Below are positions 1 to 64,000 of a stretch of 64,000 nucleotides of DNA, piece after piece (within the stretch, counting starts at the first letter, position 1; every line of letters begins with the position of its first letter). Both the position numbers and the translations under genes were made by a program. The stretch comes from Aquabacterium sp. (GTDB lineage: Bacteria; Pseudomonadota; Gammaproteobacteria; Burkholderiales; Burkholderiaceae_C): contig NZ_JAUSAR010000036.1 of assembly GCF_030652515.1 (NCBI RefSeq), forward strand, positions 1 through 64,000, read 5' to 3'. The notes under the pieces are model-generated. The model saw nothing but the letters and a program-made list of their open reading frames with translations, searched no databases and was not told the origin of the DNA.

Positions 1-1
1 G

Positions 2-244
2 CGGCTGATCCGCATGCTGATCCACGCCACGCCGCTGTCGATCCCCGACCGCCTGCTCGGCGCCGGTTTCGGTGTGCTGCGCGGCGGCGTGCTGCTGCTG
101 GCGCTGGCCAGCGTCGTGACGCTGACGCCGGCCGCACAATCGGCACCGTGGCGCGGCTCGCACGGGGCACGTTGGCTGGCGCAGGCGCTGCAGGTGCTCA
201 AGCCCCTGCTGCCGGCGCCGGCCGCCAGGCTCTTGCCGGCCTGA
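2..244 (+). CDS. cvpA: CvpA family membrane protein, C-terminal part
   Basis: Only the last 80 or so codons lie in the window; the frame is open from base 2. The segment has the DRLLGAGFGVLRGG stretch followed by a hydrophobic helix, as in the C-terminal half of CvpA (colicin V production family) inner-membrane proteins. It ends 32 bases before purF, and cvpA-purF is a classic proteobacterial operon, which supports the call more than the short sequence does. The molecular role of CvpA is poorly defined. Confidence 0.7.
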   Translation, partial: RLIRMLIHATPLSIPDRLLGAGFGVLRGGVLLLALASVVTLTPAAQSAPWRGSHGARWLAQALQVLKPLLPAPAARLLPA

Positions 245-276
245 GCCCGAACCCCAACCCAGGACATCCCAACACC

Positions 277-1800
277 ATGTGCGGCATCGTCGGCGTCATC
301 TCCAGGGCGCCCGTCAACCAGCTCATCTACGACGCGCTGCTGCTGCTGCAGCACCGCGGGCAGGACGCCGCGGGCATCGTCACCATGCTCGGCACCAAGT
401 GTTTCATGCACAAGGCGCGCGGCATGGTGAAGGACGTCTTCCGCACCCGCAACATGCGCGGCCTGCCCGGGCAGGTGGGCCTGGGCCAGGTGCGCTACCC
501 CACGGCCGGTAACGCCTACAGCGAGGAAGAGGCGCAGCCCTTCTACGTCAACGCGCCCTACGGCATCGTGCTCGTGCACAACGGCAACCTGACCAACGCG
601 CCGGCGCTGAAGGCCGAGCTCTTCGACGTCGACCGCCGCCACATCAACACCGAGAGCGACACCGAAGTCCTCATCAACGTGCTGGCGCACGAACTGGAGC
701 AGGTGGCACGCGACCTGCCGCTGACACCCGAGCATGTCTTCAAGGCCGTGGGCGCGGTGCACAAGCGCATCAAGGGCAGCTACGCGGTGATCGCGCTGAT
801 CGCGGGCCACGGCCTGCTGGCCTTCCGCGACCCGTTCGGCATCCGCCCGCTGTGTTTCGGTGAAGGCAACACCCCCGAGAGCAGCCACGACGTGATGGTG
901 GCCAGCGAATCGGTGGCGCTGGAGGGCACCGGCCACAAGCTGACACGCGACGTGGCGCCGGGCGAGGCCATCTTCATCGACCTGGCCGGCCGCATCCATG
1001 CACGTCAGTGCGCCGAACACCCGACGCTGAATCCCTGCATCTTCGAGTTCGTCTACCTGGCGCGGCCCGATTCGGTGATGGACGGCATCTCGGTCTACCA
1101 CGCACGCCTGAACCTGGGCGAGACGTTGGCCCAGCGCGTGATCTCCACGCTGCCGCCGAACGAGATCGACGTCGTCATCCCCATCCCGGAAAGCAGCCGC
1201 CCCAGCGCGATGCAGCTGGCGCACCGCATCGGCAAGCCCTATCGCGAAGGCTTCGTGAAGAACCGCTACGTCGGCCGCACCTTCATCATGCCGGGGCAGG
1301 GTGTGCGCAAGAAGAGCGTGCGCCAGAAGCTCAACGCCATCGGCATGGAGTTCAAGGGTCGCAACGTGCTGCTGGTGGACGACAGCATCGTGCGCGGCAC
1401 CACCAGCAAGGAGATCGTGCAGATGGCGCGCGAGGCCGGCGCGCGCAAGGTCTACCTGGCCAGCGCGGCGCCGCCGGTGCGCTTTCCGAACGTCTACGGC
1501 ATCGACATGCCGACCAAGGAAGAGCTCATCGCGCACGATCGCAGCAACGAAGAGATCCGCGCCTACATCGGTGCCGACGCGCTGATCTACCAGGACGTCG
1601 ACGCGATGAAGCGTGTCGTCGGCGCGCTGAACAAGAAGATCGTCAGCTTCGAGGCCAGCTGCTTCGACGGCCGCTACATCACCGGTGACATCACCGCAGA
1701 GGACTTCGCCACCATGCAGGCCCAACGCAAGCTGCAGTTCGACGAAGAAGAGAACGACAACCGCTCGCGGCTGGCGCTGCAGGACGCGGAGCAGGGCTGA
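277..1800 (+). CDS. purF: Amidophosphoribosyltransferase
   Basis: First committed step of purine synthesis: PRPP plus glutamine gives 5-phosphoribosylamine. The chosen ATG gives MCGIVGVIS, which places the catalytic cysteine at residue 2 as in all Ntn-type glutamine amidotransferases; an in-frame start 129 bases upstream would bury it and is rejected. The N-terminal glutaminase domain contains the LQHRGQDAAG motif. The C-terminal phosphoribosyltransferase domain has the PRPP loop VLLVDDSIVRGTTS near residues 364-378. The 507-residue length is normal. The stop codon overlaps the metZ start by one base, so the two are probably translationally coupled. Confidence 0.97.
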   Translation: MCGIVGVISRAPVNQLIYDALLLLQHRGQDAAGIVTMLGTKCFMHKARGMVKDVFRTRNMRGLPGQVGLGQVRYPTAGNAYSEEEAQPFYVNAPYGIVLVHNGNLTNAPALKAELFDVDRRHINTESDTEVLINVLAHELEQVARDLPLTPEHVFKAVGAVHKRIKGSYAVIALIAGHGLLAFRDPFGIRPLCFGEGNTPESSHDVMVASESVALEGTGHKLTRDVAPGEAIFIDLAGRIHARQCAEHPTLNPCIFEFVYLARPDSVMDGISVYHARLNLGETLAQRVISTLPPNEIDVVIPIPESSRPSAMQLAHRIGKPYREGFVKNRYVGRTFIMPGQGVRKKSVRQKLNAIGMEFKGRNVLLVDDSIVRGTTSKEIVQMAREAGARKVYLASAAPPVRFPNVYGIDMPTKEELIAHDRSNEEIRAYIGADALIYQDVDAMKRVVGALNKKIVSFEASCFDGRYITGDITAEDFATMQAQRKLQFDEEENDNRSRLALQDAEQG

Positions 1801-3014
1801 TGGGCATCCCGCGCGTGAAACTGCCGGCAGACGCCCGGCCCGACACCCTGGCCGTGCGCGAGGGCCTGCCGCCTTCGCAGTACGGCGAGAACTCGGAGTC
1901 GATCTACCTCACGAGCAGCTTCGTGCACCCCGACGCGGCCACCGCGGCGCGGCGTTTCGCGAACGAGGAAGACGCCTTCGTCTACAGCCGTTTCAGCAAC
2001 CCCACCGTCACGATGATGGAGCGGCGGCTGGCGGCGATGGAAGGCACCAGCGGTTGCATCGGCACGGCCAGCGGCATGGCGTCGATCCTGATGCTCGTCC
2101 TGGGGCTGCTGAAGGCCGGCGATCACGTGGTGTGTTCGCAGAGTGTCTTCGGCAGCACGGTCAAGCTGTTCCAGGACTTCGCGAAGTTCGGCATCGAGAC
2201 CAGCTTCGTCTCGCAGACCGACGTGGCGCAGTGGCAGGCCGCGATGCGGCCGAACACGAAGCTGCTGTTCGCCGAGACGCCCAGCAACCCGCTCACCGAG
2301 GTCTGCGACGTGCGCGCGCTGGCACACATTGCCCACGCCGGCGGCGGCGAAGCGCGTGCGCTGCTGGCGGTCGACAACTGCTTCTGTTCACCGGCGCTGC
2401 AGCAACCGGTGAAGCTGGGCGCCGACCTGATCATCCACAGCGGCACCAAGTACCTCGACGGGCAGGGCCGAGTCATCGCCGGTGCGGTGTGCGGGCCCGA
2501 GGAGCTGATCGAGACGAAGTTCGTTCCCGTCATGCGCAGCGCCGGCATGAGCTTGTCGCCCTTCAACGCCTGGGTGGTGCTGAAGGGGCTGGAGACGCTG
2601 TCCATCCGCATGCAGGCGCAGAGTGCACGTGCGCTGGCGTTGGCGCAGTGGCTGGAAACGCAGCCGGCGGTGGAGCGGGTGTTCTACCCCGGTCTGCCCT
2701 CGCACCCGCAGCACACGCTGGCCATGGTGCAGCAGAACGGCAGCGGCGGCGCGGTGGTGAGCTTCATCGTCAAGGGCGGCCGGGAAGGCGCCTTCGCGAC
2801 GATCGATGCCACGCGCATCTGCAGCATCACCGCCAACCTGGGTGACACCAAGACCACCATCACCCACCCCGCCAGCACCTCGCACGGCCGCCTGAGCGAG
2901 CCGCAGCGCCAGGCCGCCGGCATCGTGCAGGGCCTGATCCGCGTCGCGGTGGGGCTGGACGACGTCGAAGACATCAAGGCCGACCTCCTGAACGGTCTGT
3001 CGCAGCTCGCATGA
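1800..3014 (+). CDS. metZ: O-succinylhomoserine sulfhydrylase
   Basis: PLP enzyme of the Cys/Met metabolism family that makes homocysteine from O-succinylhomoserine and sulfide in methionine synthesis. The product has 404 residues. The PLP lysine is K217 in [11 protein letters not shown]. The N-terminal SEALYLTSS-like segment ([10 protein letters not shown]) and YSRFSNPT are typical. The family also includes cystathionine gamma-synthase and lyase; metZ is preferred because this gene follows purF in many Burkholderiales and Pseudomonas and because of the GQGR segment after the lysine. It overlaps purF by one base and gltX by four. Confidence 0.9.
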
Positions 3015-4438
3015 CCAAGACCGTACGCACCCGCATCGCCCCATCGCCCACCGGCTTCCTGCACCTGGGCACGGCACGCACCGCGCTCTACTCCTGGGCC
3101 TACGCGCGGCATCACGGCGGCCAGTTCATGCTGCGCATCGAAGACACCGACGTCGCGCGTTCCACGCAGGACAGCGTGCAGCAGATCCTCGACAGCATGC
3201 TCTGGCTGGGTCTGGACTACGACGAGGGCCCGGTCTACCAGATGCAGCGCCTGGCGCGTTACCACGCCGTGGCCGAGCAGATGATCGCCGCCGGCACCGC
3301 CTACCGTTGTTATGCCACGCCCGAGGAGCTGGACGCGATGCGTGAAGCCCAGCGCGCGCGCGGCGAGAAGACGCATTACGACGGCCGCTGGCGCCCCGCG
3401 CCGGGCAAGCAGCTGCCGCCCGTGCCCGCGGGGGTGCAGCCGGTGGTGCGCTTGGCCAACCCCGCACACGGCCATGTGCACTGGGACGACCTCGTCAAGG
3501 GCCCGATCACGATCAGCAACGACGAGATCGACGACCTCATCATCCTGCGCCCGGCGCCCGAAAGTGCACCCGAGGTTGCGCCCGCACTGGGCATCCCGAC
3601 CTACAACTTCGCCGTCGTCGTCGACGACTGGGACATGCGCATCACGCACGTCTTCCGCGGCGACGAGCACATCAACAACACGCCCTGGCAGATCAACATC
3701 TTTCGCGCGTTAGGTGCACCGCTGCCGCAGTTCGGCCACTGCCCCATCATCCTGGGCGACGACGGGCTGAAGCTCAGCAAGCGCCGTGGTGCGGTCAGCG
3801 TCACCGCCTACCAGGACGCCGGCTACCTGCCCGAGGCCATGTTGAACTACCTGGCGCGCCTGGGCTGGAGCCACGGCGACGACGAGCTCTTCAGCGTCGA
3901 GCAGATGGTGCAGTGGTTCGACGGCAGCCACCTGGCCAAGAGCCCCGCGCAATGGGACCCGGCCAAGCTGGCCTGGGTCAACGCGCACTACATCAAGGCC
4001 GCGGCCGACAGCCGCCTGGCAGGGTTGGTGCAAGGCCAGCTGGCCACGCGCGGCGTCGTCGTCGATGACCTCGGACTGCTGGCGCGTGCCAGCGCACTCT
4101 TCAAGGAGCGCTGCAGCACGGTGGTCGAGTTGACCGACTGGACCGAGATGCTCTTCGTGCCGGTGGGGCCCAGCGCCGACGACCTGGCCACGCATGTCAC
4201 CGATGCAGTGAGGCCCGCGCTGCAGGCCCTGCGCGACAAGCTGGCCGCTGTCGACTGGGACAAGGCGTGCATAGCCGCCGCGATGAAGGAGACCCTCGCC
4301 GCGCACCGGCTGAAGATGCCGCAGCTGGCGCCGGCCGTGCGCGTGCTGGTCTGTGGCCGCGCGCAGACCCCTTCCATCGACGCCGTGCTGACGCTGTTTC
4401 CCCGCCATACGGTGCTGGAGCGTTTGCAGGGCGTCTGA
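3011..4438 (+). CDS. gltX: Glutamyl-tRNA synthetase
   Basis: Class I aminoacyl-tRNA synthetase that charges tRNA-Glu. The HIGH-type signature appears as HLGT at residues 18-21 after RIAPSPTG, and the KMSKS-type loop as KLSKR at 254-258. Length is 475 residues, normal for the family. The start overlaps the metZ stop as ATGA. Its substrate tRNA-Glu gene lies about 200 bases downstream in the same orientation. Confidence 0.97.
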
Positions 4439-4453
4439 AAAGTGTCTTAGAAT
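4424..4453 (+). promoter_or_regulatory. Candidate promoter of the tRNA-Ala/Glu/Asp group
   Basis: TTGCAG (4424-4429), an 18-base spacer and TAGAAT (4448-4453) lie at the end of gltX, about 65 bases before tRNA-Ala. The -10 box matches consensus at 5 of 6 bases; the -35 is weak. Confidence 0.4.
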
Positions 4454-4517
4454 CTAAGGCTCGCTTGAACAGCGCCGAACGCGTGGGTCCGCAGGCAACT
4501 GGGGATAGACGCAATCA

Positions 4518-4593
<76 letters not shown>

Positions 4594-4637
4594 AACAAGC
4601 GTTGTTCAAGGGATGTCAGTGCAGTGCCAAGTTCAAA

Positions 4638-4713
4638 GTCCCCTTCGTCTAGAGGCCTAGGACACCACCCTTTCACGGTGGCTACAGGGGTTCGAATCCC
4701 CTAGGAGACGCCA
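4638..4713 (+). tRNA. tRNA-Glu (anticodon TTC)
   Basis: The cloverleaf starts at GTCCCCTTCGTC. The anticodon loop CTTTCAC sits on a CCACC/GGTGG stem, the T-arm is GGGGTTCGAATCCCC, and CCA is encoded. It has 76 bases. Confidence 0.97.
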
Positions 4714-4774
4714 AGTTTGACGGCGCTTGGGTTGCGAAAGCAGCCAGAGTCGTTGGTAAGAGTTAGACCACTGC

Positions 4775-4851
4775 GGAGTGGTAGTTCAGTTGGTTAGAAT
4801 ACCGGCCTGTCACGCCGGGGGTCGCGGGTTCGAGTCCCGTCCACTCCGCCA
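4775..4851 (+). tRNA. tRNA-Asp (anticodon GTC)
   Basis: Acceptor GGAGTGG pairs with CCACTCC. Loop CTGTCAC sits on a CCGGC/GCCGG stem, with a T-arm around GGGTTCGAGTCCC and encoded CCA. It has 77 bases and is the last tRNA before the accessory block. Confidence 0.97.
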
Positions 4852-4858
4852 AAATTGC

Positions 4859-4890
4859 AAAGCCCTGATGCGCAAGTTTCAGGGCTTTTT
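4859..4890 (+). terminator. Intrinsic terminator after the tRNA group
   Basis: A ten-base-pair stem, AAAGCCCTGA with TCAGGGCTTT, has a ten-base loop and runs into T residues directly after tRNA-Asp. Confidence 0.85.
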
Positions 4891-5020
4891 GCTTTGTACG
4901 AGTCATGGCCTCGATCCTGCATCGTCGAGCGATTTTGACCACATTCCACGTGACGATGGCTCACTTGGGCGCTAGCTATCTCAGGTCGCTTGCAAGCCCT
5001 GGCGGCACACCATCGCTTTT

Positions 5021-5986
5021 TCACGCCTCAACTCCTTGTTTCACGCTGGTCCCGGAGGCTCGGTGTTGCTTGCGATAGGCGCCGGGGGTGATCCCAAAAT
5101 GGTGGTTGAAAGCCAGATGAAGGCCCACGACGCTGTCATAGCCGATGCGCTCGGCGATATCGGTCAAGGGCAGGGGGGTGGTGCTCAGCAAGCGCTGCGC
5201 TTCGGCCAACCGGCGACGTACCAGATGCTGCCGTGGGGTTTCACCCACCAGTTCCTTGAAAGTTCGTGCAAAGGACGAGCGCGAGACGCCGGCCTCCTCG
5301 GCCAAGGAGTCGAGTGTCCACTGTCGGGCGAAATCTTCGTGCATGGCCATGAGCGCTTGGCCAACGCCTTGATGCTGCAGCGCGACGGAAAAGCGGCCGA
5401 AGCGGTCGGTATCGCGCATGGCCACACGCAGCCCCAGCACATACACCAACTCGAACCCGCGTACAAGCACAATATTTCGCCCTTCACCATATACCTTTAA
5501 TTCGCTTTTTAAACCATCCAAGGTGTGAGCAAGCAATGGTTCTGTTTCAATTTGTGCTGCCGTGACAATCATGAGCGGAGGTAATAGCTGATATATGAGT
5601 CGGACGCCGTCCGACTCGAAATGCAGACCCGCGCACAGCATTTGGCCTTTGCGATCTCCTCCGCCGAACTGCAAAGCGCTGAATTTTTCAGCACTTCTTT
5701 CGGGGAGCAGATTCTTCAATTCTTGAGGCTGGCTGGTCAAGGCGTCGCCAATTGCGTGGCCTTGCCCACGAGGAAACATCGCCAGATCGCCTTCATGAAG
5801 CGCCACGGGATCACGCCCCTCCATCTGGATCACGGCGTCGCCCTGAATCATGTAATGAAGCAATGCGCAGGACTCTTGTTCGCCCTGGATGGCCCAGGGC
5901 GTTGTCGTCTGCCATTCACTGACAAATATGCCCTGGAGCCGCAGGCGGTCAAAAACATAGGACAGGACGTCCGCCGGGCGTTTCAT
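5021..5986 (-). CDS. AraC family transcriptional regulator with cupin-type N-terminal domain
   Basis: A 321-residue regulator. Residues about 5-200 look like the cupin_6 ligand-binding domain (Y-MIQGDAVIQMEG, LHEGDLAMFPRGQGH). Residues about 215-310 hold the two AraC helix-turn-helix units (WTLDSLAEEAGVSRSSFAR and DIAERIGYDSVVGLHLAF, followed by FGITPGAYR). It is transcribed divergently from the NmrA-like gene with about 95 AT-rich bases between them, the usual layout for a regulator and its target. Its own base composition is lower in GC than purF-gltX, which suggests acquisition. Whether it also controls the ebo/trp cluster cannot be read from sequence. Confidence 0.88.
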   Translation of the reverse strand: MKRPADVLSYVFDRLRLQGIFVSEWQTTTPWAIQGEQESCALLHYMIQGDAVIQMEGRDPVALHEGDLAMFPRGQGHAIGDALTSQPQELKNLLPERSAEKFSALQFGGGDRKGQMLCAGLHFESDGVRLIYQLLPPLMIVTAAQIETEPLLAHTLDGLKSELKVYGEGRNIVLVRGFELVYVLGLRVAMRDTDRFGRFSVALQHQGVGQALMAMHEDFARQWTLDSLAEEAGVSRSSFARTFKELVGETPRQHLVRRRLAEAQRLLSTTPLPLTDIAERIGYDSVVGLHLAFNHHFGITPGAYRKQHRASGTSVKQGVEA

Positions 5987-6020
5987 GGACGAATTTTAAT
6001 TAATTCGAGCTTTCTGATTA

Positions 6021-6049
6021 TTGTGTGCATGAAACCCCCTGAATAGACT
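6021..6049 (+). promoter_or_regulatory. Candidate promoter in the araC-nmrA divergent region
   Basis: TTGTGT (6021-6026), a 17-base spacer and TAGACT (6044-6049) lie 31 bases before the NmrA-like start. The flanking bases are AT-rich (TTAATTAATT at about 5997-6006), unlike the GC-rich neighbours. No operator was identified. Confidence 0.3.
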
Positions 6050-6080
6050 TTGAAAACTACTTACCAATGAGGTCGATTCT

Positions 6081-6992
6081 ATGTCCAGTCAACATATACA
6101 ACAACATCTGGTCCTTGGCGGCTCCGGCGCCCAAGGTTCGGCCATTGCTCAAGAACTGGTCACGCGGGGGCAGGCGGTCAAGGTGCTGGTCAGGTCCGAG
6201 GCGGGTCCCATTCCGGCAGGCACGCAGCGCGTTGTCGCGGATTTGGCTGACGGAGATGCCCTTCTGGAAGCATTCAAAGGTGTGAGCCACCTGACCGTTA
6301 CTTTGCCCCTGGTCTACGACCCCGAGGTGACAGACGCCTATGCCATGAATATCGCCAGGGCGGCGGCACGAAACAATGTTCGACGCATCGTCTTCAATGC
6401 CAACACACGGACGCCCCATGCGCGGTCCGACGTGCCGGCTTTCGATACACGCAATGGGGCAGACGCCATTTTGCGTGGCAGCGGCGTCGACATCGTCACG
6501 CTGAAGCCTTCCATTTACCTCGAAAACCTGTTGGCGCCGTCCTGCCTGGCGGGCATGAAAGAACATGGCCAACTGCACTATCCGCTGCCGGCGCAGACCC
6601 GGGTATCGTGGCTCTCGCTGGCCGACTTGGGGCGTGCCGTGGCCGCGGCTCATGCGTTGGACAAGACGCCTGCCGGGCCGGTGCTCATCGGAGCGAGCCC
6701 GGTGCAGGGCAGTGAGCTTGCCGCACAACTGTCCGAAGCGGTGGGTCGTCCGATCAGCTATGTGCCGCTTCCACCCGATGTGTTCGAGCAGTCGTTGGTC
6801 GGCTTCATCGGCGCCAAGGGTGCGGCCGGCGTGGCGGGGCTCTACCACTGGGCCTTCCGGCATCCCGACACCACTTTGTTCGCCACCGGTGATGTTGGCG
6901 AGCAGCTTGATCAATTCTTGTTGCCGCAGGTGCTGACGCCTCGGGCTTGGTCTCTTCGCCAGCCTTGGTCGTATGCCAAGCAGGCTGTTTGA
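6081..6992 (+). CDS. NmrA-like NAD(P)-binding oxidoreductase
   Basis: A 303-residue Rossmann protein of the atypical short-chain dehydrogenase/NmrA group. The nucleotide-binding glycine motif is GGSGAQG at residues 13-19, followed by VLVRSE and a YDPEVTDAY segment. NmrA-type proteins are either NAD(P)H-quinone or isoflavone-type reductases or redox-sensing regulators; the substrate cannot be told. It begins 57 bases before the ScyD/ScyE-family gene in the same direction, so it may be the first gene of the biosynthetic operon and the direct target of the divergent AraC regulator. Confidence 0.8.
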   Translation: MSSQHIQQHLVLGGSGAQGSAIAQELVTRGQAVKVLVRSEAGPIPAGTQRVVADLADGDALLEAFKGVSHLTVTLPLVYDPEVTDAYAMNIARAAARNNVRRIVFNANTRTPHARSDVPAFDTRNGADAILRGSGVDIVTLKPSIYLENLLAPSCLAGMKEHGQLHYPLPAQTRVSWLSLADLGRAVAAAHALDKTPAGPVLIGASPVQGSELAAQLSEAVGRPISYVPLPPDVFEQSLVGFIGAKGAAGVAGLYHWAFRHPDTTLFATGDVGEQLDQFLLPQVLTPRAWSLRQPWSYAKQAV

Positions 6993-7049
6993 TTTCCACG
7001 GGCGCACCAGCCTCATTCCAACCCTTCATCAAATTCAGCGAGGAAGCAC

Positions 7050-8228
7050 ATGAAACGATCACCCATGGTCTCTAGAGGCCGGTTCTCCCTGGCCGTCCTG
7101 ATGCTGGCCTTGCAAGCCGCGCTGCCGACTGCGGCATGGGCCCATGCCGGCCCGCACGGCGGGGTGGACACGTCACCCGAGCCGAGCGGCCCCAGTCCTT
7201 TCACGGTATTGGCCGAGGGGCTCTCGAATCCTCGGGGTATCGCCATCGATGAATCTTCCGGTTCACCTGTCGTTTATGTGGCGGAGGCTGGCAACGGTGG
7301 CAAGGGCGGCGTCTGCCTGACCAGTGCCAATGGCGACTATGACGATTGCTACGGTCCTTCCGGCGCGATCGCCCGCGTGGCGAACGGCGAGGTCGAGCGT
7401 GTGGTCAAGAACCTGCCGTCCATCGCGGGCCCCAATGGCGGCTTCGCCATTGGGCCTTCCCGCATCAGGCTGTTGGGCCCTTCGGTTCTTTTCACGGTTG
7501 CGAACTACGGAAACCCGGAACAGCGCGGGGTGCTCGCCTCGGCTGACAAGCGCTTCGGTCACGTGCTGTGGCATTCGCTGACGACACCGTCCCTCTCCTA
7601 TGACGTGGCGAACCTGTCAGCTTTCGAGGACGCTCAGAATCCCGATGGCGGCGAGCTTGAGAGCAATCCCTCGGGGCTTGCGTTCTCCCGCCACGGCCTG
7701 ATCGCCACCGATGCTGGTGCCAACGACGTCCTGAAGGTCCGGCCGAACGGCGCGGTCAGTGCGCGGTATGCCATTCCCGTCCGTCAGTTTCCGGCCCCCG
7801 ACAATCTCGGCCTGCCTCCTGGCGCTACCGTGCCATTGCAGTCCGTGCCGACAGCGGTGACAGTTGGCCCTGATGGTGCGCACTACGTGGCTGAGTTCAC
7901 CGGTTTTCCGTATCCGAAAGGCTCGGCACGGGTTTTCCGCTTTGGCGCTTTTGGCGCACCAACGGTGTTTGCCGACAATTTCTCGAACATCATCGATTTG
8001 GCTTTTGGCCCTGACGGCAGTCTTTATGTCCTGGAGCTGGCCCACAACGGTCTGATGTCGGGCGATGTGACAGGGGCTGTGACGCGGATACGTCCGAACG
8101 GGACGCGGACGACGGTGGCGTCGACCGGCTTGGCTTATCCCACCGCGATTGCGGTCGACCGCAGTGGGCGCATCTATGTGACCAACTACGGCACGCACGG
8201 CAGCAAGGCGCAACTCGTTCGTTTTTGA
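7050..8228 (+). CDS. ScyD/ScyE family secreted beta-propeller-like protein
   Basis: A 392-residue protein with a clear signal peptide (MKRSPMVSRGR, a hydrophobic core, cleavage near AWA-HAG at about residue 33). The mature part shows NHL-like units: GLSNPRGIAIDE, CYGPSGAIARVANG, ESNPSGLAF, TDAGANDVLKVRPNG, VPTAVTVGPDG, FTGFPYPKGSARVFRF and NIIDLAFGPDGSLYVLEL. This series is diagnostic of the ScyD/ScyE family found in cyanobacterial scytonemin clusters, where these proteins are thought to act outside the cytoplasm late in the pathway. The start has a good ribosome site (GAGGA). The ebo and dsbA genes downstream support the same context. Confidence 0.85.
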   Translation: MKRSPMVSRGRFSLAVLMLALQAALPTAAWAHAGPHGGVDTSPEPSGPSPFTVLAEGLSNPRGIAIDESSGSPVVYVAEAGNGGKGGVCLTSANGDYDDCYGPSGAIARVANGEVERVVKNLPSIAGPNGGFAIGPSRIRLLGPSVLFTVANYGNPEQRGVLASADKRFGHVLWHSLTTPSLSYDVANLSAFEDAQNPDGGELESNPSGLAFSRHGLIATDAGANDVLKVRPNGAVSARYAIPVRQFPAPDNLGLPPGATVPLQSVPTAVTVGPDGAHYVAEFTGFPYPKGSARVFRFGAFGAPTVFADNFSNIIDLAFGPDGSLYVLELAHNGLMSGDVTGAVTRIRPNGTRTTVASTGLAYPTAIAVDRSGRIYVTNYGTHGSKAQLVRF

Positions 8229-8261
8229 GCGACTGGCTCGCATCAGGGAATAAGGGGGCGC

Positions 8262-9254
8262 ATGGAGAAGCACACGGTGCCGGTGTCCGTGTACGTGGCG
8301 GTGGATGTGGCAAGGGCTTTGTCTTTCCTCTCCGACCTGAATCATCTGTCGATGTGGACGCTGGGCACCCGGGTGCACGAGCAGGTCGCGGTTGATACCT
8401 GGGTTGGCGAGGTCTCGGCCTCTGGCCAACGCATCTACCTTCGGGCGGTGACGCTTGCGCATCCCGAAGTGCCAATGCTGGAATGGCAGTGCGGCAAGAG
8501 CATGGACCACCTCTCGGTGGTCCATCGACTGTGCCTTCTGCCGGCTTTGGGAGGTGGAGTGCACGTGCACTGGATCAGCTTCAGGCGTCCTGATGTGGAG
8601 ACGGTGCTCGGCGGGCAAGGCTTCGATGCCATGGCGCATCAAGCCGAGTGCCTGCGCCTGAAGGCGGTGCTGGAACGGAACGCGGGACGGACCGCGCCTG
8701 CCATGGCGCCCGAGCAGGTGTTGGCCTGCTCGGTGTTCGTGGACGCGCCTGCCGCCACGCTCTCGGCCTATCTGGCCGACCTCGGGAGCGCGGCACAGTG
8801 GGCGGCTCAATGGGAACTGGGGCCGGAGACCGGATCCGCGAGCCGGTTGACTGGTGAATCGGGTACTTTGAAAGAAGGCCGTTTTCGCGATGCGTATGGC
8901 CGTGCTTTCACGGCCTCGTCCTCGTTGATCGACCATGCCGACCTGGGGCAGAGCGTGCTGATACGGACCGTGCACGACGTGCCAAACGCGGCAGATCCCT
9001 GGGCGCCCCCGTTCCTGCAGGTCTTTGCTGTCCTGCCTTGCGCCCATGTGTTGGGCATGCCGGCCGCGGATGGTTGTGTGCTGCACCGCATGGTGCCAAC
9101 GCCGTGGCGCTATGTCGAGCAGGCCGACAGTCTCGCGGCGATGCGCGGCGAAAGCCTTGGCATCAAGCGAAGGGTAGAGGGCTTGGCGGGACATCCTGAA
9201 CGTTTCGCGGATGGGCTCAGCTACACCCCAGCGATCGCAGCAGCGAGCGTCTGA
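8262..9254 (+). CDS. Tandem START/SRPBCC-like protein, possible cyclase or ligand binder
   Basis: A 330-residue cytoplasmic protein without signal peptide. It has an internal duplication: VPVSVYVAVDVARALSFLSD with SMWTLGTRV near residues 6-40 matches VLACSVFVDAPAATLSAYLAD with AAQWELG near 152-187. This is the usual opening of SRPBCC (Bet v 1/START, polyketide-cyclase-like) domains, so two such domains are inferred. It lies 33 bases after the ScyD/ScyE gene and before dsbA. The cyanobacterial cluster has a cyclase, ScyC, of similar length, but homology to it could not be established here. A role in closing or carrying an indolic intermediate is an inference. Confidence 0.6.
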   Translation: MEKHTVPVSVYVAVDVARALSFLSDLNHLSMWTLGTRVHEQVAVDTWVGEVSASGQRIYLRAVTLAHPEVPMLEWQCGKSMDHLSVVHRLCLLPALGGGVHVHWISFRRPDVETVLGGQGFDAMAHQAECLRLKAVLERNAGRTAPAMAPEQVLACSVFVDAPAATLSAYLADLGSAAQWAAQWELGPETGSASRLTGESGTLKEGRFRDAYGRAFTASSSLIDHADLGQSVLIRTVHDVPNAADPWAPPFLQVFAVLPCAHVLGMPAADGCVLHRMVPTPWRYVEQADSLAAMRGESLGIKRRVEGLAGHPERFADGLSYTPAIAAASV

Positions 9255-9313
9255 GACGGGTCACCGACCAGCGTTCGCTCTTTTTCTTTTTTCTTCTTTG
9301 GATCGAGGCTGTG

Positions 9314-9937
9314 ATGAATACAGAAGATGTTGTCGAAATCGAGGTCTTCTATGACCTGGTCTGCCCCTTCTGCCTGATCGGCAAGATGGAGTTCGATGCG
9401 GCGCTTGTGTCGTTGGGACCGGAGGTGCATGTGCGCTGGTCGCCCTTTGTGCTGGACCCTCAATTGCCTGAGGGGGGCTTGGCTTTTCAGGCTTATCACG
9501 CCATGAAATACGGTCCACGGGCGCGGCCCATGCAGCAGCATGTCGAACGCATCGGGCAGCGCATGGGCATTCCCTTCGATTTCCTGAAGTTGTCTCGCTA
9601 TCCGCAGACACTGAACGGCCATCGTGCAGTGCGCTTTGCCGCCGAGCATGGTCAGGCAGGCGACATGGTCGAGGTGCTGCTGCGTGCGTATTTCCTGGAA
9701 GACCAGGACATCGGCCGACCCGAAGTGCTGGCGGAGCTGGCGCAGAGCCGACTGGGCCTGCCTGGACAGGTGCTCGCACAGCGCCTGGCTTCCGATTGGC
9801 AGCGCAACGAGGTGCTGGCAGATCAACGCCGCGCGGTGCGGTTGGAGGTGCGCTCGGTGCCGTCCTATCGCCTCAACGGCCGTTACATCGAGCATACCGA
9901 CGATCTGGTGACCGTCCTGTCGGGCGCCTTGACATGA
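9314..9937 (+). CDS. DsbA/FrnE-like thiol oxidoreductase
   Basis: A 207-residue thioredoxin-fold protein of the DsbA family, FrnE-like branch. The active site is CPFC at residues 17-20 (YDLVCPFCLIGK), and a cis-proline segment VRSVPSYRLNG appears near the C-terminus. There is no signal peptide, so it is probably cytoplasmic like FrnE and the 2-hydroxychromene-2-carboxylate isomerases. ATG 9314 is preferred over GTG 9311 because GAGG at 9305-9308 is then five bases away. A DsbA-family gene also sits in the Nostoc scytonemin cluster. The stop overlaps eboD as ATGA. Confidence 0.82.
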   Translation: MNTEDVVEIEVFYDLVCPFCLIGKMEFDAALVSLGPEVHVRWSPFVLDPQLPEGGLAFQAYHAMKYGPRARPMQQHVERIGQRMGIPFDFLKLSRYPQTLNGHRAVRFAAEHGQAGDMVEVLLRAYFLEDQDIGRPEVLAELAQSRLGLPGQVLAQRLASDWQRNEVLADQRRAVRLEVRSVPSYRLNGRYIEHTDDLVTVLSGALT

Positions 9938-11202
9938 GCTTCGTCATGCCCCAACGCGCCTCCCCGTTAAGCGTGATCGTCAAGAGCGACCTGGAGGAGA
10001 CGCCGCGCGATATGTCCTCTCCGGCGCCCGACATGATCGAGCAGCGCTTCAGCGTACCTTTCCATTTCCCCGTCTATTTCACTGATGGCATGTTGCGCGA
10101 TCCGGGCAACTCAGTGCTCAGGCAAGCCATCAGCCGCAAGGAGCCCGGACGGCGCCACCGGTTCGCCGTCGTGATCGATAGCCAAGTGGCGCGTGCGGAT
10201 CCCGTCTTGGTGCGCGGCTTCCAGGCCTACGCTTGCCGACATGACGATGCCCTGGACCTGGTGGCCGCGCCACATCTGGTCAAGGGTGGTGAACTGATCA
10301 AGAACGACCACCTCACGGTACTGGGTCTGCAAAGCTGGCTGCACAAGCTTCGAATGGACCGCCACGCCTGTCTGGTCATTGTGGGCGGAGGCTCGGTGCT
10401 GGACATGGCGGGCTATGCGGCGGCCACCACGCACCGTGGCATCCGGGTGATCCGCGTGCCCACCACCGTGTTGGCGCAAAACGACTCGGGTGTCGGCGTC
10501 AAGACGGCGATCAACGCTTTTGGCGCCAAGAACTTCCTGGGAACCTTCACGCCGCCTTTCGCGGTCATCAACGATCATGACTTCATTGCCACGCTGCCCG
10601 ATCGGGACCGCATCGCCGGCATGGCGGAAGCGGTCAAGGTGGCTGCGATCCGCGATACCGTCTTCTTCGAATGGCTGGAGACCCATGTCGAGCGCTTGCG
10701 CAGTTTCGAGCCGCAGGCCATGCGTTGGATGATTCGCCGCTGTGCGGAACTGCACATGCACCACATCGGGCAGGGCGGCGATCCGTTTGAGTTCGGCAGC
10801 GCCAGGCCGTTGGATTTCGGCCATTGGGCCGCGCACAAGCTGGAGAATCTCAGCGGCTACACGCTCACGCATGGCGAGGCGGTGGCCATCGGTCTGGCGC
10901 TGGACACCCGTTATGCCGTCACGACGGGCATGTTGCCGGAGATTCAAGGCGAGCGGCTCTACCGTTTGCTGGAGCGGCTCGGGTTCAGGTTGTGGCACGA
11001 AGCGTTCGAGCAGCGGGATGCGCAAGGGCGGCGGCAGGTCATGGCCGGCCTTGCGGAATTCCAGGAGCACCTGGGCGGTGACCTGACGGTGACGATGCTG
11101 GATGCTATCGGTCGCGGACGGGAAATCCACGAGGTGCGCCAGCCACTCATGGACGGCTGCATCGATTGGTTGCGTGAGCGGGACCATGCGCGATGCGCCT
11201 GA
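9934..11202 (+). CDS. eboD: EboD, 3-dehydroquinate synthase-like protein
   Basis: A 422-residue member of the 3-dehydroquinate synthase (AroB) fold. The NAD-binding motif GGGSVLDMAGYAAATTHRG starts near residue 151, followed by VPTTVLAQNDSGVGVKTAIN and KNFLGTF. The presumed metal ligands are all present: E232 (MAEAVK), H297 (DFGHWAAHK) and H313 (THGEAVAIG). A true AroB usually has about 360 residues; the roughly 50-residue N-terminal extension and the neighbours point to EboD of the ebo cluster. The start overlaps the dsbA stop (ATGA) and the end overlaps eboE by ten bases, so the run is translationally coupled. Its real substrate is unknown. Confidence 0.88.
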   Translation: MSFVMPQRASPLSVIVKSDLEETPRDMSSPAPDMIEQRFSVPFHFPVYFTDGMLRDPGNSVLRQAISRKEPGRRHRFAVVIDSQVARADPVLVRGFQAYACRHDDALDLVAAPHLVKGGELIKNDHLTVLGLQSWLHKLRMDRHACLVIVGGGSVLDMAGYAAATTHRGIRVIRVPTTVLAQNDSGVGVKTAINAFGAKNFLGTFTPPFAVINDHDFIATLPDRDRIAGMAEAVKVAAIRDTVFFEWLETHVERLRSFEPQAMRWMIRRCAELHMHHIGQGGDPFEFGSARPLDFGHWAAHKLENLSGYTLTHGEAVAIGLALDTRYAVTTGMLPEIQGERLYRLLERLGFRLWHEAFEQRDAQGRRQVMAGLAEFQEHLGGDLTVTMLDAIGRGREIHEVRQPLMDGCIDWLRERDHARCA

Positions 11203-12422
11203 ACAGCCCAGCAGGGGATGCCTCAGGCCCGGTCCACCTGAGCTACTGCACCAATGTGCACCCCGGAGAAAGCTGGAACGACACCTTCGACGCTTTGCGC
11301 ACGCATCTGCCGGCGGTGAAGGCGCGTGTTGCCCCGACGCATCCCTTCGGCGTGGGGCTGCGCCTGTCGGCGCGGGCGGCCGATGAGTTGGCCCTGCCTG
11401 GTGCGTTGACGGCCTTTCAGGCCTTCCTGTCCGACCACGGACTCTATGTGTTCACCGTGAACGGCTTTCCCTATGGCGCCTTTCACCGGGACCGCGTGAA
11501 GGATCAGGTTTATCTGCCGGATTGGCGGACGCCTGAAAGGCTCAGGTATTCAGACCGGCTGGCCGATTTGCTGGCTGCCTTGCTGCCAGACGACGGCCTG
11601 GGCACGATCAGCACCGTGCCTGGAGGCTACCGTCCTCACCTGGTGCGTGAAGGCGAGGAAGGCTCGCGTGCCATGGCTGCCAACCTGCGGCAGCATGCAT
11701 TGCACTTGCACCGCATCGCGCAGGACACCGGGCGCCACATCGTGCTTGCGCTGGAGCCAGAGCCATGGTGTTTGCTGGAGACCAGCGTTGATGCGGTGCG
11801 GTTCTTCGAATCGCATTTGCTGCATCCCGACTCGGTAGCCGACATGGCTGCCCGGCTGGGCGCCGACAACTCGCTGGCGGAGCAGGTGCTTCGAGCTCAT
11901 CTCGGGGTTTGCCTTGATGCCTGTCACGCGGCGGTGGCTTTCGAAGATCCGCTGGCCTGTCTGGATTTGCTGGAAGGGGCCGGCATCCGCATCGCCAAGG
12001 TGCAACTCAGTGTGGGCCTGCATGCCGACAACGTTGGCGGGCTGCCCCTCGGTGCTTTCGATGAGTTGAACGATGCGGTCTACCTGCATCAGGTGGTCGA
12101 ACGGCCTTCTTCGGGCGAGGCGCTGCGGCGTTTCGACGATTTGCCGCAGGCGCTGGCTGCGCTGGACGGTGGCAGCCTCAGTTTGGCGCGAGATTGGCGC
12201 ATCCACTTCCACGTGCCCATCTGGTGCCGGGACTTGGGAGCCTTCACGACGACTCAGCCTTTCTTGCAGGCGCTGCTGGCACGCCATCGCGAACGGTCTA
12301 TTGCGCCGCATCTGGAAGTGGAAACGTATACGTGGGACGTGCTGCCGCCCCGCTGGCGCAGGGGCCCGCTGGACCAGGCCATCGCACGAGAACTCAACTG
12401 GGTGTTGGAGCAATTGTCATGA
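11193..12422 (+). CDS. eboE: EboE, TIM-barrel metabolite traffic protein
   Basis: A 409-residue protein resembling the xylose isomerase-like TIM-barrel superfamily. It has LSYCTNVHPGESW near the N-terminus, NGFPYGAFHRDRVKDQVYLP, LALEPEPWC in the middle and LGVCLDACHAAVAFEDP, with acidic and histidine residues in the places expected for metal ligands. CTNVHPGE, NGFPYG and the LEPEPW motif are characteristic of EboE. In Nostoc the ebo genes are needed to move scytonemin precursors to the periplasm; the biochemical action of EboE is not known. It overlaps eboD upstream and eboC downstream (ATGA). Confidence 0.88.
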   Translation: MRLNSPAGDASGPVHLSYCTNVHPGESWNDTFDALRTHLPAVKARVAPTHPFGVGLRLSARAADELALPGALTAFQAFLSDHGLYVFTVNGFPYGAFHRDRVKDQVYLPDWRTPERLRYSDRLADLLAALLPDDGLGTISTVPGGYRPHLVREGEEGSRAMAANLRQHALHLHRIAQDTGRHIVLALEPEPWCLLETSVDAVRFFESHLLHPDSVADMAARLGADNSLAEQVLRAHLGVCLDACHAAVAFEDPLACLDLLEGAGIRIAKVQLSVGLHADNVGGLPLGAFDELNDAVYLHQVVERPSSGEALRRFDDLPQALAALDGGSLSLARDWRIHFHVPIWCRDLGAFTTTQPFLQALLARHRERSIAPHLEVETYTWDVLPPRWRRGPLDQAIARELNWVLEQLS

Positions 12423-13279
12423 AACGCAATGGGTGGCGCGTGGCGCTGGAACTGGGTCGTGTGTCCAATCTGCCCACGGTATGGAGCAATGTGCTGGCGG
12501 GGATGGTGCTGTCTGGCCATGTGCACGAGTGGGGCATGGCGCTGCGGCTGATGGCTGCCTTGTCGCTGATCTACGTGGCCGGCATGTACCTCAACGATGC
12601 GTTCGACCGCGACATTGACAGGCGTGAGCGGCCTGAACGGCCGATTCCTTCTGGCAGGGTGTCGGCGCGCGTGGTCTTCGCGGCCGGCTATGGCCTGCTC
12701 GTGTCAGGCCTGCTGATGCTGGCGCCGATGGGCTGGCGCGCCTTCGCCTCCGGGGCGCTGCTGGCGGCGGTGGTCGTCTATTACAACTACGATCACAAAG
12801 CTAATCGCTTCAGCCCGCTGGTGATGGGCCTGTGCCGCATGCTCACCTACATCACGAGTGCGCTTGCGGCCACGGGCGGTGCCGTGCCGGAGGCTGTCTG
12901 GCTCGGGGCGATGGTGCTGCTGGCCTATTTGATGGGCTTGACCTACGTGGCCAAGCACGAGCAGCCTGGCAAAGTGATGCATGTCTGGCCGCTCCTGGGA
13001 CTGGCCTGTCCCATGCTGGCCGTGCTCGTGTTCTCGCCCATGGGCGTGCAGACGGCTCCGTGCCTGCTGGCGTTCGGGCTGTGGACCGGCCACTGCCTGC
13101 GCATGGTCTTCTCGCGCCAGCGCCGCAATATGAGGCATGCCGTGGGCGGTTTCATCGCCGGCATTTCGTTGGCCGATGCATTGGCCATATCTGTTCTGGG
13201 CCTGTCGCCCGCCGTGGCAACCGCCACGGCCGCTTTTCTATTGACGCTGGTGTTGCAACGGAAGATTGCCGGAACTTGA
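12419..13279 (+). CDS. eboC: EboC, UbiA-family prenyltransferase
   Basis: A 286-residue integral membrane protein with about eight hydrophobic helices. The first aspartate-rich motif is NDAFDRDID (residues 59-67), and the second conserved loop is YNYDHKANRFSP, as in UbiA-type aromatic prenyltransferases. ATG 12419 overlaps the eboE stop and starts directly before the amphipathic RVALELGRVSNLPTVWSN, the normal UbiA N-terminus; in-frame extension upstream is rejected. Within the ebo cluster this is EboC. The acceptor and the polyprenyl donor are unknown. It closes the first transcription block, followed by a 290-base AT-rich gap. Confidence 0.9.
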   Translation: MKRNGWRVALELGRVSNLPTVWSNVLAGMVLSGHVHEWGMALRLMAALSLIYVAGMYLNDAFDRDIDRRERPERPIPSGRVSARVVFAAGYGLLVSGLLMLAPMGWRAFASGALLAAVVVYYNYDHKANRFSPLVMGLCRMLTYITSALAATGGAVPEAVWLGAMVLLAYLMGLTYVAKHEQPGKVMHVWPLLGLACPMLAVLVFSPMGVQTAPCLLAFGLWTGHCLRMVFSRQRRNMRHAVGGFIAGISLADALAISVLGLSPAVATATAAFLLTLVLQRKIAGT

Positions 13280-13569
13280 CGGGTTACGTTATTCATTTGC
13301 CAGGCGATATTGCAGCATCGATGTCAATTCGCGATTACTGTTTGTTTCTAAATTGTTGCCATTTCCATCAATCGTTGTTTTGGTCATGATTTTGTCATTT
13401 TAAAAAACAAAGGGCCTGTGCACGAATTTTAAAGAAATTGAGTCGGTTCTTTATTCACAATAATCGACGGCTCTTTAAAATGGCCTGAAAATATTCAATC
13501 AGGGAGGACCTTTCAGGTGCATGGGCCTGTGGAGGGTGCCTGATATATCAATATTTAATGGGGGTAATC
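13280..13569 (+). promoter_or_regulatory. AT-rich intergenic region with a candidate promoter for the prnB-like operon
   Basis: This 290-base gap is the longest in the cluster and is far richer in A and T than either side. A candidate promoter is TTGAGT (13438-13443) with AATAAT (13459-13464), spacer 15 bases, slightly short. A purine-rich AGGGAGGA run at about 13501-13508 precedes a short ATG frame that looks non-coding. GGGGG before ATG 13570 could be the ribosome site of the next gene. No terminator hairpin is evident after eboC. Confidence 0.4.
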
Positions 13570-14760
13570 ATGATTTTACTGGATGCCGGCTGCTTTCAAG
13601 AAAAAAGCTATTTCAACGTGGAGGCCATTCGTGCGCAGGACCCTTTGAATGCAGATTGGCAGCTGGGCGCGCTGCCGGTCATCAATCGCAACAAGGACAC
13701 CGACGAACTCATCCGTCTGCTGCAATATCTGGCGCGGCAGACCAAAGATGTCGATATCGACACGCCCGAAAAGGCATTTGCCGCCATGCGAGACATTGGC
13801 ATCGTCCTGGGCTCGCTCAAGCGGCAGGGTGTGGAGCCCGTGCAGGCGGTGCCGGAGGTGGAGCAGCCCCTTGTAGAGCTGGGGGCGGCGACGAACATGA
13901 TCCCGCGCGACACGGTCCATCACTACACCTCGTGGAACCCCGTCGGCGCGCGGCGGCGCACTTACACGGGTGAGCCGCAGGAGATCTGGCTGCAAGATGC
14001 GGTCGTGCGCGTGTTCCCCAGCCTGAGCGCTTCGCTGGCCATCAGCGATGTGCTGAGTACCATGTCCCCGCATGATGTGCGATTCGGTCCCACGGTGGGC
14101 ATGCTGCATGAGTCAGGCAGGACGATGGTCGAGGCCATCGACTCGGTGACGGAGCGGGTATCCCCCGTCTTTTTTGCACAGGTGCTGCGGCCTTATTTCG
14201 AGGACGTCATCGTGCGCGGCGAGCGCTATCTGGGTCCGGCGGCAGCGCAGGCACCCCTGTGGCTGGTGGACCTTTGCGTGTGGGCCTCGGACCGCAATCA
14301 GGCTGACTACAAGACCTTCCTGGTGGAGTCGGTCCACTACAGCCTGCCTTCCTGGCGGGCGTTCTACCAGCGCCACTGCAACGATGTCTCGCTGGTCAGC
14401 AAGGTGACTGAGGCGCTGGATGCCTGCGCCGGTGAGCCGGACGGCAATCTGGTGCGCAGCGCGACGAGCCTGACGGAGCTCATGACTTTGCTGAAGGTGT
14501 TCCGTGGGCGGCACATCGGCATCGCGCGCAAGGCCTATGCCGAGGAGGTGGCACTCTATGCGCACGGCAGCGGCGGGGCGCCGGTGGAGTTGTTGCGCCA
14601 TATCCTGGACCTGACCCGTGAGAATGAGCACCTCATGCGCGAGCGGGCCAGCGGCATGCGCCGTGACCAAGCAGCGGTGCAGGCGTCAACGCCACCGACC
14701 GCGCCTGCGCAGGATGGCGAGCGCCGAGAGGAGGGCGTCGCCTACGGGGAGGCAGCATGA
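13570..14760 (+). CDS. PrnB-like heme enzyme (indoleamine/tryptophan dioxygenase superfamily)
   Basis: A 396-residue homologue of PrnB, the pyrrolnitrin enzyme that rearranges 7-chlorotryptophan to an aminophenylpyrrole. Family marks: LPVINRNKDTDELIRLLQYL, FAAMRDIGIVLGSLKRQG, NMIPRDTVHHYTSWNP, VLRPYFEDVIVRGERYLGP and GRHIGIARKAYAEEV. H315 in GRHIG is the expected proximal heme ligand and falls almost where the PrnB ligand lies (about 313). ATG 13570 is preferred over 13558 because GGGGG precedes it. The C-terminal tail (about 30 residues, PTAPAQDGERREEG) is low-complexity. It overlaps the next gene as ATGA. No tryptophan halogenase is nearby, so the substrate is probably unchlorinated tryptophan or a derivative; this is an inference. 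Confidence 0.85.
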   Translation: MILLDAGCFQEKSYFNVEAIRAQDPLNADWQLGALPVINRNKDTDELIRLLQYLARQTKDVDIDTPEKAFAAMRDIGIVLGSLKRQGVEPVQAVPEVEQPLVELGAATNMIPRDTVHHYTSWNPVGARRRTYTGEPQEIWLQDAVVRVFPSLSASLAISDVLSTMSPHDVRFGPTVGMLHESGRTMVEAIDSVTERVSPVFFAQVLRPYFEDVIVRGERYLGPAAAQAPLWLVDLCVWASDRNQADYKTFLVESVHYSLPSWRAFYQRHCNDVSLVSKVTEALDACAGEPDGNLVRSATSLTELMTLLKVFRGRHIGIARKAYAEEVALYAHGSGGAPVELLRHILDLTRENEHLMRERASGMRRDQAAVQASTPPTAPAQDGERREEGVAYGEAA

Positions 14761-16064
14761 AGCAGCCGCGCATTCTCATCGCGGGCGCGGGCATCGCTGG
14801 CCTGACGGCTGCCATCGCGCTGCGGGCCCATGGCTTCACCGACATCCAGGTGCTCGAACGCTCACCCGTGATTGCGCCGCTGGGATCGGGCATCAATGTG
14901 CTGCCCCACGCCGTGCGTGAGCTCCACGCCTTGGGCTTGCTCGAGTGCCTGCTGCCGCAATGCATCCAGACTGGTGAATTGTTTTACATGAACCACCGGG
15001 GTGACCGCATCTGGCGTGAGGACCGTGGCGTGGCGGCCGGCTACCGATGGCCCCAGCTTTCCATTCACCGCGGATGGTTGCAAGCCGAACTGCTCCAGCG
15101 TGTGTTGGAGGAGGGGGGGACGGGGCATGTCCACGCCGGCCAGGAGGTGGTGGGCGTGTTCGATGAAGGCGCGGGCCACGTCGTCGAATGCTTGGATCGC
15201 CAGACGGGCCAGACCCGTCGCCACCATGCTGATCTGGTGATTGGCGCGGACGGCATCAGGTCGTCCATTCGCCGTGCCCTGTACCCGCAAGAAGGGCCGC
15301 CGCCGGCCAATGGGATGGTGGTTTTCCGGGGCATGTTGTGGGGGCCGTCGTTCATGACGGGCCGCAGCATGATCATCGCTGGCGATGGGCGGCGCAAGAT
15401 TGTGCTTTATCCCATGGCCCGCAGGGTGTCTGGCGAAGTCCTGCTGAACTGGGCAGCCGCGTTGCCGGAGAATCCAGGCGCAGGCTATGCACGCGGCGAC
15501 TGGAACCAGCCTGTGTCACCGGATGTCTTCGCTGGCGAGTTCGCAGGCTGGGATCTGGGCGGCGTGAGCCCCGAGGCGCTGATGCGCAGCAGCCCCGATA
15601 CCTTTGTTTATCCCATGGTCGATCGCGAACCGCTGCCGGCTTGGTCACGTGGGCATGTCGTGCTCATGGGTGATGCGGCCCACGCGATGTACCCCATCGG
15701 TTCGAACGGGGCCACGCAGTCGATCATCGACGCATGCGCGCTGGCGCACCATCTGCGCCAAAAGGAGGGCGACCTCACGGCGGGCATCGGTGCTTATGAG
15801 GCGGACAGGCGCCCCAGGCTCACGGCCTTGCAGGCCGCCAATCGCCGCCAGGGCCCTGAGGTGGTGATCGACCTTGCCGCCCAAAGGGCGCCCGGCGGCT
15901 TTGCGCGGTCCGGTGACGTGTTCGAGCCCGGCGAACTGGAGGAGATTGCTTCGCGCTACACGCGCATCTCAGCGATGGAACTGGACGCGGTGAACCTGCC
16001 TTCGCCTTATCAGCCATCACCGTACCAACCCGTGCGCATGGCTCCTGAGCTGGAGCCGACATGA
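14757..16064 (+). CDS. PhzS-like FAD-dependent aromatic monooxygenase
   Basis: A 435-residue group A flavoprotein monooxygenase. The FAD-binding GxGxxG is in ILIAGAGIAGL (residues 10-15), the DG motif is GADGIRSSIRRALYP near 163, and the second FAD motif is GDAAHAMYPIGSNGATQ with D306. PLGSGINVLPHAVREL, PQLSIHRGWLQAELL and YPMVDREPLPAWSRG follow the pattern of PhzS, which hydroxylates and decarboxylates 5-methylphenazine-1-carboxylate to pyocyanin. Salicylate hydroxylase is the wider alternative. It is translationally coupled to the prnB-like gene (ATGA) and to eboA (ATGA), so it probably acts on the PrnB-like product. Confidence 0.88.
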   Translation: MKQPRILIAGAGIAGLTAAIALRAHGFTDIQVLERSPVIAPLGSGINVLPHAVRELHALGLLECLLPQCIQTGELFYMNHRGDRIWREDRGVAAGYRWPQLSIHRGWLQAELLQRVLEEGGTGHVHAGQEVVGVFDEGAGHVVECLDRQTGQTRRHHADLVIGADGIRSSIRRALYPQEGPPPANGMVVFRGMLWGPSFMTGRSMIIAGDGRRKIVLYPMARRVSGEVLLNWAAALPENPGAGYARGDWNQPVSPDVFAGEFAGWDLGGVSPEALMRSSPDTFVYPMVDREPLPAWSRGHVVLMGDAAHAMYPIGSNGATQSIIDACALAHHLRQKEGDLTAGIGAYEADRRPRLTALQAANRRQGPEVVIDLAAQRAPGGFARSGDVFEPGELEEIASRYTRISAMELDAVNLPSPYQPSPYQPVRMAPELEPT

Positions 16065-16819
16065 GCCGAGAAAACGCTCTCCATGTGCTGCCAGAGCGCG
16101 CGCGGCTGCGCCCTTACACGACGCAGATCGCCCAGGAACTGACCGACCACCTCTTTCAGGCCTTGGCTGGGCAGTCGCAGGGCGATGCGGCCCGGGTCTG
16201 GCTTGAGGTGGCGCTGGCCGATGCCGTGCGTCCCGAGGCGTCGCAGAGTGGGGTGCTGCTGGCCCACCATGCCCGCGCTGCACGGCACTTGCGGCGCGTG
16301 CACACCGAGTTGCAGCCGGCGTTGCACCGAAGTTTGTTCAGGAGAGGCGTGCATGTGCCGCACGCGTGGTCCACGGTCGATTGCGCCAGGGTGCTGTTGG
16401 CTTTGATGGCTCTGAGCCGTCTGCCCATGCACACCCACGTGGCTCATGTGCGGCAGCTCTTTCTCAAAGGTGACGGCGATGAGCGGCGTGCGCTGCTGCA
16501 GGGCCTCGTGCTGCTGCCGGAGCCGATACGCTTCACCGAACTCGCCATCGAGGCTTGCCGCAGCAGCGTGAGATGGGTGTTCGATGCCATCGCGGCCGAC
16601 AACACCTTTCCTGCACGCTGGTTCCCGGATGCGGCCTTCCATCAACTGGTCCTCAAGGCCTTGTCCGTGGGCCTGCCGATCGAGCGGATCGTCGGCCTGG
16701 ACGAGCGCTTCACGTTCGATTTGGGACGAATGGTCACCGAGTACGCCTCCGAGCGGCGTGCGGCCGACCGTGCTGTGTCGTCAGACACGCACGCCCTGCT
16801 GGGTCGCTTGCCCGAGTGA
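16061..16819 (+). CDS. eboA: EboA domain protein
   Basis: A 252-residue soluble helical protein. The C-terminal half carries the EboA signature: FDAIAADNTFPARWFPDAAF, QLVLKALSVGLPIERIVGLD, and a terminal RMVTEYASERRAADRAV. The N-terminal half is rich in leucine and histidine and has no recognised catalytic motif. The start overlaps the monooxygenase stop. EboA has no established biochemical role; with EboB-F it is needed for precursor transport in scytonemin-producing Nostoc. Confidence 0.85.
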   Translation: MSRENALHVLPERARLRPYTTQIAQELTDHLFQALAGQSQGDAARVWLEVALADAVRPEASQSGVLLAHHARAARHLRRVHTELQPALHRSLFRRGVHVPHAWSTVDCARVLLALMALSRLPMHTHVAHVRQLFLKGDGDERRALLQGLVLLPEPIRFTELAIEACRSSVRWVFDAIAADNTFPARWFPDAAFHQLVLKALSVGLPIERIVGLDERFTFDLGRMVTEYASERRAADRAVSSDTHALLGRLPE

Positions 16820-16901
16820 GCCAGGACGAATCACCGATCGCACCGCTTCACACTCTCACGCCCCTGATGGGCGCATTCCAACCCTTCGGAGACACCGCCT
16901 C

Positions 16902-17786
16902 ATGAATATGTTCGATCCTCATGTCCACATGACGTCCCGCACGACCGACGACTACCGCGCCATGAATGCCGCTGGCGTGACGGTGGTCGTGGAACCCGCG
17001 TTCTGGATGGGTCAGCCGCGAACCCATGTGGGTACCTTTGAGGACTACTTCCTGTCCCTGCTTGGATGGGAGCGCTTCAGGGCGAGCCAGTTCGGTATTC
17101 GCCACTACTGCACGCTGGGCCTCAACCCCAAGGAGACGAACAATCCCGACGTGGCCGATGGCGTCATTGCCTTACTCGATCACTACCTGGAGAAGGACGG
17201 CGTGGTGGCCGTCGGCGAGATCGGCTTCGACGACGAGACGGCGGCGGAAGAAAAGTACTTTCTGCTGCAGCTGGAACTGGCGATCAAGCACGAGCTGCCG
17301 GTGCTGGTCCACACCCCTCACCGCGACAAGAAGGCGGGCACCTTGCGCAGCCTGGCCATGATTCGCGAGAGCGGCATCCGAGACGAACTGGTGCTCATCG
17401 ACCACAACACCGAGGAGACGCTGCCCCTGGTCTTGGACACCGGCTGCTGGGCCGGCCACTCCATCTATCCAGAGACCAAGATGGACGAGGCCCGCATGGT
17501 GGCGCTGGTCAAGCAATACGGTGCGGATCGCATCATCATCAACAGCGCCGCCGACTGGGGTGTGAGCGATCCACTCAAGGTGCCCAAGACCGCGCAGGCC
17601 ATGCTGGATGCTGGCATCGCCGAGGCCTTGATCCGGACCATCGTGTGGGACAACCCCCTGGCCTTCTTTGCGCAAAGCGGTCGCCTCGACCAGGAAGAAG
17701 CGGTGGCCGATGTGCGCATCGACCAGCGCCAGGCTTTCGAAGGCAATTCCGTGCTGCGCGGCCAGACCCCTGTGGTCCACGACTGA
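16902..17786 (+). CDS. eboB: EboB, TatD-family metal-dependent hydrolase
   Basis: A 294-residue amidohydrolase-fold protein. The N-terminus MNMFDPHVHMTSRTTDDYRA contains the HxH metal pair (H7, H9). VGEIGFDDETA holds the metal-bridging glutamate, VLVHTPHR and LIDHNTEETL give further histidines, and INSAADWG holds the last aspartate. The TatD family includes DNases, but this branch with SRTTDDY is EboB. ATG 16902 has GGAG ahead of it and begins at the conserved N-terminus; the frame is open upstream into eboA and that extension is rejected. It follows eboA after 82 bases and precedes eboF by 13. Confidence 0.88.
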   Translation: MNMFDPHVHMTSRTTDDYRAMNAAGVTVVVEPAFWMGQPRTHVGTFEDYFLSLLGWERFRASQFGIRHYCTLGLNPKETNNPDVADGVIALLDHYLEKDGVVAVGEIGFDDETAAEEKYFLLQLELAIKHELPVLVHTPHRDKKAGTLRSLAMIRESGIRDELVLIDHNTEETLPLVLDTGCWAGHSIYPETKMDEARMVALVKQYGADRIIINSAADWGVSDPLKVPKTAQAMLDAGIAEALIRTIVWDNPLAFFAQSGRLDQEEAVADVRIDQRQAFEGNSVLRGQTPVVHD

Positions 17787-17799
17787 AAAGGACCGCAGC

Positions 17800-19170
17800 G
17801 TGCAAAAGACCGTCGTGCTCAACGTCGTCGGCATGACGCCGGCCCTGCTGAGCCATGCGCCGCATCTGCGTGCCCTGGCCGAGCGTGGGGGGGTGAGGCC
17901 AGTCAGCACCATCACCCCTGCGGTGACGTGCTCGGTGCAGGCCACCTTCCTCACCGGACGCATGCCCAGCAGCCATGGCTGCGTGGCCAACGGCTGGTAC
18001 TTCAGAGACTTGGCGGAGCCCATGTTCTGGCGCCAGAACAATGGCCTGATCCAAGGCGACAAGATCTGGCATGAGGCCCGCCGCCGTGATCCTGACTTCA
18101 CCTGTGCCAAGCTTTTCTGGTGGTACAACATGCATGCCGATGTGGACTGGAGCGTGACCCCGAGGCCCATCTACAAGGCCGACGGCAGCAAGGTGCCGGA
18201 TTTCTATGCTTGGCCGTCCGAGTTGCATGGCGAGTTGCGCGCCAAGCTGGGTGATTTCCCGCTTTTCCGCTTCTGGGGGCCGACGGCGGACATCGTCTCC
18301 AGCCGCTGGATCGCGGAATGCGCCATGCATGTCTACGACACGCGCAAGCCCACGCTCACGCTGGTCTACCTGCCGCATCTGGACTACAACCTGCAAAGGC
18401 TGGGGCCCGACCATCCCGGCATTGCTGCCGACGTGGCCGCCATCGACGATGTCTGCGGCAAGATCATCCGCAAGGTGGAGGCTGATGGCGCCTGCGTGAT
18501 TGTTCTGTCCGAGTACGGCATCACACCGGTCAAAGGCGATGTGGCCATCAACCGTGCGTTGCGGCGCGCGGGCTGGCTGGTCACGCGCGATGAGCTTGGC
18601 GAGGACAAGCTCGACCCGGGCGCATCGGATGCCTTCGCGCTGGTGGACCACCAGGTGGCGCATGTCTACGTTCGGCGTCCCGAGTTGGTGCCCAAGGTCA
18701 AGGCCCTGCTGGAACAACTCGATGGCGTCGAGCAGGTGCTTGACGAGGATGGCAAACGGGCGGTGGGGCTGGACCACGAGCGGTCCGGCGAGCTGGTGGC
18801 CATCAGCCAAAGCGACCGGTGGTTCAGCTATTACTTCTGGCTGGATGATGCGCGTGCGCCGGACTTCGCGCGCACGGTCGACATCCACCGCAAGCCAGGC
18901 TATGACCCGGTCGAACTGTTCATCGACCCGGCCATCCGCCTGCCGAAGCTGACGCTGGGCTGGAAGCTGCTGCGCAAGCTTTGCGGCATGCGGACCTTGA
19001 TGGACGTCATCCCGCTGGATCCCTCGCTGGTGAAGGGATCGCACGGTCGTCCCACCGATGATCCGGCCCTGGGCCCGCTGATGATCAGTTCACACGCAGA
19101 CCTGCTGCCCAAGGGAGCGGTGGACGCGCCCGACGTCCACGACCTGATCTTGGACCACCTGTTCACCTAG
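17800..19170 (+). CDS. eboF: EboF, alkaline phosphatase-superfamily phosphodiesterase-like protein
   Basis: A 456-residue protein of the nucleotide pyrophosphatase/phosphodiesterase branch of the alkaline phosphatase superfamily. It starts at GTG 17800 (AAGGA eight bases upstream) and opens with KTVVLNVVGMTPALL. The nucleophile region is TPAVTCSVQATFLTGRMPSSHG, and YLPHLDYNLQRLGPDHPG supplies acidic and histidine ligands. Where classical members have SDHGM, this protein has SEYGI, so one metal site may differ. No signal peptide is visible. It is the last ebo gene, 52 bases before trpE. Confidence 0.85.
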   Translation: MQKTVVLNVVGMTPALLSHAPHLRALAERGGVRPVSTITPAVTCSVQATFLTGRMPSSHGCVANGWYFRDLAEPMFWRQNNGLIQGDKIWHEARRRDPDFTCAKLFWWYNMHADVDWSVTPRPIYKADGSKVPDFYAWPSELHGELRAKLGDFPLFRFWGPTADIVSSRWIAECAMHVYDTRKPTLTLVYLPHLDYNLQRLGPDHPGIAADVAAIDDVCGKIIRKVEADGACVIVLSEYGITPVKGDVAINRALRRAGWLVTRDELGEDKLDPGASDAFALVDHQVAHVYVRRPELVPKVKALLEQLDGVEQVLDEDGKRAVGLDHERSGELVAISQSDRWFSYYFWLDDARAPDFARTVDIHRKPGYDPVELFIDPAIRLPKLTLGWKLLRKLCGMRTLMDVIPLDPSLVKGSHGRPTDDPALGPLMISSHADLLPKGAVDAPDVHDLILDHLFT

Positions 19171-19222
19171 GCACGCCATGCCGCCCAGGTACGCCCCCCA
19201 TACACAGAGAGGACAAGCCGAG

Positions 19223-20731
19223 ATGCAACGTCAAGAGTTCGAACAGTTCGCTGCCATGGGCTACAACCGCATCCCCATGGAGCGGGAACTGGTGGCCGAC
19301 TTCGAAACCGCGCTGAGCGCCTATGCCAAGCTGGCGCAGGGTCGTCATTCCTATCTGCTGGAGTCCGTGCCGGGCCGGGCGGAGAACTGGGGGCGATACT
19401 CGATCATGGGGTTGCCCAGCGACGTGGTCATCAAGGTGCGCGGCAGTCGCATCCAGGTCGAGGACCACGGTCTGACCGTGGAAGACGTGGAGGCAGACGA
19501 CCCGCTGGCCTGGCTTCAGGACTACGCCACACGTTTTTGTGTTGCCCCTTCCAGCAGCGCCATGCCCTTCATTGGCGGATTGGTGGGCTATTTCGGCTAC
19601 GACACGGTCGCCTACATCGAGCCAGGGATGGTGCGCGCGCCCCGGGCAGATCCGCTTGATGTGCCCGATATCCTGCTGATGGTGTCCGAGGAGGTGGTCG
19701 TGTTTGACAACCTGCGCGGCAAGCTGTCGCTGGTGGTGCTGGCCAATCCCGCGCGGCCGGGCGCCTACGAGCACGCGCAGGGCAGGCTGGCCAGCTTGGA
19801 GGCAGCCTTTCGCGAGCCGATCAGGACGCCCATGCGTGGCGGCTTCGTGCCCTCGTCCGCTGGGTACGCCCGCGCGCTGGAGCAGGAGGCAACCGCCTGG
19901 TTCGACAAGGCCGACTTCGAGGCGGCCGTGCGGCGCATTCAGCGCTACATCGTCGAAGGCGATGTGATGCAGGTCGTGCTTTCGCAGCGCATGTCCATGC
20001 CGATCGAGGCGCCGCCACTGGACATCTACCGCGCCCTGCGCAGCCTCAATCCCTCGCCTTACATGTTCTACATGGACCTGGGCGAGTGCCACGTCGTTGG
20101 CTCGTCGCCAGAAATCCTGGTGCGCCTGCGCGACGGCGACGTCACCGTCAGGCCCATCGCCGGCACGCGGCGCCGGGGAGGATCAGCGGCGGAGGACCAG
20201 GTGCTGGAGCAGGATCTGCTTGCCGACCCCAAGGAGCGCGCCGAGCACATCATGCTGATCGACCTCGGGCGCAATGATGTGGGGCGCATCAGCCAGGCCG
20301 GCAGCGTGAAGGTGACGGAGCGCATGGTGGTCGAGCACTATTCACACGTGATGCACATGGTGTCGAACGTGACGGGGCGCCTCAAGCCCGACACCGGCGC
20401 CATGGACGTGCTGCGCGCCACCTTCCCGGCTGGCACGGTCAGTGGCGCGCCCAAGGTGAGGGCGATGGAGATCATCCACGAAGTGGAGCCCGTCAAGCGG
20501 GGCATTTATGCGGGCGCCATCGGCTACCTCTCTTGGTCGGGGGCCTTGGACACCGCGATCGCTATCCGCACCGCGGTCGTCAAGGACGGCGTGCTGCACA
20601 TCCAGGCTGGCGCGGGCATCGTCGCCGATTCGGTGCCGGAGCTCGAATGGGAAGAAACCATGAACAAGGCCCGGGCCATGTTCAAGGCCATCGCGCAGGC
20701 CGAAGGTGGCCTGCAGCGTGCCGCGGCCTGA
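19223..20731 (+). CDS. trpE: Anthranilate synthase component I
   Basis: A 502-residue enzyme that converts chorismate to anthranilate together with TrpG. ATG 19223 has AGAGGA upstream and is preferred over ATG 19178. The N-terminal LLES motif ([10 protein letters not shown]), part of the tryptophan feedback site, is intact, so the enzyme is probably still inhibited by tryptophan. The chorismate-binding domain has [50 protein letters not shown] and [16 protein letters not shown]. It follows the ebo genes in the same direction with 52 bases between, which suggests shared transcription and local tryptophan supply. Confidence 0.95.
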
Positions 20732-20780
20732 TGAAGGCCCGGCACGTCCTTCCTCAAGCAATCAACCAATGGAGCACGTC

Positions 20781-21395
20781 ATGCTGTTGATGATCGACAA
20801 CTACGATTCATTCACCTACAACCTCGTGCAGTATTTCAGCGAGCTTGGGGCGCATGTGCAGGTTTACCGCAATGACCAGATCACCGTGGACGACATCCGG
20901 TGCCTGGCGCCCAGCCACATCGTGATCTCGCCCGGGCCCTGCAGCCCCAGCGAGGCAGGCGTGTCGTTGGAGGTGGCCCGCTACTTCGCGGGGCGCGTGC
21001 CCATCCTGGGCGTGTGCCTCGGGCACCAGGCCCTGGGGCAAGCCTTCGGTGGCCGCGTCGTGAAGGCGCGTCGGCTCATGCACGGCAAGACGTCCATGAT
21101 CCAACACAAGGGGGGCGGTGTCTTTCGTGGCCTGCCGACGCCGTTCGAGGCCATTCGCTACCACTCGCTGGCCATCGATCGCGACAGCTTGCCCAGTTGC
21201 CTGGAAGTGACGGCCTGGACGGAAAACCCCGACGGTAGCTTCGACGACATCATGGGCCTGCGGCACCGCACCTTGCCCATCGAGGGGGTGCAGTTCCATC
21301 CTGAATCCATCCTGTCTGAACACGGCCATGCGCTGCTGGGCAACTTTCTGCGTTCTCATGTGCTGATCGAGCGCGAACTGGCGCAAGCGTGCTGA
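20781..21395 (+). CDS. trpG: Anthranilate synthase component II (glutamine amidotransferase)
   Basis: A 204-residue class I glutamine amidotransferase that delivers ammonia to TrpE. The catalytic triad is visible: C79 ([10 protein letters not shown]), H173 and E175 (VQFHPES). ATG 20781 gives the standard N-terminus [19 protein letters not shown]. Such subunits often double as PabA for folate synthesis; the position directly after trpE favours TrpG. Confidence 0.95.
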
Positions 21396-21397
21396 CC

Positions 21398-22435
21398 ATG
21401 GAAGCCGTCATGGATGTGAAGGCTGCCATCCAGTCCGTGGTGGCGCGCCAGGACCTGCCGCCTCAGGCGATGCAGCAGGTGATGAAGCAGGTGCTGGCGG
21501 GCGAGGCCTCACCCGCCCAGATTGGCGCGCTGCTGGTTGGGCTGCGCATGAAGGGCGAATCTGTCGGCGAGTTGACGGCCGCCGCCCAGGTCATGCGCGC
21601 CTTTGCGCGCAGCCTGCATGTCGAGCATCCACACCTGGTGGACACCTGCGGCACGGGCGGCGATGGCGCGCACATCTTCAACGTGTCGACGGCCTGTGCC
21701 TTCGTTGCCGCGGCCGGTGGTGCCGTCGTGGCCAAGCATGGAAATCGCTCGGTCTCCAGCCGCAGCGGCAGCGCCGATTTGCTGGAGGCCGCGGGCGCCC
21801 GTCTGGACCTGCCCGAAGCCTGTCTGCACGCCTGTCTGCGGGAACTGGGCATTGCCTTTCTGTTCGCGCCCGCTCACCATCCTGCCGTCGCCCATGTGGC
21901 CGGGCCGCGCCGCGAATTGGGCGGGCGCAGCCTGTTCAATCTGCTGGGCCCACTGAGCAACCCGGCAGGCGCGCGTCGCCAGGTGATCGGCGTGTTCGAC
22001 GCCGAATGGCTGGTGCCCATGGCCGAGGTGCTGCGCGACCTGGGCAGCGAACATGTGATGGTGGTCCATGCTGAGGATGGCCTTGACGAGATCAGCGTGG
22101 CAGCGGCCACGGACGTGGTCGAACTTCACGATGGGCGCATCCGCCACTACCGCATCGTGCCGGAAGCCTTCGGCATGGCACGGGCTTCGCTGTCCACGCT
22201 GCTGGTCGACGGCGCACCTGACAGCCTGCGCATCGTTCGCGAGGTCTTCGCGAACCGGCCGGGGCCGGCGCGGGACATCGTGGTCCTCAATGCCGGAGCC
22301 GCGCTGTACGTTGCCGGCATCGAGCCCACCCTGCAAGCAGGCGTGCTCCGTGCCAACCGGCTCGTGGCCGATGGCAAAGCGGGCGAGCGTTTCGATGCCT
22401 TCATCCGATTCACTCAACGAGTCACCACATCATGA
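21398..22435 (+). CDS. trpD: Anthranilate phosphoribosyltransferase
   Basis: Transfers phosphoribose from PRPP to anthranilate. It has about 345 residues. The glycine-rich PRPP site is [19 protein letters not shown], followed by [19 protein letters not shown] and [19 protein letters not shown]. The start is uncertain: GTG 21389 overlaps trpG by seven bases, ATG 21398 follows it by two, and ATG 21410 is also possible. It overlaps trpC as ATGA. Confidence 0.95.
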
Positions 22436-23274
22436 TCCCCACGACCCATCCTTTGCTGTCCCTGCCCAATGATCTGCTTCAGACGATCTTGAAGACCAAG
22501 TTCGAGGAAGTCGCCGAGCACAGCAACCAGGTGAGCGGCGAGGCGCTGCGCAGACAGGCCCTGTCGATGCGGCCTGCCCGCGATTTCCTGGCGGCCATCC
22601 GCGCGCGGATCGATGCCGGCCAAGCCGCGGTCATTGCCGAGATCAAGCGAGCTTCGCCCAGCCGTGGTGTGCTGCGCGATCCATTCGATCCGGCTGCGAT
22701 CGCCACTAGCTACGCTCAGCATGGCGCGGCCTGTCTGTCCGTGCTGACGGACGAGCGCTACTTCTCGGGCAGTGCGGACTACCTGCGGCAGGCTAGGGCC
22801 GCGTGCGCGTTGCCCGTCTTGCGCAAAGACTTCATCGTCGATGCCTACCAACTCTACGAGGCCAGGGTGATGGAGGCGGACTGCGTGCTCCTCATCGCGG
22901 CGGCCTTGTCCGATGCCCGGATGGCCGCGCTGGCCGACGAGGCGCAGGAACTGGGCATGGCCGTCTTGCTGGAGGTGCACAACATGCGCGAACTGGAGAG
23001 GGCGCTGCGCATTCCCACGCCCCTCATCGGCATCAACAACCGCAACCTGAACACCTTCGAGATCCGCCTGGACACGACCCTGCAATTGCGCAAGTCCGTG
23101 CCGCCGGACCGCATCCTCGTGACAGAAAGCGGTGTCAGCACGCCCAGTTATGTGGCCATGATGCGCTCACAGGGCGTGCACGGCTTCCTCGTCGGCGAGG
23201 CCTTCATGAAGGCCCCGGACCCTGGCGCGGCGTTGACGCAGCTGTTCGGGGATATGGCTGCCTTGGCTCATTGA
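22432..23274 (+). CDS. trpC: Indole-3-glycerol phosphate synthase
   Basis: A 280-residue TIM-barrel enzyme that closes the indole ring. [16 protein letters not shown] holds the catalytic lysine, followed by [53 protein letters not shown] and VTESGVST. It is a single-function protein, not fused to TrpF, and trpF is not in the window. It ends 25 bases from the convergent trpA stop. Confidence 0.96.
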
Positions 23275-23299
23275 CGACCCGAGGCCTGAGGGTGGGACA

Positions 23300-24103
23300 C
23301 TAGCGTGGCGCGTCCAGCGCCAGGCGGACCTGGCCGATTAGCCGCCGGGCCACTTCCACCGCTTCCTCCAAGGGCACCGCGGCCATCTCCTGGATCACCT
23401 TGCTGCCGATGATCACGGCGTCCGCCACGGACGCCACCGCGCGCGCCGTCTCGGCATCCCGGATCCCGAAGCCGACGCCCATGGGCAGCTTGACGTGCTG
23501 GCGGATCAGCGCCAGGCGCTGCGCCACCTCGTGCGTGTCGATGTGCGAGGCGCCCGTCACCCCCTTGAGCGAGACGTAGTAGCTGAAGCCACGGCCCATG
23601 CGGCCGACCTCCTCCATGCGCTTCTCGGTCGAGGTGGGGGCCAGCAGGAAGATGAGGTCCATGCCCGCGCGTTCCAGCGCCGTGCTCAAGGCCTGTGCTT
23701 CCTGGGGCGGGTAATCGACCACGATGAGCCCGTCGACACCTGCTTCGGCGGCCGCTGAGGTGAATCGATCGACGCCCATGTGTTCGACAGGATTGGCATA
23801 GCCCATCAGCACCACCGGTGTGACCGCGTCGGTCTGCCGGAAAAGGCGGACCATGTCCAGCACGTCCGTCAGCCCAACGTCGAAGGCCAGGGCGCGTTCG
23901 CAGGCCCGCTGAATCACAGGGCCTTCAGCCATGGGGTCGGAAAAGGGCACGCCCAATTCGAGCACGTCAGCGCCCGCTTCGACGAGCGCATGCATCAATG
24001 GCACGGTGATGGAAGGGTGCGGGTCCCCTGCGGTGATGAAGGGGATCAGTCCCGTGCGGTGATGCGCCCGCAGCGTGTCGAAGATCTTGGTAATTCTGGA
24101 CAT
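23300..24103 (-). CDS. trpA: Tryptophan synthase alpha subunit
   Basis: A 267-residue TIM-barrel lyase that splits indole-3-glycerol phosphate and passes indole to TrpB. ATG 24103 gives [20 protein letters not shown]. The catalytic glutamate and aspartate lie in [35 protein letters not shown] and [17 protein letters not shown] are family motifs, and [15 protein letters not shown] is the phosphate site. It starts four bases after trpB, is coupled to it, and converges on trpC. Confidence 0.96.
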
Positions 24104-24107
24104 GGCT

Positions 24108-25406
24108 TCAATCCTTCGCGTTGTTGGAGTGGGACTGCGATGGCTGCGGCCGAGTCTGCGCCAGCCGTTCGGAGACGGTGTGCATGTCCTTGTCTCCTCG
24201 CCCTGACAGATTGGCCAGGACGATGTGTTGGGGTGACAGCGTGCTCGCGAGCTTGGCGGCATGGGCGAGCGCGTGGCTCGATTCCAGCGCGGGGATGATG
24301 CCTTCGAGTCGGCAGCAGTCGTGGAAAGCCTGTAGCGCCTCGTCGTCGGTGACCGTGACATAGCTCGCACGGCCAGTGTCCTTGAGCCAGGCGTGCTCGG
24401 GTCCCACGCCCGGGTAGTCCAGCCCGGCCGAGACCGAATGCGTGTCCATGATCTGCCCCTTCGGATCTTGCAGCAGGTAGGTGCGATTGCCATGCAGCAC
24501 CCCGGACGAGCCCGCCGTCAGCGAGGCTGCGTGTCGGCCGCTGTCGATGCCTTCGCCGCCAGCTTCCACGCCCACCAAGGTCACCGACGCGTCGCCGATA
24601 TACGGATAGAAAATGCCCATGGCGTTGGAGCCTCCGCCCACACAGGCCACCACGTGGTCGGGCTGGCGGCCAGCCATCTCGGGCATCTGTGTCAGGCATT
24701 CCTGCCCGATGACGGACTGGAAGTCCCTCACCATCATGGGATAGGGGTGAGGGCCCGCCACCGTGCCGATGATGTAGAAAGTGTCCTCCACATTCGTGAC
24801 CCAGTCGCGCATGGCCTCGTTGAGCGCGTCCTTCAAGGTGCGTGAGCCCGATTCGACAGGCACGACTTGTGCACCCAGCAACTGCATGCGGATGACGTTC
24901 TGAGCTTGGCGGCGCACGTCATCCGCGCCCATGTAGACCACGCACTTCAGGCCAAAACGCGCGCAGATCGTCGCGGTGGCAACCCCATGCTGCCCCGCGC
25001 CCGTCTCGGCGATGATGCGCGTCTTGCCCATCTGCTTGGCCAGCAGCGCTTGGCCGATCACGTTGTTGATCTTGTGCGCCCCTGTGTGGTTGAGGTCCTC
25101 GCGCTTGAAGTAGATGCGGGCACCGCCCATCTGATCTGACCAGCGCCGGGCGTGGTAAACCGGCGAAGGGCGGCCGACGAAGTAGCGCAATTCGTCGCGC
25201 AATTCATTCAGAAAGCCGGGGTCGTCGCGCAGGTGGTCATAGGCCTGCTGGAGTTCGTCCAGCGCGTGGATCAGCGTCTCGGATACGAAGATTCCGCCGT
25301 AAGGCCCGAAGTGGCCCAGGGTGTCGGGCTGGTGGTAACTGTGGTTGCGGTGCAAGGCGTTCGCGGCATGCGCGGCGCCCAGTCCTGGAGTGGCCAGTTC
25401 TGTCAT
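24108..25406 (-). CDS. trpB: Tryptophan synthase beta subunit
   Basis: A 432-residue PLP enzyme that condenses indole with serine. The PLP lysine is K112 in [17 protein letters not shown], followed by [15 protein letters not shown]. The phosphate cup is [15 protein letters not shown]. The residue count and LNHTGAHK mark the standard TrpB1 type. It is the first gene of trpBA on the minus strand, the reverse of trpEGDC. In most Burkholderiales trpF precedes trpB; here it does not. Confidence 0.96.
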
Positions 25407-25725
25407 GGGTGTGTTCTCTGTTCAAAAGAAGCGGGTGGCGGCATGGCGCAACTCGCCACCGCGCCCAGAGTGGGTGCGGCACACGAGAATCGCCAGCTTG
25501 CCGGGAGGTGCGCGTCAGCAGGCGCGCAGGGTCGACGCCATGGGCGGCGTCACGCGCGGCATCGTTCGCGGCGCGCGTGTTCGAGCCACCATTCGAAACG
25601 GCTGGAGGCGCGGCTTCTTTGCGGAGAGCGAACAGGGATGGCCATGTGCCGATAGGCGGTGGGTGAATGTCAACGGCATTCTAGAAGGGACCCCACGATG
25701 CCCAAGTGACAAATCGTGAATGAAC
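25407..25725. other. Gap upstream of trpB and downstream of the EamA gene
   Basis: About 320 bases without a supported gene. It should hold the trpBA promoter, but no convincing -35/-10 pair, leader peptide or attenuator was found. Short frames here lack ribosome sites and resemble no known protein. Confidence 0.5.
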
Positions 25726-26652
25726 CTATGCGGCAGGGGCTTTCTTGTCTGCACGGCGAGCGAAGGGCGACCAGGCGCCGCTGGACAGCAAGGTGCCCAG
25801 CACGATCACCGTGGTGCTGGCCATCATGGTGGTGCTGATCTGTTCGTTCAGGAACAGGCTGCCCCACAGCATGCCGAACACGGGGATGAGGAACGTCACG
25901 GTCAAAGCTTTGGTGGGCCCCACCCGTGCGATCAAGCGGTAAAACAACAGGTAAGCCAGGGCGGTGCACATCATGGCCAAGCCCAGCGCGGCGCCCCAGG
26001 TGGTGGCGGGCACCTTGTCCCACTGCAGGGCCGGGCCTTGCGCTGGCTGAGGCCCCAGCCACCAGGCTGGCAAGGCCAGCATCAGGGCGGCGCAGCCCAG
26101 CGAGCCCGCGCTGACGCTCACGGGCGACAGCCCACTGAGGTAGCGCTTGGCGTGGTGAACCGCCAGCGCGTACATCAGGGTGGAGGCCAGGCACAGCGCC
26201 ACCGCCTGCCATGCGGCGCCCGAGCCGATCTGAGAGCGGTCGGCCGCCAGCAGGGCCACGCCGCCAACGCCGATGGCCAGCCCCAGCAGCCGCCCCGCAG
26301 ACAGGCGTTCACCGGCCCACCACCAGCCCACCAGCGCGCCCCACAGCGGTGTGGTCGCGTTGAGGATGGACAGCAATCCGGCGGGCAGTGAGCGCGCAGC
26401 CTGGCCGAGCCCGAGGAAGGGCAGCACATAGGACAGCAGGGCGGAGACGAGCAAGGCGGGCAGCCAGGGCTTGAGGCGGGCCAGGTCGCCGCGCCACATC
26501 AACACGGGCATCAGCAGCAGGGCGGCCCCTGTGACCCGGATCGCGGCCACGGCCAGGGGCCCCACGACCGGCGCCGCCATGCGCAAGAACAGGAAAGAGG
26601 CGCCCCAGACCGCGGCCAGGAGCAGCATCTCCAGGGCGTCGCGCGCCTTCAT
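25726..26652 (-). CDS. EamA/DMT-superfamily transporter
   Basis: A 308-residue membrane protein with about ten hydrophobic helices in two EamA repeats (AVWGASFLFLRMAAPVVG in the first, FLIPVFGMLWGSLFLNEQIS in the second). Members export amino acids, nucleosides or other small metabolites; the substrate cannot be inferred. ATG 26652 overlaps the ogt stop and is preferred over an in-frame extension through ogt, which would add about 80 non-conserved residues. Its place beside the trp genes leaves open a role in exporting tryptophan or the cluster product. Confidence 0.88.
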   Translation of the reverse strand: MKARDALEMLLLAAVWGASFLFLRMAAPVVGPLAVAAIRVTGAALLLMPVLMWRGDLARLKPWLPALLVSALLSYVLPFLGLGQAARSLPAGLLSILNATTPLWGALVGWWWAGERLSAGRLLGLAIGVGGVALLAADRSQIGSGAAWQAVALCLASTLMYALAVHHAKRYLSGLSPVSVSAGSLGCAALMLALPAWWLGPQPAQGPALQWDKVPATTWGAALGLAMMCTALAYLLFYRLIARVGPTKALTVTFLIPVFGMLWGSLFLNEQISTTMMASTTVIVLGTLLSSGAWSPFARRADKKAPAA

Positions 26653-27227
26653 GCCAGCGTGGCCTGCCCGGGGACCGGGCGGTGAAGGCGGTTGTCGTGC
26701 ACCAGGTGCCCTTCCTGGGTCAGCAGCGCTATTTTTCGGTGCATGCCGCCGGAGTAGCCGGTCAATCGCGTGTCGCGGCCCACCACACGGTGGCAAGGCA
26801 CGATGATGGAGAGGGGGTTGCGTCCCACAGCCATGCCCACCGCCCGGTTGGCCTGAGGATTGCCAAGGCGCTTGGCAATGTCGCCGTAACTGCAAATCTC
26901 ACCATGGCCGATCGTCAGCAGCGCGCGCCAGACGGCTTGCTGGAACGCGGTGCCCATCGGGTCCAGGGGAAGGTCGAAATCGGCCGCCGTGCCCTGGGGG
27001 GCAGCCCAATATCGCTGCAACTGCATTTCCACGGTATGGAAAAGCAGGTCGTGGCGGGCCATGGGGGCCTCCAGCTTGCCGGGGAAGTCTCGCTGGCCTT
27101 CGGCAAACCACAGCCCGGCCAGGCCTTGCGCTGTGCGGGCCAGCAAGACGCTGCCAAGTGGCGAGTCGATGTGCGTCTGCGCGGTGTACATGGTCTGAAT
27201 GGGGGGCTTGGTCGGGCGAGCTGGCAT
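26649..27227 (-). CDS. ogt: Methylated-DNA--protein-cysteine methyltransferase
   Basis: A 192-residue suicide DNA repair enzyme that takes the methyl group from O6-methylguanine. The active-site cysteine is C145 in IIVPCHRVVG. The DNA-recognition helix region is GEICSYGDIAKRLGNPQANRAVG, and GYSGGMHRKIALL closes the domain. A second ATG twelve codons in (MYTAQTHIDSPLG) may be the true start. It is coupled to the EamA gene (ATGA). Confidence 0.93.
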   Translation of the reverse strand: MPARPTKPPIQTMYTAQTHIDSPLGSVLLARTAQGLAGLWFAEGQRDFPGKLEAPMARHDLLFHTVEMQLQRYWAAPQGTAADFDLPLDPMGTAFQQAVWRALLTIGHGEICSYGDIAKRLGNPQANRAVGMAVGRNPLSIIVPCHRVVGRDTRLTGYSGGMHRKIALLTQEGHLVHDNRLHRPVPGQATLA

Positions 27228-27332
27228 CCTATCTGCAATCCGTCACGGGACCATCGTCCAGGGTCTCTAGAATCCATCCCAAGGCGCACCCGTCTGCGTC
27301 ACCGCATCAGTTCAAATCAGCAAAGGATCACC

Positions 27333-28724
27333 ATGCAAGTCACCGCTTCCATTTTCAAGGCCTATGACATCCGCGGCATCGTGGACAAGACCTTGGACGT
27401 CGCCATGGCTGAGCACCTGGGCCGTGCCTTCGGCACCGAAGCACTCAAGCTGGGCGAAAAAGCCGTGGCGATTGGCCGCGATGGCCGCTTGTCTGGCCCC
27501 AGCCTGGCCGCTGCCCTGATCAAGGGCCTGCGCTCGACCGGCATCAACGTGATCGACCTGGGCGCCGTGACCACGCCCATGCTGTATTACGTGGCCGCCA
27601 CGCGCGGCGACCAAGGCTGCCACAGCGGCATCCAGGTCACCGGCAGCCACAACCCCAAGGATTACAACGGCTTCAAGATGGTGCTGGGTGGCCGTGCCAT
27701 TTACGGCGACGACATCCAGGGCCTGCGCCAACGCATTGAGGCTGAAGACTACGCCACGGGCAGCGGCAGTCTGAGCGAGTTGAACGTGCTGGCCGAGTAC
27801 ACCCAGCGCATCGTTGGTGATGCCAAGCTGGCCCGCCCCATGAAGATCGTGGTGGATTCCGGCAATGGCATCCCTGGCGCTTCGGCCCCCGGCATCCTGC
27901 GCGCGCTGGGCTGCGAAGTGATCGAGCTGTTCTCCGAAGTGAACGGCGATTTCCCCAACCACCACCCGGATCCCTCCAAGCCTGAAAACCTGGTCGACCT
28001 GATCAAGGCGGTGAAAGAGCATGGCGCCGAGCTGGGCCTGGCCTTTGACGGCGATGGCGACCGCCTGGGCGTGGTCACCAAGGATGGCAACAACATTTTC
28101 CCGGACCGCCAGATCATGCTGTTTGCCCGCGACGTGCTGTCCCGTGTGCCTGGCGCCCAGATCATTTTCGACGTGAAGTGCAGCCAGCGCCTGTCGCAGG
28201 CCATCCGCGAAGCCGGTGGCGTGCCCGTGATGTACAAGACCGGGCACTCGCTGGTCAAGGCCAAACTCAAGGAAACCGGCTCGCCTTTCGCGGGCGAGAT
28301 GAGTGGCCACATCTTCTTCTCGGAGCGCTGGTACGGCTTTGACGACGCTACCTACACGGCCGGCCGCCTGCTCGAGATCCTCAGCAAGTTTGCCAATCCC
28401 AGCGAGGTGCTGGACGCCTTGCCCACCAGCTTCAGCACGCCCGAGCTGAACGTGGCCTGCGCCGAAGGCGAGCACCATGATGTGGTGGCCAAGCTCAAGG
28501 AAACCGCCAAGTTCCCGGATGCGCTGGAGGTGCACACCATCGACGGCCTGCGCGCCGACTTCGCCGACGGCTTTGGCCTGGTGCGGGCATCCAACACCAC
28601 GCCGGTGCTGGTGCTGCGCTTTGAGGGCCAGACGCAAGCCGCGCTGGACCGCATCCAGAAGCAGTTCATGGCCGCCATCCTGGCCGTGAAGCCGGACGCC
28701 CACGTTGGCGCCAGCGCACACTGA
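27333..28724 (+). CDS. Phosphomannomutase/phosphoglucomutase
   Basis: A 463-residue alpha-D-phosphohexomutase of the AlgC type, interconverting hexose 6- and 1-phosphates for LPS, EPS and nucleotide sugars. The phosphoserine loop is TGSHNPKDYNG, the metal loop is FDGDGDRLG, and the sugar-binding motif is GEMSGHIFF. AAAGGA precedes ATG 27333. It sits directly before waaA and near the exosortase locus, which fits a cell-surface polysaccharide role. Confidence 0.93.
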   Translation: MQVTASIFKAYDIRGIVDKTLDVAMAEHLGRAFGTEALKLGEKAVAIGRDGRLSGPSLAAALIKGLRSTGINVIDLGAVTTPMLYYVAATRGDQGCHSGIQVTGSHNPKDYNGFKMVLGGRAIYGDDIQGLRQRIEAEDYATGSGSLSELNVLAEYTQRIVGDAKLARPMKIVVDSGNGIPGASAPGILRALGCEVIELFSEVNGDFPNHHPDPSKPENLVDLIKAVKEHGAELGLAFDGDGDRLGVVTKDGNNIFPDRQIMLFARDVLSRVPGAQIIFDVKCSQRLSQAIREAGGVPVMYKTGHSLVKAKLKETGSPFAGEMSGHIFFSERWYGFDDATYTAGRLLEILSKFANPSEVLDALPTSFSTPELNVACAEGEHHDVVAKLKETAKFPDALEVHTIDGLRADFADGFGLVRASNTTPVLVLRFEGQTQAALDRIQKQFMAAILAVKPDAHVGASAH

Positions 28725-28732
28725 TCGGCCGC

Positions 28733-30091
28733 GTGTTCAAGACCTGGTTGGCGCAGCAGGCCTACACCCTGCTGCTGCGCCTGTTGGTGCCTGCCTATTT
28801 GTGGCGGGTGTGGCGGCGTGGGCGCCAGGAGCCTGTTTACCGGGTCCATTGGCCGCAGCGCCTGGGCTTCTATGGCAGGGCGCATCGCCAGAAAGTGGCT
28901 CACGCCCGGTCAGGGAGGGGCCCGCTGATCTGGTTGCATGCGGTGTCTTTGGGTGAAACGCTGGCCGCCAAACCCCTGCTCATCGAGTTGCGCCGCGTGT
29001 GGCCTGGCCTGCGGCTGGTGTTGACGCACGGCACCGCCACGGGCCGCGAGGCGGGGGCTGCTTTGCTGCAGGAAGGCGATGTGCAAACCTGGCTGCCTTA
29101 TGACACGCCCGGTGCCGTGCGACGGTTTTTGCGTTTGCATGGCGTGCGCATGGGCGTGCTGATGGAAACCGAGATCTGGCCCAATGTCCAGCGCGAGGCC
29201 GCGCGGGCGGGCTTGCCCATGGTGCTGGCCAATGCCCGGCTGAGCGAGAAAAGTTTACGCCAGGCCCTGCGCTTGCGTGCTTTGATGCACCCAGCCGCCC
29301 AAAGCCTGGCCTTGGTCCTGGCGCAGACGCAGGCCGATGCCGAACGTTTGCTGCAGGCTGGCGCGCCGCGCGTCAAGGTGTGTGGCAACGTCAAGTTCGA
29401 CCTGACGCCGTCGCCCGAATTGATGGATCGTGGGCGCGCCTGGGCCCAGGCCAGTGTTCGGCCCATCGTGCTGGCAGCGGTGACCCGTGAGGGTGAAGAG
29501 GCTGATCTGCTGGCGGCCTGGACGCAGCTTCACCGTGGCGCCACCGACGATGACTTGGCGCCCCGGCTCGTGATCGTGCCCCGGCATCCCCAGCGCTTTG
29601 ACGAGGTGGCGGCTTTGGTGGCGCAGCACGGGCTCAGCTTGTCGCGCCGCAGTTCATGGCCGATCGATGGCAACCCTGGTTCGGCGGCCTTGGCGTGTCA
29701 GGTCTGGCTCGGTGACAGCATGGGCGAAATGCCCGCTTACTACGCGGCGGCCCGGGTGGCGCTGCTGGGGGGCAGCTTTGCGCCCTTGGGGGGGCAGAAC
29801 CTGATCGAGGCGGCCGCATGCGGCTGCCCCTTGGTGATGGGACCGCACACCTTCAACTTTGCCCAGGCGGCAGAACTCAGCGAAGCTGCTGGCGCGGCGG
29901 TGCGCGTGAGCACCTTCGAGCAAGCGCTGGACGCTGCGGTGGCCATGATGGCGCCGCAGCGCCACGCGCCCATGGTGGCCAACGCCCTGGGGTTTGCCCT
30001 GGCGCACAAGGGAGCGGCTTGCCGCATGGCGGAAGCCATGGGTGACATTTCCCCCGATCTTGGGGATCGTGTCTCATGTGTAAATCAGTAA
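28733..30091 (+). CDS. waaA: 3-deoxy-D-manno-octulosonic acid (Kdo) transferase
   Basis: A 452-residue inner-membrane-associated glycosyltransferase that adds Kdo to lipid IVA. It has an N-terminal membrane anchor, then LIWLHAVSLGETLAA, LVLTHGTATGRE, YDTPGAVRRFLRLH, ETEIWPNV, LANARLSEKS, IVPRHPQRF and GGSFAPLGGQNLIEAAACG, all typical of KdtA/WaaA. The start is GTG 28733 with a weak ribosome site. It begins eight bases after the mutase gene. Confidence 0.95.
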   Translation: MFKTWLAQQAYTLLLRLLVPAYLWRVWRRGRQEPVYRVHWPQRLGFYGRAHRQKVAHARSGRGPLIWLHAVSLGETLAAKPLLIELRRVWPGLRLVLTHGTATGREAGAALLQEGDVQTWLPYDTPGAVRRFLRLHGVRMGVLMETEIWPNVQREAARAGLPMVLANARLSEKSLRQALRLRALMHPAAQSLALVLAQTQADAERLLQAGAPRVKVCGNVKFDLTPSPELMDRGRAWAQASVRPIVLAAVTREGEEADLLAAWTQLHRGATDDDLAPRLVIVPRHPQRFDEVAALVAQHGLSLSRRSSWPIDGNPGSAALACQVWLGDSMGEMPAYYAAARVALLGGSFAPLGGQNLIEAAACGCPLVMGPHTFNFAQAAELSEAAGAAVRVSTFEQALDAAVAMMAPQRHAPMVANALGFALAHKGAACRMAEAMGDISPDLGDRVSCVNQ

Positions 30092-30142
30092 CAATGTGTT
30101 CATTGGTCAGCACATGTGGCCACTCTAAACACTGAGGTCTCG

Positions 30143-30676
30143 ATGAATACTTTGAAGTCCGCTGTCTTGGCGACAATGTTGTCTTTTGTTGGCATGGCCG
30201 GTGCCGCAACGACCAACCTCGGTCTGTTGAGTGCCGGTGACACCAACTTTGGCAACACCTTCTATTCGTGGGGCACCTTCACCGACTACTACACGTTCTC
30301 GATCGGCTCCAACAGCAGCGGCGCGGCTGGCAACATCACCGACAGCGATCTGTCGTTCTTCACCCGTGATGTGGATGTGACCAAGATCGTGTTGTCGGGC
30401 GGCACCCTGGGTTCGGCCTTGTCGGACACGTATGCCGATGACGGTTTCTCCTTCACCGGGCTGGGGGCTGGTGCTTACACCATGGCCCTCACCGTGAAAG
30501 TGGGCACGGGTTTCCTGACTTCGGGTTACTACAAGGGCACCATCCACGCTGTCGTGAATGCGGCGCCCACGGCGCCTGTGGCCTCGCCCGCCCCTGAACC
30601 AGCCGACTTCGCCATGGCACTGATGGGTCTGGCCGGTGTGGGCTTCATGGTGCGTCGCCGCCGTTCGGCTCGCTGA
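30143..30676 (+). CDS. PEP-CTERM sorting domain protein
   Basis: A 177-residue exported protein. Residues 1 to about 21 are a signal peptide (MNTLKSAVLATMLSFVGMAGA). The middle is Gly/Ser/Thr-rich with a FTDYYTFSI segment common in this group. The C-terminus (about 151-177) is the PEP-CTERM signal: PEP, then a hydrophobic helix with MGLAGVGFM and the basic tail VRRRRSAR. Exosortase is expected to cut at PEP and process it for the envelope or extracellular matrix. The xrtB gene about 1 kb downstream is the probable partner. GAGG precedes ATG 30143. Confidence 0.9.
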   Translation: MNTLKSAVLATMLSFVGMAGAATTNLGLLSAGDTNFGNTFYSWGTFTDYYTFSIGSNSSGAAGNITDSDLSFFTRDVDVTKIVLSGGTLGSALSDTYADDGFSFTGLGAGAYTMALTVKVGTGFLTSGYYKGTIHAVVNAAPTAPVASPAPEPADFAMALMGLAGVGFMVRRRRSAR

Positions 30677-30699
30677 GACCTTTCAGGTTGGCAGGGATG

Positions 30700-30724
30700 A
30701 CGGGCCTTCGGGCCCGTTTTCTTT
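30700..30724 (+). terminator. Intrinsic terminator after the PEP-CTERM gene
   Basis: ACGGGCC, a TTCG tetraloop and GGCCCGT are followed by a T-rich run. It isolates the substrate gene from epsD-xrtB-epsI. Confidence 0.85.
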
Positions 30725-30784
30725 GGGGCTGCGCCATGGCGCTCTCGCTGATAATGACCCTTTCAGAGCTTGGAGTCGGGGCCT

Positions 30785-31654
30785 ATGCACGTGTTCAAAC
30801 TGGGTTCGCTGTCCTTGTTGGTGGTGCTTTTGGCCGCCTGCGGGCGCGACCATGCTCCCGCTGATGGCCAGGTTGTGGCCTTGGTCAACGAAGATGAAAT
30901 CTCGGTTCACCAGGTGCAGGCCGTTCTGCAGCGCCAACCGGCCTTGTCCGGGCAACTGGGCCAGGCGGCCGGCGAGAAAGTCCTTCAGGGTTTGATCGAG
31001 CAGGAGCTGGCCGCCCAGGCCGCGCGAGCGCAAAAGCTCGACAGCAGCCCCAAGGTGTTGCAAGCCATGGCGCTGGCCAAGCGCGAAATTCTGGCGCGCG
31101 AGTACCAGGACCGTCTGGCCGACAAGGCCGTCCCTCCCAACACGGGCGACATCGACCGCTACTACGACGAGCACCCCGAGCTGTTCAAAGAGCGGCGCCG
31201 GTACACGATCCAGGAAACGGCCCTGAAGGTCAGCCCTGCAGAAGCACCCGCATGGCGCGACCGCGTCAAAGCCACCACCAGCCTGGCGGAGGCCAACGAA
31301 GTGGTGAGTGCCAGTGGTTTGCCGGCCACCAGCCGCGAGATGGTGGAATGGGCCGAGAACCTGCCACTGGCTTTGCTCAAGCAGTTCTCTACCCTGGAGC
31401 CCGGCCAATCGCTGGTGCTGGAGCGTCCGGATGGTTTGGTGATTGGCACCCTGGTGCACACCGAACTGGCCCCCATCAACCGGCGTGATGCCGCCCAGGC
31501 GATTCAGGCTGTGTTGACCAACCAGCGCCGACGCGAGGCGGTGTCCAAGGGCATGGAAGCCTTGCGCCAGGGGGCCAAGATCCAGCTGTTGGGGCCATTT
31601 GCCGCGGGTGCCAGCGCGCCTGAGGGGGCCTCCAAGGCCTCCACGGCGCAGTGA
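30785..31654 (+). CDS. epsD: EpsD-family peptidyl-prolyl isomerase, lipoprotein
   Basis: A 289-residue lipoprotein. The signal MHVFKLGSLSLLVVLLAACG ends in a lipobox LAAC (Cys19). The rest resembles SurA/parvulin-like proteins (VVALVNEDEISVHQVQAVL, GLIEQELAAQAARAQ) of the EpsD family found beside exosortase B. It probably assists folding of exported EPS or PEP-CTERM proteins. ATG 30785 gives the lipoprotein signal; a TTG five codons earlier is rejected. It overlaps xrtB by four bases. Confidence 0.82.
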   Translation: MHVFKLGSLSLLVVLLAACGRDHAPADGQVVALVNEDEISVHQVQAVLQRQPALSGQLGQAAGEKVLQGLIEQELAAQAARAQKLDSSPKVLQAMALAKREILAREYQDRLADKAVPPNTGDIDRYYDEHPELFKERRRYTIQETALKVSPAEAPAWRDRVKATTSLAEANEVVSASGLPATSREMVEWAENLPLALLKQFSTLEPGQSLVLERPDGLVIGTLVHTELAPINRRDAAQAIQAVLTNQRRREAVSKGMEALRQGAKIQLLGPFAAGASAPEGASKASTAQ

Positions 31655-32523
31655 GCAGCCATCTGACATTGTTGGGGCCGCCCGCCGATCCGGACCGCCG
31701 GTTCTGGCTCATCGCGGGGTTGGGCTTGGCCGCCCTGGTCCTGCCCACGCTGTGGGATTTTCTGTTTGGCGAATGGTCGTCCTACAGCCAGGGCCACGAG
31801 GTGCTGTTGCTGGCGGCCGCGGCCTGGTTGTTCTACCGGCAGGCGGACACCATCGCCGCCTTGCCCGATCGACCCGCCGCCTGGGCCCCGATCCTGCTGC
31901 TGGCGCTGGGCCTGCTGCTCTATGCCTTTGGCCGCACCCAGCAGTTCCTGCGCCTTGAGATCCTGTCGCTGTACTTCATCCTGGTGGCGGTGCTGGCCTG
32001 TTTCAAGGGCTGGGCCGTGCTGCGGCACATCTGGTTCGTGCTGCTGTTTTTGCTCTTCGTGGTGCCGCTGCCCTTCTCGGCGATCGTGTTGGTGACCGGG
32101 CCTTTGAAAGAAGCTGTCTCGGTGGTGGCCAGCACGGTGCTGGGCTGGGTGGGCTACCCGGTCGGGCATGTGGGCGTGGTGATCACGGTGGGCCAATACC
32201 AGCTGCTGGTGGCCGAGGCCTGCGCCGGGCTGCACTCCATGTTCATCCTGGAGGCCATGGGCCTGCTTTACAGCAACCTCATGAACTACCAATCGTGGTT
32301 GCGCAATGTGCTGCTGGCCGTGCTGGTGGTGCCCTTGTCCTTCCTGGCCAATGTGCTGCGGGTGATGATCCTGGTGGTGGTGACCTACCATTTTGGTGAT
32401 CGGGTGGGGCAGGGCTTTCTGCACAACTTCGCAGGGCTGGTGTTGTTTGGCCTGGCCCTGGCCCTGATTGGCGGGGCCGATCGGGTGCTGGGCGCGGTGT
32501 TGCCCAAGAGGTTCCGCCGATGA
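31651..32523 (+). CDS. xrtB: Exosortase B
   Basis: A 290-residue integral membrane cysteine protease or transpeptidase that processes PEP-CTERM proteins. It has about eight transmembrane helices. The catalytic residues are C191 (AEACAGLHS), R237 (FLANVLRVM) and H247 (TYHFGD), the conserved exosortase triad. GTG start 31651 overlaps the epsD stop. EpsD before and EpsI after identify the B type seen in methylotrophs and other betaproteobacteria. Confidence 0.93.
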   Translation: MSSHLTLLGPPADPDRRFWLIAGLGLAALVLPTLWDFLFGEWSSYSQGHEVLLLAAAAWLFYRQADTIAALPDRPAAWAPILLLALGLLLYAFGRTQQFLRLEILSLYFILVAVLACFKGWAVLRHIWFVLLFLLFVVPLPFSAIVLVTGPLKEAVSVVASTVLGWVGYPVGHVGVVITVGQYQLLVAEACAGLHSMFILEAMGLLYSNLMNYQSWLRNVLLAVLVVPLSFLANVLRVMILVVVTYHFGDRVGQGFLHNFAGLVLFGLALALIGGADRVLGAVLPKRFRR

Positions 32524-33221
32524 GCCGCAATCTCACCAAAGCCTGGGTGCTGGCCGCGTGCATGTTGGCAGTGGCAGGTTTGGCCGCCGTGGGCAAACCG
32601 AACACGCAAGCGGTCATGGATGCCCGGTCTCAAATGCCGCTGGAGGCGATCTTCCCCAGCCAGTTCGGCGATTGGCGCCTGGACCCGGCCGCTTCGGTGT
32701 TCGTGCGCCCGGCCGTGGACCAGGCCAAGCAATTCCAGATGTACGACCAGGTGCTGGAGCGCACCTACATCAATGAGCAGGGGCAGCGCTTGATGCTGTC
32801 GGTGGCCTATGGTCGGCAGCAATCGGTGGGTTTGCAGATGCACCGGCCCGAGGTCTGCTACCAGGCGGGTGGTTTCAAGGTGCAAGACGTCAACCCTGCG
32901 GTGATCGAGGCGGCGGGGCGTGCCTTGCCGGTGACGCATCTGCAGGCGCACATGGATGGGCGCCCTGAGCCCATCACCTATTGGCGTTTGCTGGGCGATG
33001 GTGTGGTGACCGATGATTCGGTGTTCAAGTTCCGGCAATTGTCATCGGGCTTGCGCGGACAGGTGCTGGATGGCTTGCTGGTGCGCGTGTCCAGCATTGA
33101 CCAGGACACGGCGGGCGCGCACCGGTTGCAGGCGCGTTTTGCCGACCAGATGGCGCGGGCCATGAGCCCCGAGATGCGCCTGCGGGCATTTGGTGCGCCG
33201 CCCACCGCGCAGCAGCCTTGA
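32520..33221 (+). CDS. epsI: Exosortase B-associated EpsI protein
   Basis: A 233-residue EpsI-family protein (DUF3485 type). It has an N-terminal membrane anchor (LAACMLAVAGLAAVG), then FPSQFGDWRL, RTYINEQGQRLMLSVAYG, MHRPEVCYQAGGF and ITYWRLLGDG. EpsI is a conserved exosortase partner of unknown chemistry; the conserved Cys in PEVCY is present. It overlaps xrtB by four bases. Confidence 0.9.
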   Translation: MSRNLTKAWVLAACMLAVAGLAAVGKPNTQAVMDARSQMPLEAIFPSQFGDWRLDPAASVFVRPAVDQAKQFQMYDQVLERTYINEQGQRLMLSVAYGRQQSVGLQMHRPEVCYQAGGFKVQDVNPAVIEAAGRALPVTHLQAHMDGRPEPITYWRLLGDGVVTDDSVFKFRQLSSGLRGQVLDGLLVRVSSIDQDTAGAHRLQARFADQMARAMSPEMRLRAFGAPPTAQQP

Positions 33222-33241
33222 TGAAGTAAGGCTTGGATTCT

Positions 33242-33532
33242 TCAGGCTTGAAGCGATTGCCACTCGGGGTGGCGCTTCAAGTAGCCACGAACATAGCTGC
33301 AGACCGGGTCGATCTTGAGGCCCTCGGCTTTGGCCCACACGAACGCTGCGTTCACCAGAGCGGCGGCGATGCCACGGCCCTCCAGGGATGGGGGCACCAC
33401 GGTGTGGGTCATGTGAACGATGGCGCCGCTGCGCTGGTAATCGGCCACACAGCGCTGGCCTTCAACGATGGCCTCAAAGCATGAGGCCTCGGGGCGGTGG
33501 GCGACGGTGACAGGCGTGGGGGTGTTGCTCAT
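33242..33532 (-). CDS. Small GNAT-type N-acetyltransferase (YjdJ-like)
   Basis: A 96-residue one-domain GNAT fold. The acetyl-CoA motif is PPSLEGRGIAAALVNAAF, followed by KIDPVCSYVRGYLKRHPEW, the standard ending of this small family. The start (MSNTPTPV) lies eleven bases after the chromate transporter stop. It converges on epsI. Confidence 0.9.
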   Translation of the reverse strand: MSNTPTPVTVAHRPEASCFEAIVEGQRCVADYQRSGAIVHMTHTVVPPSLEGRGIAAALVNAAFVWAKAEGLKIDPVCSYVRGYLKRHPEWQSLQA

Positions 33533-33543
33533 GGTTGAAAAGC

Positions 33544-34095
33544 TTACACCCAGCCCAAGGCGCCCAGCACCGCGCCCCCAGCGACCAAGGCGATCAGTGG
33601 GACTTTGGTTCGCCACACCAGCAAGGCTACGGCGGCGCTCAGCACCAGGGCCGCGGGGCGCTGTATGGAAGGTGCCAGCAGCCAGCCCGTGGCCAGCAGC
33701 AGCCCGATGGTGACGGGTGTCATGCCCGATTGAAACGCCTGCACGCCCAGCCATTCGCGACGCGAGGCGACCCAGCGCGACGCTGTCAGGGCCAGGGTGC
33801 TGGAGGGGATCATGATGCCGATGAGGCTGGTCAAGGCGCCCCCCAGGCCCGCGCTGTACCAGCCGATCAAACCCACGAACAGCACATTGGGGCCGGGCGC
33901 GGCCTGGGCCAGGGCGATGGCGGCGGTGAAGTTCTCGTCGGTCAGCAGCCCGGCCTCGGTGACCAGGCGGCGGTGCATGTCCGACACCATCGTGATGGCG
34001 CCGCCGATCGACATCAGGGACCAGGCCAGGAAGTGCTGGAACAGCTCCCACCACACGTCCGGTGTCCAGCCCAAGGGCTCGGGGGCGGCACTCAT
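33544..34095 (-). CDS. chrA: Chromate transporter, second subunit
   Basis: A 183-residue short-chain ChrA domain. It has a FLAWSLMSIGGAITMVSDMH opening, ALAQAAPGPNVLFVGLIGW and several hydrophobic helices. Short-chain CHR proteins work as pairs of opposite topology; the partner lies directly upstream with an ATGA overlap. The family exports chromate or imports related oxyanions; true chromate resistance is not proven by sequence. Confidence 0.9.
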   Translation of the reverse strand: MSAAPEPLGWTPDVWWELFQHFLAWSLMSIGGAITMVSDMHRRLVTEAGLLTDENFTAAIALAQAAPGPNVLFVGLIGWYSAGLGGALTSLIGIMIPSSTLALTASRWVASRREWLGVQAFQSGMTPVTIGLLLATGWLLAPSIQRPAALVLSAAVALLVWRTKVPLIALVAGGAVLGALGWV

Positions 34096-34697
34096 GCGGC
34101 TCGGCGCCGCAGCACGGCATAGGTCAGCAGGCAGGTGGCACCGCCCAGCCCCAGCAGCACCCAGACCAGCGGCCAGCGCAGCCAGGCCATCATGCCGAAA
34201 GCGACGGCCGCCAGGCCCAGGCTGACGCTCAAGCTCAAAGGGTGTTGCTTCAGGGGCGCGGCCAGCCGCAGCACGGTGCCCACGATCTGCCCGGCGGCCA
34301 CGGCGGCGATGCCGGTCAGGGCGCCACGGACCATGCCGTGTGCGGTCGAATCGTGGGGCACCAGGGCGATGAGCCAGGCCAGGAAGAGCATCAGGATCAA
34401 GGGCGCGGTCATCATGCCGGCCAGGGCGACGGCGGCGCCGCGCCAGCCAAAGAATCGGTCGCCGATCATCAGCGACAGGTTGCAAACATTGGGGCCGGGC
34501 AGCACCTGGGCGGTGCCCAGCAGTTCCACGAACTCCTTGGCCGTCAGCCAGCGCCGACGTTCGCACAACTCGCGCTGAGCAATGGCGATCACGCCACCAA
34601 AACCCTGCAGCGCCAGCACGGTGAACGCGATGAACAACTCGCCCAGCGAGGCGGGCCGGGCGCCTTCCTCGCTGACCGCGAGGGCCGGATCAGGCAT
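34092..34697 (-). CDS. chrA: Chromate transporter, first subunit
   Basis: A 201-residue short-chain ChrA domain. It has FTVLALQGFGGVIAIAQREL, WLTAKEFVELLGTAQVLPGPN, and four or more further helices. ATG 34697 lies eight bases inside the upstream thioesterase gene, so translation is coupled across the three-gene run. Confidence 0.9.
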   Translation of the reverse strand: MPDPALAVSEEGARPASLGELFIAFTVLALQGFGGVIAIAQRELCERRRWLTAKEFVELLGTAQVLPGPNVCNLSLMIGDRFFGWRGAAVALAGMMTAPLILMLFLAWLIALVPHDSTAHGMVRGALTGIAAVAAGQIVGTVLRLAAPLKQHPLSLSVSLGLAAVAFGMMAWLRWPLVWVLLGLGGATCLLTYAVLRRRAA

Positions 34698-35523
34698 ACA
34701 CGGCCACCACCTGGTAACCAAAGGCGGCCAGTTGGCCATCGGGCGTCCACAGGTGGGCGCGGTCGTTGGCATAGCCTTCGTCGTAGGCGATGGTGTCCTG
34801 GTCCAGGCGCCACAGGCCTTCCGGATCCACGTTGGTGACCGGGCGCAACTCCAGGGCCCAGGACACCGAACTGGCGGGCGCGAAGCGCTTGGCCTGTGAC
34901 AAGGCCGGGGTGGGGCCGGCGTCGGTCAGCATGATGGCGATGAGCTCCGGGTCCACGCCCGCGCTGTCTTTCAGGCGCAGGTGGTAGCGGGTCAGCCAGT
35001 CACCGCCACCCGTGAAAGGAAAGGCACCTTCGGCCAGGCGGAAATCCAGGTGCTGGGTGAAATTGGGCGTCAGGCCGGGCAGGTAGGGCAGGGGGGCGGA
35101 GGCTTCGGCACTCACGGCCACCGGGGGTTGCACGGGGCGGCGTTGCGGGATCTCGGAGGTGCGGCCGGTGCCGAACACGCCCAGCAAAATGCCGCACACT
35201 TGCTCAACGCCCTGGGCATCGGCCTGCACCACGGTGGCCTTGACCTGGCGCACGTTCTTGCCCTGGCGCAGCAAAGCCACATCCACGTGGAAGGTGCCCA
35301 GGCCGACGGGCCCGACGAAATTGGTCTGCAGCGCGCGCATGGGCCAATCAGCACCGCACACATCGCGCATGGCCTGGGCGGACAGCGCCGACAGCAGGCC
35401 GCCAAAGGCGGTGCGGCCTTGCTGCCAGTCGTCGGTCACCGTGAAGCTCACCCGGTGGGCGGCGATGCTGCGGGCCGCCAACAAGGCGGACAAAGGGGTG
35501 GTGGCGGTGAGTTCAGAAGACAT
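34690..35523 (-). CDS. Acyl-CoA thioesterase family protein, double hot dog
   Basis: A 277-residue protein with two hot-dog domains of the TesB/4HBT_3 type: DDWQQGRTAFGGLLSALSAQA with MRALQTNFVGPV in the first, and LIAIMLTDAGPTPAL with SSVSWALELRPV in the second. Members hydrolyse medium- or long-chain acyl-CoA. It begins 34 bases after the GGDEF-EAL gene. Confidence 0.85.
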   Translation of the reverse strand: MSSELTATTPLSALLAARSIAAHRVSFTVTDDWQQGRTAFGGLLSALSAQAMRDVCGADWPMRALQTNFVGPVGLGTFHVDVALLRQGKNVRQVKATVVQADAQGVEQVCGILLGVFGTGRTSEIPQRRPVQPPVAVSAEASAPLPYLPGLTPNFTQHLDFRLAEGAFPFTGGGDWLTRYHLRLKDSAGVDPELIAIMLTDAGPTPALSQAKRFAPASSVSWALELRPVTNVDPEGLWRLDQDTIAYDEGYANDRAHLWTPDGQLAAFGYQVVAVYA

Positions 35524-35556
35524 GATCGGGGGCCTTGGCGCTGCTGCGATGCGCCA

Positions 35557-38500
35557 TTATCGAACGATCGTGCTTTTTTTGCTGGCGTCCGCCTGGTGAA
35601 AAATCGCCTCGATCTGGTCCGGGGGCACCGGGCGGCTGAAGAGGTAGCCCTGGGCGATGTCGCAACCCAGGGAGGACAAGAAGGCTTCCTGATCCGGCAT
35701 CTCCACGCCCTCGGCCACCACATTGAGGTTCATGCCCCGGGCCAGCGAGATCATGGTCTGCACCAATTGGGCATCGCTGCTGTTGCCGGGCAGGTCCTGG
35801 ATGAAGCTGCGGTCGATCTTGAGCTGGTGCACTGGGAAGCGCTTGAGGTAGGCCAGCGACGAATAGCCCGTGCCGAAATCGTCGATCGACAAGGACACGC
35901 CCAGCGCGTGCAGCATGTGCAGGAACTGCTCGGCGCCCACGCTGGATTCCATCAGGCCGCTTTCGGTGATCTCCAGCTCAAGCCGGTGGGCGGGCAGGCC
36001 GGTGCGGTTCAGGATGCGCGACACGCGCTCGACCACGCCGCCGCGCCGCACTTCGCTGGGCGACAGGTTGACCGACAAGCGGCCGAAGTCGATGCCCGCG
36101 TCCAGCCAGGCCTTGCCTTGGCGGCAGGCTTCGTTGAGCACCCATTCGCCCAGGGCCACGATCATGCCGGTGTCTTCCATCACGGGGATGAATTCGTCGG
36201 GGCCGATGGCGGGCAGGGTTTCAAGCACACCATCGGGCGTTTTCAGGCGCACCAGGGCTTCCAGCGCAACCACCTTGCGGTCGGTCAGGCGCACCAGCGG
36301 CTGGTAGTGCAGCACGAACTCGCCATGTTCCACCGCACGGCGCAGGCGCGTTTCCATGTGCAGGCGGCTGGTGGCGTCGGTGGTGAAGGAGCTGGTGTAG
36401 AAGCTGAAGTTGTTGCGTCCGCGGCGCTTGGATTCGTACATGGCCGCGTCGGCATCGCGGATCAGCTCGGCGGCGTCCACGCCATCGTCGGGGTACATGC
36501 TGATGCCGATGCTGGCGCGCACGTAGACCTGCTGGCCGCTGTCCAAAGTGAAGGGCTCGTTCAGGGTGTCCAGGATGGCCTGGGCCACGTGCGCGGCCTG
36601 CTGCGGGTGCCGCAGGTGTTCCAGCACCAGGATGAATTCGTCGCCGCCCAGTCGGCCCAGCGTGTCTTCCTGGCGCACGCGCTGGCTCAGGCGCTGGGCC
36701 ACTTGCTGCAGGAGGTTGTCGCCAGCGGCGTGGCCCAGCCCGTCGTTCACGGTCTTGAAGTTGTCCAGGTCGACGAAGACCACGCCCACCAACGTGCGGT
36801 GGCGCTCGGCCAGGCTCACGGCGTGGGCCAGGCGTTCGTGGATCATGGCGCGGTTGGGTAGCTCGGTCAGGGTGTCGAAGTGGGCCATGCGCGCCAGGCG
36901 CTCTTCGGTCTGCTTGAGCTGGGTGATGTCGGTCATCACGCACACGAAGTGGCTGGGCTTGCCAGTGGCGGTGCGCACCGAGCTGACCGACAGCTTGGTC
37001 ATGAACAGCTCGCCGCCCTTGCGCTGGCTCCAGACCTCGCCTTGCCAGCTCGACTCGGTCATCAGGCCCTTGCGGACTTCACTGATCACATCCAGCGGGT
37101 TGTCAGGGAAGAGGAACTCGGGCGTGTGGCCCAGCACGTCTTCTTCGGCGTAGCCGGTGATGTCGGTGAAGGCCGGGTTGATCGACACCAGCACGCGGTC
37201 GCGGTTGAGCACCACCATGCCGTCTCGCGTGCTTTCCAAGGCGGCGGCGTGCAGGCGGATGCGTTCTTCGGCCAGTTCGCGCAGGGATTCGCGGTGCAGG
37301 TTGGTGAGCGCAAAGCCGAGGTCGCTGGCCACGTCTTCGAACAGGGCGCGCTCATCCTGGTCTTGCGCGTTCAACTGCTTGTCCAGCAGGAACAGGTGGC
37401 CCATCAACTGCATGTCGCGACGCAGCGGGATGATGGCGCAGCCTTTCAGGCCCAGGCTCAGGGCTTCGTCGGCCCAGGCTGGCCGGTTGGGCACTTGCGA
37501 CAGATCGGCGGTGTGGAAGATGCGGCCTTCGTGCATGGCCCGGTCCATCGGGGTGTCGGTGTCCAGGCTGGGCAGGAAGCCGTCGAAGGCCTGCATGATC
37601 GCGTCCATCGGCGAGCTGCCTGGCAAGACCTCGCAGCTCATGACGTCGCCGTCCCACTCGCTCAGGGTCACCCAGGCCTTCTTGAAGCGGCCGTGTTCCA
37701 GCGCGGCGCGGCACACATGGGTCAGCAAATCGGATTCCGTGGTGGACCAGACGATGGCCTGGTTGACCTGGCTGAGGAAGTCGTACAGCCGGGTCATGTG
37801 CACCAGGCGCTGCTCGGCGCGGCGGCGCGCGGTCACGTCCCAGATCATCCAGACGACGCGGTCGGTGTCGCCCACGGGTGCGCAGCGGCTGTCGAAATGG
37901 CGCTGGCCACCCATGATGCGGATGGGGTAGCTCAAGGGTTGGGTCTGGCGCGTTTCCAGGGCCTTGGTCAAGGTGCCCATGAACAGCGCGGTGTTGGCGG
38001 GTGAGAAAAATTTGGAAGCGACCTGACCGATCAACTGCTCGCGTGGACGCCCCAGCAAGGCCGATGAATGGTTGCCGAAGATCTCGATGTAGCGGCCATC
38101 CTTGTCCAGCAAAAAGGCCAGGTCGGGCAGGGCGTCGGCAAAGGCCTGCAACTCGGCCTCGCGGCGCATCAGGGCCTGCGTGGCGGCTTCGCGCTGCTTG
38201 TGGGCGCGGCCGATCAAGGTCAGCAGCACCAGCGTGATCAGGCCGACGATGCCCATGTTGATCAGGTCGATCTGCTTTTGGGCGTGGGTCTCTTCCTTGA
38301 GCACCGTTTGCCATTCGGCGCGGGCCTGGGTGGCCGATTGGTCCACGGCTTCCATGGCGGCCAGCAATCGCGAGGCAGGGACAGCGTCAGGTTGTGCCAG
38401 GCGTTGCTTCAACAACTGCTGGGCGTTCTGCAGTCGGCTCAGCAAGGTCTGCAAAGTCTCCCGCATGGCGGGGGCTGGCGCTTCCAGCAATTGCGCGGCG

Positions 38501-38754
38501 GCTTGAACGGCCTCGTTCAAAGGGGCCTGTACCCGCTGGTGGCTGGCGGGAATTCGCCCCTCCAGCAACTGTTCGGCCAGCCATTGGCTGCGCAGGGACT
38601 CCAGCCGGGTTTGGGCCAGCAGGGTGTCGAAATCGTGGCCGCGGTTCTGCAGCTCGCGCCAGCTCATGTGCGACCAGGCCATGAGGGCCACGCAAATGGC
38701 CGCCAGCGCCGCCACCGCCAGTGCCAGCGGACCAAAACGGCCGAGGGCGGGCAT
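35557..38754 (-). CDS. Membrane PAS-GAF-PAS-GGDEF-EAL protein (cyclic di-GMP metabolism)
   Basis: About 1065 residues from ATG 38754. Order: TM helix (ALAVAALAAICVALMAW), a coiled periplasmic region of about 150 residues, TM helix (MGIVGLITLVLLTLIG), PAS (LQAFADALPDLAFLLDKDG), GAF-like (LYDFLSQVNQAIVWSTTESD), PAS (LESTRDGMVVLNRDRVLVSI), GGDEF (LGRLGGDEFILVLEHL) and EAL (VALEALVRLKTPDG, DDFGTGYSSLAYLKRFP). Both GGDEF and EAL signatures are intact, so either cyclase or phosphodiesterase activity is possible. The start is uncertain: the frame is open to GTG 38967, but that would overlap the divergent hydrolase, and no candidate has a clear ribosome site. Confidence 0.88.
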   Translation of the reverse strand: MPALGRFGPLALAVAALAAICVALMAWSHMSWRELQNRGHDFDTLLAQTRLESLRSQWLAEQLLEGRIPASHQRVQAPLNEAVQAAAQLLEAPAPAMRETLQTLLSRLQNAQQLLKQRLAQPDAVPASRLLAAMEAVDQSATQARAEWQTVLKEETHAQKQIDLINMGIVGLITLVLLTLIGRAHKQREAATQALMRREAELQAFADALPDLAFLLDKDGRYIEIFGNHSSALLGRPREQLIGQVASKFFSPANTALFMGTLTKALETRQTQPLSYPIRIMGGQRHFDSRCAPVGDTDRVVWMIWDVTARRRAEQRLVHMTRLYDFLSQVNQAIVWSTTESDLLTHVCRAALEHGRFKKAWVTLSEWDGDVMSCEVLPGSSPMDAIMQAFDGFLPSLDTDTPMDRAMHEGRIFHTADLSQVPNRPAWADEALSLGLKGCAIIPLRRDMQLMGHLFLLDKQLNAQDQDERALFEDVASDLGFALTNLHRESLRELAEERIRLHAAALESTRDGMVVLNRDRVLVSINPAFTDITGYAEEDVLGHTPEFLFPDNPLDVISEVRKGLMTESSWQGEVWSQRKGGELFMTKLSVSSVRTATGKPSHFVCVMTDITQLKQTEERLARMAHFDTLTELPNRAMIHERLAHAVSLAERHRTLVGVVFVDLDNFKTVNDGLGHAAGDNLLQQVAQRLSQRVRQEDTLGRLGGDEFILVLEHLRHPQQAAHVAQAILDTLNEPFTLDSGQQVYVRASIGISMYPDDGVDAAELIRDADAAMYESKRRGRNNFSFYTSSFTTDATSRLHMETRLRRAVEHGEFVLHYQPLVRLTDRKVVALEALVRLKTPDGVLETLPAIGPDEFIPVMEDTGMIVALGEWVLNEACRQGKAWLDAGIDFGRLSVNLSPSEVRRGGVVERVSRILNRTGLPAHRLELEITESGLMESSVGAEQFLHMLHALGVSLSIDDFGTGYSSLAYLKRFPVHQLKIDRSFIQDLPGNSSDAQLVQTMISLARGMNLNVVAEGVEMPDQEAFLSSLGCDIAQGYLFSRPVPPDQIEAIFHQADASKKSTIVR

Positions 38755-38939
38755 GGGCAAGGAGTTGGTGCCGGGTTTGGATGGAGAGGAGGTGATGGCG
38801 GTCGCGCTCACATTGGCAGACAAAGGGGCAGGACTGGGCAGCTTAGGTGAAAAATCGCGACATGGGCCATCATCTGGGGATGACCCCTTGTGCGACCCCT
38901 CAGGCAGGGGTCCTGATCCATGAACTAGTTCACGAAACC

Positions 38940-39869
38940 ATGACGATTCAAGCTGTTTATTCGCCACTGTTCGAAGCCCGCTCGCATTTCATCACCGCCC
39001 GGGGGCTGCGCCACCATGCGCTCATCTGGGGTGATTTGACGAAAGCCACGGCCGAGCAACCCCTGTTGGTGCTGGCCCACGGCTGGATGGACGTGGGGGC
39101 CTCCTTCCAGTTCATGGTCGATGCCCTGCGCCAGCTTCCTGGCTGGGAAACCCGCCCCATCGTGGCCATCGACTGGCGCGGCTTTGGCGAAACCAGCGCG
39201 CCCGCTGGTGACAGTTATTTTTTCGCCGACTACCTGGGCGACCTGGACGCCATCCTGGACCAATTCTCGCCCGGGCGGCCGGTCGATCTGCTGGGCCACA
39301 GCATGGGCGGTAATGTGGCCATGCTCTACGCCGCCGTGCGACCCGAGCGCATCCGCCGCCTGGTCAACCTGGAAGGCTTCGGCATGCCCGCCACCCAGCC
39401 TGACGAGGCCCCGGGTCGCTATGTGAAATGGCTGAACGAGATCAAGGCTCCCGCCCGCATGAACGATTACGACACGGTGGAGGGTGTGGCCCAAAGGCTG
39501 CAGTTCACCAACCCACGCCTGCGCCCCGACTTCGCCCTTTGGCTGGCGGGCCAATGGGCGCGCGAAGAAGGCGGCCGCTGGGTCATCAATGCCGACCCGG
39601 CCCACAAACGCTCCCAGCCAATTCTTTACCGTGTTGAAGAAGTACAGGCCTTTTTGAAGCGGATCACCATGCCCGTGTTGTTCGTCGAAGCCGCCCAGAC
39701 CGCTTATTTCATGTTGTTCAGCGGCAAATTCACGCGGGACGAGTTCCTGGAACGGGTCAAATTTGTCCCCAATTTCAGGCTGGAAACCATTCAGGAAGCG
39801 GGCCACATGGTGCACCATGACCAACCCACCGAATTGGCCAAGCATCTCGCCCAATTCCTGGATGCGTGA
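38940..39869 (+). CDS. Alpha/beta hydrolase
   Basis: A 309-residue alpha/beta hydrolase. The nucleophile elbow is GHSMGGN, the oxyanion region is LVLAHGWMDVG, and the catalytic histidine probably lies in EAGHMVHHDQP near the end. Substrate is unknown. ATG 38940 (MTIQAVYSPLF) was chosen; the frame is open further upstream but reads as non-conserved sequence. Divergent from the GGDEF-EAL gene. Confidence 0.88.
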   Translation: MTIQAVYSPLFEARSHFITARGLRHHALIWGDLTKATAEQPLLVLAHGWMDVGASFQFMVDALRQLPGWETRPIVAIDWRGFGETSAPAGDSYFFADYLGDLDAILDQFSPGRPVDLLGHSMGGNVAMLYAAVRPERIRRLVNLEGFGMPATQPDEAPGRYVKWLNEIKAPARMNDYDTVEGVAQRLQFTNPRLRPDFALWLAGQWAREEGGRWVINADPAHKRSQPILYRVEEVQAFLKRITMPVLFVEAAQTAYFMLFSGKFTRDEFLERVKFVPNFRLETIQEAGHMVHHDQPTELAKHLAQFLDA

Positions 39870-39946
39870 TCTGCGCATATCGCATGAGAAAATGCGCGTT
39901 GCTCGGCGCCCGGCGCGCCCCCTGAACCGATTGCGGACAAAACAAC

Positions 39947-41051
39947 ATGGACATCGAACACATCAACTCCCTGGGCCAGCAGATTGCTGATTTGGGTCAG
40001 CGCACCGCTGACCTGCGGAGGTATCTTTGACTGGGATGAAAAATCCCGCCGCCTGAGCGAAGTCAACGCTGAACTCGAAGACCCCGCCGTCTGGAACGAC
40101 CCCAAGCGCGCTCAAGAACTGGGCCGCGAGAAAAAGTCGCTGGAAACCGTGGTCAACACCATCGCCAGCCTGGAACAAGGCCTGGCCGACAACCTTGAGT
40201 TGTTCGACATGTCCAAGGCCGACGAGGACATGGCTGGCCTGCAGGCCATCGCCGACGACGTGGCCGCCCAGGCCAAGCTGGTCGAAGACCTCGAATTCCG
40301 CCGCATGTTCAACAACCCGGCCGACCCGCTGAACTGCTTCCTGGACATCCAGGCGGGCGCTGGCGGCACCGAGGCCTGCGACTGGGCCAGCATGCTGCTG
40401 CGCCAGTACGTGCGTTACTGCGAGCGCAAGGGCTTCAAGCCCGAGGTGATGGAAGAATCCGAAGGCGACGTGGCCGGCATCAAGAGTGCCACCATCAAGA
40501 TCGAGGGCGACTACGCTTTTGGCTTCCTGCGCTCCGAGACTGGCGTGCACCGTCTGGTGCGCAAATCGCCCTTCGATTCGTCGGGTGGCCGCCACACCTC
40601 GTTCGCGTCCGTCTTCGTCTACCCTGAGGTGGACGACACGGTCGAGATCAACATCAACCCGGCCGATGTGCGCACCGACACCTACCGGGCCTCTGGCGCG
40701 GGCGGCCAGCACATCAACAAGACCGACTCGGCCGTGCGCCTGACCCACATCCCGACCAACATCGTGGTGCAGTGCCAGAACGACCGCTCGCAGCACCGCA
40801 ACCGCGACGAGGCATGGCAAATGCTTCGGTCACGTCTTTACGAGCACGAGATGCGCATCCGCATGGCGGAACAGCAAAAGCTGGAAGACAGCAAGACCGA
40901 CGTGGGCTGGGGCCACCAGATCCGCTCGTACGTGCTGGACCAAAGCCGCATCAAAGATTTGCGCACCAACGTCGAGATCTCCAACACCCAGAAGGTTCTG
41001 GATGGTGATCTGGACGCCTTCATCGAGGCCAGCCTGAAACAAGGCGTTTGA
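39947..41051 (+). CDS. prfB: Peptide chain release factor 2, with programmed +1 frameshift
   Basis: Release factor for UGA and UAA. The first 27 codons ([17 protein letters not shown]...) end at CTT TGA C (40025-40031), preceded by the internal Shine-Dalgarno-like GGAGG at 40017-40021. A +1 shift on CTT reads GAC next and continues as [13 protein letters not shown] to 41051, giving 367 residues, the usual RF2 length. The recognition motif SPF (RKSPFDSSG) and the catalytic GGQ ([13 protein letters not shown]) are present. The frameshift is the known autoregulation: low RF2 favours shifting at the UGA. A simple frame reading would miss the N-terminus. Confidence 0.97.
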
Positions 41052-41063
41052 GAAAGCACACCC

Positions 41064-43736
41064 ATGCGTGAAGGCACTGCCCATTTGATTCGCCGCGAAG
41101 ACTACGCGGCCCCGGCGTTCTGGATCAAAACGGTCGACTTGACCTTTGACCTGGACCCGGCCAAGACCCTGGTCATCAACAAGATGACCCTGGAGCGCAA
41201 CCTGGCACAACCGGGCGCGTCCCTGCGCCTGGACGGCGAAGACCTGAACCTGACCCGGGTGCTGGTCGATGGTGAATCGGTGTCTTTCCGGGTGGAAGAC
41301 CAGCAACTGGTGCTGGACAACCTGCCGGACCAGCCCTTCACGCTGGAGATCCGCAACACCTGCGCGCCTGAAAAGAACACGCAGCTGTCGGGCCTGTACA
41401 CCAGCAGCGGCGGTTTCTTCACGCAGTGCGAAGCATTAGGCTTTCGCCGCATCACCTATTTCCTGGACCGCCCCGATGTGATGGCCACCTACAAGGTGAC
41501 CCTCAAGGCCGACAAGGTCAAATACCCCGCGCTGCTGTCCAACGGCAACCTGGTGGAAGAAGGCGCCATCGATGCCAACCGCCACTACGCCGTCTGGGTC
41601 GACCCGCACCCCAAGCCCTGCTACCTGTTCGCCTTGGTGGCCGCCGACCTGGTGCGCCGCGAACAACGCATCCGCACCCGTGCGGGCAAGGACCACCTGC
41701 TGCAGATCTACGTGCGAGCCGGTGACCTGGACAAAACCGAGCACGCCATGAACTCGCTGATGGCCTCCATCGCCTGGGACGAAGCCCGCTTCGGCCTGAG
41801 CCTGGACCTGGAGCGCTTCATGATCGTGGCCGTGAGCGACTTCAACATGGGCGCCATGGAGAACAAGGGGTTGAACATTTTCAACACCAAGTTCGTGCTG
41901 GCCAACCCCGCCACGGCCTCGGATGTTGATTTTGGCAACGTTGAAAGCGTGGTCGCCCACGAGTATTTCCACAACTGGACTGGCAACCGCGTCACCTGCC
42001 GCGACTGGTTCCAGCTGTCGCTGAAGGAAGGCCTCACTGTTTTCCGCGACCAGCAGTTCAGCCAGGACATGGCTGGCAGCCCCAGCGCCCGCGCCGTCAA
42101 GCGCATCGAAGACGTGCGCACCCTGCGCCAGGTGCAGTTCCCGGAAGACGCCGGCCCCATGGCCCACCCGGTGCGCCCCGACAGCTACATGGCCATCGAC
42201 AATTTCTACACGGCCACCGTGTATGAAAAAGGTGCCGAAGTGGTGCGCATGATGCACACCCTGGTCGGCGAGGCGGGCTTTGCTGCGGGCATGAAGCTCT
42301 ACTTTGACCGCCACGATGGCCAGGCCGTGACCTGCGACGATTTCGCGCAAGCCATTGCCGATGCCAACCCCGACAGCGAGTTGGCCCAGCGCCTGAGCGG
42401 TTTCAAGAATTGGTACGCCCAGGCTGGCACGCCGCGTGTGCAAGCCCGTGGTGAGTACGACGCCGAGTCGCGCACTTACACGCTGCACCTGAGCCAATCT
42501 TCGAACCCCACGCCTGGCCAGCCCAACAAGGCGCCGTATGTGATCCCCGTGGCCATGGGCCTGGTGGCGCACGATGGACGCAGCCTCTTCCTGCACCTGG
42601 AAGGCGATGCCTTGCCGATCGGCCCGCAGACCGTGCTGGTGCTGTCAGAAGCGCAGCAAAGCTTCACCTTCGTCCACGTGCCCTCCGAGCCGGTGCCCTC
42701 GCTGCTGCGCGGCTTCTCCGCCCCCGTGGTGCTGGAGGCCGAGCTGAACGACGACGCCTTGTTCACCCTGCTGGCGCACGATCTTGACCCATTCAACCGC
42801 TGGGAAGCCGCGCAAAAGCTGGCCCTGCGCCGCCTGCTGGCCGCCGTGAATGGCCAAGGCCAGGCCGAGCTGGACGAGCGCTTCGTGCACGCCCTGCGCG
42901 GCATCCTGCGCAACCCCGAGCTCGATGCCGCTTTCAAGGACCTGGTCCTGACCCTGCCCAGCGAAAGCTACGTGGCCGAGCAGCTCGACGTGGTCGATCC
43001 GCAGCGCATCCACACCGCGCGCGAAGGCATGAAGCTGCAACTGGCCAAGGCCCTGCACGAAGACTGGGCCTGGGCGTATGAGGCCCACCACGACAACGGC
43101 GGCTACACGCCCGACGCGGTCAGCATGGGCCGCCGCGCCCTGGCCAACCTGGCGCTCAGCATGCTGTGCCTGGACGCCAGCGTGCGCAACAACCCGCTGT
43201 GGACTGGCAAGGCCTTCCAGCGCTACAAAGATGCCACCAACATGACCGACCGCCTGGGTGCCTTGAGCGCCCTGGTGTCTGGCCATTCCGAGTTGGCGCA
43301 AGCCGCGCTGGACCGCTTCCACGCGCAGTACAAGGACGAAGCCCTGGTCATCGACAAGTGGTTTGCCCTGCAGGCCGCCGCGCCTGAAAAGGACGGCAAG
43401 GTCTTCGCGCGTTGCAAGGCCTTGATGAACCACCCGGACTTCACTCTGCGCACGCCCAACCGCGCGCGCAGCCTGTTGATGAGCCTGTGCTCGGCCAACC
43501 CCGCAGCCTTCCACCGCCCCGATGCGGCGGGCTATGTGTTCTGGGCCGACCGCGTGATCGAGATAGACGCCATCAACCCCCAACTGGCCGCCCGCCTGGC
43601 GCGCGCGCTGGACCACTGGCGCCGCCTGGCCGAGCCTTATCAAACGGCTGCCCGCGAAGCCTTGAGCCGCGTGGCCGCCAAGGCCGAGTTGTCGGACGAT
43701 GTGCGCGAAATCGTCACGCGCGCGCTGCAAGATTAA
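41064..43736 (+). CDS. pepN: Aminopeptidase N (M1 family)
   Basis: An 890-residue zinc aminopeptidase of the alanyl/PepN type. The exopeptidase motif is [12 protein letters not shown]. The zinc site is [20 protein letters not shown] (H299, E300, H303), with the third ligand in [13 protein letters not shown]. Full length for the bacterial PepN subfamily. It starts twelve bases after prfB. Confidence 0.97.
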
Positions 43737-43773
43737 TCAGTCATTCATTCAAACTTCAAACCTCTTCCACACC

Positions 43774-44781
43774 ATGTCTCACCGTGTCAGCCTGACCCAA
43801 TACCTGATCGAGCAACAGCGTGGCGCCGCGCAGTTGCCCTCGCAATTGCGCCTGCTCATTGAAGTGGTCGCGCGCGCCTGCAAAAGCATCGCCATCAGCG
43901 TCAACAAGGGCGCCCTGGGTGATGTGCTCGGCACCGCCGGCAGCGAGAACGTGCAGGGCGAAGTCCAGAAAAAACTGGACATCATCGCCAACGAAGTGCT
44001 GATCGAAGCCAATGAATGGGGCGGCCACCTGGCTGGCATGGCGTCTGAAGAAATGGACGACATGCACGCGGTGCCCAACCGTTACCCGCAAGGAGAATAC
44101 CTGCTGCTGTTCGACCCCCTTGATGGATCGAGCAACATCGACGTGAACGTGAGCATCGGCACCATTTTCTCGGTGCTCAAGCACAAGGGCGGCGATGTCA
44201 CCAACGAGAGCTTCCTGCAGCCCGGCACCGACCAGGTCTGCGCTGGCTACTGCGTCTATGGCCCGCAAACGACCCTGGTGCTGACGGTGGGCAAGGGCGT
44301 GGTCATGTTCACGCTGGACCGCGAGCAGGGTGCCTGGGTGATGACCGACAGCGACGTCAGGATCCCCGAGGACACCAAGGAATTTGCCATCAACATGTCG
44401 AACCTGCGCCATTGGGCCCCGCCCATGAAGCGCTACATCGACGAATGCCTGGAAGGCAAGGACGGCGTGCGCGGCAAGGATTTCAACATGCGCTGGGTGG
44501 CCTCCATGGTGGCCGACGTGCACCGCATCCTGACCCGTGGCGGCATCTTCATGTACCCCTGGGACAAGCGCGAACCCAACAAGCCCGGCAAGCTGCGCCT
44601 GATGTACGAAGCCAACCCGATGAGCTTCTTGGTGGAGCAGGCGGGGGGCATGTCGACCAACGGCACGCAGCGCATCATGGAACTGCAGCCGTCGCAATTG
44701 CACGAGCGGGTCAGCGTGATGCTGGGCTCGAAGAACGAAGTGGCGCGGGTGACGCAGTACCACCAGGACCAAGGCGCCTGA
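43774..44781 (+). CDS. fbp: Fructose-1,6-bisphosphatase class I
   Basis: A 335-residue gluconeogenic and Calvin-cycle phosphatase. Metal-binding motifs ASEEMDD and [15 protein letters not shown] are present, as are [14 protein letters not shown] and [12 protein letters not shown] 43774 gives [16 protein letters not shown], the standard N-terminus. It follows pepN after 37 bases. Confidence 0.96.
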
Positions 44782-44805
44782 GAAGAAAGCGTGGCTGAAA
44801 AGCCA

Positions 44806-44814
44806 TGCTAGAAT
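44806..44814 (+). promoter_or_regulatory. Extended -10 promoter element of tRNA-Thr
   Basis: TGCTAGAAT at 44806-44814 is an extended -10 box (TGn plus TAGAAT) 13 bases before the tRNA. No good -35 was found 16-18 bases upstream. Confidence 0.45.
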
Positions 44815-44827
44815 TTTGGTCTGGATT

Positions 44828-44903
44828 GCCGGTGTAGCTCAGTCGGTAGAGCAGCTCATTCGTAATGAGAAGGTCGGGTGTTCGATTCATCTCTCCGGCA
44901 CCA
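44828..44903 (+). tRNA. tRNA-Thr (anticodon CGT), integration target
   Basis: A 76-base tRNA starting GCCGGTGTAGCTC. The anticodon loop TTCGTAA sits in the arm GCTCA/TGAGA, and the end is CCGGCACCA. One T-T mismatch appears in the acceptor stem. Its 3' 49 bases plus two more are repeated at 61225-61275, so the element inserted into the 3' end and restored a complete tRNA. Confidence 0.96.
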
Positions 44904-44905
44904 AT
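44855..44905 (+). repeat. attL: 51-bp direct repeat, copy 1
   Basis: The stretch from CTCATTCG in the anticodon arm to CACCAAT is identical to 61225-61275. Bases on both sides differ (G versus T before, G versus C after), which defines the exact 51-bp limits. Confidence 0.95.
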
Positions 44906-44919
44906 GAAAACAACAACTT

Positions 44920-44950
44920 AGCCAACCTCACAAGGGTTGGCTTCTTTGTT
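44920..44950 (+). terminator. Terminator after tRNA-Thr, element side
   Basis: AGCCAACC and GGTTGGCT pair around a short loop and are followed by TCTTTGTTT. It lies inside the element, so the element brought its own terminator for the target tRNA. Confidence 0.75.
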
Positions 44951-44959
44951 TCTGGGGCT

Positions 44960-44979
44960 CATACCTGCGCTGTACCGCC
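44960..44979 (+). repeat. Left copy of a 20-bp end repeat, candidate integrase arm site
   Basis: CATACCTGCGCTGTACCGCC is identical to 61077-61096 near the other end of the element and in the same orientation. It lies 55 bases inside attL. Arm-type integrase or excisionase binding is the simplest reading. Confidence 0.6.
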
Positions 44980-45093
44980 AGCGGTACCGATATTCAAGCC
45001 AATAAAAAGAACAAGCGATTCCACAGCCCGGGCGAGTGAATCCATCAAGCGAGCGACATCTGTCACCTGTGCGCCGCCGAGAGTTAGCAGTAC

Positions 45094-45441
45094 ATGAAGC
45101 CTTCCCCCAAGAAGCACAAAGGCAACAACAACCAGGTCATCCTGGGCGAGGATTGGCACCGTTTTGCCTTTCCGCGTGATGATCTTGAATTTCTGGGCAC
45201 CATCCGGCGCGGCATCGAGATCGGTGCCCTGGCCAAGGACCAGGAGGGCAATTACCTCCAGGTCAATGGCGACATGCGCCAGACCTTGAACAAAAGCCGC
45301 ATCGAAAACCTGCTGCGTTCCGCCAAGCCTGCTGTGGTGCGGGCTCCTGTGGTTCGCCAACCCACCACGGAGCAGCGCGCGGCCGTCGTGGTGACGGTCA
45401 AGAAGCGCCGTGTTGTGGTGCCAGGGGCCTCAGAGATTTAG
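45094..45441 (+). CDS. Small basic unknown protein at the left end of the element
   Basis: A 115-residue protein not recognised. It starts MKPSPKKHKGNNNQ, has a hydrophilic middle (HRFAFPRDDLEFLGTIRRG) and ends in a basic beta-like stretch (VVVTVKKRRVVVPG). The ribosome site is weak. It lies 48 bases before the next gene on the same strand, opposite to the rest of the element, and may be cargo. Confidence 0.5.
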   Translation: MKPSPKKHKGNNNQVILGEDWHRFAFPRDDLEFLGTIRRGIEIGALAKDQEGNYLQVNGDMRQTLNKSRIENLLRSAKPAVVRAPVVRQPTTEQRAAVVVTVKKRRVVVPGASEI

Positions 45442-45488
45442 GCTCGGCGGCGCTCGGGTAGCATCGCGCTATCAAGGGAGGGTTAGAA

Positions 45489-45923
45489 ATGGATGAGCCA
45501 AAGACAACGCAGAGAGTAGTCGTGACCGACGTGCACATGCCGTTCTGGTCCATGGTGGTGTTCATGGTGAAGTGGGCCTTTGCCGCGATCCCCGCACTGA
45601 TCATCTTGATGGTTGTCGGCTTCTTGGCCGCTGCCGTAATGGGCGGGGTTGCTGGAGGTCTTGGCACCATTTGGCACAAGGCCAGCACACCCAGCGATGA
45701 GCCTGCGCCGTACACATTTCAGCCGCAAAGCACAGCACCGGCCACCAAGACACCCGCGACGGCCGCCATCCCGAAATATGCGGAGCGATGCAAAGGAAAC
45801 CCAGAGGTTGAGAAGTGCATCGCCCTCGAACGGAAGCTGAACGAAGAGACTGCCGACCAGAGCAAAGCCCGTCAGAAGGAGCTTGACGCCGAGCGGGCTG
45901 CCAACATGGCGACAGTGCACTGA
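45489..45923 (+). CDS. Small membrane protein of unknown function
   Basis: A 144-residue protein with one long or two short hydrophobic helices near residues 18-60 (MVVFMVKWAFAAIPALIILM, VVGFLAAAVMGGVAGGLG), then a Pro/Thr-rich linker and a charged helical tail (CKGNPEVEKCIALERKLNEE). AAGGGAGGG precedes the ATG with good spacing, so the gene is likely real. It converges on the tape-measure gene. It could be cargo; no family was recognised. Confidence 0.65.
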   Translation: MDEPKTTQRVVVTDVHMPFWSMVVFMVKWAFAAIPALIILMVVGFLAAAVMGGVAGGLGTIWHKASTPSDEPAPYTFQPQSTAPATKTPATAAIPKYAERCKGNPEVEKCIALERKLNEETADQSKARQKELDAERAANMATVH

Positions 45924-45970
45924 CCAAAGTCATGCGCGATGCCCGCCGGCGGAAGGGTATGCCTCTGTGC

Positions 45971-48900
45971 TCATGCGACTCGCCCTTGCACGTTGGTTGC
46001 CGAGCGCAGCGCGCTGAAGACTGGCCCGCTGTTGGTGGCGATCTGGTTCGTGATGTCGGCCACCACCATGCGCAGCGTGTTGGTCTGCTGGTCATAGGAC
46101 TGAGACTGCACGGTCTGGGGCGTCCCCATGTTCTGAATGATGATCGTTGGGGCCTGGCCACCCCCGACTTGGTTGGCCGGCGTCACGCTACCCGACTTGG
46201 TGGGCATCATGTATTGCTGACCATTGCCAGCCGTAAACATCTCAGGCCGGCCTGTTTCGTTCACGCGGTACATGGTTCCAGCTGAGACCGGGCCGCCGTA
46301 CTGACGGCCGCCGCCAAACGACTTGGCAAGCGCCATCGTACCCAAGAGTGCAACACCTCCAAGCAAGGCAGCCTCGCCGAGAGTTGCGATAGACATCAGG
46401 CCGGCTGCTGGTGCGGCCGCCGTGGCAACGGCAGCAGATGCACCCACCGATGCGGCGGCCATTGTGCCGGTGGCTGTAACTTGGGCGGTAGTTGTTGTCG
46501 CAATAGCCGCCGTCTGCGCCGTTGCCATTGCTGCCGATGTGGTCTGCGAGATCAGTGCATTTTTAATGTGCTGCAAACCGACCTGAACGAGGGCGCCAAC
46601 AGCCTCATTCAGAACAACGCCAGCCAGATTCCGCATGGCGTCTTGCGCGGTCATGGTCCCATCGATCAACCCCATGATCGAGGATGTGGCGCTGCTGGAC
46701 AGGCTGTTGAGCGAGTCGATCAGGAAGGCGTTGGCATCGCTCTGCGACCTGAACGACTGCTCAGCCAGGGCTCGCCGTTGAAGCTCGTATTCGTTGGTGA
46801 TCTGCGTGCGCGCGATCTCGCCCTGCGTGGTGGCGTCAACGCCGGCCAGCGCCATCATTTGCTCGTACTGGGTCACCAGCTGCAGCTTGGCCTCGTACTC
46901 TTGGCGCAGGGCGTCGACTGGGTTGATGGCCTTGGTGAGCTGGGCTCCGTACTCCATGGCCTTCTGCATGTCGGCGGCGTGCTTCTTTTGATCTTCCAGA
47001 GCCTGGGCGTCGGCCTGCTTGCGCTCTTTGTCGATCTCTTCCTGCGTCTTGCGCATCAGTGCCAGGCGGTCGTCCTCGGCTGTTTGGACAATCAGGGTCA
47101 CCGCTTCGGCGTAGGTCTTCTCGTTGATCTTGCGCTCATCGAGGTTTTTCTTGGCAACGCGCAGCTTTTCGGTTTCCGCCTCGTTGATGACATTGATCTC
47201 GGAAGCCTGGGCGCGGCGCAGGTCGGAAAGGTATCCGGCGTCATCGAACTTGTCGGCCTTGGGCTTCGCGGCCTTGCCCTTCTTCTCGGGCATGACCTTT
47301 TGGCGAATACGCTGCTCAAGCTCCGGCGTGAAGGCGTCACCCAGCTCGGCCTTGGCCTTCTTGATCTCAGCGGCAACTCGCTCGGCGTCGGTGGCGTATT
47401 TCTCCAACCACTTCGACGCCTTGCTGGCTTGCCCTGCAGCCTCCAGCTTCTCCCTTTCGTCATTGACGGCTTGCACGCGGCCGTTGAGGATGCCGTACTC
47501 TTTCACCAATGCCTGCACCAGGGCGATGCGCGACACCTCGGGCAGTGGACCGCCCCCATTGATACCTTTGCCAGCCTGAAGATCATTGATCTGCGATTGC
47601 AGGGTGGCCATGCGCTTGGATGCATCGCTGTCTTGCTTGGCCAATCCAGGCAGGCCCGCAGCAGCCAGCGCGTTTCGCTCTTTCAGCTTGGCGATCTGCT
47701 GGTCTAACTCTTCGATGATCGAGTCGGTGCTTCGCTCGACAGCTTGCGTGGCCGTGGCCTCGCTGTCTTTTGCGGCACTGCCCCACATCATCCAGGCGGT
47801 CACACCCAGGCCAAGCAATGTGGTCACCGCCCCGATGGGTCCGCCAAGGAAGCCGATGGCGCGTGAAAGCAAAGCAGAAGCCGACCCTGCCGCAGAAACT
47901 GCGGCGGTGTTGGCTGTCTGGGCCGCAGTCTGGGCAATCTGCGCCGCCGCAAGTGATGACGTCACCCGCGCTTGCTGCTGGCCCAGTACCGCCAGTTGCG
48001 TGGTGGCCGAACCGATCTGCGTCATGACCAGGCCGCGCGCTTGCATGGCCTGCATCAGTTGAAGCTCTGCAACAACCTGCTCCCGACTGACTGCAATGGC
48101 TTGCTTGGTTGCCACCAGCCCGGCAATCTCCGCCGCAGTGCGCTCAACCTCTGCCGCGGTGGCCGCAACAGCAGCGGCCGCCGCTGCCCGCTGGGCTGCC
48201 ACCGCCTGGATGACAGCCTTTGCGCTCTCTGCTGCCCGCAGACCCAGCTCGATTAGGACTTGGCCCAGCTTGGCGGCCGCAACGCCGTAGGCGGCGGCGG
48301 CCAGCAGGTCAAGGTTCGAAGCCAGCGTCGTGATGGCCTGCGAAGTGACCGCGGCCGCACCACTGGCGCTGGCTTGCTCGCCGACGAACAGCATGACCTC
48401 GTTGCGTAAATTCTGAAATGCTCCGCCGATCGTCTGGACCGACTTGGCCTCTTGCTCCAGATCCCCCAGCGCTTTCGGTAAGGCGCTGGCAAGCACCTCG
48501 CTGGTGAGCTGACCAGCTTCGGCCATTGCGCGGAGCTGGCCAATGGGCACGCCAATGCCGTCGGCCAAAGCCTTCATCAGGCGCGGGGCGGCCTCGCTGA
48601 CTGAGTTGAACTCCTCCCCGCGCAAGGTGCCGCTGGCAAAGGACTGCGAAAGCTGCAGCATTGCGCTGGAGGACTCTGCCGCCGATGCGCCGCTGACCTT
48701 CATGGACAGGCTTACCGCGCGAGTGATGTCACCTACAGTCGCCTGCGAAACGCCAAGCTCCTTCGTGGCGCTCGAAACTCTCGCATAGAGCGTGCCGATT
48801 GCAGACAGATCAGTCTGCGCCTCTTGGGCAATGCGCCGCACTGACGCCTGGGCCGCCGCAAGCTGCTCATGGCCGTTTGTGGCGAGCTTGAGCTGAGCAT

Positions 48901-49111
48901 TCAGCTTCGTGTAGGCGTCCGACTGGCCCACCAGGAAAGTGGCGGCGGCATAAGCCTTGACAGCAGAGGTGATCTGGGTGAGCTTCGCTTCGAACGTGTC
49001 CAGGCTGCCGGTCGTTTTGTCCAGTTGCGCCTGCACCTGGCGCTGCCCACGGATCATGGTCCCGGTTTCAAGAGAAACCTCGTAGTACAACGACCCTACT
49101 TTTTCAGCCAT
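45971..49111 (-). CDS. Phage tail tape-measure protein
   Basis: A 1046-residue protein. The N-terminal third is the tape-measure domain (MIRGQRQVQAQLDKTTGSLD, SSAMLQLSQSFASGTLRGEE, FNSVSEAAPRLMKALADGIG). The middle is Ala/Gln-rich and coiled-coil-like. Two hydrophobic stretches occur (ALLSRAIGFLGGPIGAVTTL and the Ala-rich MSIATLGEAALLGGVALLGT). The C-terminus carries AKSFGGGRQYGGPVSAGTMY and NETGRPEMF, common at the end of long-tailed phage tape-measure proteins. It sets tail length in siphophages. Other tail genes are missing here. Confidence 0.88.
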   Translation of the reverse strand: MAEKVGSLYYEVSLETGTMIRGQRQVQAQLDKTTGSLDTFEAKLTQITSAVKAYAAATFLVGQSDAYTKLNAQLKLATNGHEQLAAAQASVRRIAQEAQTDLSAIGTLYARVSSATKELGVSQATVGDITRAVSLSMKVSGASAAESSSAMLQLSQSFASGTLRGEEFNSVSEAAPRLMKALADGIGVPIGQLRAMAEAGQLTSEVLASALPKALGDLEQEAKSVQTIGGAFQNLRNEVMLFVGEQASASGAAAVTSQAITTLASNLDLLAAAAYGVAAAKLGQVLIELGLRAAESAKAVIQAVAAQRAAAAAAVAATAAEVERTAAEIAGLVATKQAIAVSREQVVAELQLMQAMQARGLVMTQIGSATTQLAVLGQQQARVTSSLAAAQIAQTAAQTANTAAVSAAGSASALLSRAIGFLGGPIGAVTTLLGLGVTAWMMWGSAAKDSEATATQAVERSTDSIIEELDQQIAKLKERNALAAAGLPGLAKQDSDASKRMATLQSQINDLQAGKGINGGGPLPEVSRIALVQALVKEYGILNGRVQAVNDEREKLEAAGQASKASKWLEKYATDAERVAAEIKKAKAELGDAFTPELEQRIRQKVMPEKKGKAAKPKADKFDDAGYLSDLRRAQASEINVINEAETEKLRVAKKNLDERKINEKTYAEAVTLIVQTAEDDRLALMRKTQEEIDKERKQADAQALEDQKKHAADMQKAMEYGAQLTKAINPVDALRQEYEAKLQLVTQYEQMMALAGVDATTQGEIARTQITNEYELQRRALAEQSFRSQSDANAFLIDSLNSLSSSATSSIMGLIDGTMTAQDAMRNLAGVVLNEAVGALVQVGLQHIKNALISQTTSAAMATAQTAAIATTTTAQVTATGTMAAASVGASAAVATAAAPAAGLMSIATLGEAALLGGVALLGTMALAKSFGGGRQYGGPVSAGTMYRVNETGRPEMFTAGNGQQYMMPTKSGSVTPANQVGGGQAPTIIIQNMGTPQTVQSQSYDQQTNTLRMVVADITNQIATNSGPVFSALRSATNVQGRVA

Positions 49112-49146
49112 GGATGTTCTCCCCCGTGTCTCTGTGGGTCAGCCGA

Positions 49147-49383
49147 CTAGGTGACTGACCTCGGACCGCGAGGCATGGCCTCGTCGATATTGATGGCGAG
49201 GGTGGTGCTTTGAATGTCGCTGCCAATCGTGACCTCAATATCGCTAAAGGCCAGGATCGGAATCTTGAAGACCGTGCCACCTGGCGTGGTGATTGCAACC
49301 CAGGCACTGCCGGCGACTCCAAGGTTGATTCGACAGGTATCGCCAATCTGTTGTGCTGGCACCGGGACTTCAAGTCGTTGCAT
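49147..49383 (-). CDS. Small unknown protein upstream of the tape-measure gene
   Basis: A 78-residue protein starting MQRLEVPVPAQQIGDTCRIN, with a beta-rich middle (WVAITTPGGTVFKIPILAF) and ending AMPRGPRSVT. AGGAA lies a few bases before ATG 49383. No family was recognised; the beta pattern and place would suit a small tail protein. The in-frame stretch further upstream overlaps the next gene and is not coding. Confidence 0.5.
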   Translation of the reverse strand: MQRLEVPVPAQQIGDTCRINLGVAGSAWVAITTPGGTVFKIPILAFSDIEVTIGSDIQSTTLAINIDEAMPRGPRSVT

Positions 49384-49427
49384 GGAGAGGTTCCTAATTG
49401 GTTTCGAATTTGGTGCATGGTCCTGCC

Positions 49428-49688
49428 TCAATGTGCGCTGGTAGTGACACCTAGGACGCGACGTAGCTCGTCTACGGGCCAGGCCAGGCGGCCATTCACG
49501 CGGATGGGTTGCACAGGGCCGTTCCCAGAGCGGCTTGCCCATTCGCGCAAAGTCTTTTGCGCACGGTTGAGGTAATAAGCGGCCTGCGGTGTGCCGACGT
49601 TCGGGCTGGTCACAAGTTCCAAAGGCGGGAAGGACTTGGGCTTCCCAGCCGAATGGTCTGAGCTCGATGCTGCGATGGTTGCGTTCAT
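49428..49688 (-). CDS. AlpA/excisionase-like DNA-binding protein, paralogue 1
   Basis: An 86-residue protein. The C-terminal half reads AAYYLNRAQKTLREWASRSG, PIRVNGRLAW and VDELRRVLGV, resembling winged-helix excisionase or AlpA-type proteins. It is clearly paralogous to the gene at 54046-54285, sharing PPLELxT, TAxxAYYLNR, QxTLRxWA, PIRVNGRLAW and a final LLGV-like end. It could regulate transcription or direct excision. Confidence 0.65.
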   Translation of the reverse strand: MNATIAASSSDHSAGKPKSFPPLELVTSPNVGTPQAAYYLNRAQKTLREWASRSGNGPVQPIRVNGRLAWPVDELRRVLGVTTSAH

Positions 49689-50312
49689 GTTCCGTCCAGG
49701 CGGCGCCGGAGGGCTCCGCACATTTCAGGATGCTACGGAGGCGCTTTGTCGCTTGAACGGGATGAGCGCTCACCGCCTCAGTAGGGCGGGCATTTGGTGA
49801 GTTCCCGCCGAACAGCGCGGGCCATGCCCGGCCCTTGATGCGAGGGCGATGGATGCTGCCCAGTTCGGCTAAATCTTCGGCTTTATTTTGGGTAGTGATC
49901 GGCGCCACCCCAGTGGTCAGTGGATCTGAGCCGGTCTTGGGTTCGGCTTTATTCGGCTCTATTTTTCACCGAACGGACCCGAGTGCCGAAGTGCTCCGAT
50001 AGGGCCCGCCTTGATCCGTGTGTGCCGCGCTTCGGGCTTTGAGACAAGGCGCCTACTTTTCTTGACGGCCGCTTTCACTCGGAGACGCGAAGTAGCTGGG
50101 TAACCCACTGATTTGAATGGAGTTCTGGCCCGAGGGATCGCGCATCGAAACCCCAAACTGTCGGGGTCCTGTCTGGGTAAATGCACCAGGTGCTCGGCTG
50201 GGCGGCCATTGGTCAGCACCCTTCGGCAGTCGCACCCTTCCCTGAACCTTACTGCTCGCCGCCGACTAATGGTCTGATGGCAGATCCACGGCGAACGATT
50301 TGTGCTTGGCGG
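49689..50312. other. Stretch without a supported gene
   Basis: About 620 bases inside the element. Short frames exist (such as 49959-50219 on the minus strand, GTG start) but lack ribosome sites and recognisable features. It may be a decayed gene or a regulatory gap. Confidence 0.4.
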
Positions 50313-50792
50313 TCAAGAGCAATTTGCGCCCCTTTTGGCTCCAACCATCTCAGCCAGCTTCCTGCTGATGGTCTTGGCCTTCTTGGGAGGTCTGGGTACG
50401 ATCTGGCGGGCCCGGCGTGCCGTCTCCTGCTCCTTCCATGCCTGGGTGTCCGTGTGGTGCAGTCGCTGGCACCTGACCACACCCTGCTCCCGGGTCACCC
50501 TGGTGTGAGTCTGCTCCTGAAGGGCCGATGCTGAGTCTTGGGGCGCGCTCGGCCGGCGTGCAGCGCCGACACAAGGAGGTATGGGCAGGAAGGCCAGATC
50601 AAACACCGAGCACAGACCCCTTGTGTCCGGAAGGGGCTGGCCAGCGGCGGGCACCACCAGACGGGTCGGCCGCTCCCTGGGCATGTACTCGGACTTCACC
50701 TCGATGTCTGGCTCATCCTCCAGGTCGCAATGGGCCAGGCATGAGGCGTCGGGCACAGATGGCGCGGCGAGCGCGGGCGATATGTTCAGCAT
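50313..50792 (-). CDS. Unknown element protein with basic C-terminus
   Basis: A 159-residue protein. AAAGGAG lies five bases before ATG 50792, which is strong support for a real gene. The N-terminal half is acidic and proline-rich; the C-terminal half is basic and helical (QAWKEQETARRARQIVPRPP, KKAKTISRKLAEMVGAKRG). No family was recognised; the basic tail would suit nucleic-acid binding. It is the next gene after the replication module. Confidence 0.5.
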   Translation of the reverse strand: MLNISPALAAPSVPDASCLAHCDLEDEPDIEVKSEYMPRERPTRLVVPAAGQPLPDTRGLCSVFDLAFLPIPPCVGAARRPSAPQDSASALQEQTHTRVTREQGVVRCQRLHHTDTQAWKEQETARRARQIVPRPPKKAKTISRKLAEMVGAKRGANCS

Positions 50793-51057
50793 GTGGCTCC
50801 TTTGCTTCACTTGCGGCAGAGGTATCGAAACGCGGTACCGAAACCGTTCGGAAATCGTTGCGAAATTCGGCCGAGATGTGCGCGGAAATGTGCGAAGTTA
50901 TCGGCGCCGATGCTAGGAAGGAACCCAGCAACGGCGCGGGTTTGCGGGCGATTTGGCCGCGAAGTTTCTGCGCGGAAACTTCGTCGCAAACCGTTCCGAA
51001 ACTTGACGGCAAAGCGCCGCCCGTACCGGAACGAACAGGCCCAACACGCGGCCAAGT
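50793..51057. promoter_or_regulatory. Repeat-bearing region after dnaB, candidate operator or origin
   Basis: It contains AAACCGTTCGGAAA (50841-50854) and AAACCGTTCCGAAA (50988-51001), identical at 13 of 14 bases. An inverted repeat CGAAGTTTC (50960-50968) with GAAACTTCG (50975-50983) has a six-base spacer. Many CGAAA/CGGAAA variants lie between them. A short minus-strand frame (TTG 51061 to 50807) overlaps it but lacks support. Proximity to replication genes suggests an origin or an operator. Confidence 0.4.
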
Positions 51058-52428
51058 TCAAAGCCCGTTGTCATTGCCATGGCCCCGGCTTCTTGATGGA
51101 GGTGGGGTGCTGACGTCCATGTCGCACTCGCCCCACCGCTGGTAGGCGCCTTCGAATCGAAGGGCTATGCGGTCTTTCTTGCCCTGGCGGTTTTTGGCCA
51201 AGATGCAGGCAAGCAGTTGGGCGCCGCCCTCCAGTTCGCCTTTGGGATGGAGCAACAGCACCACGTCGGCGTCTTCCTCGATCGCCCCGGACTCCTTCAA
51301 GTCGGCCAACGTCGGCTCCCGGTCGGCCTTGGCCACGTCTCGGTTGATCTGGCTGAGCACCATCACGCAGATGTCCAGCTCCTTGGCCAAGGTCTTGAGC
51401 CCGCGGCTGATCTCTTCGATCTGATGGTGTCGGCTGGCCTTGCGGTCGGTGGCCGCGCACAGTTGCAGGTAGTCCAGCACCACCAGGTCCAGGCCGCGCT
51501 GAGCCTTGGCTATTTGGCACTTCGACCGGATGGCCATCAGCGTCAAGGCTGGTTGATCGTCAATGTCGATCAATAGGGCTGCGGCTGCCTCCGTGACTTC
51601 CAGCGAGCGTTGCCAGAAATCGCTGTCGTCGGGGCGGCCCCCAATGGCCGTCAGCGTTTCCAAGGGGATCCTGCCCAGGTTCGCTGCTATGCGGTCAAAA
51701 AGGTCGCATCGCGGCATTTCCTGGCTCAGGACCAGCACCCGGTGCTGATCGCCGGCCACATTCAGGCCGATCTGGACGCCCAGCGAAGTCTTGCCAATGC
51801 TGGGTCGGGCGGCGACTACAACCACCCGCCCGCGCCGCAGACCTCCGCCAAGGCATCTATCCAGTCGCGGGAGACGCGTTCTCATGCCGGGTGGTGCAGA
51901 GCCATTACCCAAGGCCTCCCAGTGCTCTGTGCGGGCCGTGAGCCCCTCGAGCAGGCTGACCGGTGCGCTGCGAGCGTCTTGGCGTTGCAGTGCCATCAGG
52001 AGCGACTGAGCCCGGCCCAGAAGCTCGGCAGGTTCGCCAGCCTCCCTGGCGATGGCCTGCACCTGGTCGCCAGCCGACAGCAGGGCGCGCCGCTGGGCCA
52101 TGTCCACCACGATAGCGGCGTACTGGCGCACATGGGCCGTGCTGTAGACGCTTGCGGCCATCGCATGGAGGTAGGCCATGCCGCCGCAGGCTTCTGCCTG
52201 ATGGCCCAGTGCGTCGACCACCGTGACGACATCGGCAGGCTTGCCGGCCGTGATCAGCGCCATGGTGGCCGTCCACACATGGCCATGCACGGCGTTGTAG
52301 AACTGGTCCGCCTTGAGGTTCACATCGGCAAGGCGGTAGGCGGCGGCGTTGTCCAGCAGCAGGCAGCCCAGCACGGCCTGCTCGGCCTCGGCGGACCATG
52401 GCACCGTGGTTGCGTGGTGGCCGCTCAT
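51058..52428 (-). CDS. Replicative DNA helicase, DnaB type
   Basis: A 456-residue hexameric helicase. The N-terminal domain starts VPWSAEAEQAVLGCLLLDNA. The Walker A motif is AARPSIGKTS near residues 206-215, and Walker B is LDLVVLDYLQL near 311-321. LSQINRDVAKADREPTLADL and ESGAIEEDADVVLLLH match the DnaB C-terminal domain. It is clearly an element-encoded version, coupled to the upstream initiator-like gene by ATGA. It should support autonomous or inducible replication of the element. Confidence 0.92.
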   Translation of the reverse strand: MSGHHATTVPWSAEAEQAVLGCLLLDNAAAYRLADVNLKADQFYNAVHGHVWTATMALITAGKPADVVTVVDALGHQAEACGGMAYLHAMAASVYSTAHVRQYAAIVVDMAQRRALLSAGDQVQAIAREAGEPAELLGRAQSLLMALQRQDARSAPVSLLEGLTARTEHWEALGNGSAPPGMRTRLPRLDRCLGGGLRRGRVVVVAARPSIGKTSLGVQIGLNVAGDQHRVLVLSQEMPRCDLFDRIAANLGRIPLETLTAIGGRPDDSDFWQRSLEVTEAAAALLIDIDDQPALTLMAIRSKCQIAKAQRGLDLVVLDYLQLCAATDRKASRHHQIEEISRGLKTLAKELDICVMVLSQINRDVAKADREPTLADLKESGAIEEDADVVLLLHPKGELEGGAQLLACILAKNRQGKKDRIALRFEGAYQRWGECDMDVSTPPPSRSRGHGNDNGL

Positions 52429-53264
52429 GCTGCCACCTCAGTTTTCTCGATGACTTGCCGCCTGCCTTTGTTCGTCAGCAGATAGTCGAGATCGGCGCGC
52501 CAATTCGAATGCTCTGCGCTTTGCCGTGTCCTGCCCATGATGAAGTCGTTATGGGCGGCGCGTTCGAAATACGACTTGATCCATGCCAGGGCCTCCTCAG
52601 CCGAGGTGGCGCGGCGAGTGCCATCGGTTTTCTTGCTGCTGAGAACCCAGCCCCAGAAGCCGCGCATGGCCCGCTGGCGATCATTTGCCATCAGCCGTAC
52701 TGCCGGGAGATCTGGCAATGCTGCGTGATAGATGTCGATGATGGCGTCGTATGGGCAGGGCAGGTCCGCCCTAGCGGACGTATATGTTTTCTCCTGTTCC
52801 TGTTCCTGTTCCTGTTCCTGTATAGGCATAGTCTTCGCGAAGACTTCCGGCAAGGCTTCGGTAAAGCCATGCGTTAAGCCTTTGGCAAAGTCTCCCGCCC
52901 CAGCAATGACGCGGGTTTTCAGGCCGCACTCGGGCAGCAGGTCGAGTGCACTGAGCCAGGCTTTGACGACGTTGGGAGACTCGGGCGGGTTGTACTTCAG
53001 GAAGTTGGGCAGGGCCACCAAACAGGCCTTTGAATCATGCTCTGCCATACCCTTGGACAAGACATCCAGAAAGGCTTTCCGGAAGGCTTCCGGCTGCCAT
53101 CCAAGCTCTTCGGCCAGCCCGGCCAAGGTTGCACGCATGGCGCCCAGGGCTGTCATGTTGGGGTGGGTCAACAGCATGAAAAACACGAGCTTGCCGTTGT
53201 CACCCAGCTCACGGAACTTGGCGTCGTTCCAGATGCGTGGGTCGATCTTTCGATACCTGGCCAT
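52425..53264 (-). CDS. Phage replication initiator-like protein
   Basis: A 279-residue protein starting MARYRKIDPRIWNDAKFREL, the usual opening of phage O-type or primosomal proteins with a winged-helix N-terminus (LAEELGWQPEAFRKAFLDVL). A (Glu-Gln)5 stretch separates it from a C-terminal helical region (RAMRGFWGWVLSSKKTDGTR) that could contact the helicase. Its partner dnaB overlaps its stop. The role in origin binding and helicase loading is inferred from this pairing. Confidence 0.75.
   Translation of the reverse strand: MARYRKIDPRIWNDAKFRELGDNGKLVFFMLLTHPNMTALGAMRATLAGLAEELGWQPEAFRKAFLDVLSKGMAEHDSKACLVALPNFLKYNPPESPNVVKAWLSALDLLPECGLKTRVIAGAGDFAKGLTHGFTEALPEVFAKTMPIQEQEQEQEQEKTYTSARADLPCPYDAIIDIYHAALPDLPAVRLMANDRQRAMRGFWGWVLSSKKTDGTRRATSAEEALAWIKSYFERAAHNDFIMGRTRQSAEHSNWRADLDYLLTNKGRRQVIEKTEVAA
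52793..52820 (+). repeat. Hexanucleotide tandem repeat (CCTGTT), about 4.7 copies
   Basis: The repeat lies within the initiator-like gene and encodes EQEQEQEQEQ on the minus strand. The six-base unit changes only linker length, not frame. Confidence 0.9.
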
Positions 53265-53467
53265 CAGGCACCTCCAACGACATAGACGAACTGCGCCACC
53301 TGGTCGATGTCACCAATGTCACGGACGACATTCCAACGACTAGCGAAGTAACGCACATTGCCATCGGCCGGATCTGTGCGCCAGAGCTGATAGCCGACCA
53401 TGGCCGCGGCGGCGCGAAGGGTGGCAAAGCGCTTGACATCGTCTTGCTCGGTAAGCGGAGGGCTCAT
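53264..53467 (-). CDS. Small unknown protein of the replication operon
   Basis: A 67-residue protein, MSPPLTEQDDVKRFATLRAA at the start and ending in QVAQFVYVVGGA. It overlaps the HTH gene upstream (ATGA) and the initiator-like gene downstream by one base, so it belongs to the same operon. No family was recognised. Confidence 0.6.
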   Translation of the reverse strand: MSPPLTEQDDVKRFATLRAAAAMVGYQLWRTDPADGNVRYFASRWNVVRDIGDIDQVAQFVYVVGGA

Positions 53468-54036
53468 GCGCCCTCCGCAAGATCAGTGACCAAGTCGGCC
53501 GAGGTGGGCTGGCTGGGCTGGCACCGGCCAGAGGATGGGCAAGTAGCACCACGCTGAAGGGTATAGATGCCGATGCAATGCGGTCGACCACACTCAGTGC
53601 GCTGCAGCACCCGGTTTGTGACGATGTTGTGCCCTTTATTCCGAAGGCTCATGACGCGGGCGCGGGGGTCGTAGATGTCTAAGTAGCGCGACGCCTCGTA
53701 GGTCGTGAGGCTCCAGCGGCTCAAAGCCTCCAGCGTGCGCCTCTCCTGCGTCGCACCGCTGTCACCGGGCATCTCGTCGCGCAAAGCTTTCAGCGCTTGC
53801 ACCTTCTCGGGCGTCGAGGTGTAGGTGCTCAAGCCGATCTTGGCGCCGCCCTTTGCCTGGGCTATGACATGGGCGCGCGAGTCCAGCGCTTTGCCTTTTG
53901 CCGGTCGGCTGCTACCATCCGAGGACTTGCTTTTTCGTTTGATCTTGGGGCCCGACACCGTTGGCGCGGTGGTTCGGGTCTCGCCTTTTTTGGGGATGGC
54001 TTTGCCCGCCTTGCTGGGCTTGCGTGAGGATGTCAT
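53464..54036 (-). CDS. HTH_39-type helix-turn-helix protein
   Basis: A 190-residue protein. The first 65 residues are a basic disordered tail (KPSKAGKAIPKKGETRTT, KIKRKSKSSDG). The helix-turn-helix is near 105-160: LEALSRWSLTTYEASRYLDI, ARVMSLRNKGHNIVTNRV, CGRPHCIGIYTL, as in phage HTH_39 proteins. TGAGG lies eight bases before the ATG. It heads the operon that includes the initiator-like protein and dnaB, and may regulate it. Confidence 0.7.
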   Translation of the reverse strand: MTSSRKPSKAGKAIPKKGETRTTAPTVSGPKIKRKSKSSDGSSRPAKGKALDSRAHVIAQAKGGAKIGLSTYTSTPEKVQALKALRDEMPGDSGATQERRTLEALSRWSLTTYEASRYLDIYDPRARVMSLRNKGHNIVTNRVLQRTECGRPHCIGIYTLQRGATCPSSGRCQPSQPTSADLVTDLAEGA

Positions 54037-54045
54037 TGCAGCACC

Positions 54046-54285
54046 TCACTGAACGCCGAGGAGGCGCTTGATGTCGGCGACTTGCCAGGCCAGGCGGCCA
54101 TTCACGCGGATGGGACGCAATGGACCCTTTTCCGAGCAGGCCCAGCCGCGCAATGTCTGCTGCTGCCTGTTCAGGTAATAGGCTGTCGCTGCAGTGTCAA
54201 CTGTGGGGCGGGTGATGAGTTCCAACGGAGGGAACTGTTCAGGATGTGCGCCTTGGCGAACTTCGCTGCTGTGATGCGTTTGCAT
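54046..54285 (-). CDS. AlpA/excisionase-like DNA-binding protein, paralogue 2
   Basis: A 79-residue protein with FPPLELITRPTVDTAATAYY, LNRQQQTLRGWACSEKG, PIRVNGRLAWQVADIKRLLG. It is the paralogue of the gene at 49428-49688. AAGGA lies nine bases before the start. It lies nine bases before the HTH_39-type gene and could be the first regulator of the replication operon. Confidence 0.7.
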   Translation of the reverse strand: MQTHHSSEVRQGAHPEQFPPLELITRPTVDTAATAYYLNRQQQTLRGWACSEKGPLRPIRVNGRLAWQVADIKRLLGVQ

Positions 54286-54436
54286 GTCGAACCATCCTTA
54301 AGGCTGCCTGCCTTGTTGTGATGGTTCTGGAGTGTTGGATTAAGGGAGTGAAGGGGAAAAGCGCGGGAATCTGGTGCGTTGACATTTCCTCTGTGCGCGA
54401 GAGGCTAGGCGTGTAGAGCGGGAGTCTGAGCGGGAG

Positions 54437-55372
54437 TCATTGAGGGTGCCAAACTGGTGAAACTTGACCTTCGCGCCTTACTTCTGCATCCGCCTCGGCC
54501 GCTTCAATCAAGTCTGCTCGGATAGTTTTTTGTGATGATCTCGGCCGGTTGGCCCCCTTCTCTTGCGCTTCCAGCGCAACGATGCCCTTCACCACCCACT
54601 TGTTTCTAATCCGTGTCACAGAACCTCCCAGCCCACGTAAGGCGTCGAGCCTTCGCTGAGGGTCTGGTGGTTCTGCTGCCGGGCTAGATTTTCCGTCTTC
54701 AAAATCCGGCTTGCCTTCATCTAAACGGTACGGCACACCAGCGGCTTCAAACCACCGGTTCACATCGTCTACGGTGCAAACCAAACAGGAGGCAGACGGA
54801 TGCGGCCATTCCGCAAAAACCTCGGGCAATAACGTGTCGGGATGTCGAACTATCAGCCCTTGTTTTTCTGCCGCTACGGTTACTCGCGCAAACAGCGCTT
54901 CACGCCCAATTTTCCATGTGGTCTCTGGATCTTTGCCGAGCAAAGCCAGCAATTTGTCCACCAATTGGGCAAGAGTGAACGCCAGTACGGGCGCTCCACC
55001 AACAGTCACAATGCACCCTCTCTCATACCTCAAGATTGCATTCGCTGCAGTCATTACTGAATCACCCCAAGATTCCCGCAAGATGACGTCAGAATCTGGC
55101 GGCAGGCTCCTCAATTCAGAAGGGACCTTTTGCGGCCAGTCATGAATTTCAAAGCAACGATGACCGCTCACCATGCTGGCCACATTGTTGGCGAACTCGT
55201 TGTCCGCGCCATGGTCAATCAAATCAAAGATGCTTGACCGAAAGGCACCTGATTTAACCAAGTCGCTGAACTCCTTTGAGACAACCGGAAGCCCAACCCG
55301 GGCATGGTTGCCGTCCTCATCAACCTTGGTCGAACCGACGCCAGGCTGCTCTGACGGTTGGATTCTTGACAT
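54437..55372 (-). CDS. Unknown protein of lower GC content
   Basis: A 311-residue protein not recognised. GGAGGGG lies five bases before ATG 55372, so it is a real gene. It begins MSRIQPSEQPGVGSTKVDED and contains FSDLVKSGAFRSSIFDLIDH and FAEWPHPSASCLVCTVDDVN with WFEAAGVPYRLDEG; the C-terminus is charged. GC is visibly lower than in neighbours. It lies between two operons of the element, a typical cargo position. The VDDVNRWFEAAGVPYRL segment recalls plasmid and phage proteins of unknown role. Confidence 0.7.
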   Translation of the reverse strand: MSRIQPSEQPGVGSTKVDEDGNHARVGLPVVSKEFSDLVKSGAFRSSIFDLIDHGADNEFANNVASMVSGHRCFEIHDWPQKVPSELRSLPPDSDVILRESWGDSVMTAANAILRYERGCIVTVGGAPVLAFTLAQLVDKLLALLGKDPETTWKIGREALFARVTVAAEKQGLIVRHPDTLLPEVFAEWPHPSASCLVCTVDDVNRWFEAAGVPYRLDEGKPDFEDGKSSPAAEPPDPQRRLDALRGLGGSVTRIRNKWVVKGIVALEAQEKGANRPRSSQKTIRADLIEAAEADAEVRREGQVSPVWHPQ

Positions 55373-55475
55373 GCGCACCCCTCCAGGCGCCCCTCATAAG
55401 ATCGCCCCAGCAGGCGGGTGAAGGTTTCCCGCTCTTCGGTTCGCGGGCCTAGCTGGGGCAAAACTATTATGCCGA

Positions 55476-56030
55476 CTAAGCGCTGCGATCACCTTTGGCA
55501 ATGAACTCCAAGGCCGTCAGGTCAGATTTGGACAAGTTGCAGGGCACGCAGGCCGCGACCAAGTTGGGTAACTCATCAGGCCCCATCAATGCCCGCGGCA
55601 TCTGGTGCTCGATGTGCCACTTGCCATCAAGACTCAGAACCTTGCCGCAATAGAAGCACTTGCCTTCGCTGCGGTCGAAGACCTCACGGCGCCGCTTGGG
55701 CACTGCTTTTGGCTTGGCCCCGGCCGTCGACACTGGCGCCAACTGCTCGTCAGCCCAAAGTGGCGTTTGCTCCATCAAGTTGTCGTTGGCTGCCTCGCGC
55801 TTGGTCAAGGTCTCAGCAACGCGCAAAAGGCGCCGGGCGCTGGCCAGGGCCGCTTGCTTGTCGTTGGCCACCGCCAACACGGCGCCGGTATGCGGCTGGG
55901 TCACCATGAACCGCACACTGTGCAAGCCGCGCTCAATGCAAGGCATGGTTGCCATGACGTACTGACCAGAGCGCCCGAAGACGCCGCCGAAGATGGGGCG
56001 GTAGCGGATTGAATGACTGTTGCCGCTCAT
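55476..56030 (-). CDS. HNH endonuclease
   Basis: A 184-residue protein. The C-terminal HNH zinc-finger nuclease has CFYCGKVLSLDGKWHIEHQM, PRALMGPDELPNLVAACVPC and NLSKSD: two CxxC pairs and the catalytic HIEH. The N-terminal half is helical (AALASARRLLRVAETLTKRE). HNH enzymes act in phage packaging, homing or defence; no terminase lies nearby, so the packaging role is not supported. Overlaps the upstream gene by four bases. Confidence 0.85.
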   Translation of the reverse strand: MSGNSHSIRYRPIFGGVFGRSGQYVMATMPCIERGLHSVRFMVTQPHTGAVLAVANDKQAALASARRLLRVAETLTKREAANDNLMEQTPLWADEQLAPVSTAGAKPKAVPKRRREVFDRSEGKCFYCGKVLSLDGKWHIEHQMPRALMGPDELPNLVAACVPCNLSKSDLTALEFIAKGDRSA

Positions 56031-56368
56031 GATGCGGGCCCCCGCTTCGTCGCCTCAAGACCCGGATTCCACGGCGTTGCCAAGATTGACTCCAACTCGC
56101 TCACCAGGGCGTTGGGGGCGCCGCCCCCATGTTGCCGTGTATCGAGTGCAAAGTGGTAGTCGGCCAGCTTGCGCCGAATTTCAGCGAGCAAGCGGCCAGC
56201 GTCATCGACCACTGCCGGTGGAGCAGGCGCAGCACTGCTGTCGATGTAGTCAAGCAGGAGTTGGACCGCCTCTTCAACCTGCTGCAGTCGCAATCCGGAT
56301 ATGAGGTGAACCAGACGCGGTTGAAGCCAAGTCCGATTGACGGCCATTTGTGAAGGGCTGCCGCTCAT
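56027..56368 (-). CDS. Small helical unknown protein
   Basis: A 113-residue protein with LRLQQVEEAVQLLLDYIDSS and VDDAGRLLAEIRRKLADYHF helices. It overlaps the genes on both sides by four bases in the minus-strand operon. No family was recognised. Confidence 0.6.
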   Translation of the reverse strand: MSGSPSQMAVNRTWLQPRLVHLISGLRLQQVEEAVQLLLDYIDSSAAPAPPAVVDDAGRLLAEIRRKLADYHFALDTRQHGGGAPNALVSELESILATPWNPGLEATKRGPAS

Positions 56369-56562
56369 GATGAAACCTCGTGGTCAGGGGCTTGATCCAA
56401 GTTTTCAATCAGATCCGCCGCCATGATTAATTGGGTGGCCACCATCTTTGCCAGGTTGGTGGTTAGCGTGGTCGACGTGTGGCTGGTGACCAAGATCACC
56501 TTGTCGACCCCACCATCCACCCTCGCGATACCTACCGCAATGCTTGTGTCGAACGGACTCAT
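56365..56562 (-). CDS. Small unknown protein
   Basis: A 65-residue protein, MSPFDTSIAVGIARVDGGVD, then a Thr-rich beta stretch and a helical end (MVATQLIMAADLIENLDQAP). Overlaps both neighbours by four bases, which is the main support. Confidence 0.55.
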   Translation of the reverse strand: MSPFDTSIAVGIARVDGGVDKVILVTSHTSTTLTTNLAKMVATQLIMAADLIENLDQAPDHEVSS

Positions 56563-57284
56563 GGATGAGCCTCCTGCAGCGGCTTGCTGCCCGGGCTATG
56601 CTTGCTTGGAGCCGATCCATGCACCTTCGTCTTCTGAGCAAGTACCGGTGCCGCTCCCTCGCGCTCGGTGAGCCAATCACTATGCGCAAACCAGAAGATT
56701 TGGGAGGCGTCCGATGCCGTGACGGCGCAGTCTTCGAGCAGGTCCACCAAAAGATCAAGGGATCCGCCAGCCACGTCGCAAGCCCACTTGGCCAGATCGG
56801 CCGCAGTCTTGCTGTTCCTGCCTGCATTGACCAACACGGTCGAGGCCATGGCGGCCATGCTGCGAGCTCGGCAAAGACCCACGTGAAAGTCGGTGGTGGC
56901 TTCGTCCGTGTCCATCTCGACGATCAGGACGCACTCCGTGATGGCCATCAGGATGGAGTCGCAGATGTTCGAAAGACCGCACTGTACGTCGCCGTCATGC
57001 TTGACGAAATGTGAAACCAAATCATCGCCTGGCTGGAGCAGCAACTGCAGCATCCTCGTCAGGTTCGAGGCCTGCGTGCACCGTTCGTAAACGTGGTCAA
57101 ACATCTTGGAGCGCCAGAAGTGCGGTCCCATCCGCTGCTCACTAGGGCCTCGGGCTGCCATCAACTCAACCCCCTTGGATGTGAGCCCAAGCATTCCTTG
57201 GAAAAGCTCGGCGGCTTGCTGCTCAGCCGTTCCAACGGTAGGCCGCTCGACATAGGCCAGGTTAGCCAGCTCTCTGATGTTCAT
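56559..57284 (-). CDS. Unknown helical protein
   Basis: A 241-residue protein from ATG 57284 (MNIRELANLAYVERPTVGTA), which overlaps the upstream stop as ATGA; an earlier in-frame ATG is less likely. The rest is helical with several cysteines (CDSILMAITECVLIVEMDTD, GGSLDLLVDLLEDCAV). No family was recognised. Part of the operon 55476-58251. Confidence 0.6.
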   Translation of the reverse strand: MNIRELANLAYVERPTVGTAEQQAAELFQGMLGLTSKGVELMAARGPSEQRMGPHFWRSKMFDHVYERCTQASNLTRMLQLLLQPGDDLVSHFVKHDGDVQCGLSNICDSILMAITECVLIVEMDTDEATTDFHVGLCRARSMAAMASTVLVNAGRNSKTAADLAKWACDVAGGSLDLLVDLLEDCAVTASDASQIFWFAHSDWLTEREGAAPVLAQKTKVHGSAPSKHSPGSKPLQEAHP

Positions 57285-57904
57285 GCTGGCACCCCATGGC
57301 ACAAGTGAAGTGTCCGGCCATAAGCAGCTCGGCTGTGCGCCTTGGCCTCCTCCATTTGACCGTCTGCAAGCGCGTAAACCAAATTGTTCAAGGTATCAAT
57401 GCGCTGAGCCATGCCGCGGTCAAGCCAGTTCTGCGCTTCATCGGCCCGCTCTGCCAGCATGGTGGCAATCTCTCCGATTTCGGCGGACGCCTCGGCCATA
57501 AAGGTAATCACTGGTTGAGGCAACTCACCAAGAGGAGGGTCTGATTGCTCTCTGTTGACAGGTGCCAGCGCACGCTCCATCAGCACCTCGACGGCGCCAT
57601 GCAGATCGGTGCCATCGTCGGCCACTTGTTCTTGAAGGCAGCGGATGTTTTCAAGCAAGGCTGGGTAGTCAACAGCGCCCACGCCTTCGAGCGCAAGCTT
57701 GATGGCAGACATGATCAGGTCATGCAGCCGCGCCCGGTCGCGGGCCTGTTTCAGGATGAGCGGCGAGACCTTGAGGACCAGCGCCGGGGTGGCCAGGGAT
57801 GCAGCCTCACGGCGGGCATTGACGAACAGTCCAGAGTTGAGGTGGTCAGATGTAGCCAGGGAAAGGGAAGGGGCGGCAGTTTGGCCGATTGGGTGGATGT
57901 TCAT
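57281..57904 (-). CDS. Unknown helical protein
   Basis: A 207-residue protein. It has long amphipathic helices (SPLILKQARDRARLHDLIMS, AEASAEIGEIATMLAERADE) and ends RAAYGRTLHLCHGVPA. ATGA overlaps link it to both neighbours. No family was recognised. Confidence 0.6.
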   Translation of the reverse strand: MNIHPIGQTAAPSLSLATSDHLNSGLFVNARREAASLATPALVLKVSPLILKQARDRARLHDLIMSAIKLALEGVGAVDYPALLENIRCLQEQVADDGTDLHGAVEVLMERALAPVNREQSDPPLGELPQPVITFMAEASAEIGEIATMLAERADEAQNWLDRGMAQRIDTLNNLVYALADGQMEEAKAHSRAAYGRTLHLCHGVPA

Positions 57905-58251
57905 CGCACGGCTCCATCAAGTTGCTCGACCAAGCATTGGACTTCTGCTGCCACGTCAGATGCAAGCCACAAAATGTTGTCGCGATGGCCTTTGCCGATC
58001 GTTTCCATCCATTCCGCGCCAACACCATAGCTGCAGGTAAGCAGCGAAGTCAGTTGGGCCAGCTTGGTATGAAGTTGCTCGTGGATGTCTCTGTGCCCGA
58101 CCGCGTCACCCGGAGGACTCTGCGGCAGTGAAAGAGGTTGGTCAGGAGCGCCCTGGTCCGGAGTGTGAGAAAAAGGCGCGCCGTGCCCCATGGTTGTCTG
58201 GGCAAGGGCGAGAGGTGCGGCGGAGCCGCTACTATCTACGGTAGCTGTCAT
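57901..58251 (-). CDS. Unknown protein, first gene of the small-gene operon
   Basis: A 116-residue protein. ATG 58251 is preferred over 58263 because GGAG lies six to seven bases before it. A Pro/Gly-rich N-terminal half is followed by DIHEQLHTKLAQLTSLLTCS and a helical end. Its role is unknown. Confidence 0.55.
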   Translation of the reverse strand: MTATVDSSGSAAPLALAQTTMGHGAPFSHTPDQGAPDQPLSLPQSPPGDAVGHRDIHEQLHTKLAQLTSLLTCSYGVGAEWMETIGKGHRDNILWLASDVAAEVQCLVEQLDGAVR

Positions 58252-58355
58252 ATCGATCTCCATTTGATCGGTTGATGGTCAGGGCCCGTTTGGTGTTCCA
58301 CCACCTTGCGGGCCCGCTATTGCCTCAGGAACTGCTGAGGCGCCAGGCCTGGGCC

Positions 58356-58685
58356 TCAGGCGGCGGTTTGCATCTTCGGCGCCTTCTGCACGTTCAATGG
58401 GGTGTCTTTGAGGCGTTGCTCGGCTTGCCACATGTCGTACTCGCCTTGCATCCGCAGCCAGTGGCGAGCATCGCCGCCACGATCCTTGCCCAGCCATGCC
58501 TCGATGCGCAGGGCCATTTCCGGCGAGATGGCGGCGCGGCCATTCAGCACGCGGGAAAGCGCCACGCGAGACACGCCAAGCTGCTCGGCTGCCTGGGTCA
58601 CGTTCAGGCCAAGGGCTGGCAGCACGTCGTCGCGCAGCGTCAGGCCAGGGTGAGGGGGGTTGAACATGTGGCGCATGGCGTTCAT
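58356..58685 (-). CDS. HigA/VapI-type XRE antitoxin-like regulator
   Basis: A 109-residue protein: HPGLTLRDDVLPALGLNVTQ, AAEQLGVSRVALSRVLNGRA and ISPEMALRIEAWLGKD form the HigA/VapI helix-turn-helix. It begins four bases after the stop of the next upstream gene. HigA normally follows a RelE-fold HigB toxin; none is found here, so it is an orphan antitoxin or a plain repressor. Confidence 0.85.
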   Translation of the reverse strand: MNAMRHMFNPPHPGLTLRDDVLPALGLNVTQAAEQLGVSRVALSRVLNGRAAISPEMALRIEAWLGKDRGGDARHWLRMQGEYDMWQAEQRLKDTPLNVQKAPKMQTAA

Positions 58686-58689
58686 CTGC

Positions 58690-59022
58690 TCAGGTGTGCG
58701 CAGGACCTTGCCGAGACACAGCCAGGTGCAGGCCCGCCGCACCAAGGACGGCCAGCAGGGTCTTGATGGTGGGATTGCCGCGAGGCGACAGGGCGCGGTA
58801 AAGGCTTTCGCGTGGGATGCCTGCGCGCTCGGCCACGGCGGCCATGCCTTGGGCCTCTGCGATGTGGCGCAGCGCTGCCTGCAGCGCGGCCTGGCCACCT
58901 GGCTTGCCTGCCTCGTCCAGCGCAGCAGAAAGGTAGTCATCAGCAAATGTGGGGTCTGCCTTGAGCATCTCCACCACCGCGTCATCGTGTGGGCGGCTTG
59001 CGGGTGTCTTGGTGGTTTTCAT
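58690..59022 (-). CDS. Addiction-module antidote-like HTH protein
   Basis: A 110-residue protein of the putative addiction-module antidote family: FADDYLSAALDEAGKPGGQA, ALRHIAEAQGMAAVAERAGI, PRESLYRALSPRGNPTIKTL. The partner is usually a RelE/ParE-like toxin encoded just upstream; here the upstream genes are brnA and brnT instead. Cognate toxin not found. Confidence 0.82.
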   Translation of the reverse strand: MKTTKTPASRPHDDAVVEMLKADPTFADDYLSAALDEAGKPGGQAALQAALRHIAEAQGMAAVAERAGIPRESLYRALSPRGNPTIKTLLAVLGAAGLHLAVSRQGPAHT

Positions 59023-59050
59023 CTGGATGGCCTTGGCTGTTCGGGCTATT

Positions 59051-59347
59051 TCAGGCGTGACTCTTTACCCAGCTTCTGAGCACTTCATTGATGCGCGTTT
59101 GCCAGCCTGGGCCTGTGGCCTTGAAGGTGTCCAGTACCTCGGCATCAACACGCATGGTGATCTGTACCTTGGTCCCGCTGCCCAGTGGTCGGCCACGACG
59201 GGCCAACGGCTTGACCTGTTCCCATTCGGCGTCGGTGAAGGGGGAGGCGTCAGGGTCCGCATTGGCTGCAGAGGTGATGGCCGCATCTTCTGCGGGTGTC
59301 GGCAGTTGCAGCACTCGGCCGCTTTTGGTTTTAACTGTTTTCTGCAT
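59051..59347 (-). CDS. brnA: BrnA antitoxin
   Basis: A 98-residue protein. The C-terminal half is the ribbon-helix-helix of BrnA: PLGSGTKVQITMRVDAEVLD, TFKATGPGWQTRINEVLRSW. The N-terminal half includes ASPFTDAEWEQVKPLARRG. It neutralises BrnT and represses the operon. It overlaps brnT by 17 bases. Confidence 0.9.
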   Translation of the reverse strand: MQKTVKTKSGRVLQLPTPAEDAAITSAANADPDASPFTDAEWEQVKPLARRGRPLGSGTKVQITMRVDAEVLDTFKATGPGWQTRINEVLRSWVKSHA

Positions 59348-59612
59348 AGCGTTTCACCTCTCGGGTGTTTGCCTTGCGCAGGCTGATGATTCGGCGCTCG
59401 GTTGGATGCTCGGGTGGTCGGTCAACGAAAATCACGCAATAAAGTCGATCTTCCAGCGGAGCCAGCCCCACCATACGGGCCTCGCCGTAGTCCTTGCGGG
59501 CATCTGGCCACATCAACATGTCGCCCCATTCCAGCTCTTTGGCAAGGGACAGCGGCACACCATGCTTGGCGAGGTTGCTGGCGTCTTTTGACGGGTCTAG
59601 CGTTACCTTCAT
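59331..59612 (-). CDS. brnT: BrnT toxin, RNase
   Basis: A 93-residue RelE-fold ribonuclease toxin. Family motifs: DPSKDASNLAKHGVPLSLA, MVGLAPLEDRLYCVIFVDR, ERRIISLRKANTREVKRYAE. The RIISLRKANxRE ending is typical of BrnT. It is the first gene of the toxin-antitoxin pair and lies beside the integrase gene. Confidence 0.92.
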   Translation of the reverse strand: MKVTLDPSKDASNLAKHGVPLSLAKELEWGDMLMWPDARKDYGEARMVGLAPLEDRLYCVIFVDRPPEHPTERRIISLRKANTREVKRYAENS

Positions 59613-59620
59613 TGAGATTA

Positions 59621-59670
59621 AATGTAGTTGCGTTTATTGGTGTTGGTCAAGCAATTTTTGTAGTTGCGTT
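59621..59670 (-). promoter_or_regulatory. Candidate brnTA promoter and operator repeats
   Basis: On the minus strand, TTGACC (59650-59645), an 18-base spacer and TACATT (59626-59621) form a promoter ending nine bases before brnT. A 12-bp direct repeat, TGTAGTTGCGTT on the plus strand, occurs at 59623-59634 and 59659-59670, overlapping the -10 and flanking the -35. BrnA binding would fit. Confidence 0.5.
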
Positions 59671-59678
59671 ATTTGGGG

Positions 59679-61040
59679 CTATCCCGCCACCAACTGCAGC
59701 TTGCCGGGCTCGGCCTTGGCATCGAACTGCACCCCGGCCAGCGCCAGCACGTGCGCTTCGATTTGAGCCAGGAAGGGGCGCAGGGCGTCCACGCTGCGGG
59801 GGCGGTAGCCCTCGGCGGTGGCACTTGGCTTGTGGCCCATGACCTGGGCGATGGCGCCAGCCGGTGCCCCGGCCGCCTCGCCCAGTAGGGAGAACGAGCG
59901 GCGCAGGCCGTGGATGGTCAGGCCCTCGATGCCCGCGCTTTGCAGGGCCTTGCCGTGGCTGTTGCGTGTGTCGGCAATGCGGCCGGTCTTGCTGACGCTG
60001 GCGAAAACGAAGTGGCTGCGGGTGCCGTCCGCCAGCTTGACATGGGGCAGGGTGGCCAGCAGTTGGGCCAGGTAGGGCGTCAGCGGGATGGTGCGGGTTG
60101 CGTCCACCTTGTCGGCAATGGTCAGCTTGCGCCAGCGAAAGTCCACGTCTGCCCATTTCAGGGCGGCCATCTCTTCGCGGCGGGCGCCGGTCAGCAGTAG
60201 GGCGCGCAGGTAGACGCTGGCAGTGCGGTTGCCGAGCTGTTCCACGCCTGACCACCACCCGGCCACCTGGGCGGCTTCCAGTGCGTCGGTGCGTCGCTTC
60301 ATGCTGGGCAGCGATTCGAGAAGGGCGGGCGCCTTGCCTGCGTCGGCATCCACCAGGCCCCGGTGCTCGGGCTTGCTGGCGCACCAGCGCAGGAAGCCCC
60401 GGAACATCATTAAGGCGCGGGCGGCCTGGTGTTTACTGGTCCTGGCCTCCTTGTCGTGCCAGGCCTTGAGGGTGTCCTCGTTGATGGACACCAGCGGGAG
60501 CGCCAGCAGGGGGGACAGGGGGCCGGGCCGGGTGAGGCCAGCCCCTCGCTTCTTCTTCTCGCCGCCCGCGCTGGCCATGTTTTGCAGGTCGACCAAGTAG
60601 CGAGGCTTCCACTCGTCGCGGCGCTTGGGCTTGCCCTCGGCCAGGTAGGTGGGCCACAGGTCGCCCACGGTCATGGCCTGGGCTGCGGTCTTGGCCAGCT
60701 TCGTGGCCTTGTCGGCTTCCTTGGCCTTTTCCACGTCGCGGGGGTCTTCGCCCTTGTTCACCAGGGCGGCCAGCCTCAAAGCTTCGCCTTGCGCGTCTCG
60801 GATGCTGACCACCCCGACCGGGCCGATGGTCCATGAGATGGCCTGGCCCCGCAGCTTGGCTTCGTAGACAAAAGACTTCGCCCCGTTGGCCGTCACTCGC
60901 ACGCGAAGCCCAGCCACCTCTTTGTCTCGCAAGAACGCTTTGCGAAGCCCGGCAGGGCAAGTCAATCGCTCGATGAGGCCCGCGCTCAGTTCGTGCGTGA
61001 CGCTCAGGTCAATCGAGGCATCTTTCTTCGGCCGCGCCAT
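59679..61040 (-). CDS. int: Tyrosine recombinase (P4-like integrase)
   Basis: A 453-residue integrase. ATG 61040 has AGGAG five bases upstream. The N-terminal DUF4102-like arm-binding domain has KEVAGLRVRVTANGAKSFVY and LGRxx-type GPVGVVSIRDAQGEALRLAA. The catalytic residues are R in LLTGARREEMAALKWADVDF, HGLRR, MGH in QVMGHKPSA and the tyrosine in EGYRPRS. It reads inward from attR, the normal place for a tRNA-targeting integrase. Confidence 0.95.
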   Translation of the reverse strand: MARPKKDASIDLSVTHELSAGLIERLTCPAGLRKAFLRDKEVAGLRVRVTANGAKSFVYEAKLRGQAISWTIGPVGVVSIRDAQGEALRLAALVNKGEDPRDVEKAKEADKATKLAKTAAQAMTVGDLWPTYLAEGKPKRRDEWKPRYLVDLQNMASAGGEKKKRGAGLTRPGPLSPLLALPLVSINEDTLKAWHDKEARTSKHQAARALMMFRGFLRWCASKPEHRGLVDADAGKAPALLESLPSMKRRTDALEAAQVAGWWSGVEQLGNRTASVYLRALLLTGARREEMAALKWADVDFRWRKLTIADKVDATRTIPLTPYLAQLLATLPHVKLADGTRSHFVFASVSKTGRIADTRNSHGKALQSAGIEGLTIHGLRRSFSLLGEAAGAPAGAIAQVMGHKPSATAEGYRPRSVDALRPFLAQIEAHVLALAGVQFDAKAEPGKLQLVAG

Positions 61041-61065
61041 TTCGTCTCCTGGTCGATGAGTTCGC

Positions 61066-61096
61066 CATACCTGCGCCATACCTGCGCTGTACCGCC
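61066..61096 (+). repeat. Right copies of the end repeat, candidate integrase arm sites
   Basis: CATACCTGCGC occurs twice in tandem (61066-61076, 61077-61087), and the second copy extends to the 20 bases also found at 44960-44979. They lie directly upstream of the integrase start, so they could also autoregulate it. Confidence 0.6.
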
Positions 61097-61224
61097 CAGA
61101 GTGGGCTATTTTGGCGAATTGCAATCAACGCCCAACAAGCCGTGAGAGGGTCATTTAGCTTGCAAGCTGTTGATTTTCATATGCTACATCAACACAGGTG
61201 AATAATCCAGAATATCGGTATCCT

Positions 61225-61275
61225 CTCATTCGTAATGAGAAGGTCGGGTGTTCGATTCATCTCTCCGGCACCAAT
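61225..61275 (+). repeat. attR: 51-bp direct repeat, copy 2 (displaced 3' part of tRNA-Thr)
   Basis: Identical to 44855-44905. It carries the 3' part of the tRNA (anticodon arm onwards) without the acceptor 5' strand or D-arm, so it is a displaced tRNA end and not a functional tRNA. Confidence 0.95.
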
Positions 61276-61288
61276 CTAAACAGTCAGA

Positions 61289-61319
61289 AAAGCCCAGTTC
61301 GCAAGACTGGGCTTTTTTG
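61289..61319 (+). terminator. Terminator, original end of the tRNA-Thr unit
   Basis: AAAGCCCAGT pairs with ACTGGGCTTT, followed by TTTT. It lies 13 bases after attR and was probably the terminator of tRNA-Thr before integration. Confidence 0.85.
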
Positions 61320-61447
61320 TTTCCGACGCTCAAATGGCGGGTATCACGGGAACTGCGGTGGTCCAAGAAACCTGATCTGTGGGTGTGGCAGCTAAAATCC
61401 CCACTCTGCACAGTGACTGTCATCACCATGACACGCGAGACCACCCC

Positions 61448-62095
61448 ATGATTTTTGGAAAACTTCTGCCCCGAGAGGGCAATTTTTTCGAGCTGTTCAA
61501 CCAGCACGCCAACCACACGGTCGCAGCGGCCCACGCCTTCGCGAACCTGGTCAAGCACTACAACGACCCACTTTTGCGCGAAAAGTACACCCAGGAGGTG
61601 GACGCCGCTGAAAACTCGGCCGATGACGTCACCCGCGAAGTCAACAAACTGCTGCACAAGACCTTCATCACCCCGATCGATCGTGAGCAGATCCACTCCC
61701 TGATCAACACCATGGACGACGTGGCCGACCTGATCCACGGGGCGGCCGAAACCATGTCGCTGTACGACGTGCGCGTGATGACCGACGAGATCATTCGCCT
61801 GACCGAGTTGGGCGTCAAATGCTGCGAACGCCTGCGCTCGGCGGTGGCGCTGCTGCCCGACATCGGCAATGCCAAAACGGCCGAGGCCGCGCTCAAGACC
61901 TGCGAAGAGATCGACCAGCTCGAGTCCGACGCCGACCGCGTGCTGCGCGCCGCCATGAGCAAGCTGTTTCGCGAAGAGTCCGATGTGCGCGAGCTGATCA
62001 AGCTCAAGGCCATCTACGAGATGTTGGAAACCGTGACCGACAAGTGCGAAGACGTCGCCAACCTGATCGAGGGCGTGATCCTCGAGAACTCCTGA
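61448..62095 (+). CDS. DUF47/PhoU-like phosphate transport regulator
   Basis: A 215-residue all-helical PhoU-like protein of the DUF47 family: MIFGKLLPREGNFFELFNQH, VTREVNKLLHKTFITPIDRE, LINTMDDVADLIHGAAET and EMLETVTDKCEDVANLIEGV. It normally modulates the Pit transporter encoded 15 bases downstream. ATG 61448 gives the standard N-terminus. Confidence 0.93.
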   Translation: MIFGKLLPREGNFFELFNQHANHTVAAAHAFANLVKHYNDPLLREKYTQEVDAAENSADDVTREVNKLLHKTFITPIDREQIHSLINTMDDVADLIHGAAETMSLYDVRVMTDEIIRLTELGVKCCERLRSAVALLPDIGNAKTAEAALKTCEEIDQLESDADRVLRAAMSKLFREESDVRELIKLKAIYEMLETVTDKCEDVANLIEGVILENS

Positions 62096-62110
62096 TCAGG
62101 GCGGCTGACC

Positions 62111-63121
62111 ATGGTTTCCATGCAGGCGGCCCTGTGGGTCGTTGTTCTTCTGGTGGTGCTCGCGCTGCTGTTCGATTTCATGAACGGCTTTCACGACGCG
62201 GCCAACTCGATCGCGACGGTGGTGTCCACCGGCGTGCTGCGCCCTGCCCAGGCGGTGCTGTTCGCGGCCTTCTTCAACGTCGTCGCCATTTTCGTGTTCC
62301 ACCTCAGCGTGGCCACCACAGTGGGCAAGGGCATTGCCGACCCGGGGGTGGTGGATGTGCACGTGGTGTTTGGCGCCTTGATCGGGGCCATCACCTGGAA
62401 CGTGATCACCTGGTTGTATGGCATCCCCAGCAGCTCATCGCATGCGCTGATCGGTGGGATCGTGGGGGCCGTGATGGCCAAGGCCGGGGCTGGCGCATTG
62501 GTGTCCAGCGGCATCATCCGCACCGTGACTTTCATCTTCGTGTCGCCGTTCTTGGGCTATGTCTTCGGCTCGCTGATGATGGTGCTGGTGGCCTGGGTGT
62601 GTCGGCGCATGGCGCCCAACCGCATTGATGGCTGGTTCCGCCGTTTGCAGCTGGTGTCGGCCGGGGCCTACAGCCTGGGGCATGGCGGCAATGACGCGCA
62701 GAAAACCATCGGCATCATCTGGATGCTGTTGATCTCGACCGGATATGCGTCGGTGAACGACAAGGTGCCGCCCAGCTGGGTGATCATTTCCTGCTACCTG
62801 GCCATTGGCGCGGGCACCATGTTCGGTGGCTGGCGGATCGTGAAGACCATGGGCCAGAAGATCACCAAGCTGAAACCGGTGGGCGGCTTCTGCGCTGAAA
62901 CCGGCGGCGCGATGACGCTGTTCATTGCCACCGCCTTGGGCGTGCCGGTGTCCACCACGCACACCATCACGGGTGCGATCGTGGGGGTGGGGTCGGTCCA
63001 GCGTGCCAGTGCAGTGCGGTGGGGCGTGGCGGGCAACATCATCTGGGCCTGGATCCTCACCATCCCGGCCGCCGCCTTCGTGGCGGCCGTGGCTTATTGG
63101 CTGAGCCTGCAGCTGTTCTGA
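62111..63121 (+). CDS. pit: Low-affinity inorganic phosphate transporter, PiT family
   Basis: A 336-residue membrane protein with about ten helices. The two family signatures are FDFMNGFHDAANSIATVVST and GHGGNDAQKTIGIIWM. GIPSSSSHALIGGIVG and GVPVSTTHTITGAIVGVGS are the repeated substrate loops. It imports phosphate with divalent cations and a proton. It is cotranscribed with the DUF47 gene. Confidence 0.96.
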   Translation: MVSMQAALWVVVLLVVLALLFDFMNGFHDAANSIATVVSTGVLRPAQAVLFAAFFNVVAIFVFHLSVATTVGKGIADPGVVDVHVVFGALIGAITWNVITWLYGIPSSSSHALIGGIVGAVMAKAGAGALVSSGIIRTVTFIFVSPFLGYVFGSLMMVLVAWVCRRMAPNRIDGWFRRLQLVSAGAYSLGHGGNDAQKTIGIIWMLLISTGYASVNDKVPPSWVIISCYLAIGAGTMFGGWRIVKTMGQKITKLKPVGGFCAETGGAMTLFIATALGVPVSTTHTITGAIVGVGSVQRASAVRWGVAGNIIWAWILTIPAAAFVAAVAYWLSLQLF

Positions 63122-63133
63122 CGTCGGCGCTGG

Positions 63134-63574
63134 TCAGTGGGCCAGGGTCGCTTTCAAGGTGATCTCGGGCACGCTGGCCAAGGCCTTGGACAAGGGGCAG
63201 TTGTCCTTGGCCGCCTGAGCGATCTTCTGAAAGGCTTCTTCATCCAACCCTGGCACCACGGCGGTCAACTGCAAGGCAATGCGGTCGATCAGGAAGCCGT
63301 CAGGCAGGGCTTTCAGGTGAACATTGGCTTGGGTGTCGATCTTGGCCGTGGCAAAGCCAGCCTTGTCGCACGCGAATGAAAACGCCATGGTGAAGCAGGC
63401 GGCGTGCGCGGCGCCCAGCAGTTCTTCGGGGTTGGTGCCGCTGCGGTCGTCTCCGAATCGGCTGGCAAATCCGTAGGGATACTCGGTCAAAGCCTGGGTC
63501 TGCGGTGTGCTGATCTTGCCCAGGCCTTCCTTGCCCCGGCCTTCCCAATGAACGTTGGCGGTCTTGTCGGTCAT
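63134..63574 (-). CDS. OsmC family peroxide-handling protein
   Basis: A 146-residue protein. The two redox cysteines lie in GAAHAACFTMAFSFA and AKDNCPLSKAL; GTNPEELLGAAHAACF is the family motif. OsmC/Ohr proteins reduce organic peroxides; VHWEGRGKEGLGKIST marks the OsmC branch. AGGAG precedes the ATG. It converges on pit. Confidence 0.93.
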   Translation of the reverse strand: MTDKTANVHWEGRGKEGLGKISTPQTQALTEYPYGFASRFGDDRSGTNPEELLGAAHAACFTMAFSFACDKAGFATAKIDTQANVHLKALPDGFLIDRIALQLTAVVPGLDEEAFQKIAQAAKDNCPLSKALASVPEITLKATLAH

Positions 63575-63667
63575 GGCGTCTCTCCTGTGAATGGTGGGTG
63601 AATGAAGCCGGGTCAGTCTATCCATTTCGCTCGGGGCGCGCTTGGCAGCCCAGGCGCTGGGCGCCGT

Positions 63668-64000
63668 TCACAGGAGTCCGGGGCTGCGCGCCTCGACCAA
63701 TTTGGCCACGGCCGCCACCAGCTCCTTGTTCGGCAGGTCAAGGAGGCTGCGCACCTGCATGGCGCAGGCCCGGTCGTCGACCTGGATGGTGGTGTGGCGT
63801 GGCCGTGCGTCCAGCCCCGCCTCGAAGGTGTGGGGCTCGATGGTCAGGCCACTGCCAAGGGCTTTCAGGCAGGCTTCCTTGCGCGTCCAGCAGCCGAAAA
63901 AGGCCGCCAGTTGCTGCTCGGCCGGGGTGCGCGAGAAGGCGGCTTGTTCCGCAAGGCTGAAGTGGCTTTGTGCCAGGGCGGCCACATCGCTCATGGGCTG
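63668..64000 (-). CDS. 4'-phosphopantetheinyl transferase family protein, C-terminal part
   Basis: The gene runs off the window; 110 residues are visible. FFGCWTRKEACLKALGSGLT is the WxxKEA motif that binds magnesium and coenzyme A in the Sfp/AcpT type. The in-frame sequence continues upstream of the first visible Met, so the start lies beyond 64000. Such enzymes activate carrier proteins of fatty acid, polyketide or peptide synthesis. Confidence 0.85.
   Translation of the reverse strand, partial: QPMSDVAALAQSHFSLAEQAAFSRTPAEQQLAAFFGCWTRKEACLKALGSGLTIEPHTFEAGLDARPRHTTIQVDDRACAMQVRSLLDLPNKELVAAVAKLVEARSPGLL

Follow-up and report, generated by a model that had tools for sequence, protein, structure and literature searches.

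A genomic island of Aquabacterium that combines a PrnB-like and PhzS-like gene pair with ebo, scytonemin-type and tryptophan genes

What is made by a locus in which a PrnB-like heme protein and a flavin monooxygenase of the PhzS type are encoded among ebo, ScyD/ScyE-family and tryptophan-biosynthesis genes, and do these genes belong together? The question is raised by a 64,000-nucleotide stretch from Aquabacterium sp. (Burkholderiales; contig NZ_JAUSAR010000036.1; the window in what follows), for which a first-pass annotation had proposed a cluster for a new tryptophan-derived metabolite. Profile matches place every gene that it named, in order, where it had put them. The unit that it drew (6081–25406) is too narrow: an AraC-family regulator with a cupin domain, divergent from the cluster (5021–5986, minus strand), lies within the same inserted segment. 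No paper naming both prnB and ebo was found in the literature searched.

Extent and carriers of the island

The island comprises 19 genes over ∼20.8 kb, from the AraC-type regulator through trpB, within approximate borders of 4897–25720. It is flanked on one side by a block of tRNA-Ala, tRNA-Glu and tRNA-Asp (4518–4851, plus strand), which forms the chromosomal left edge, and on the other by an EamA gene at 25.8 kb. In Aquabacterium sp. CECT 9606 (G015) this site is occupied by the same island, with a regulator that is 91% identical. The site is free of the island in all four other Aquabacterium genomes examined (G001, G012, G026 and G062); these keep the tRNA block and have 643, 558, 589 or 4046 bp between it and the EamA homologue. 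The gene set of the island is one insertion unit. No direct repeats of at least 12 bases were found between the island junctions, and Rfam gave the three tRNAs and nothing further. Neither promoter-like matches (four against 3.0 expected) nor terminator-like matches (11 against 12.2 expected) are in excess.

The entire gene order is conserved in the second species and all 19 island genes show purifying selection (dN/dS of 0.05–0.26, one species pair), which together argue that the arrangement is more than chance. With all 19 genes intact and these dN/dS values, a degenerate cluster was rejected. The combination is real, recurs in a second Aquabacterium and includes a second tryptophan gene set of its own. 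The objection that these genes might never cluster elsewhere fails, but the cluster was found in one other genome only. Two carriers are known from this work; a scan of genome contigs returned two loci but used only two short peptide patterns, and so is not a census.

The tryptophan genes form two blocks, both within the inserted segment: second copies of trpE (19178–20731), trpG (20772–21395), trpD (21398–22435) and trpC (22432–23274) on the plus strand, and an island copy of trpA (23300–24106) with an extra trpB (24108–25406) on the minus strand. Were these genes for ordinary tryptophan synthesis, their closeness to ebo would be accidental. The order trpE-G-D-C, which is also that of a separate set on other contigs, is what such a reading would expect, but the presence of this separate set in each carrier (51–61% identity to the island set) counts against it. 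Both carriers have two copies of TrpE, with three of TrpB in this genome and two in G015, whereas TrpE and TrpB are single-copy in all eight of the other Aquabacterium genomes checked. Furthermore, trpE starts eight bases after the end of eboF. An ordinary trp operon lying beside ebo by chance was rejected on the copy counts, the separate set and the position of trp inside the inserted segment, and we regard it as very improbable.

The scytonemin-like and ebo genes

Several plus-strand genes recall scytonemin synthesis. The ScyD/ScyE-family β-propeller protein (7050–8228) matches NF033206 with 307 bits (cut-off 80) and has an N-terminal stretch that, judged by eye, resembles a signal peptide. 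The first-pass annotation was right that ScyA and ScyB are missing from the island, but it overlooked a full-length ScyC-like protein (8262–9254), which brings the locus closer to scytonemin than had been stated. This divergent member of the cyclase/decarboxylase family matches NF035924 over its full length (E = 3.4e-39, 135 bits); as the equivalog cut-off is 400 bits, its reaction may differ from that of ScyC. A ScyC-like search of plasmids gave no match. A genome of the same GTDB family (G1196) also encodes a ScyC-family protein, a ScyC–P450 fusion, to the ScyC part of which the island protein aligns at 27% (E = 2.7e-24); it differs in having a ScyA-related enzyme and the P450 domain, and in having no EboE in the genome. 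The DsbA-fold protein (9311–9937; PF01323) has FrnE as its nearest solved relative and no signal peptide visible by eye, and is probably not periplasmic. A role as a periplasmic thiol oxidase was rejected on its FrnE-like character, which weakens one leg of the argument for maturation in the envelope. The gene between the regulator and the ScyD/ScyE-family gene encodes an NmrA-like NAD(P)-binding protein (6081–6992, plus strand; PF05368) with weak similarity to EasG, to which a PADLOC scan assigned no family.

In cyanobacteria the scytonemin cluster combines scyABCDEF with a frnE/dsbA-like gene, aroB, trp genes and ebo. The likeness of the island to it takes in the ScyD/ScyE family, a divergent ScyC-like protein, a FrnE-like protein of the DsbA fold, ebo and the additional trp genes E, C, A, B and D; besides frnE and aroB, the cluster of Nostoc is described as having trpE, trpC, trpA, trpB and trpD (PMC2726228). 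The island differs in its AraC-type regulator, in the distance of its ScyC relative and in having PrnB-like and PhzS-like genes instead of ScyA, ScyB and TyrA. At the level of ScyA itself, the enzyme is absent from the genome: the best matches reach 231 bits (cut-off 1020), such matches are found in 14 of 14 control genomes too, and none falls among the island genes. No match to the Glu/Leu dehydrogenase family expected of ScyB is seen among the 19 island proteins, nor do these include TyrA, which would provide p-hydroxyphenylpyruvate. True scytonemin was rejected, as the island lacks all three.

The six ebo genes, all on the plus strand, are present together as had been annotated. They are eboD, which is 3-dehydroquinate-synthase-like (9934–11202; NF004852, 545 bits, cut-off 333), eboE (11193–12422; NF035939, 445 bits, cut-off 250), the UbiA-like eboC (12416–13279; NF035940, 119 bits, below the NCBIfam cut-off of 250), eboA (16061–16819; EboA domain NF035938, 134 bits, cut-off 50), eboB for a TatD-like hydrolase (16899–17786) and eboF for a phosphodiesterase (17785–19170). 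EboB and EboF have no ebo-specific model and were named by fold, place and 42–66% identity to other ebo loci. Moving the scytonemin monomer to the periplasm is reported to need ebo (PMC6282210), and scyE is reported to be essential for scytonemin while scyD is not (PMC4870267). The ebo genes as such are not tied to tryptophan, since the other burkholderial EboE loci examined (19 of 19, in stretches of 5.5–20 kb) have no match to PrnB, the monooxygenase, ScyC, ScyD/E, DsbA or Trp proteins.

The PrnB-like and PhzS-like pair

Between eboC and eboA lie the genes for the PrnB-like heme protein (13558–14760, plus strand; PF08933, 118 bits, cut-off 27) and the PhzS-like flavin monooxygenase (14757–16064, plus strand; NF005720, 462 bits, cut-off 400). 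The best solved relatives of the monooxygenase are PDB entries 2rgj and 3c96, which match with E = 3e-72 and carry the title ‘Flavin-containing monooxygenase’; we take both to be PhzS. Against pyrrolnitrin PrnB, the PrnB-like protein scores 180 bits (2v7i) and 149 bits (9dfg). In the alignment, three of its residues correspond to positions of Pseudomonas fluorescens PrnB: His317 to His313, taken as the axial ligand, Tyr325 to Tyr321, taken as a contact residue, and Ser336 to Ser332. A fourth, Tyr121, corresponds to Tyr104 of FbPrnB, a position occupied by Val117 in the P. fluorescens protein. Both the sequence relation and the aligned heme and substrate residues place it in the PrnB subfamily. 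The likeness to the pyrrolnitrin cluster prnABCD ends with this protein and its active-site residues: the 19 island genes encode neither the halogenases PrnA and PrnC nor PrnD, and the island monooxygenase is PhzS-like, its Trp_halogenase match covering residues 5–63 only, which are the FAD-binding start. Classical pyrrolnitrin was rejected on the absence of a halogenase and PrnD from the island.

Alternatively, the PrnB-like protein could be an oxygenase that forms no pyrrole, so that tryptophan would yield simple indole compounds with the ring kept, as for the EDB (edible) cluster of P. fluorescens NZI7. That cluster, which deters grazers, likewise ties a non-cyanobacterial ebo set to tryptophan-derived compounds according to citing papers; it holds the full ebo set (PMC6282210) and, when expressed in Escherichia coli, is reported to give indole compounds and moderate repellence of Caenorhabditis elegans (review PMC9655573). 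Its reported products, again from citing papers, differ in keeping the indole. The island protein, however, groups with pyrrolnitrin PrnB at the scores above, and neither IDO nor TDO is listed among its relatives. We consider this alternative unlikely.

Related pairs recur in actinomycetes, beside a ketosynthase gene. The DoxX–PrnB–monooxygenase–ketosynthase operon of a Streptomyces sp. NBC_01717 plasmid and of Nocardia brevicatena contains adjacent orthologues (PrnB 43–44%, monooxygenase 47%); it differs in the ketosynthase that follows, joined in Nocardia by a KASIII-like gene, and the stretches examined (L004 and L010) show none of the ebo, ScyC-like, ScyD/E and trp genes. The pair therefore does not need the ebo, ScyC and ScyD/E genes and, as it occurs apart from ebo in Nocardia and Streptomyces, looks like a mobile module of two genes. 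It could then form a small product of its own, while the ScyC-like, ScyD/E and ebo proteins served another substrate. Such a division into two independent pathways is favoured, beyond the mobility of the pair, by the order D-E-C-A-B-F of the ebo genes on a Mycetohabitans plasmid, which equals that of the island without the pair and makes the pair look inserted, and by the 278 bp gap before prnB (13280–13557, plus strand), which holds one promoter-like match (13454–13481) with the total of such matches at chance level. Against it, the pair is embedded in the ebo series, and stop and start codons overlap at 14757/14760 between its two genes and at 16061/16064 between the monooxygenase gene and eboA, so that cotranscription with eboABF and trpEGDC is probable; nor was any other tryptophan-using enzyme, or one making the precursor of a second substrate, seen in the island. 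On balance two separate pathways seem doubtful.

A possible tryptophan-derived product

The island probably makes an undescribed tryptophan-derived compound. Its PrnB-like and PhzS-like genes occupy the place of ScyB, ScyA and TyrA, and we give an even chance to its being a scytonemin-type compartmentalized pathway with a changed entry that draws on tryptophan only, there being no TyrA or ScyA to bring in a hydroxyphenyl unit. In such a pathway the dedicated TrpEGDC and TrpBA would supply tryptophan, which the PrnB-like enzyme would rearrange in unchlorinated form. The simplest guess for the monomer is of the aminophenylpyrrole type, since PrnB is reported as possibly converting tryptophan to aminophenylpyrrole (PMC11434214, citing Otoya 2019); against the proposed pathway, isolated PrnB is reported to have given no product from 7-chlorotryptophan under the conditions tried (PMC11791213). 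The flavin monooxygenase would hydroxylate or decarboxylate the monomer, the ScyC-like protein could cyclize or steer it, transport across the inner membrane would fall to the Ebo proteins, and the ScyE-like protein might perform a late oxidative, possibly dimerizing, step outside the cytoplasm.

More tentatively, the movable pair may have entered a scytonemin-type export and maturation chassis in which ScyC-like ring closure acts on a ring-opened, aminophenylpyrrole-type monomer from tryptophan alone, with ScyE and ebo leading to a new extracellular and possibly dimeric alkaloid that absorbs light or deters; the actinomycete pair would instead feed a ketosynthase line.

Ideas on the function of ebo are so far hypothetical and derive mainly from a single cyanobacterial pigment. 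If an ebo/ScyE set does take a different tryptophan-derived monomer here, it would offer a test of a general system for small-molecule translocation and maturation, in a host related to easily handled bacteria. The island is also a lead to an undescribed compound, and PrnB, the activity of which is hard to reconstitute, gains a natural candidate partner in the monooxygenase. Matches to PF08933 occur in other genomes as well, and G349 gave a weak order-level match (E = 9.8e-10).

Gene content and insertion of the island

The first-pass annotation gave a gene list that domain and profile matches along the window confirm, with a ScyC-like gene to be added. From left to right, the 19 genes of the island are an AraC/cupin regulator (minus strand) and NmrA-like, ScyD/ScyE family, ScyC-like and DsbA-fold genes, followed by eboD, eboE, eboC, the prnB-like and flavin monooxygenase genes, eboA, eboB, eboF, trpE, trpG, trpD and trpC, with trpA and trpB (both minus) at the right end. 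The window begins at base 1 of contig C219 of a 5.42 Mb assembly in 229 contigs, with a contamination estimate of 8.99%.

These genes form one island. The DNA of Aquabacterium sp. CECT 9606, the second carrier, aligns with the window over 5061–25719, with a short break near 13.3 kb, and the alignment continues into both flanks. Four Aquabacterium genomes without the island (G001, G012, G026 and G062; regions picked because they adjoin the trpB of those genomes) have the same tRNA-Ala/Glu/Asp left flank, followed after 643, 558, 589 and 4046 bp, respectively, by a homologue of the EamA gene found to the right of trpB in the window. The only part of the island that matches in these four is trpAB, at their own trpBA genes near the site. 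Genome-wide, EboE was found in two of 42 genus genomes and the PrnB-like protein in two of 61 relatives, in each case the two carriers. All 19 genes have dN/dS values of 0.05–0.26 in the single species pair formed by the carriers, pointing to purifying selection. There is no integrase among the 19 genes, and no direct repeats of at least 12 bases were found between the island junctions. G062 has ∼4 kb of other DNA after its tRNA block (L104 11077–15122; the window's block is at 4518–4851), showing that the site is variable in the genus; it may thus be an insertion hot spot.

The trp genes of the island, which start with trpE eight bases after the end of eboF, are a second set. Each carrier has two TrpE copies, with one in each of eight other Aquabacterium genomes. 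On another contig, both carriers hold a further trpE, G, D, C set with 51–61% identity to that of the island. TrpB has three matches in the window's genome, two in the other carrier and one in each of the eight. The third match in the window's genome (G000:C229:40850–42094; 69% identical) may be foreign, given the contamination estimate of about 9%. The Nostoc scytonemin cluster is likewise described as containing trpE, C, A, B and D, plus frnE and aroB (PMC2726228).

A proposed pathway and what weighs against it

In the pathway that we propose, tryptophan would be converted to a rearranged monomer, which would then be monooxygenated and have its ring closed by the ScyC-like protein; ebo-dependent translocation of the monomer would precede a late oxidation step outside the cytoplasm. 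PrnB is reported to convert tryptophan to an aminophenylpyrrole (PMC11434214, citing Otoya 2019), and the isolated enzyme to be inactive in vitro (PMC11791213). The scytonemin monomer is reported to reach the periplasm only with the ebo genes (PMC6282210), and scyE to be essential, with scyD and scyF dispensable (PMC4870267). Several findings count against the pathway: the ScyC-like protein matches the NCBIfam ScyC model over its full length (residues 2–323 to model positions 1–312, E = 3.4e-39) but far under the cut-off (135 versus 400 bits), the carriers are two only, the PrnB–monooxygenase pair occurs without ebo in Streptomyces and Nocardia, and the FrnE-like DsbA-fold protein gives no support for envelope steps. 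Pfam finds only a polyketide-cyclase-type domain in the ScyC-like protein.

We class the island with the scytonemin/ebo kind, as a variant, rather than with scytonemin clusters proper. The general idea of ebo genes going with tryptophan-derived compounds is not new, as P. fluorescens NZI7 offers an earlier example in its EDB cluster (PMC9655573). Among the open-licence papers searched we found no text naming prnB and ebo together and none tying a ScyC/ebo/scytonemin-like cluster to Proteobacteria; Aquabacterium is not named in what was found there on scytonemin, ebo genes or biosynthetic gene clusters.

The PrnB-like protein and its monooxygenase

The PrnB-like protein matches PF08933 with 118 bits, and its closest solved chains are P. 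fluorescens PrnB (180 bits) and flavobacterial PrnB (149 bits), the next two being distant (24 bits). In the alignment, the counterparts of His317, Tyr325 and Ser336 in the P. fluorescens enzyme are His313, Tyr321 and Ser332, and Tyr121 corresponds to flavobacterial Tyr104, which is reported to narrow the pocket (PMC11791213). As the island has no halogenase, the substrate is likely to be unchlorinated tryptophan. The nearest solved relatives of the flavin monooxygenase are 2rgj/3c96 (E = 3e-72). PF08933 proteins scoring 547–698 bits occur in five of 398 phylum genomes (L075–L079); set against the window's score, this makes the model seem centred on another group.

Orthologues of the pair are found in Streptomyces sp. 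NBC_01717 (PrnB 43–44%, monooxygenase 47%) and Nocardia brevicatena (43% and 47%), in the order DoxX-like, PrnB-like, flavin monooxygenase, ketosynthase (L004 14452–20432, on a plasmid, and L010 9529–15147, respectively). Farther downstream are a KASIII-like gene in Nocardia and a phosphopantetheine-binding protein in Streptomyces. The stretches around the pair in these two organisms, of 31 and 21 kb, gave no match to ebo, ScyC, ScyD/E or trp, and this order could represent an undescribed pathway of its own. PrnB-like matches occur in six plasmid records; of the three inspected, one holds the NBC_01717 pair, another has its match beside a gene for an acetyltransferase, and the third includes tryptophan halogenases, as pyrrolnitrin clusters do.

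ebo and ScyC loci elsewhere

EboE matches in 20 of 399 Burkholderiales genomes, the window's among them. The other 19 loci (stretches of 5.5–20 kb) showed no PrnB, monooxygenase, ScyC, ScyD/E, DsbA or Trp match, and in two EboE is the sole match. A Mycetohabitans endofungorum plasmid has eboD-E-C-A-B-F, the order of the window once PrnB and monooxygenase are taken out; this points to their insertion between eboC and eboA. Three Streptomyces plasmids (L070, L071 and L072) carry ebo together with a ScyD/ScyE family protein, in keeping with a role for ebo and ScyD/E with several kinds of aromatic monomers; that of AMCC400023 (L071) has type II polyketide genes nearby, and AMCC400023 and NBC_00019 (L072) have an inositol-3-phosphate synthase at the expected EboD place.

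A 2022 survey of ScyC is reported to list 71 cyanobacterial proteins and one from Methylocaldum marinum, the remaining BLAST matches all having E > 1 (PMC9796282). In our draws from larger groups, which may or may not include CECT 9606, the ScyC model matched a single genome in a class-level set of 369 (the window's own; E ≤ 1e-15) and two in a family-level set of 299 (the window's own and the burkholderial genome G1196; E ≤ 1e-8). As further evidence for the ScyC relationship, the G1196 protein, which scores 399 bits to this model, is matched by the ScyC-like protein in tblastn with 27% identity over 324 columns (E = 2.7e-24). EboE has no match in G1196. On contig C81 near 76–79 kb (L085–L087), its ScyC domain runs into a cytochrome P450 domain, and next to it are encoded a PEP-CTERM-like protein and a thiamine enzyme related to ScyA, which scores 705 bits against a cut-off of 1020; this locus looks like a variant of the scytonemin core outside cyanobacteria.
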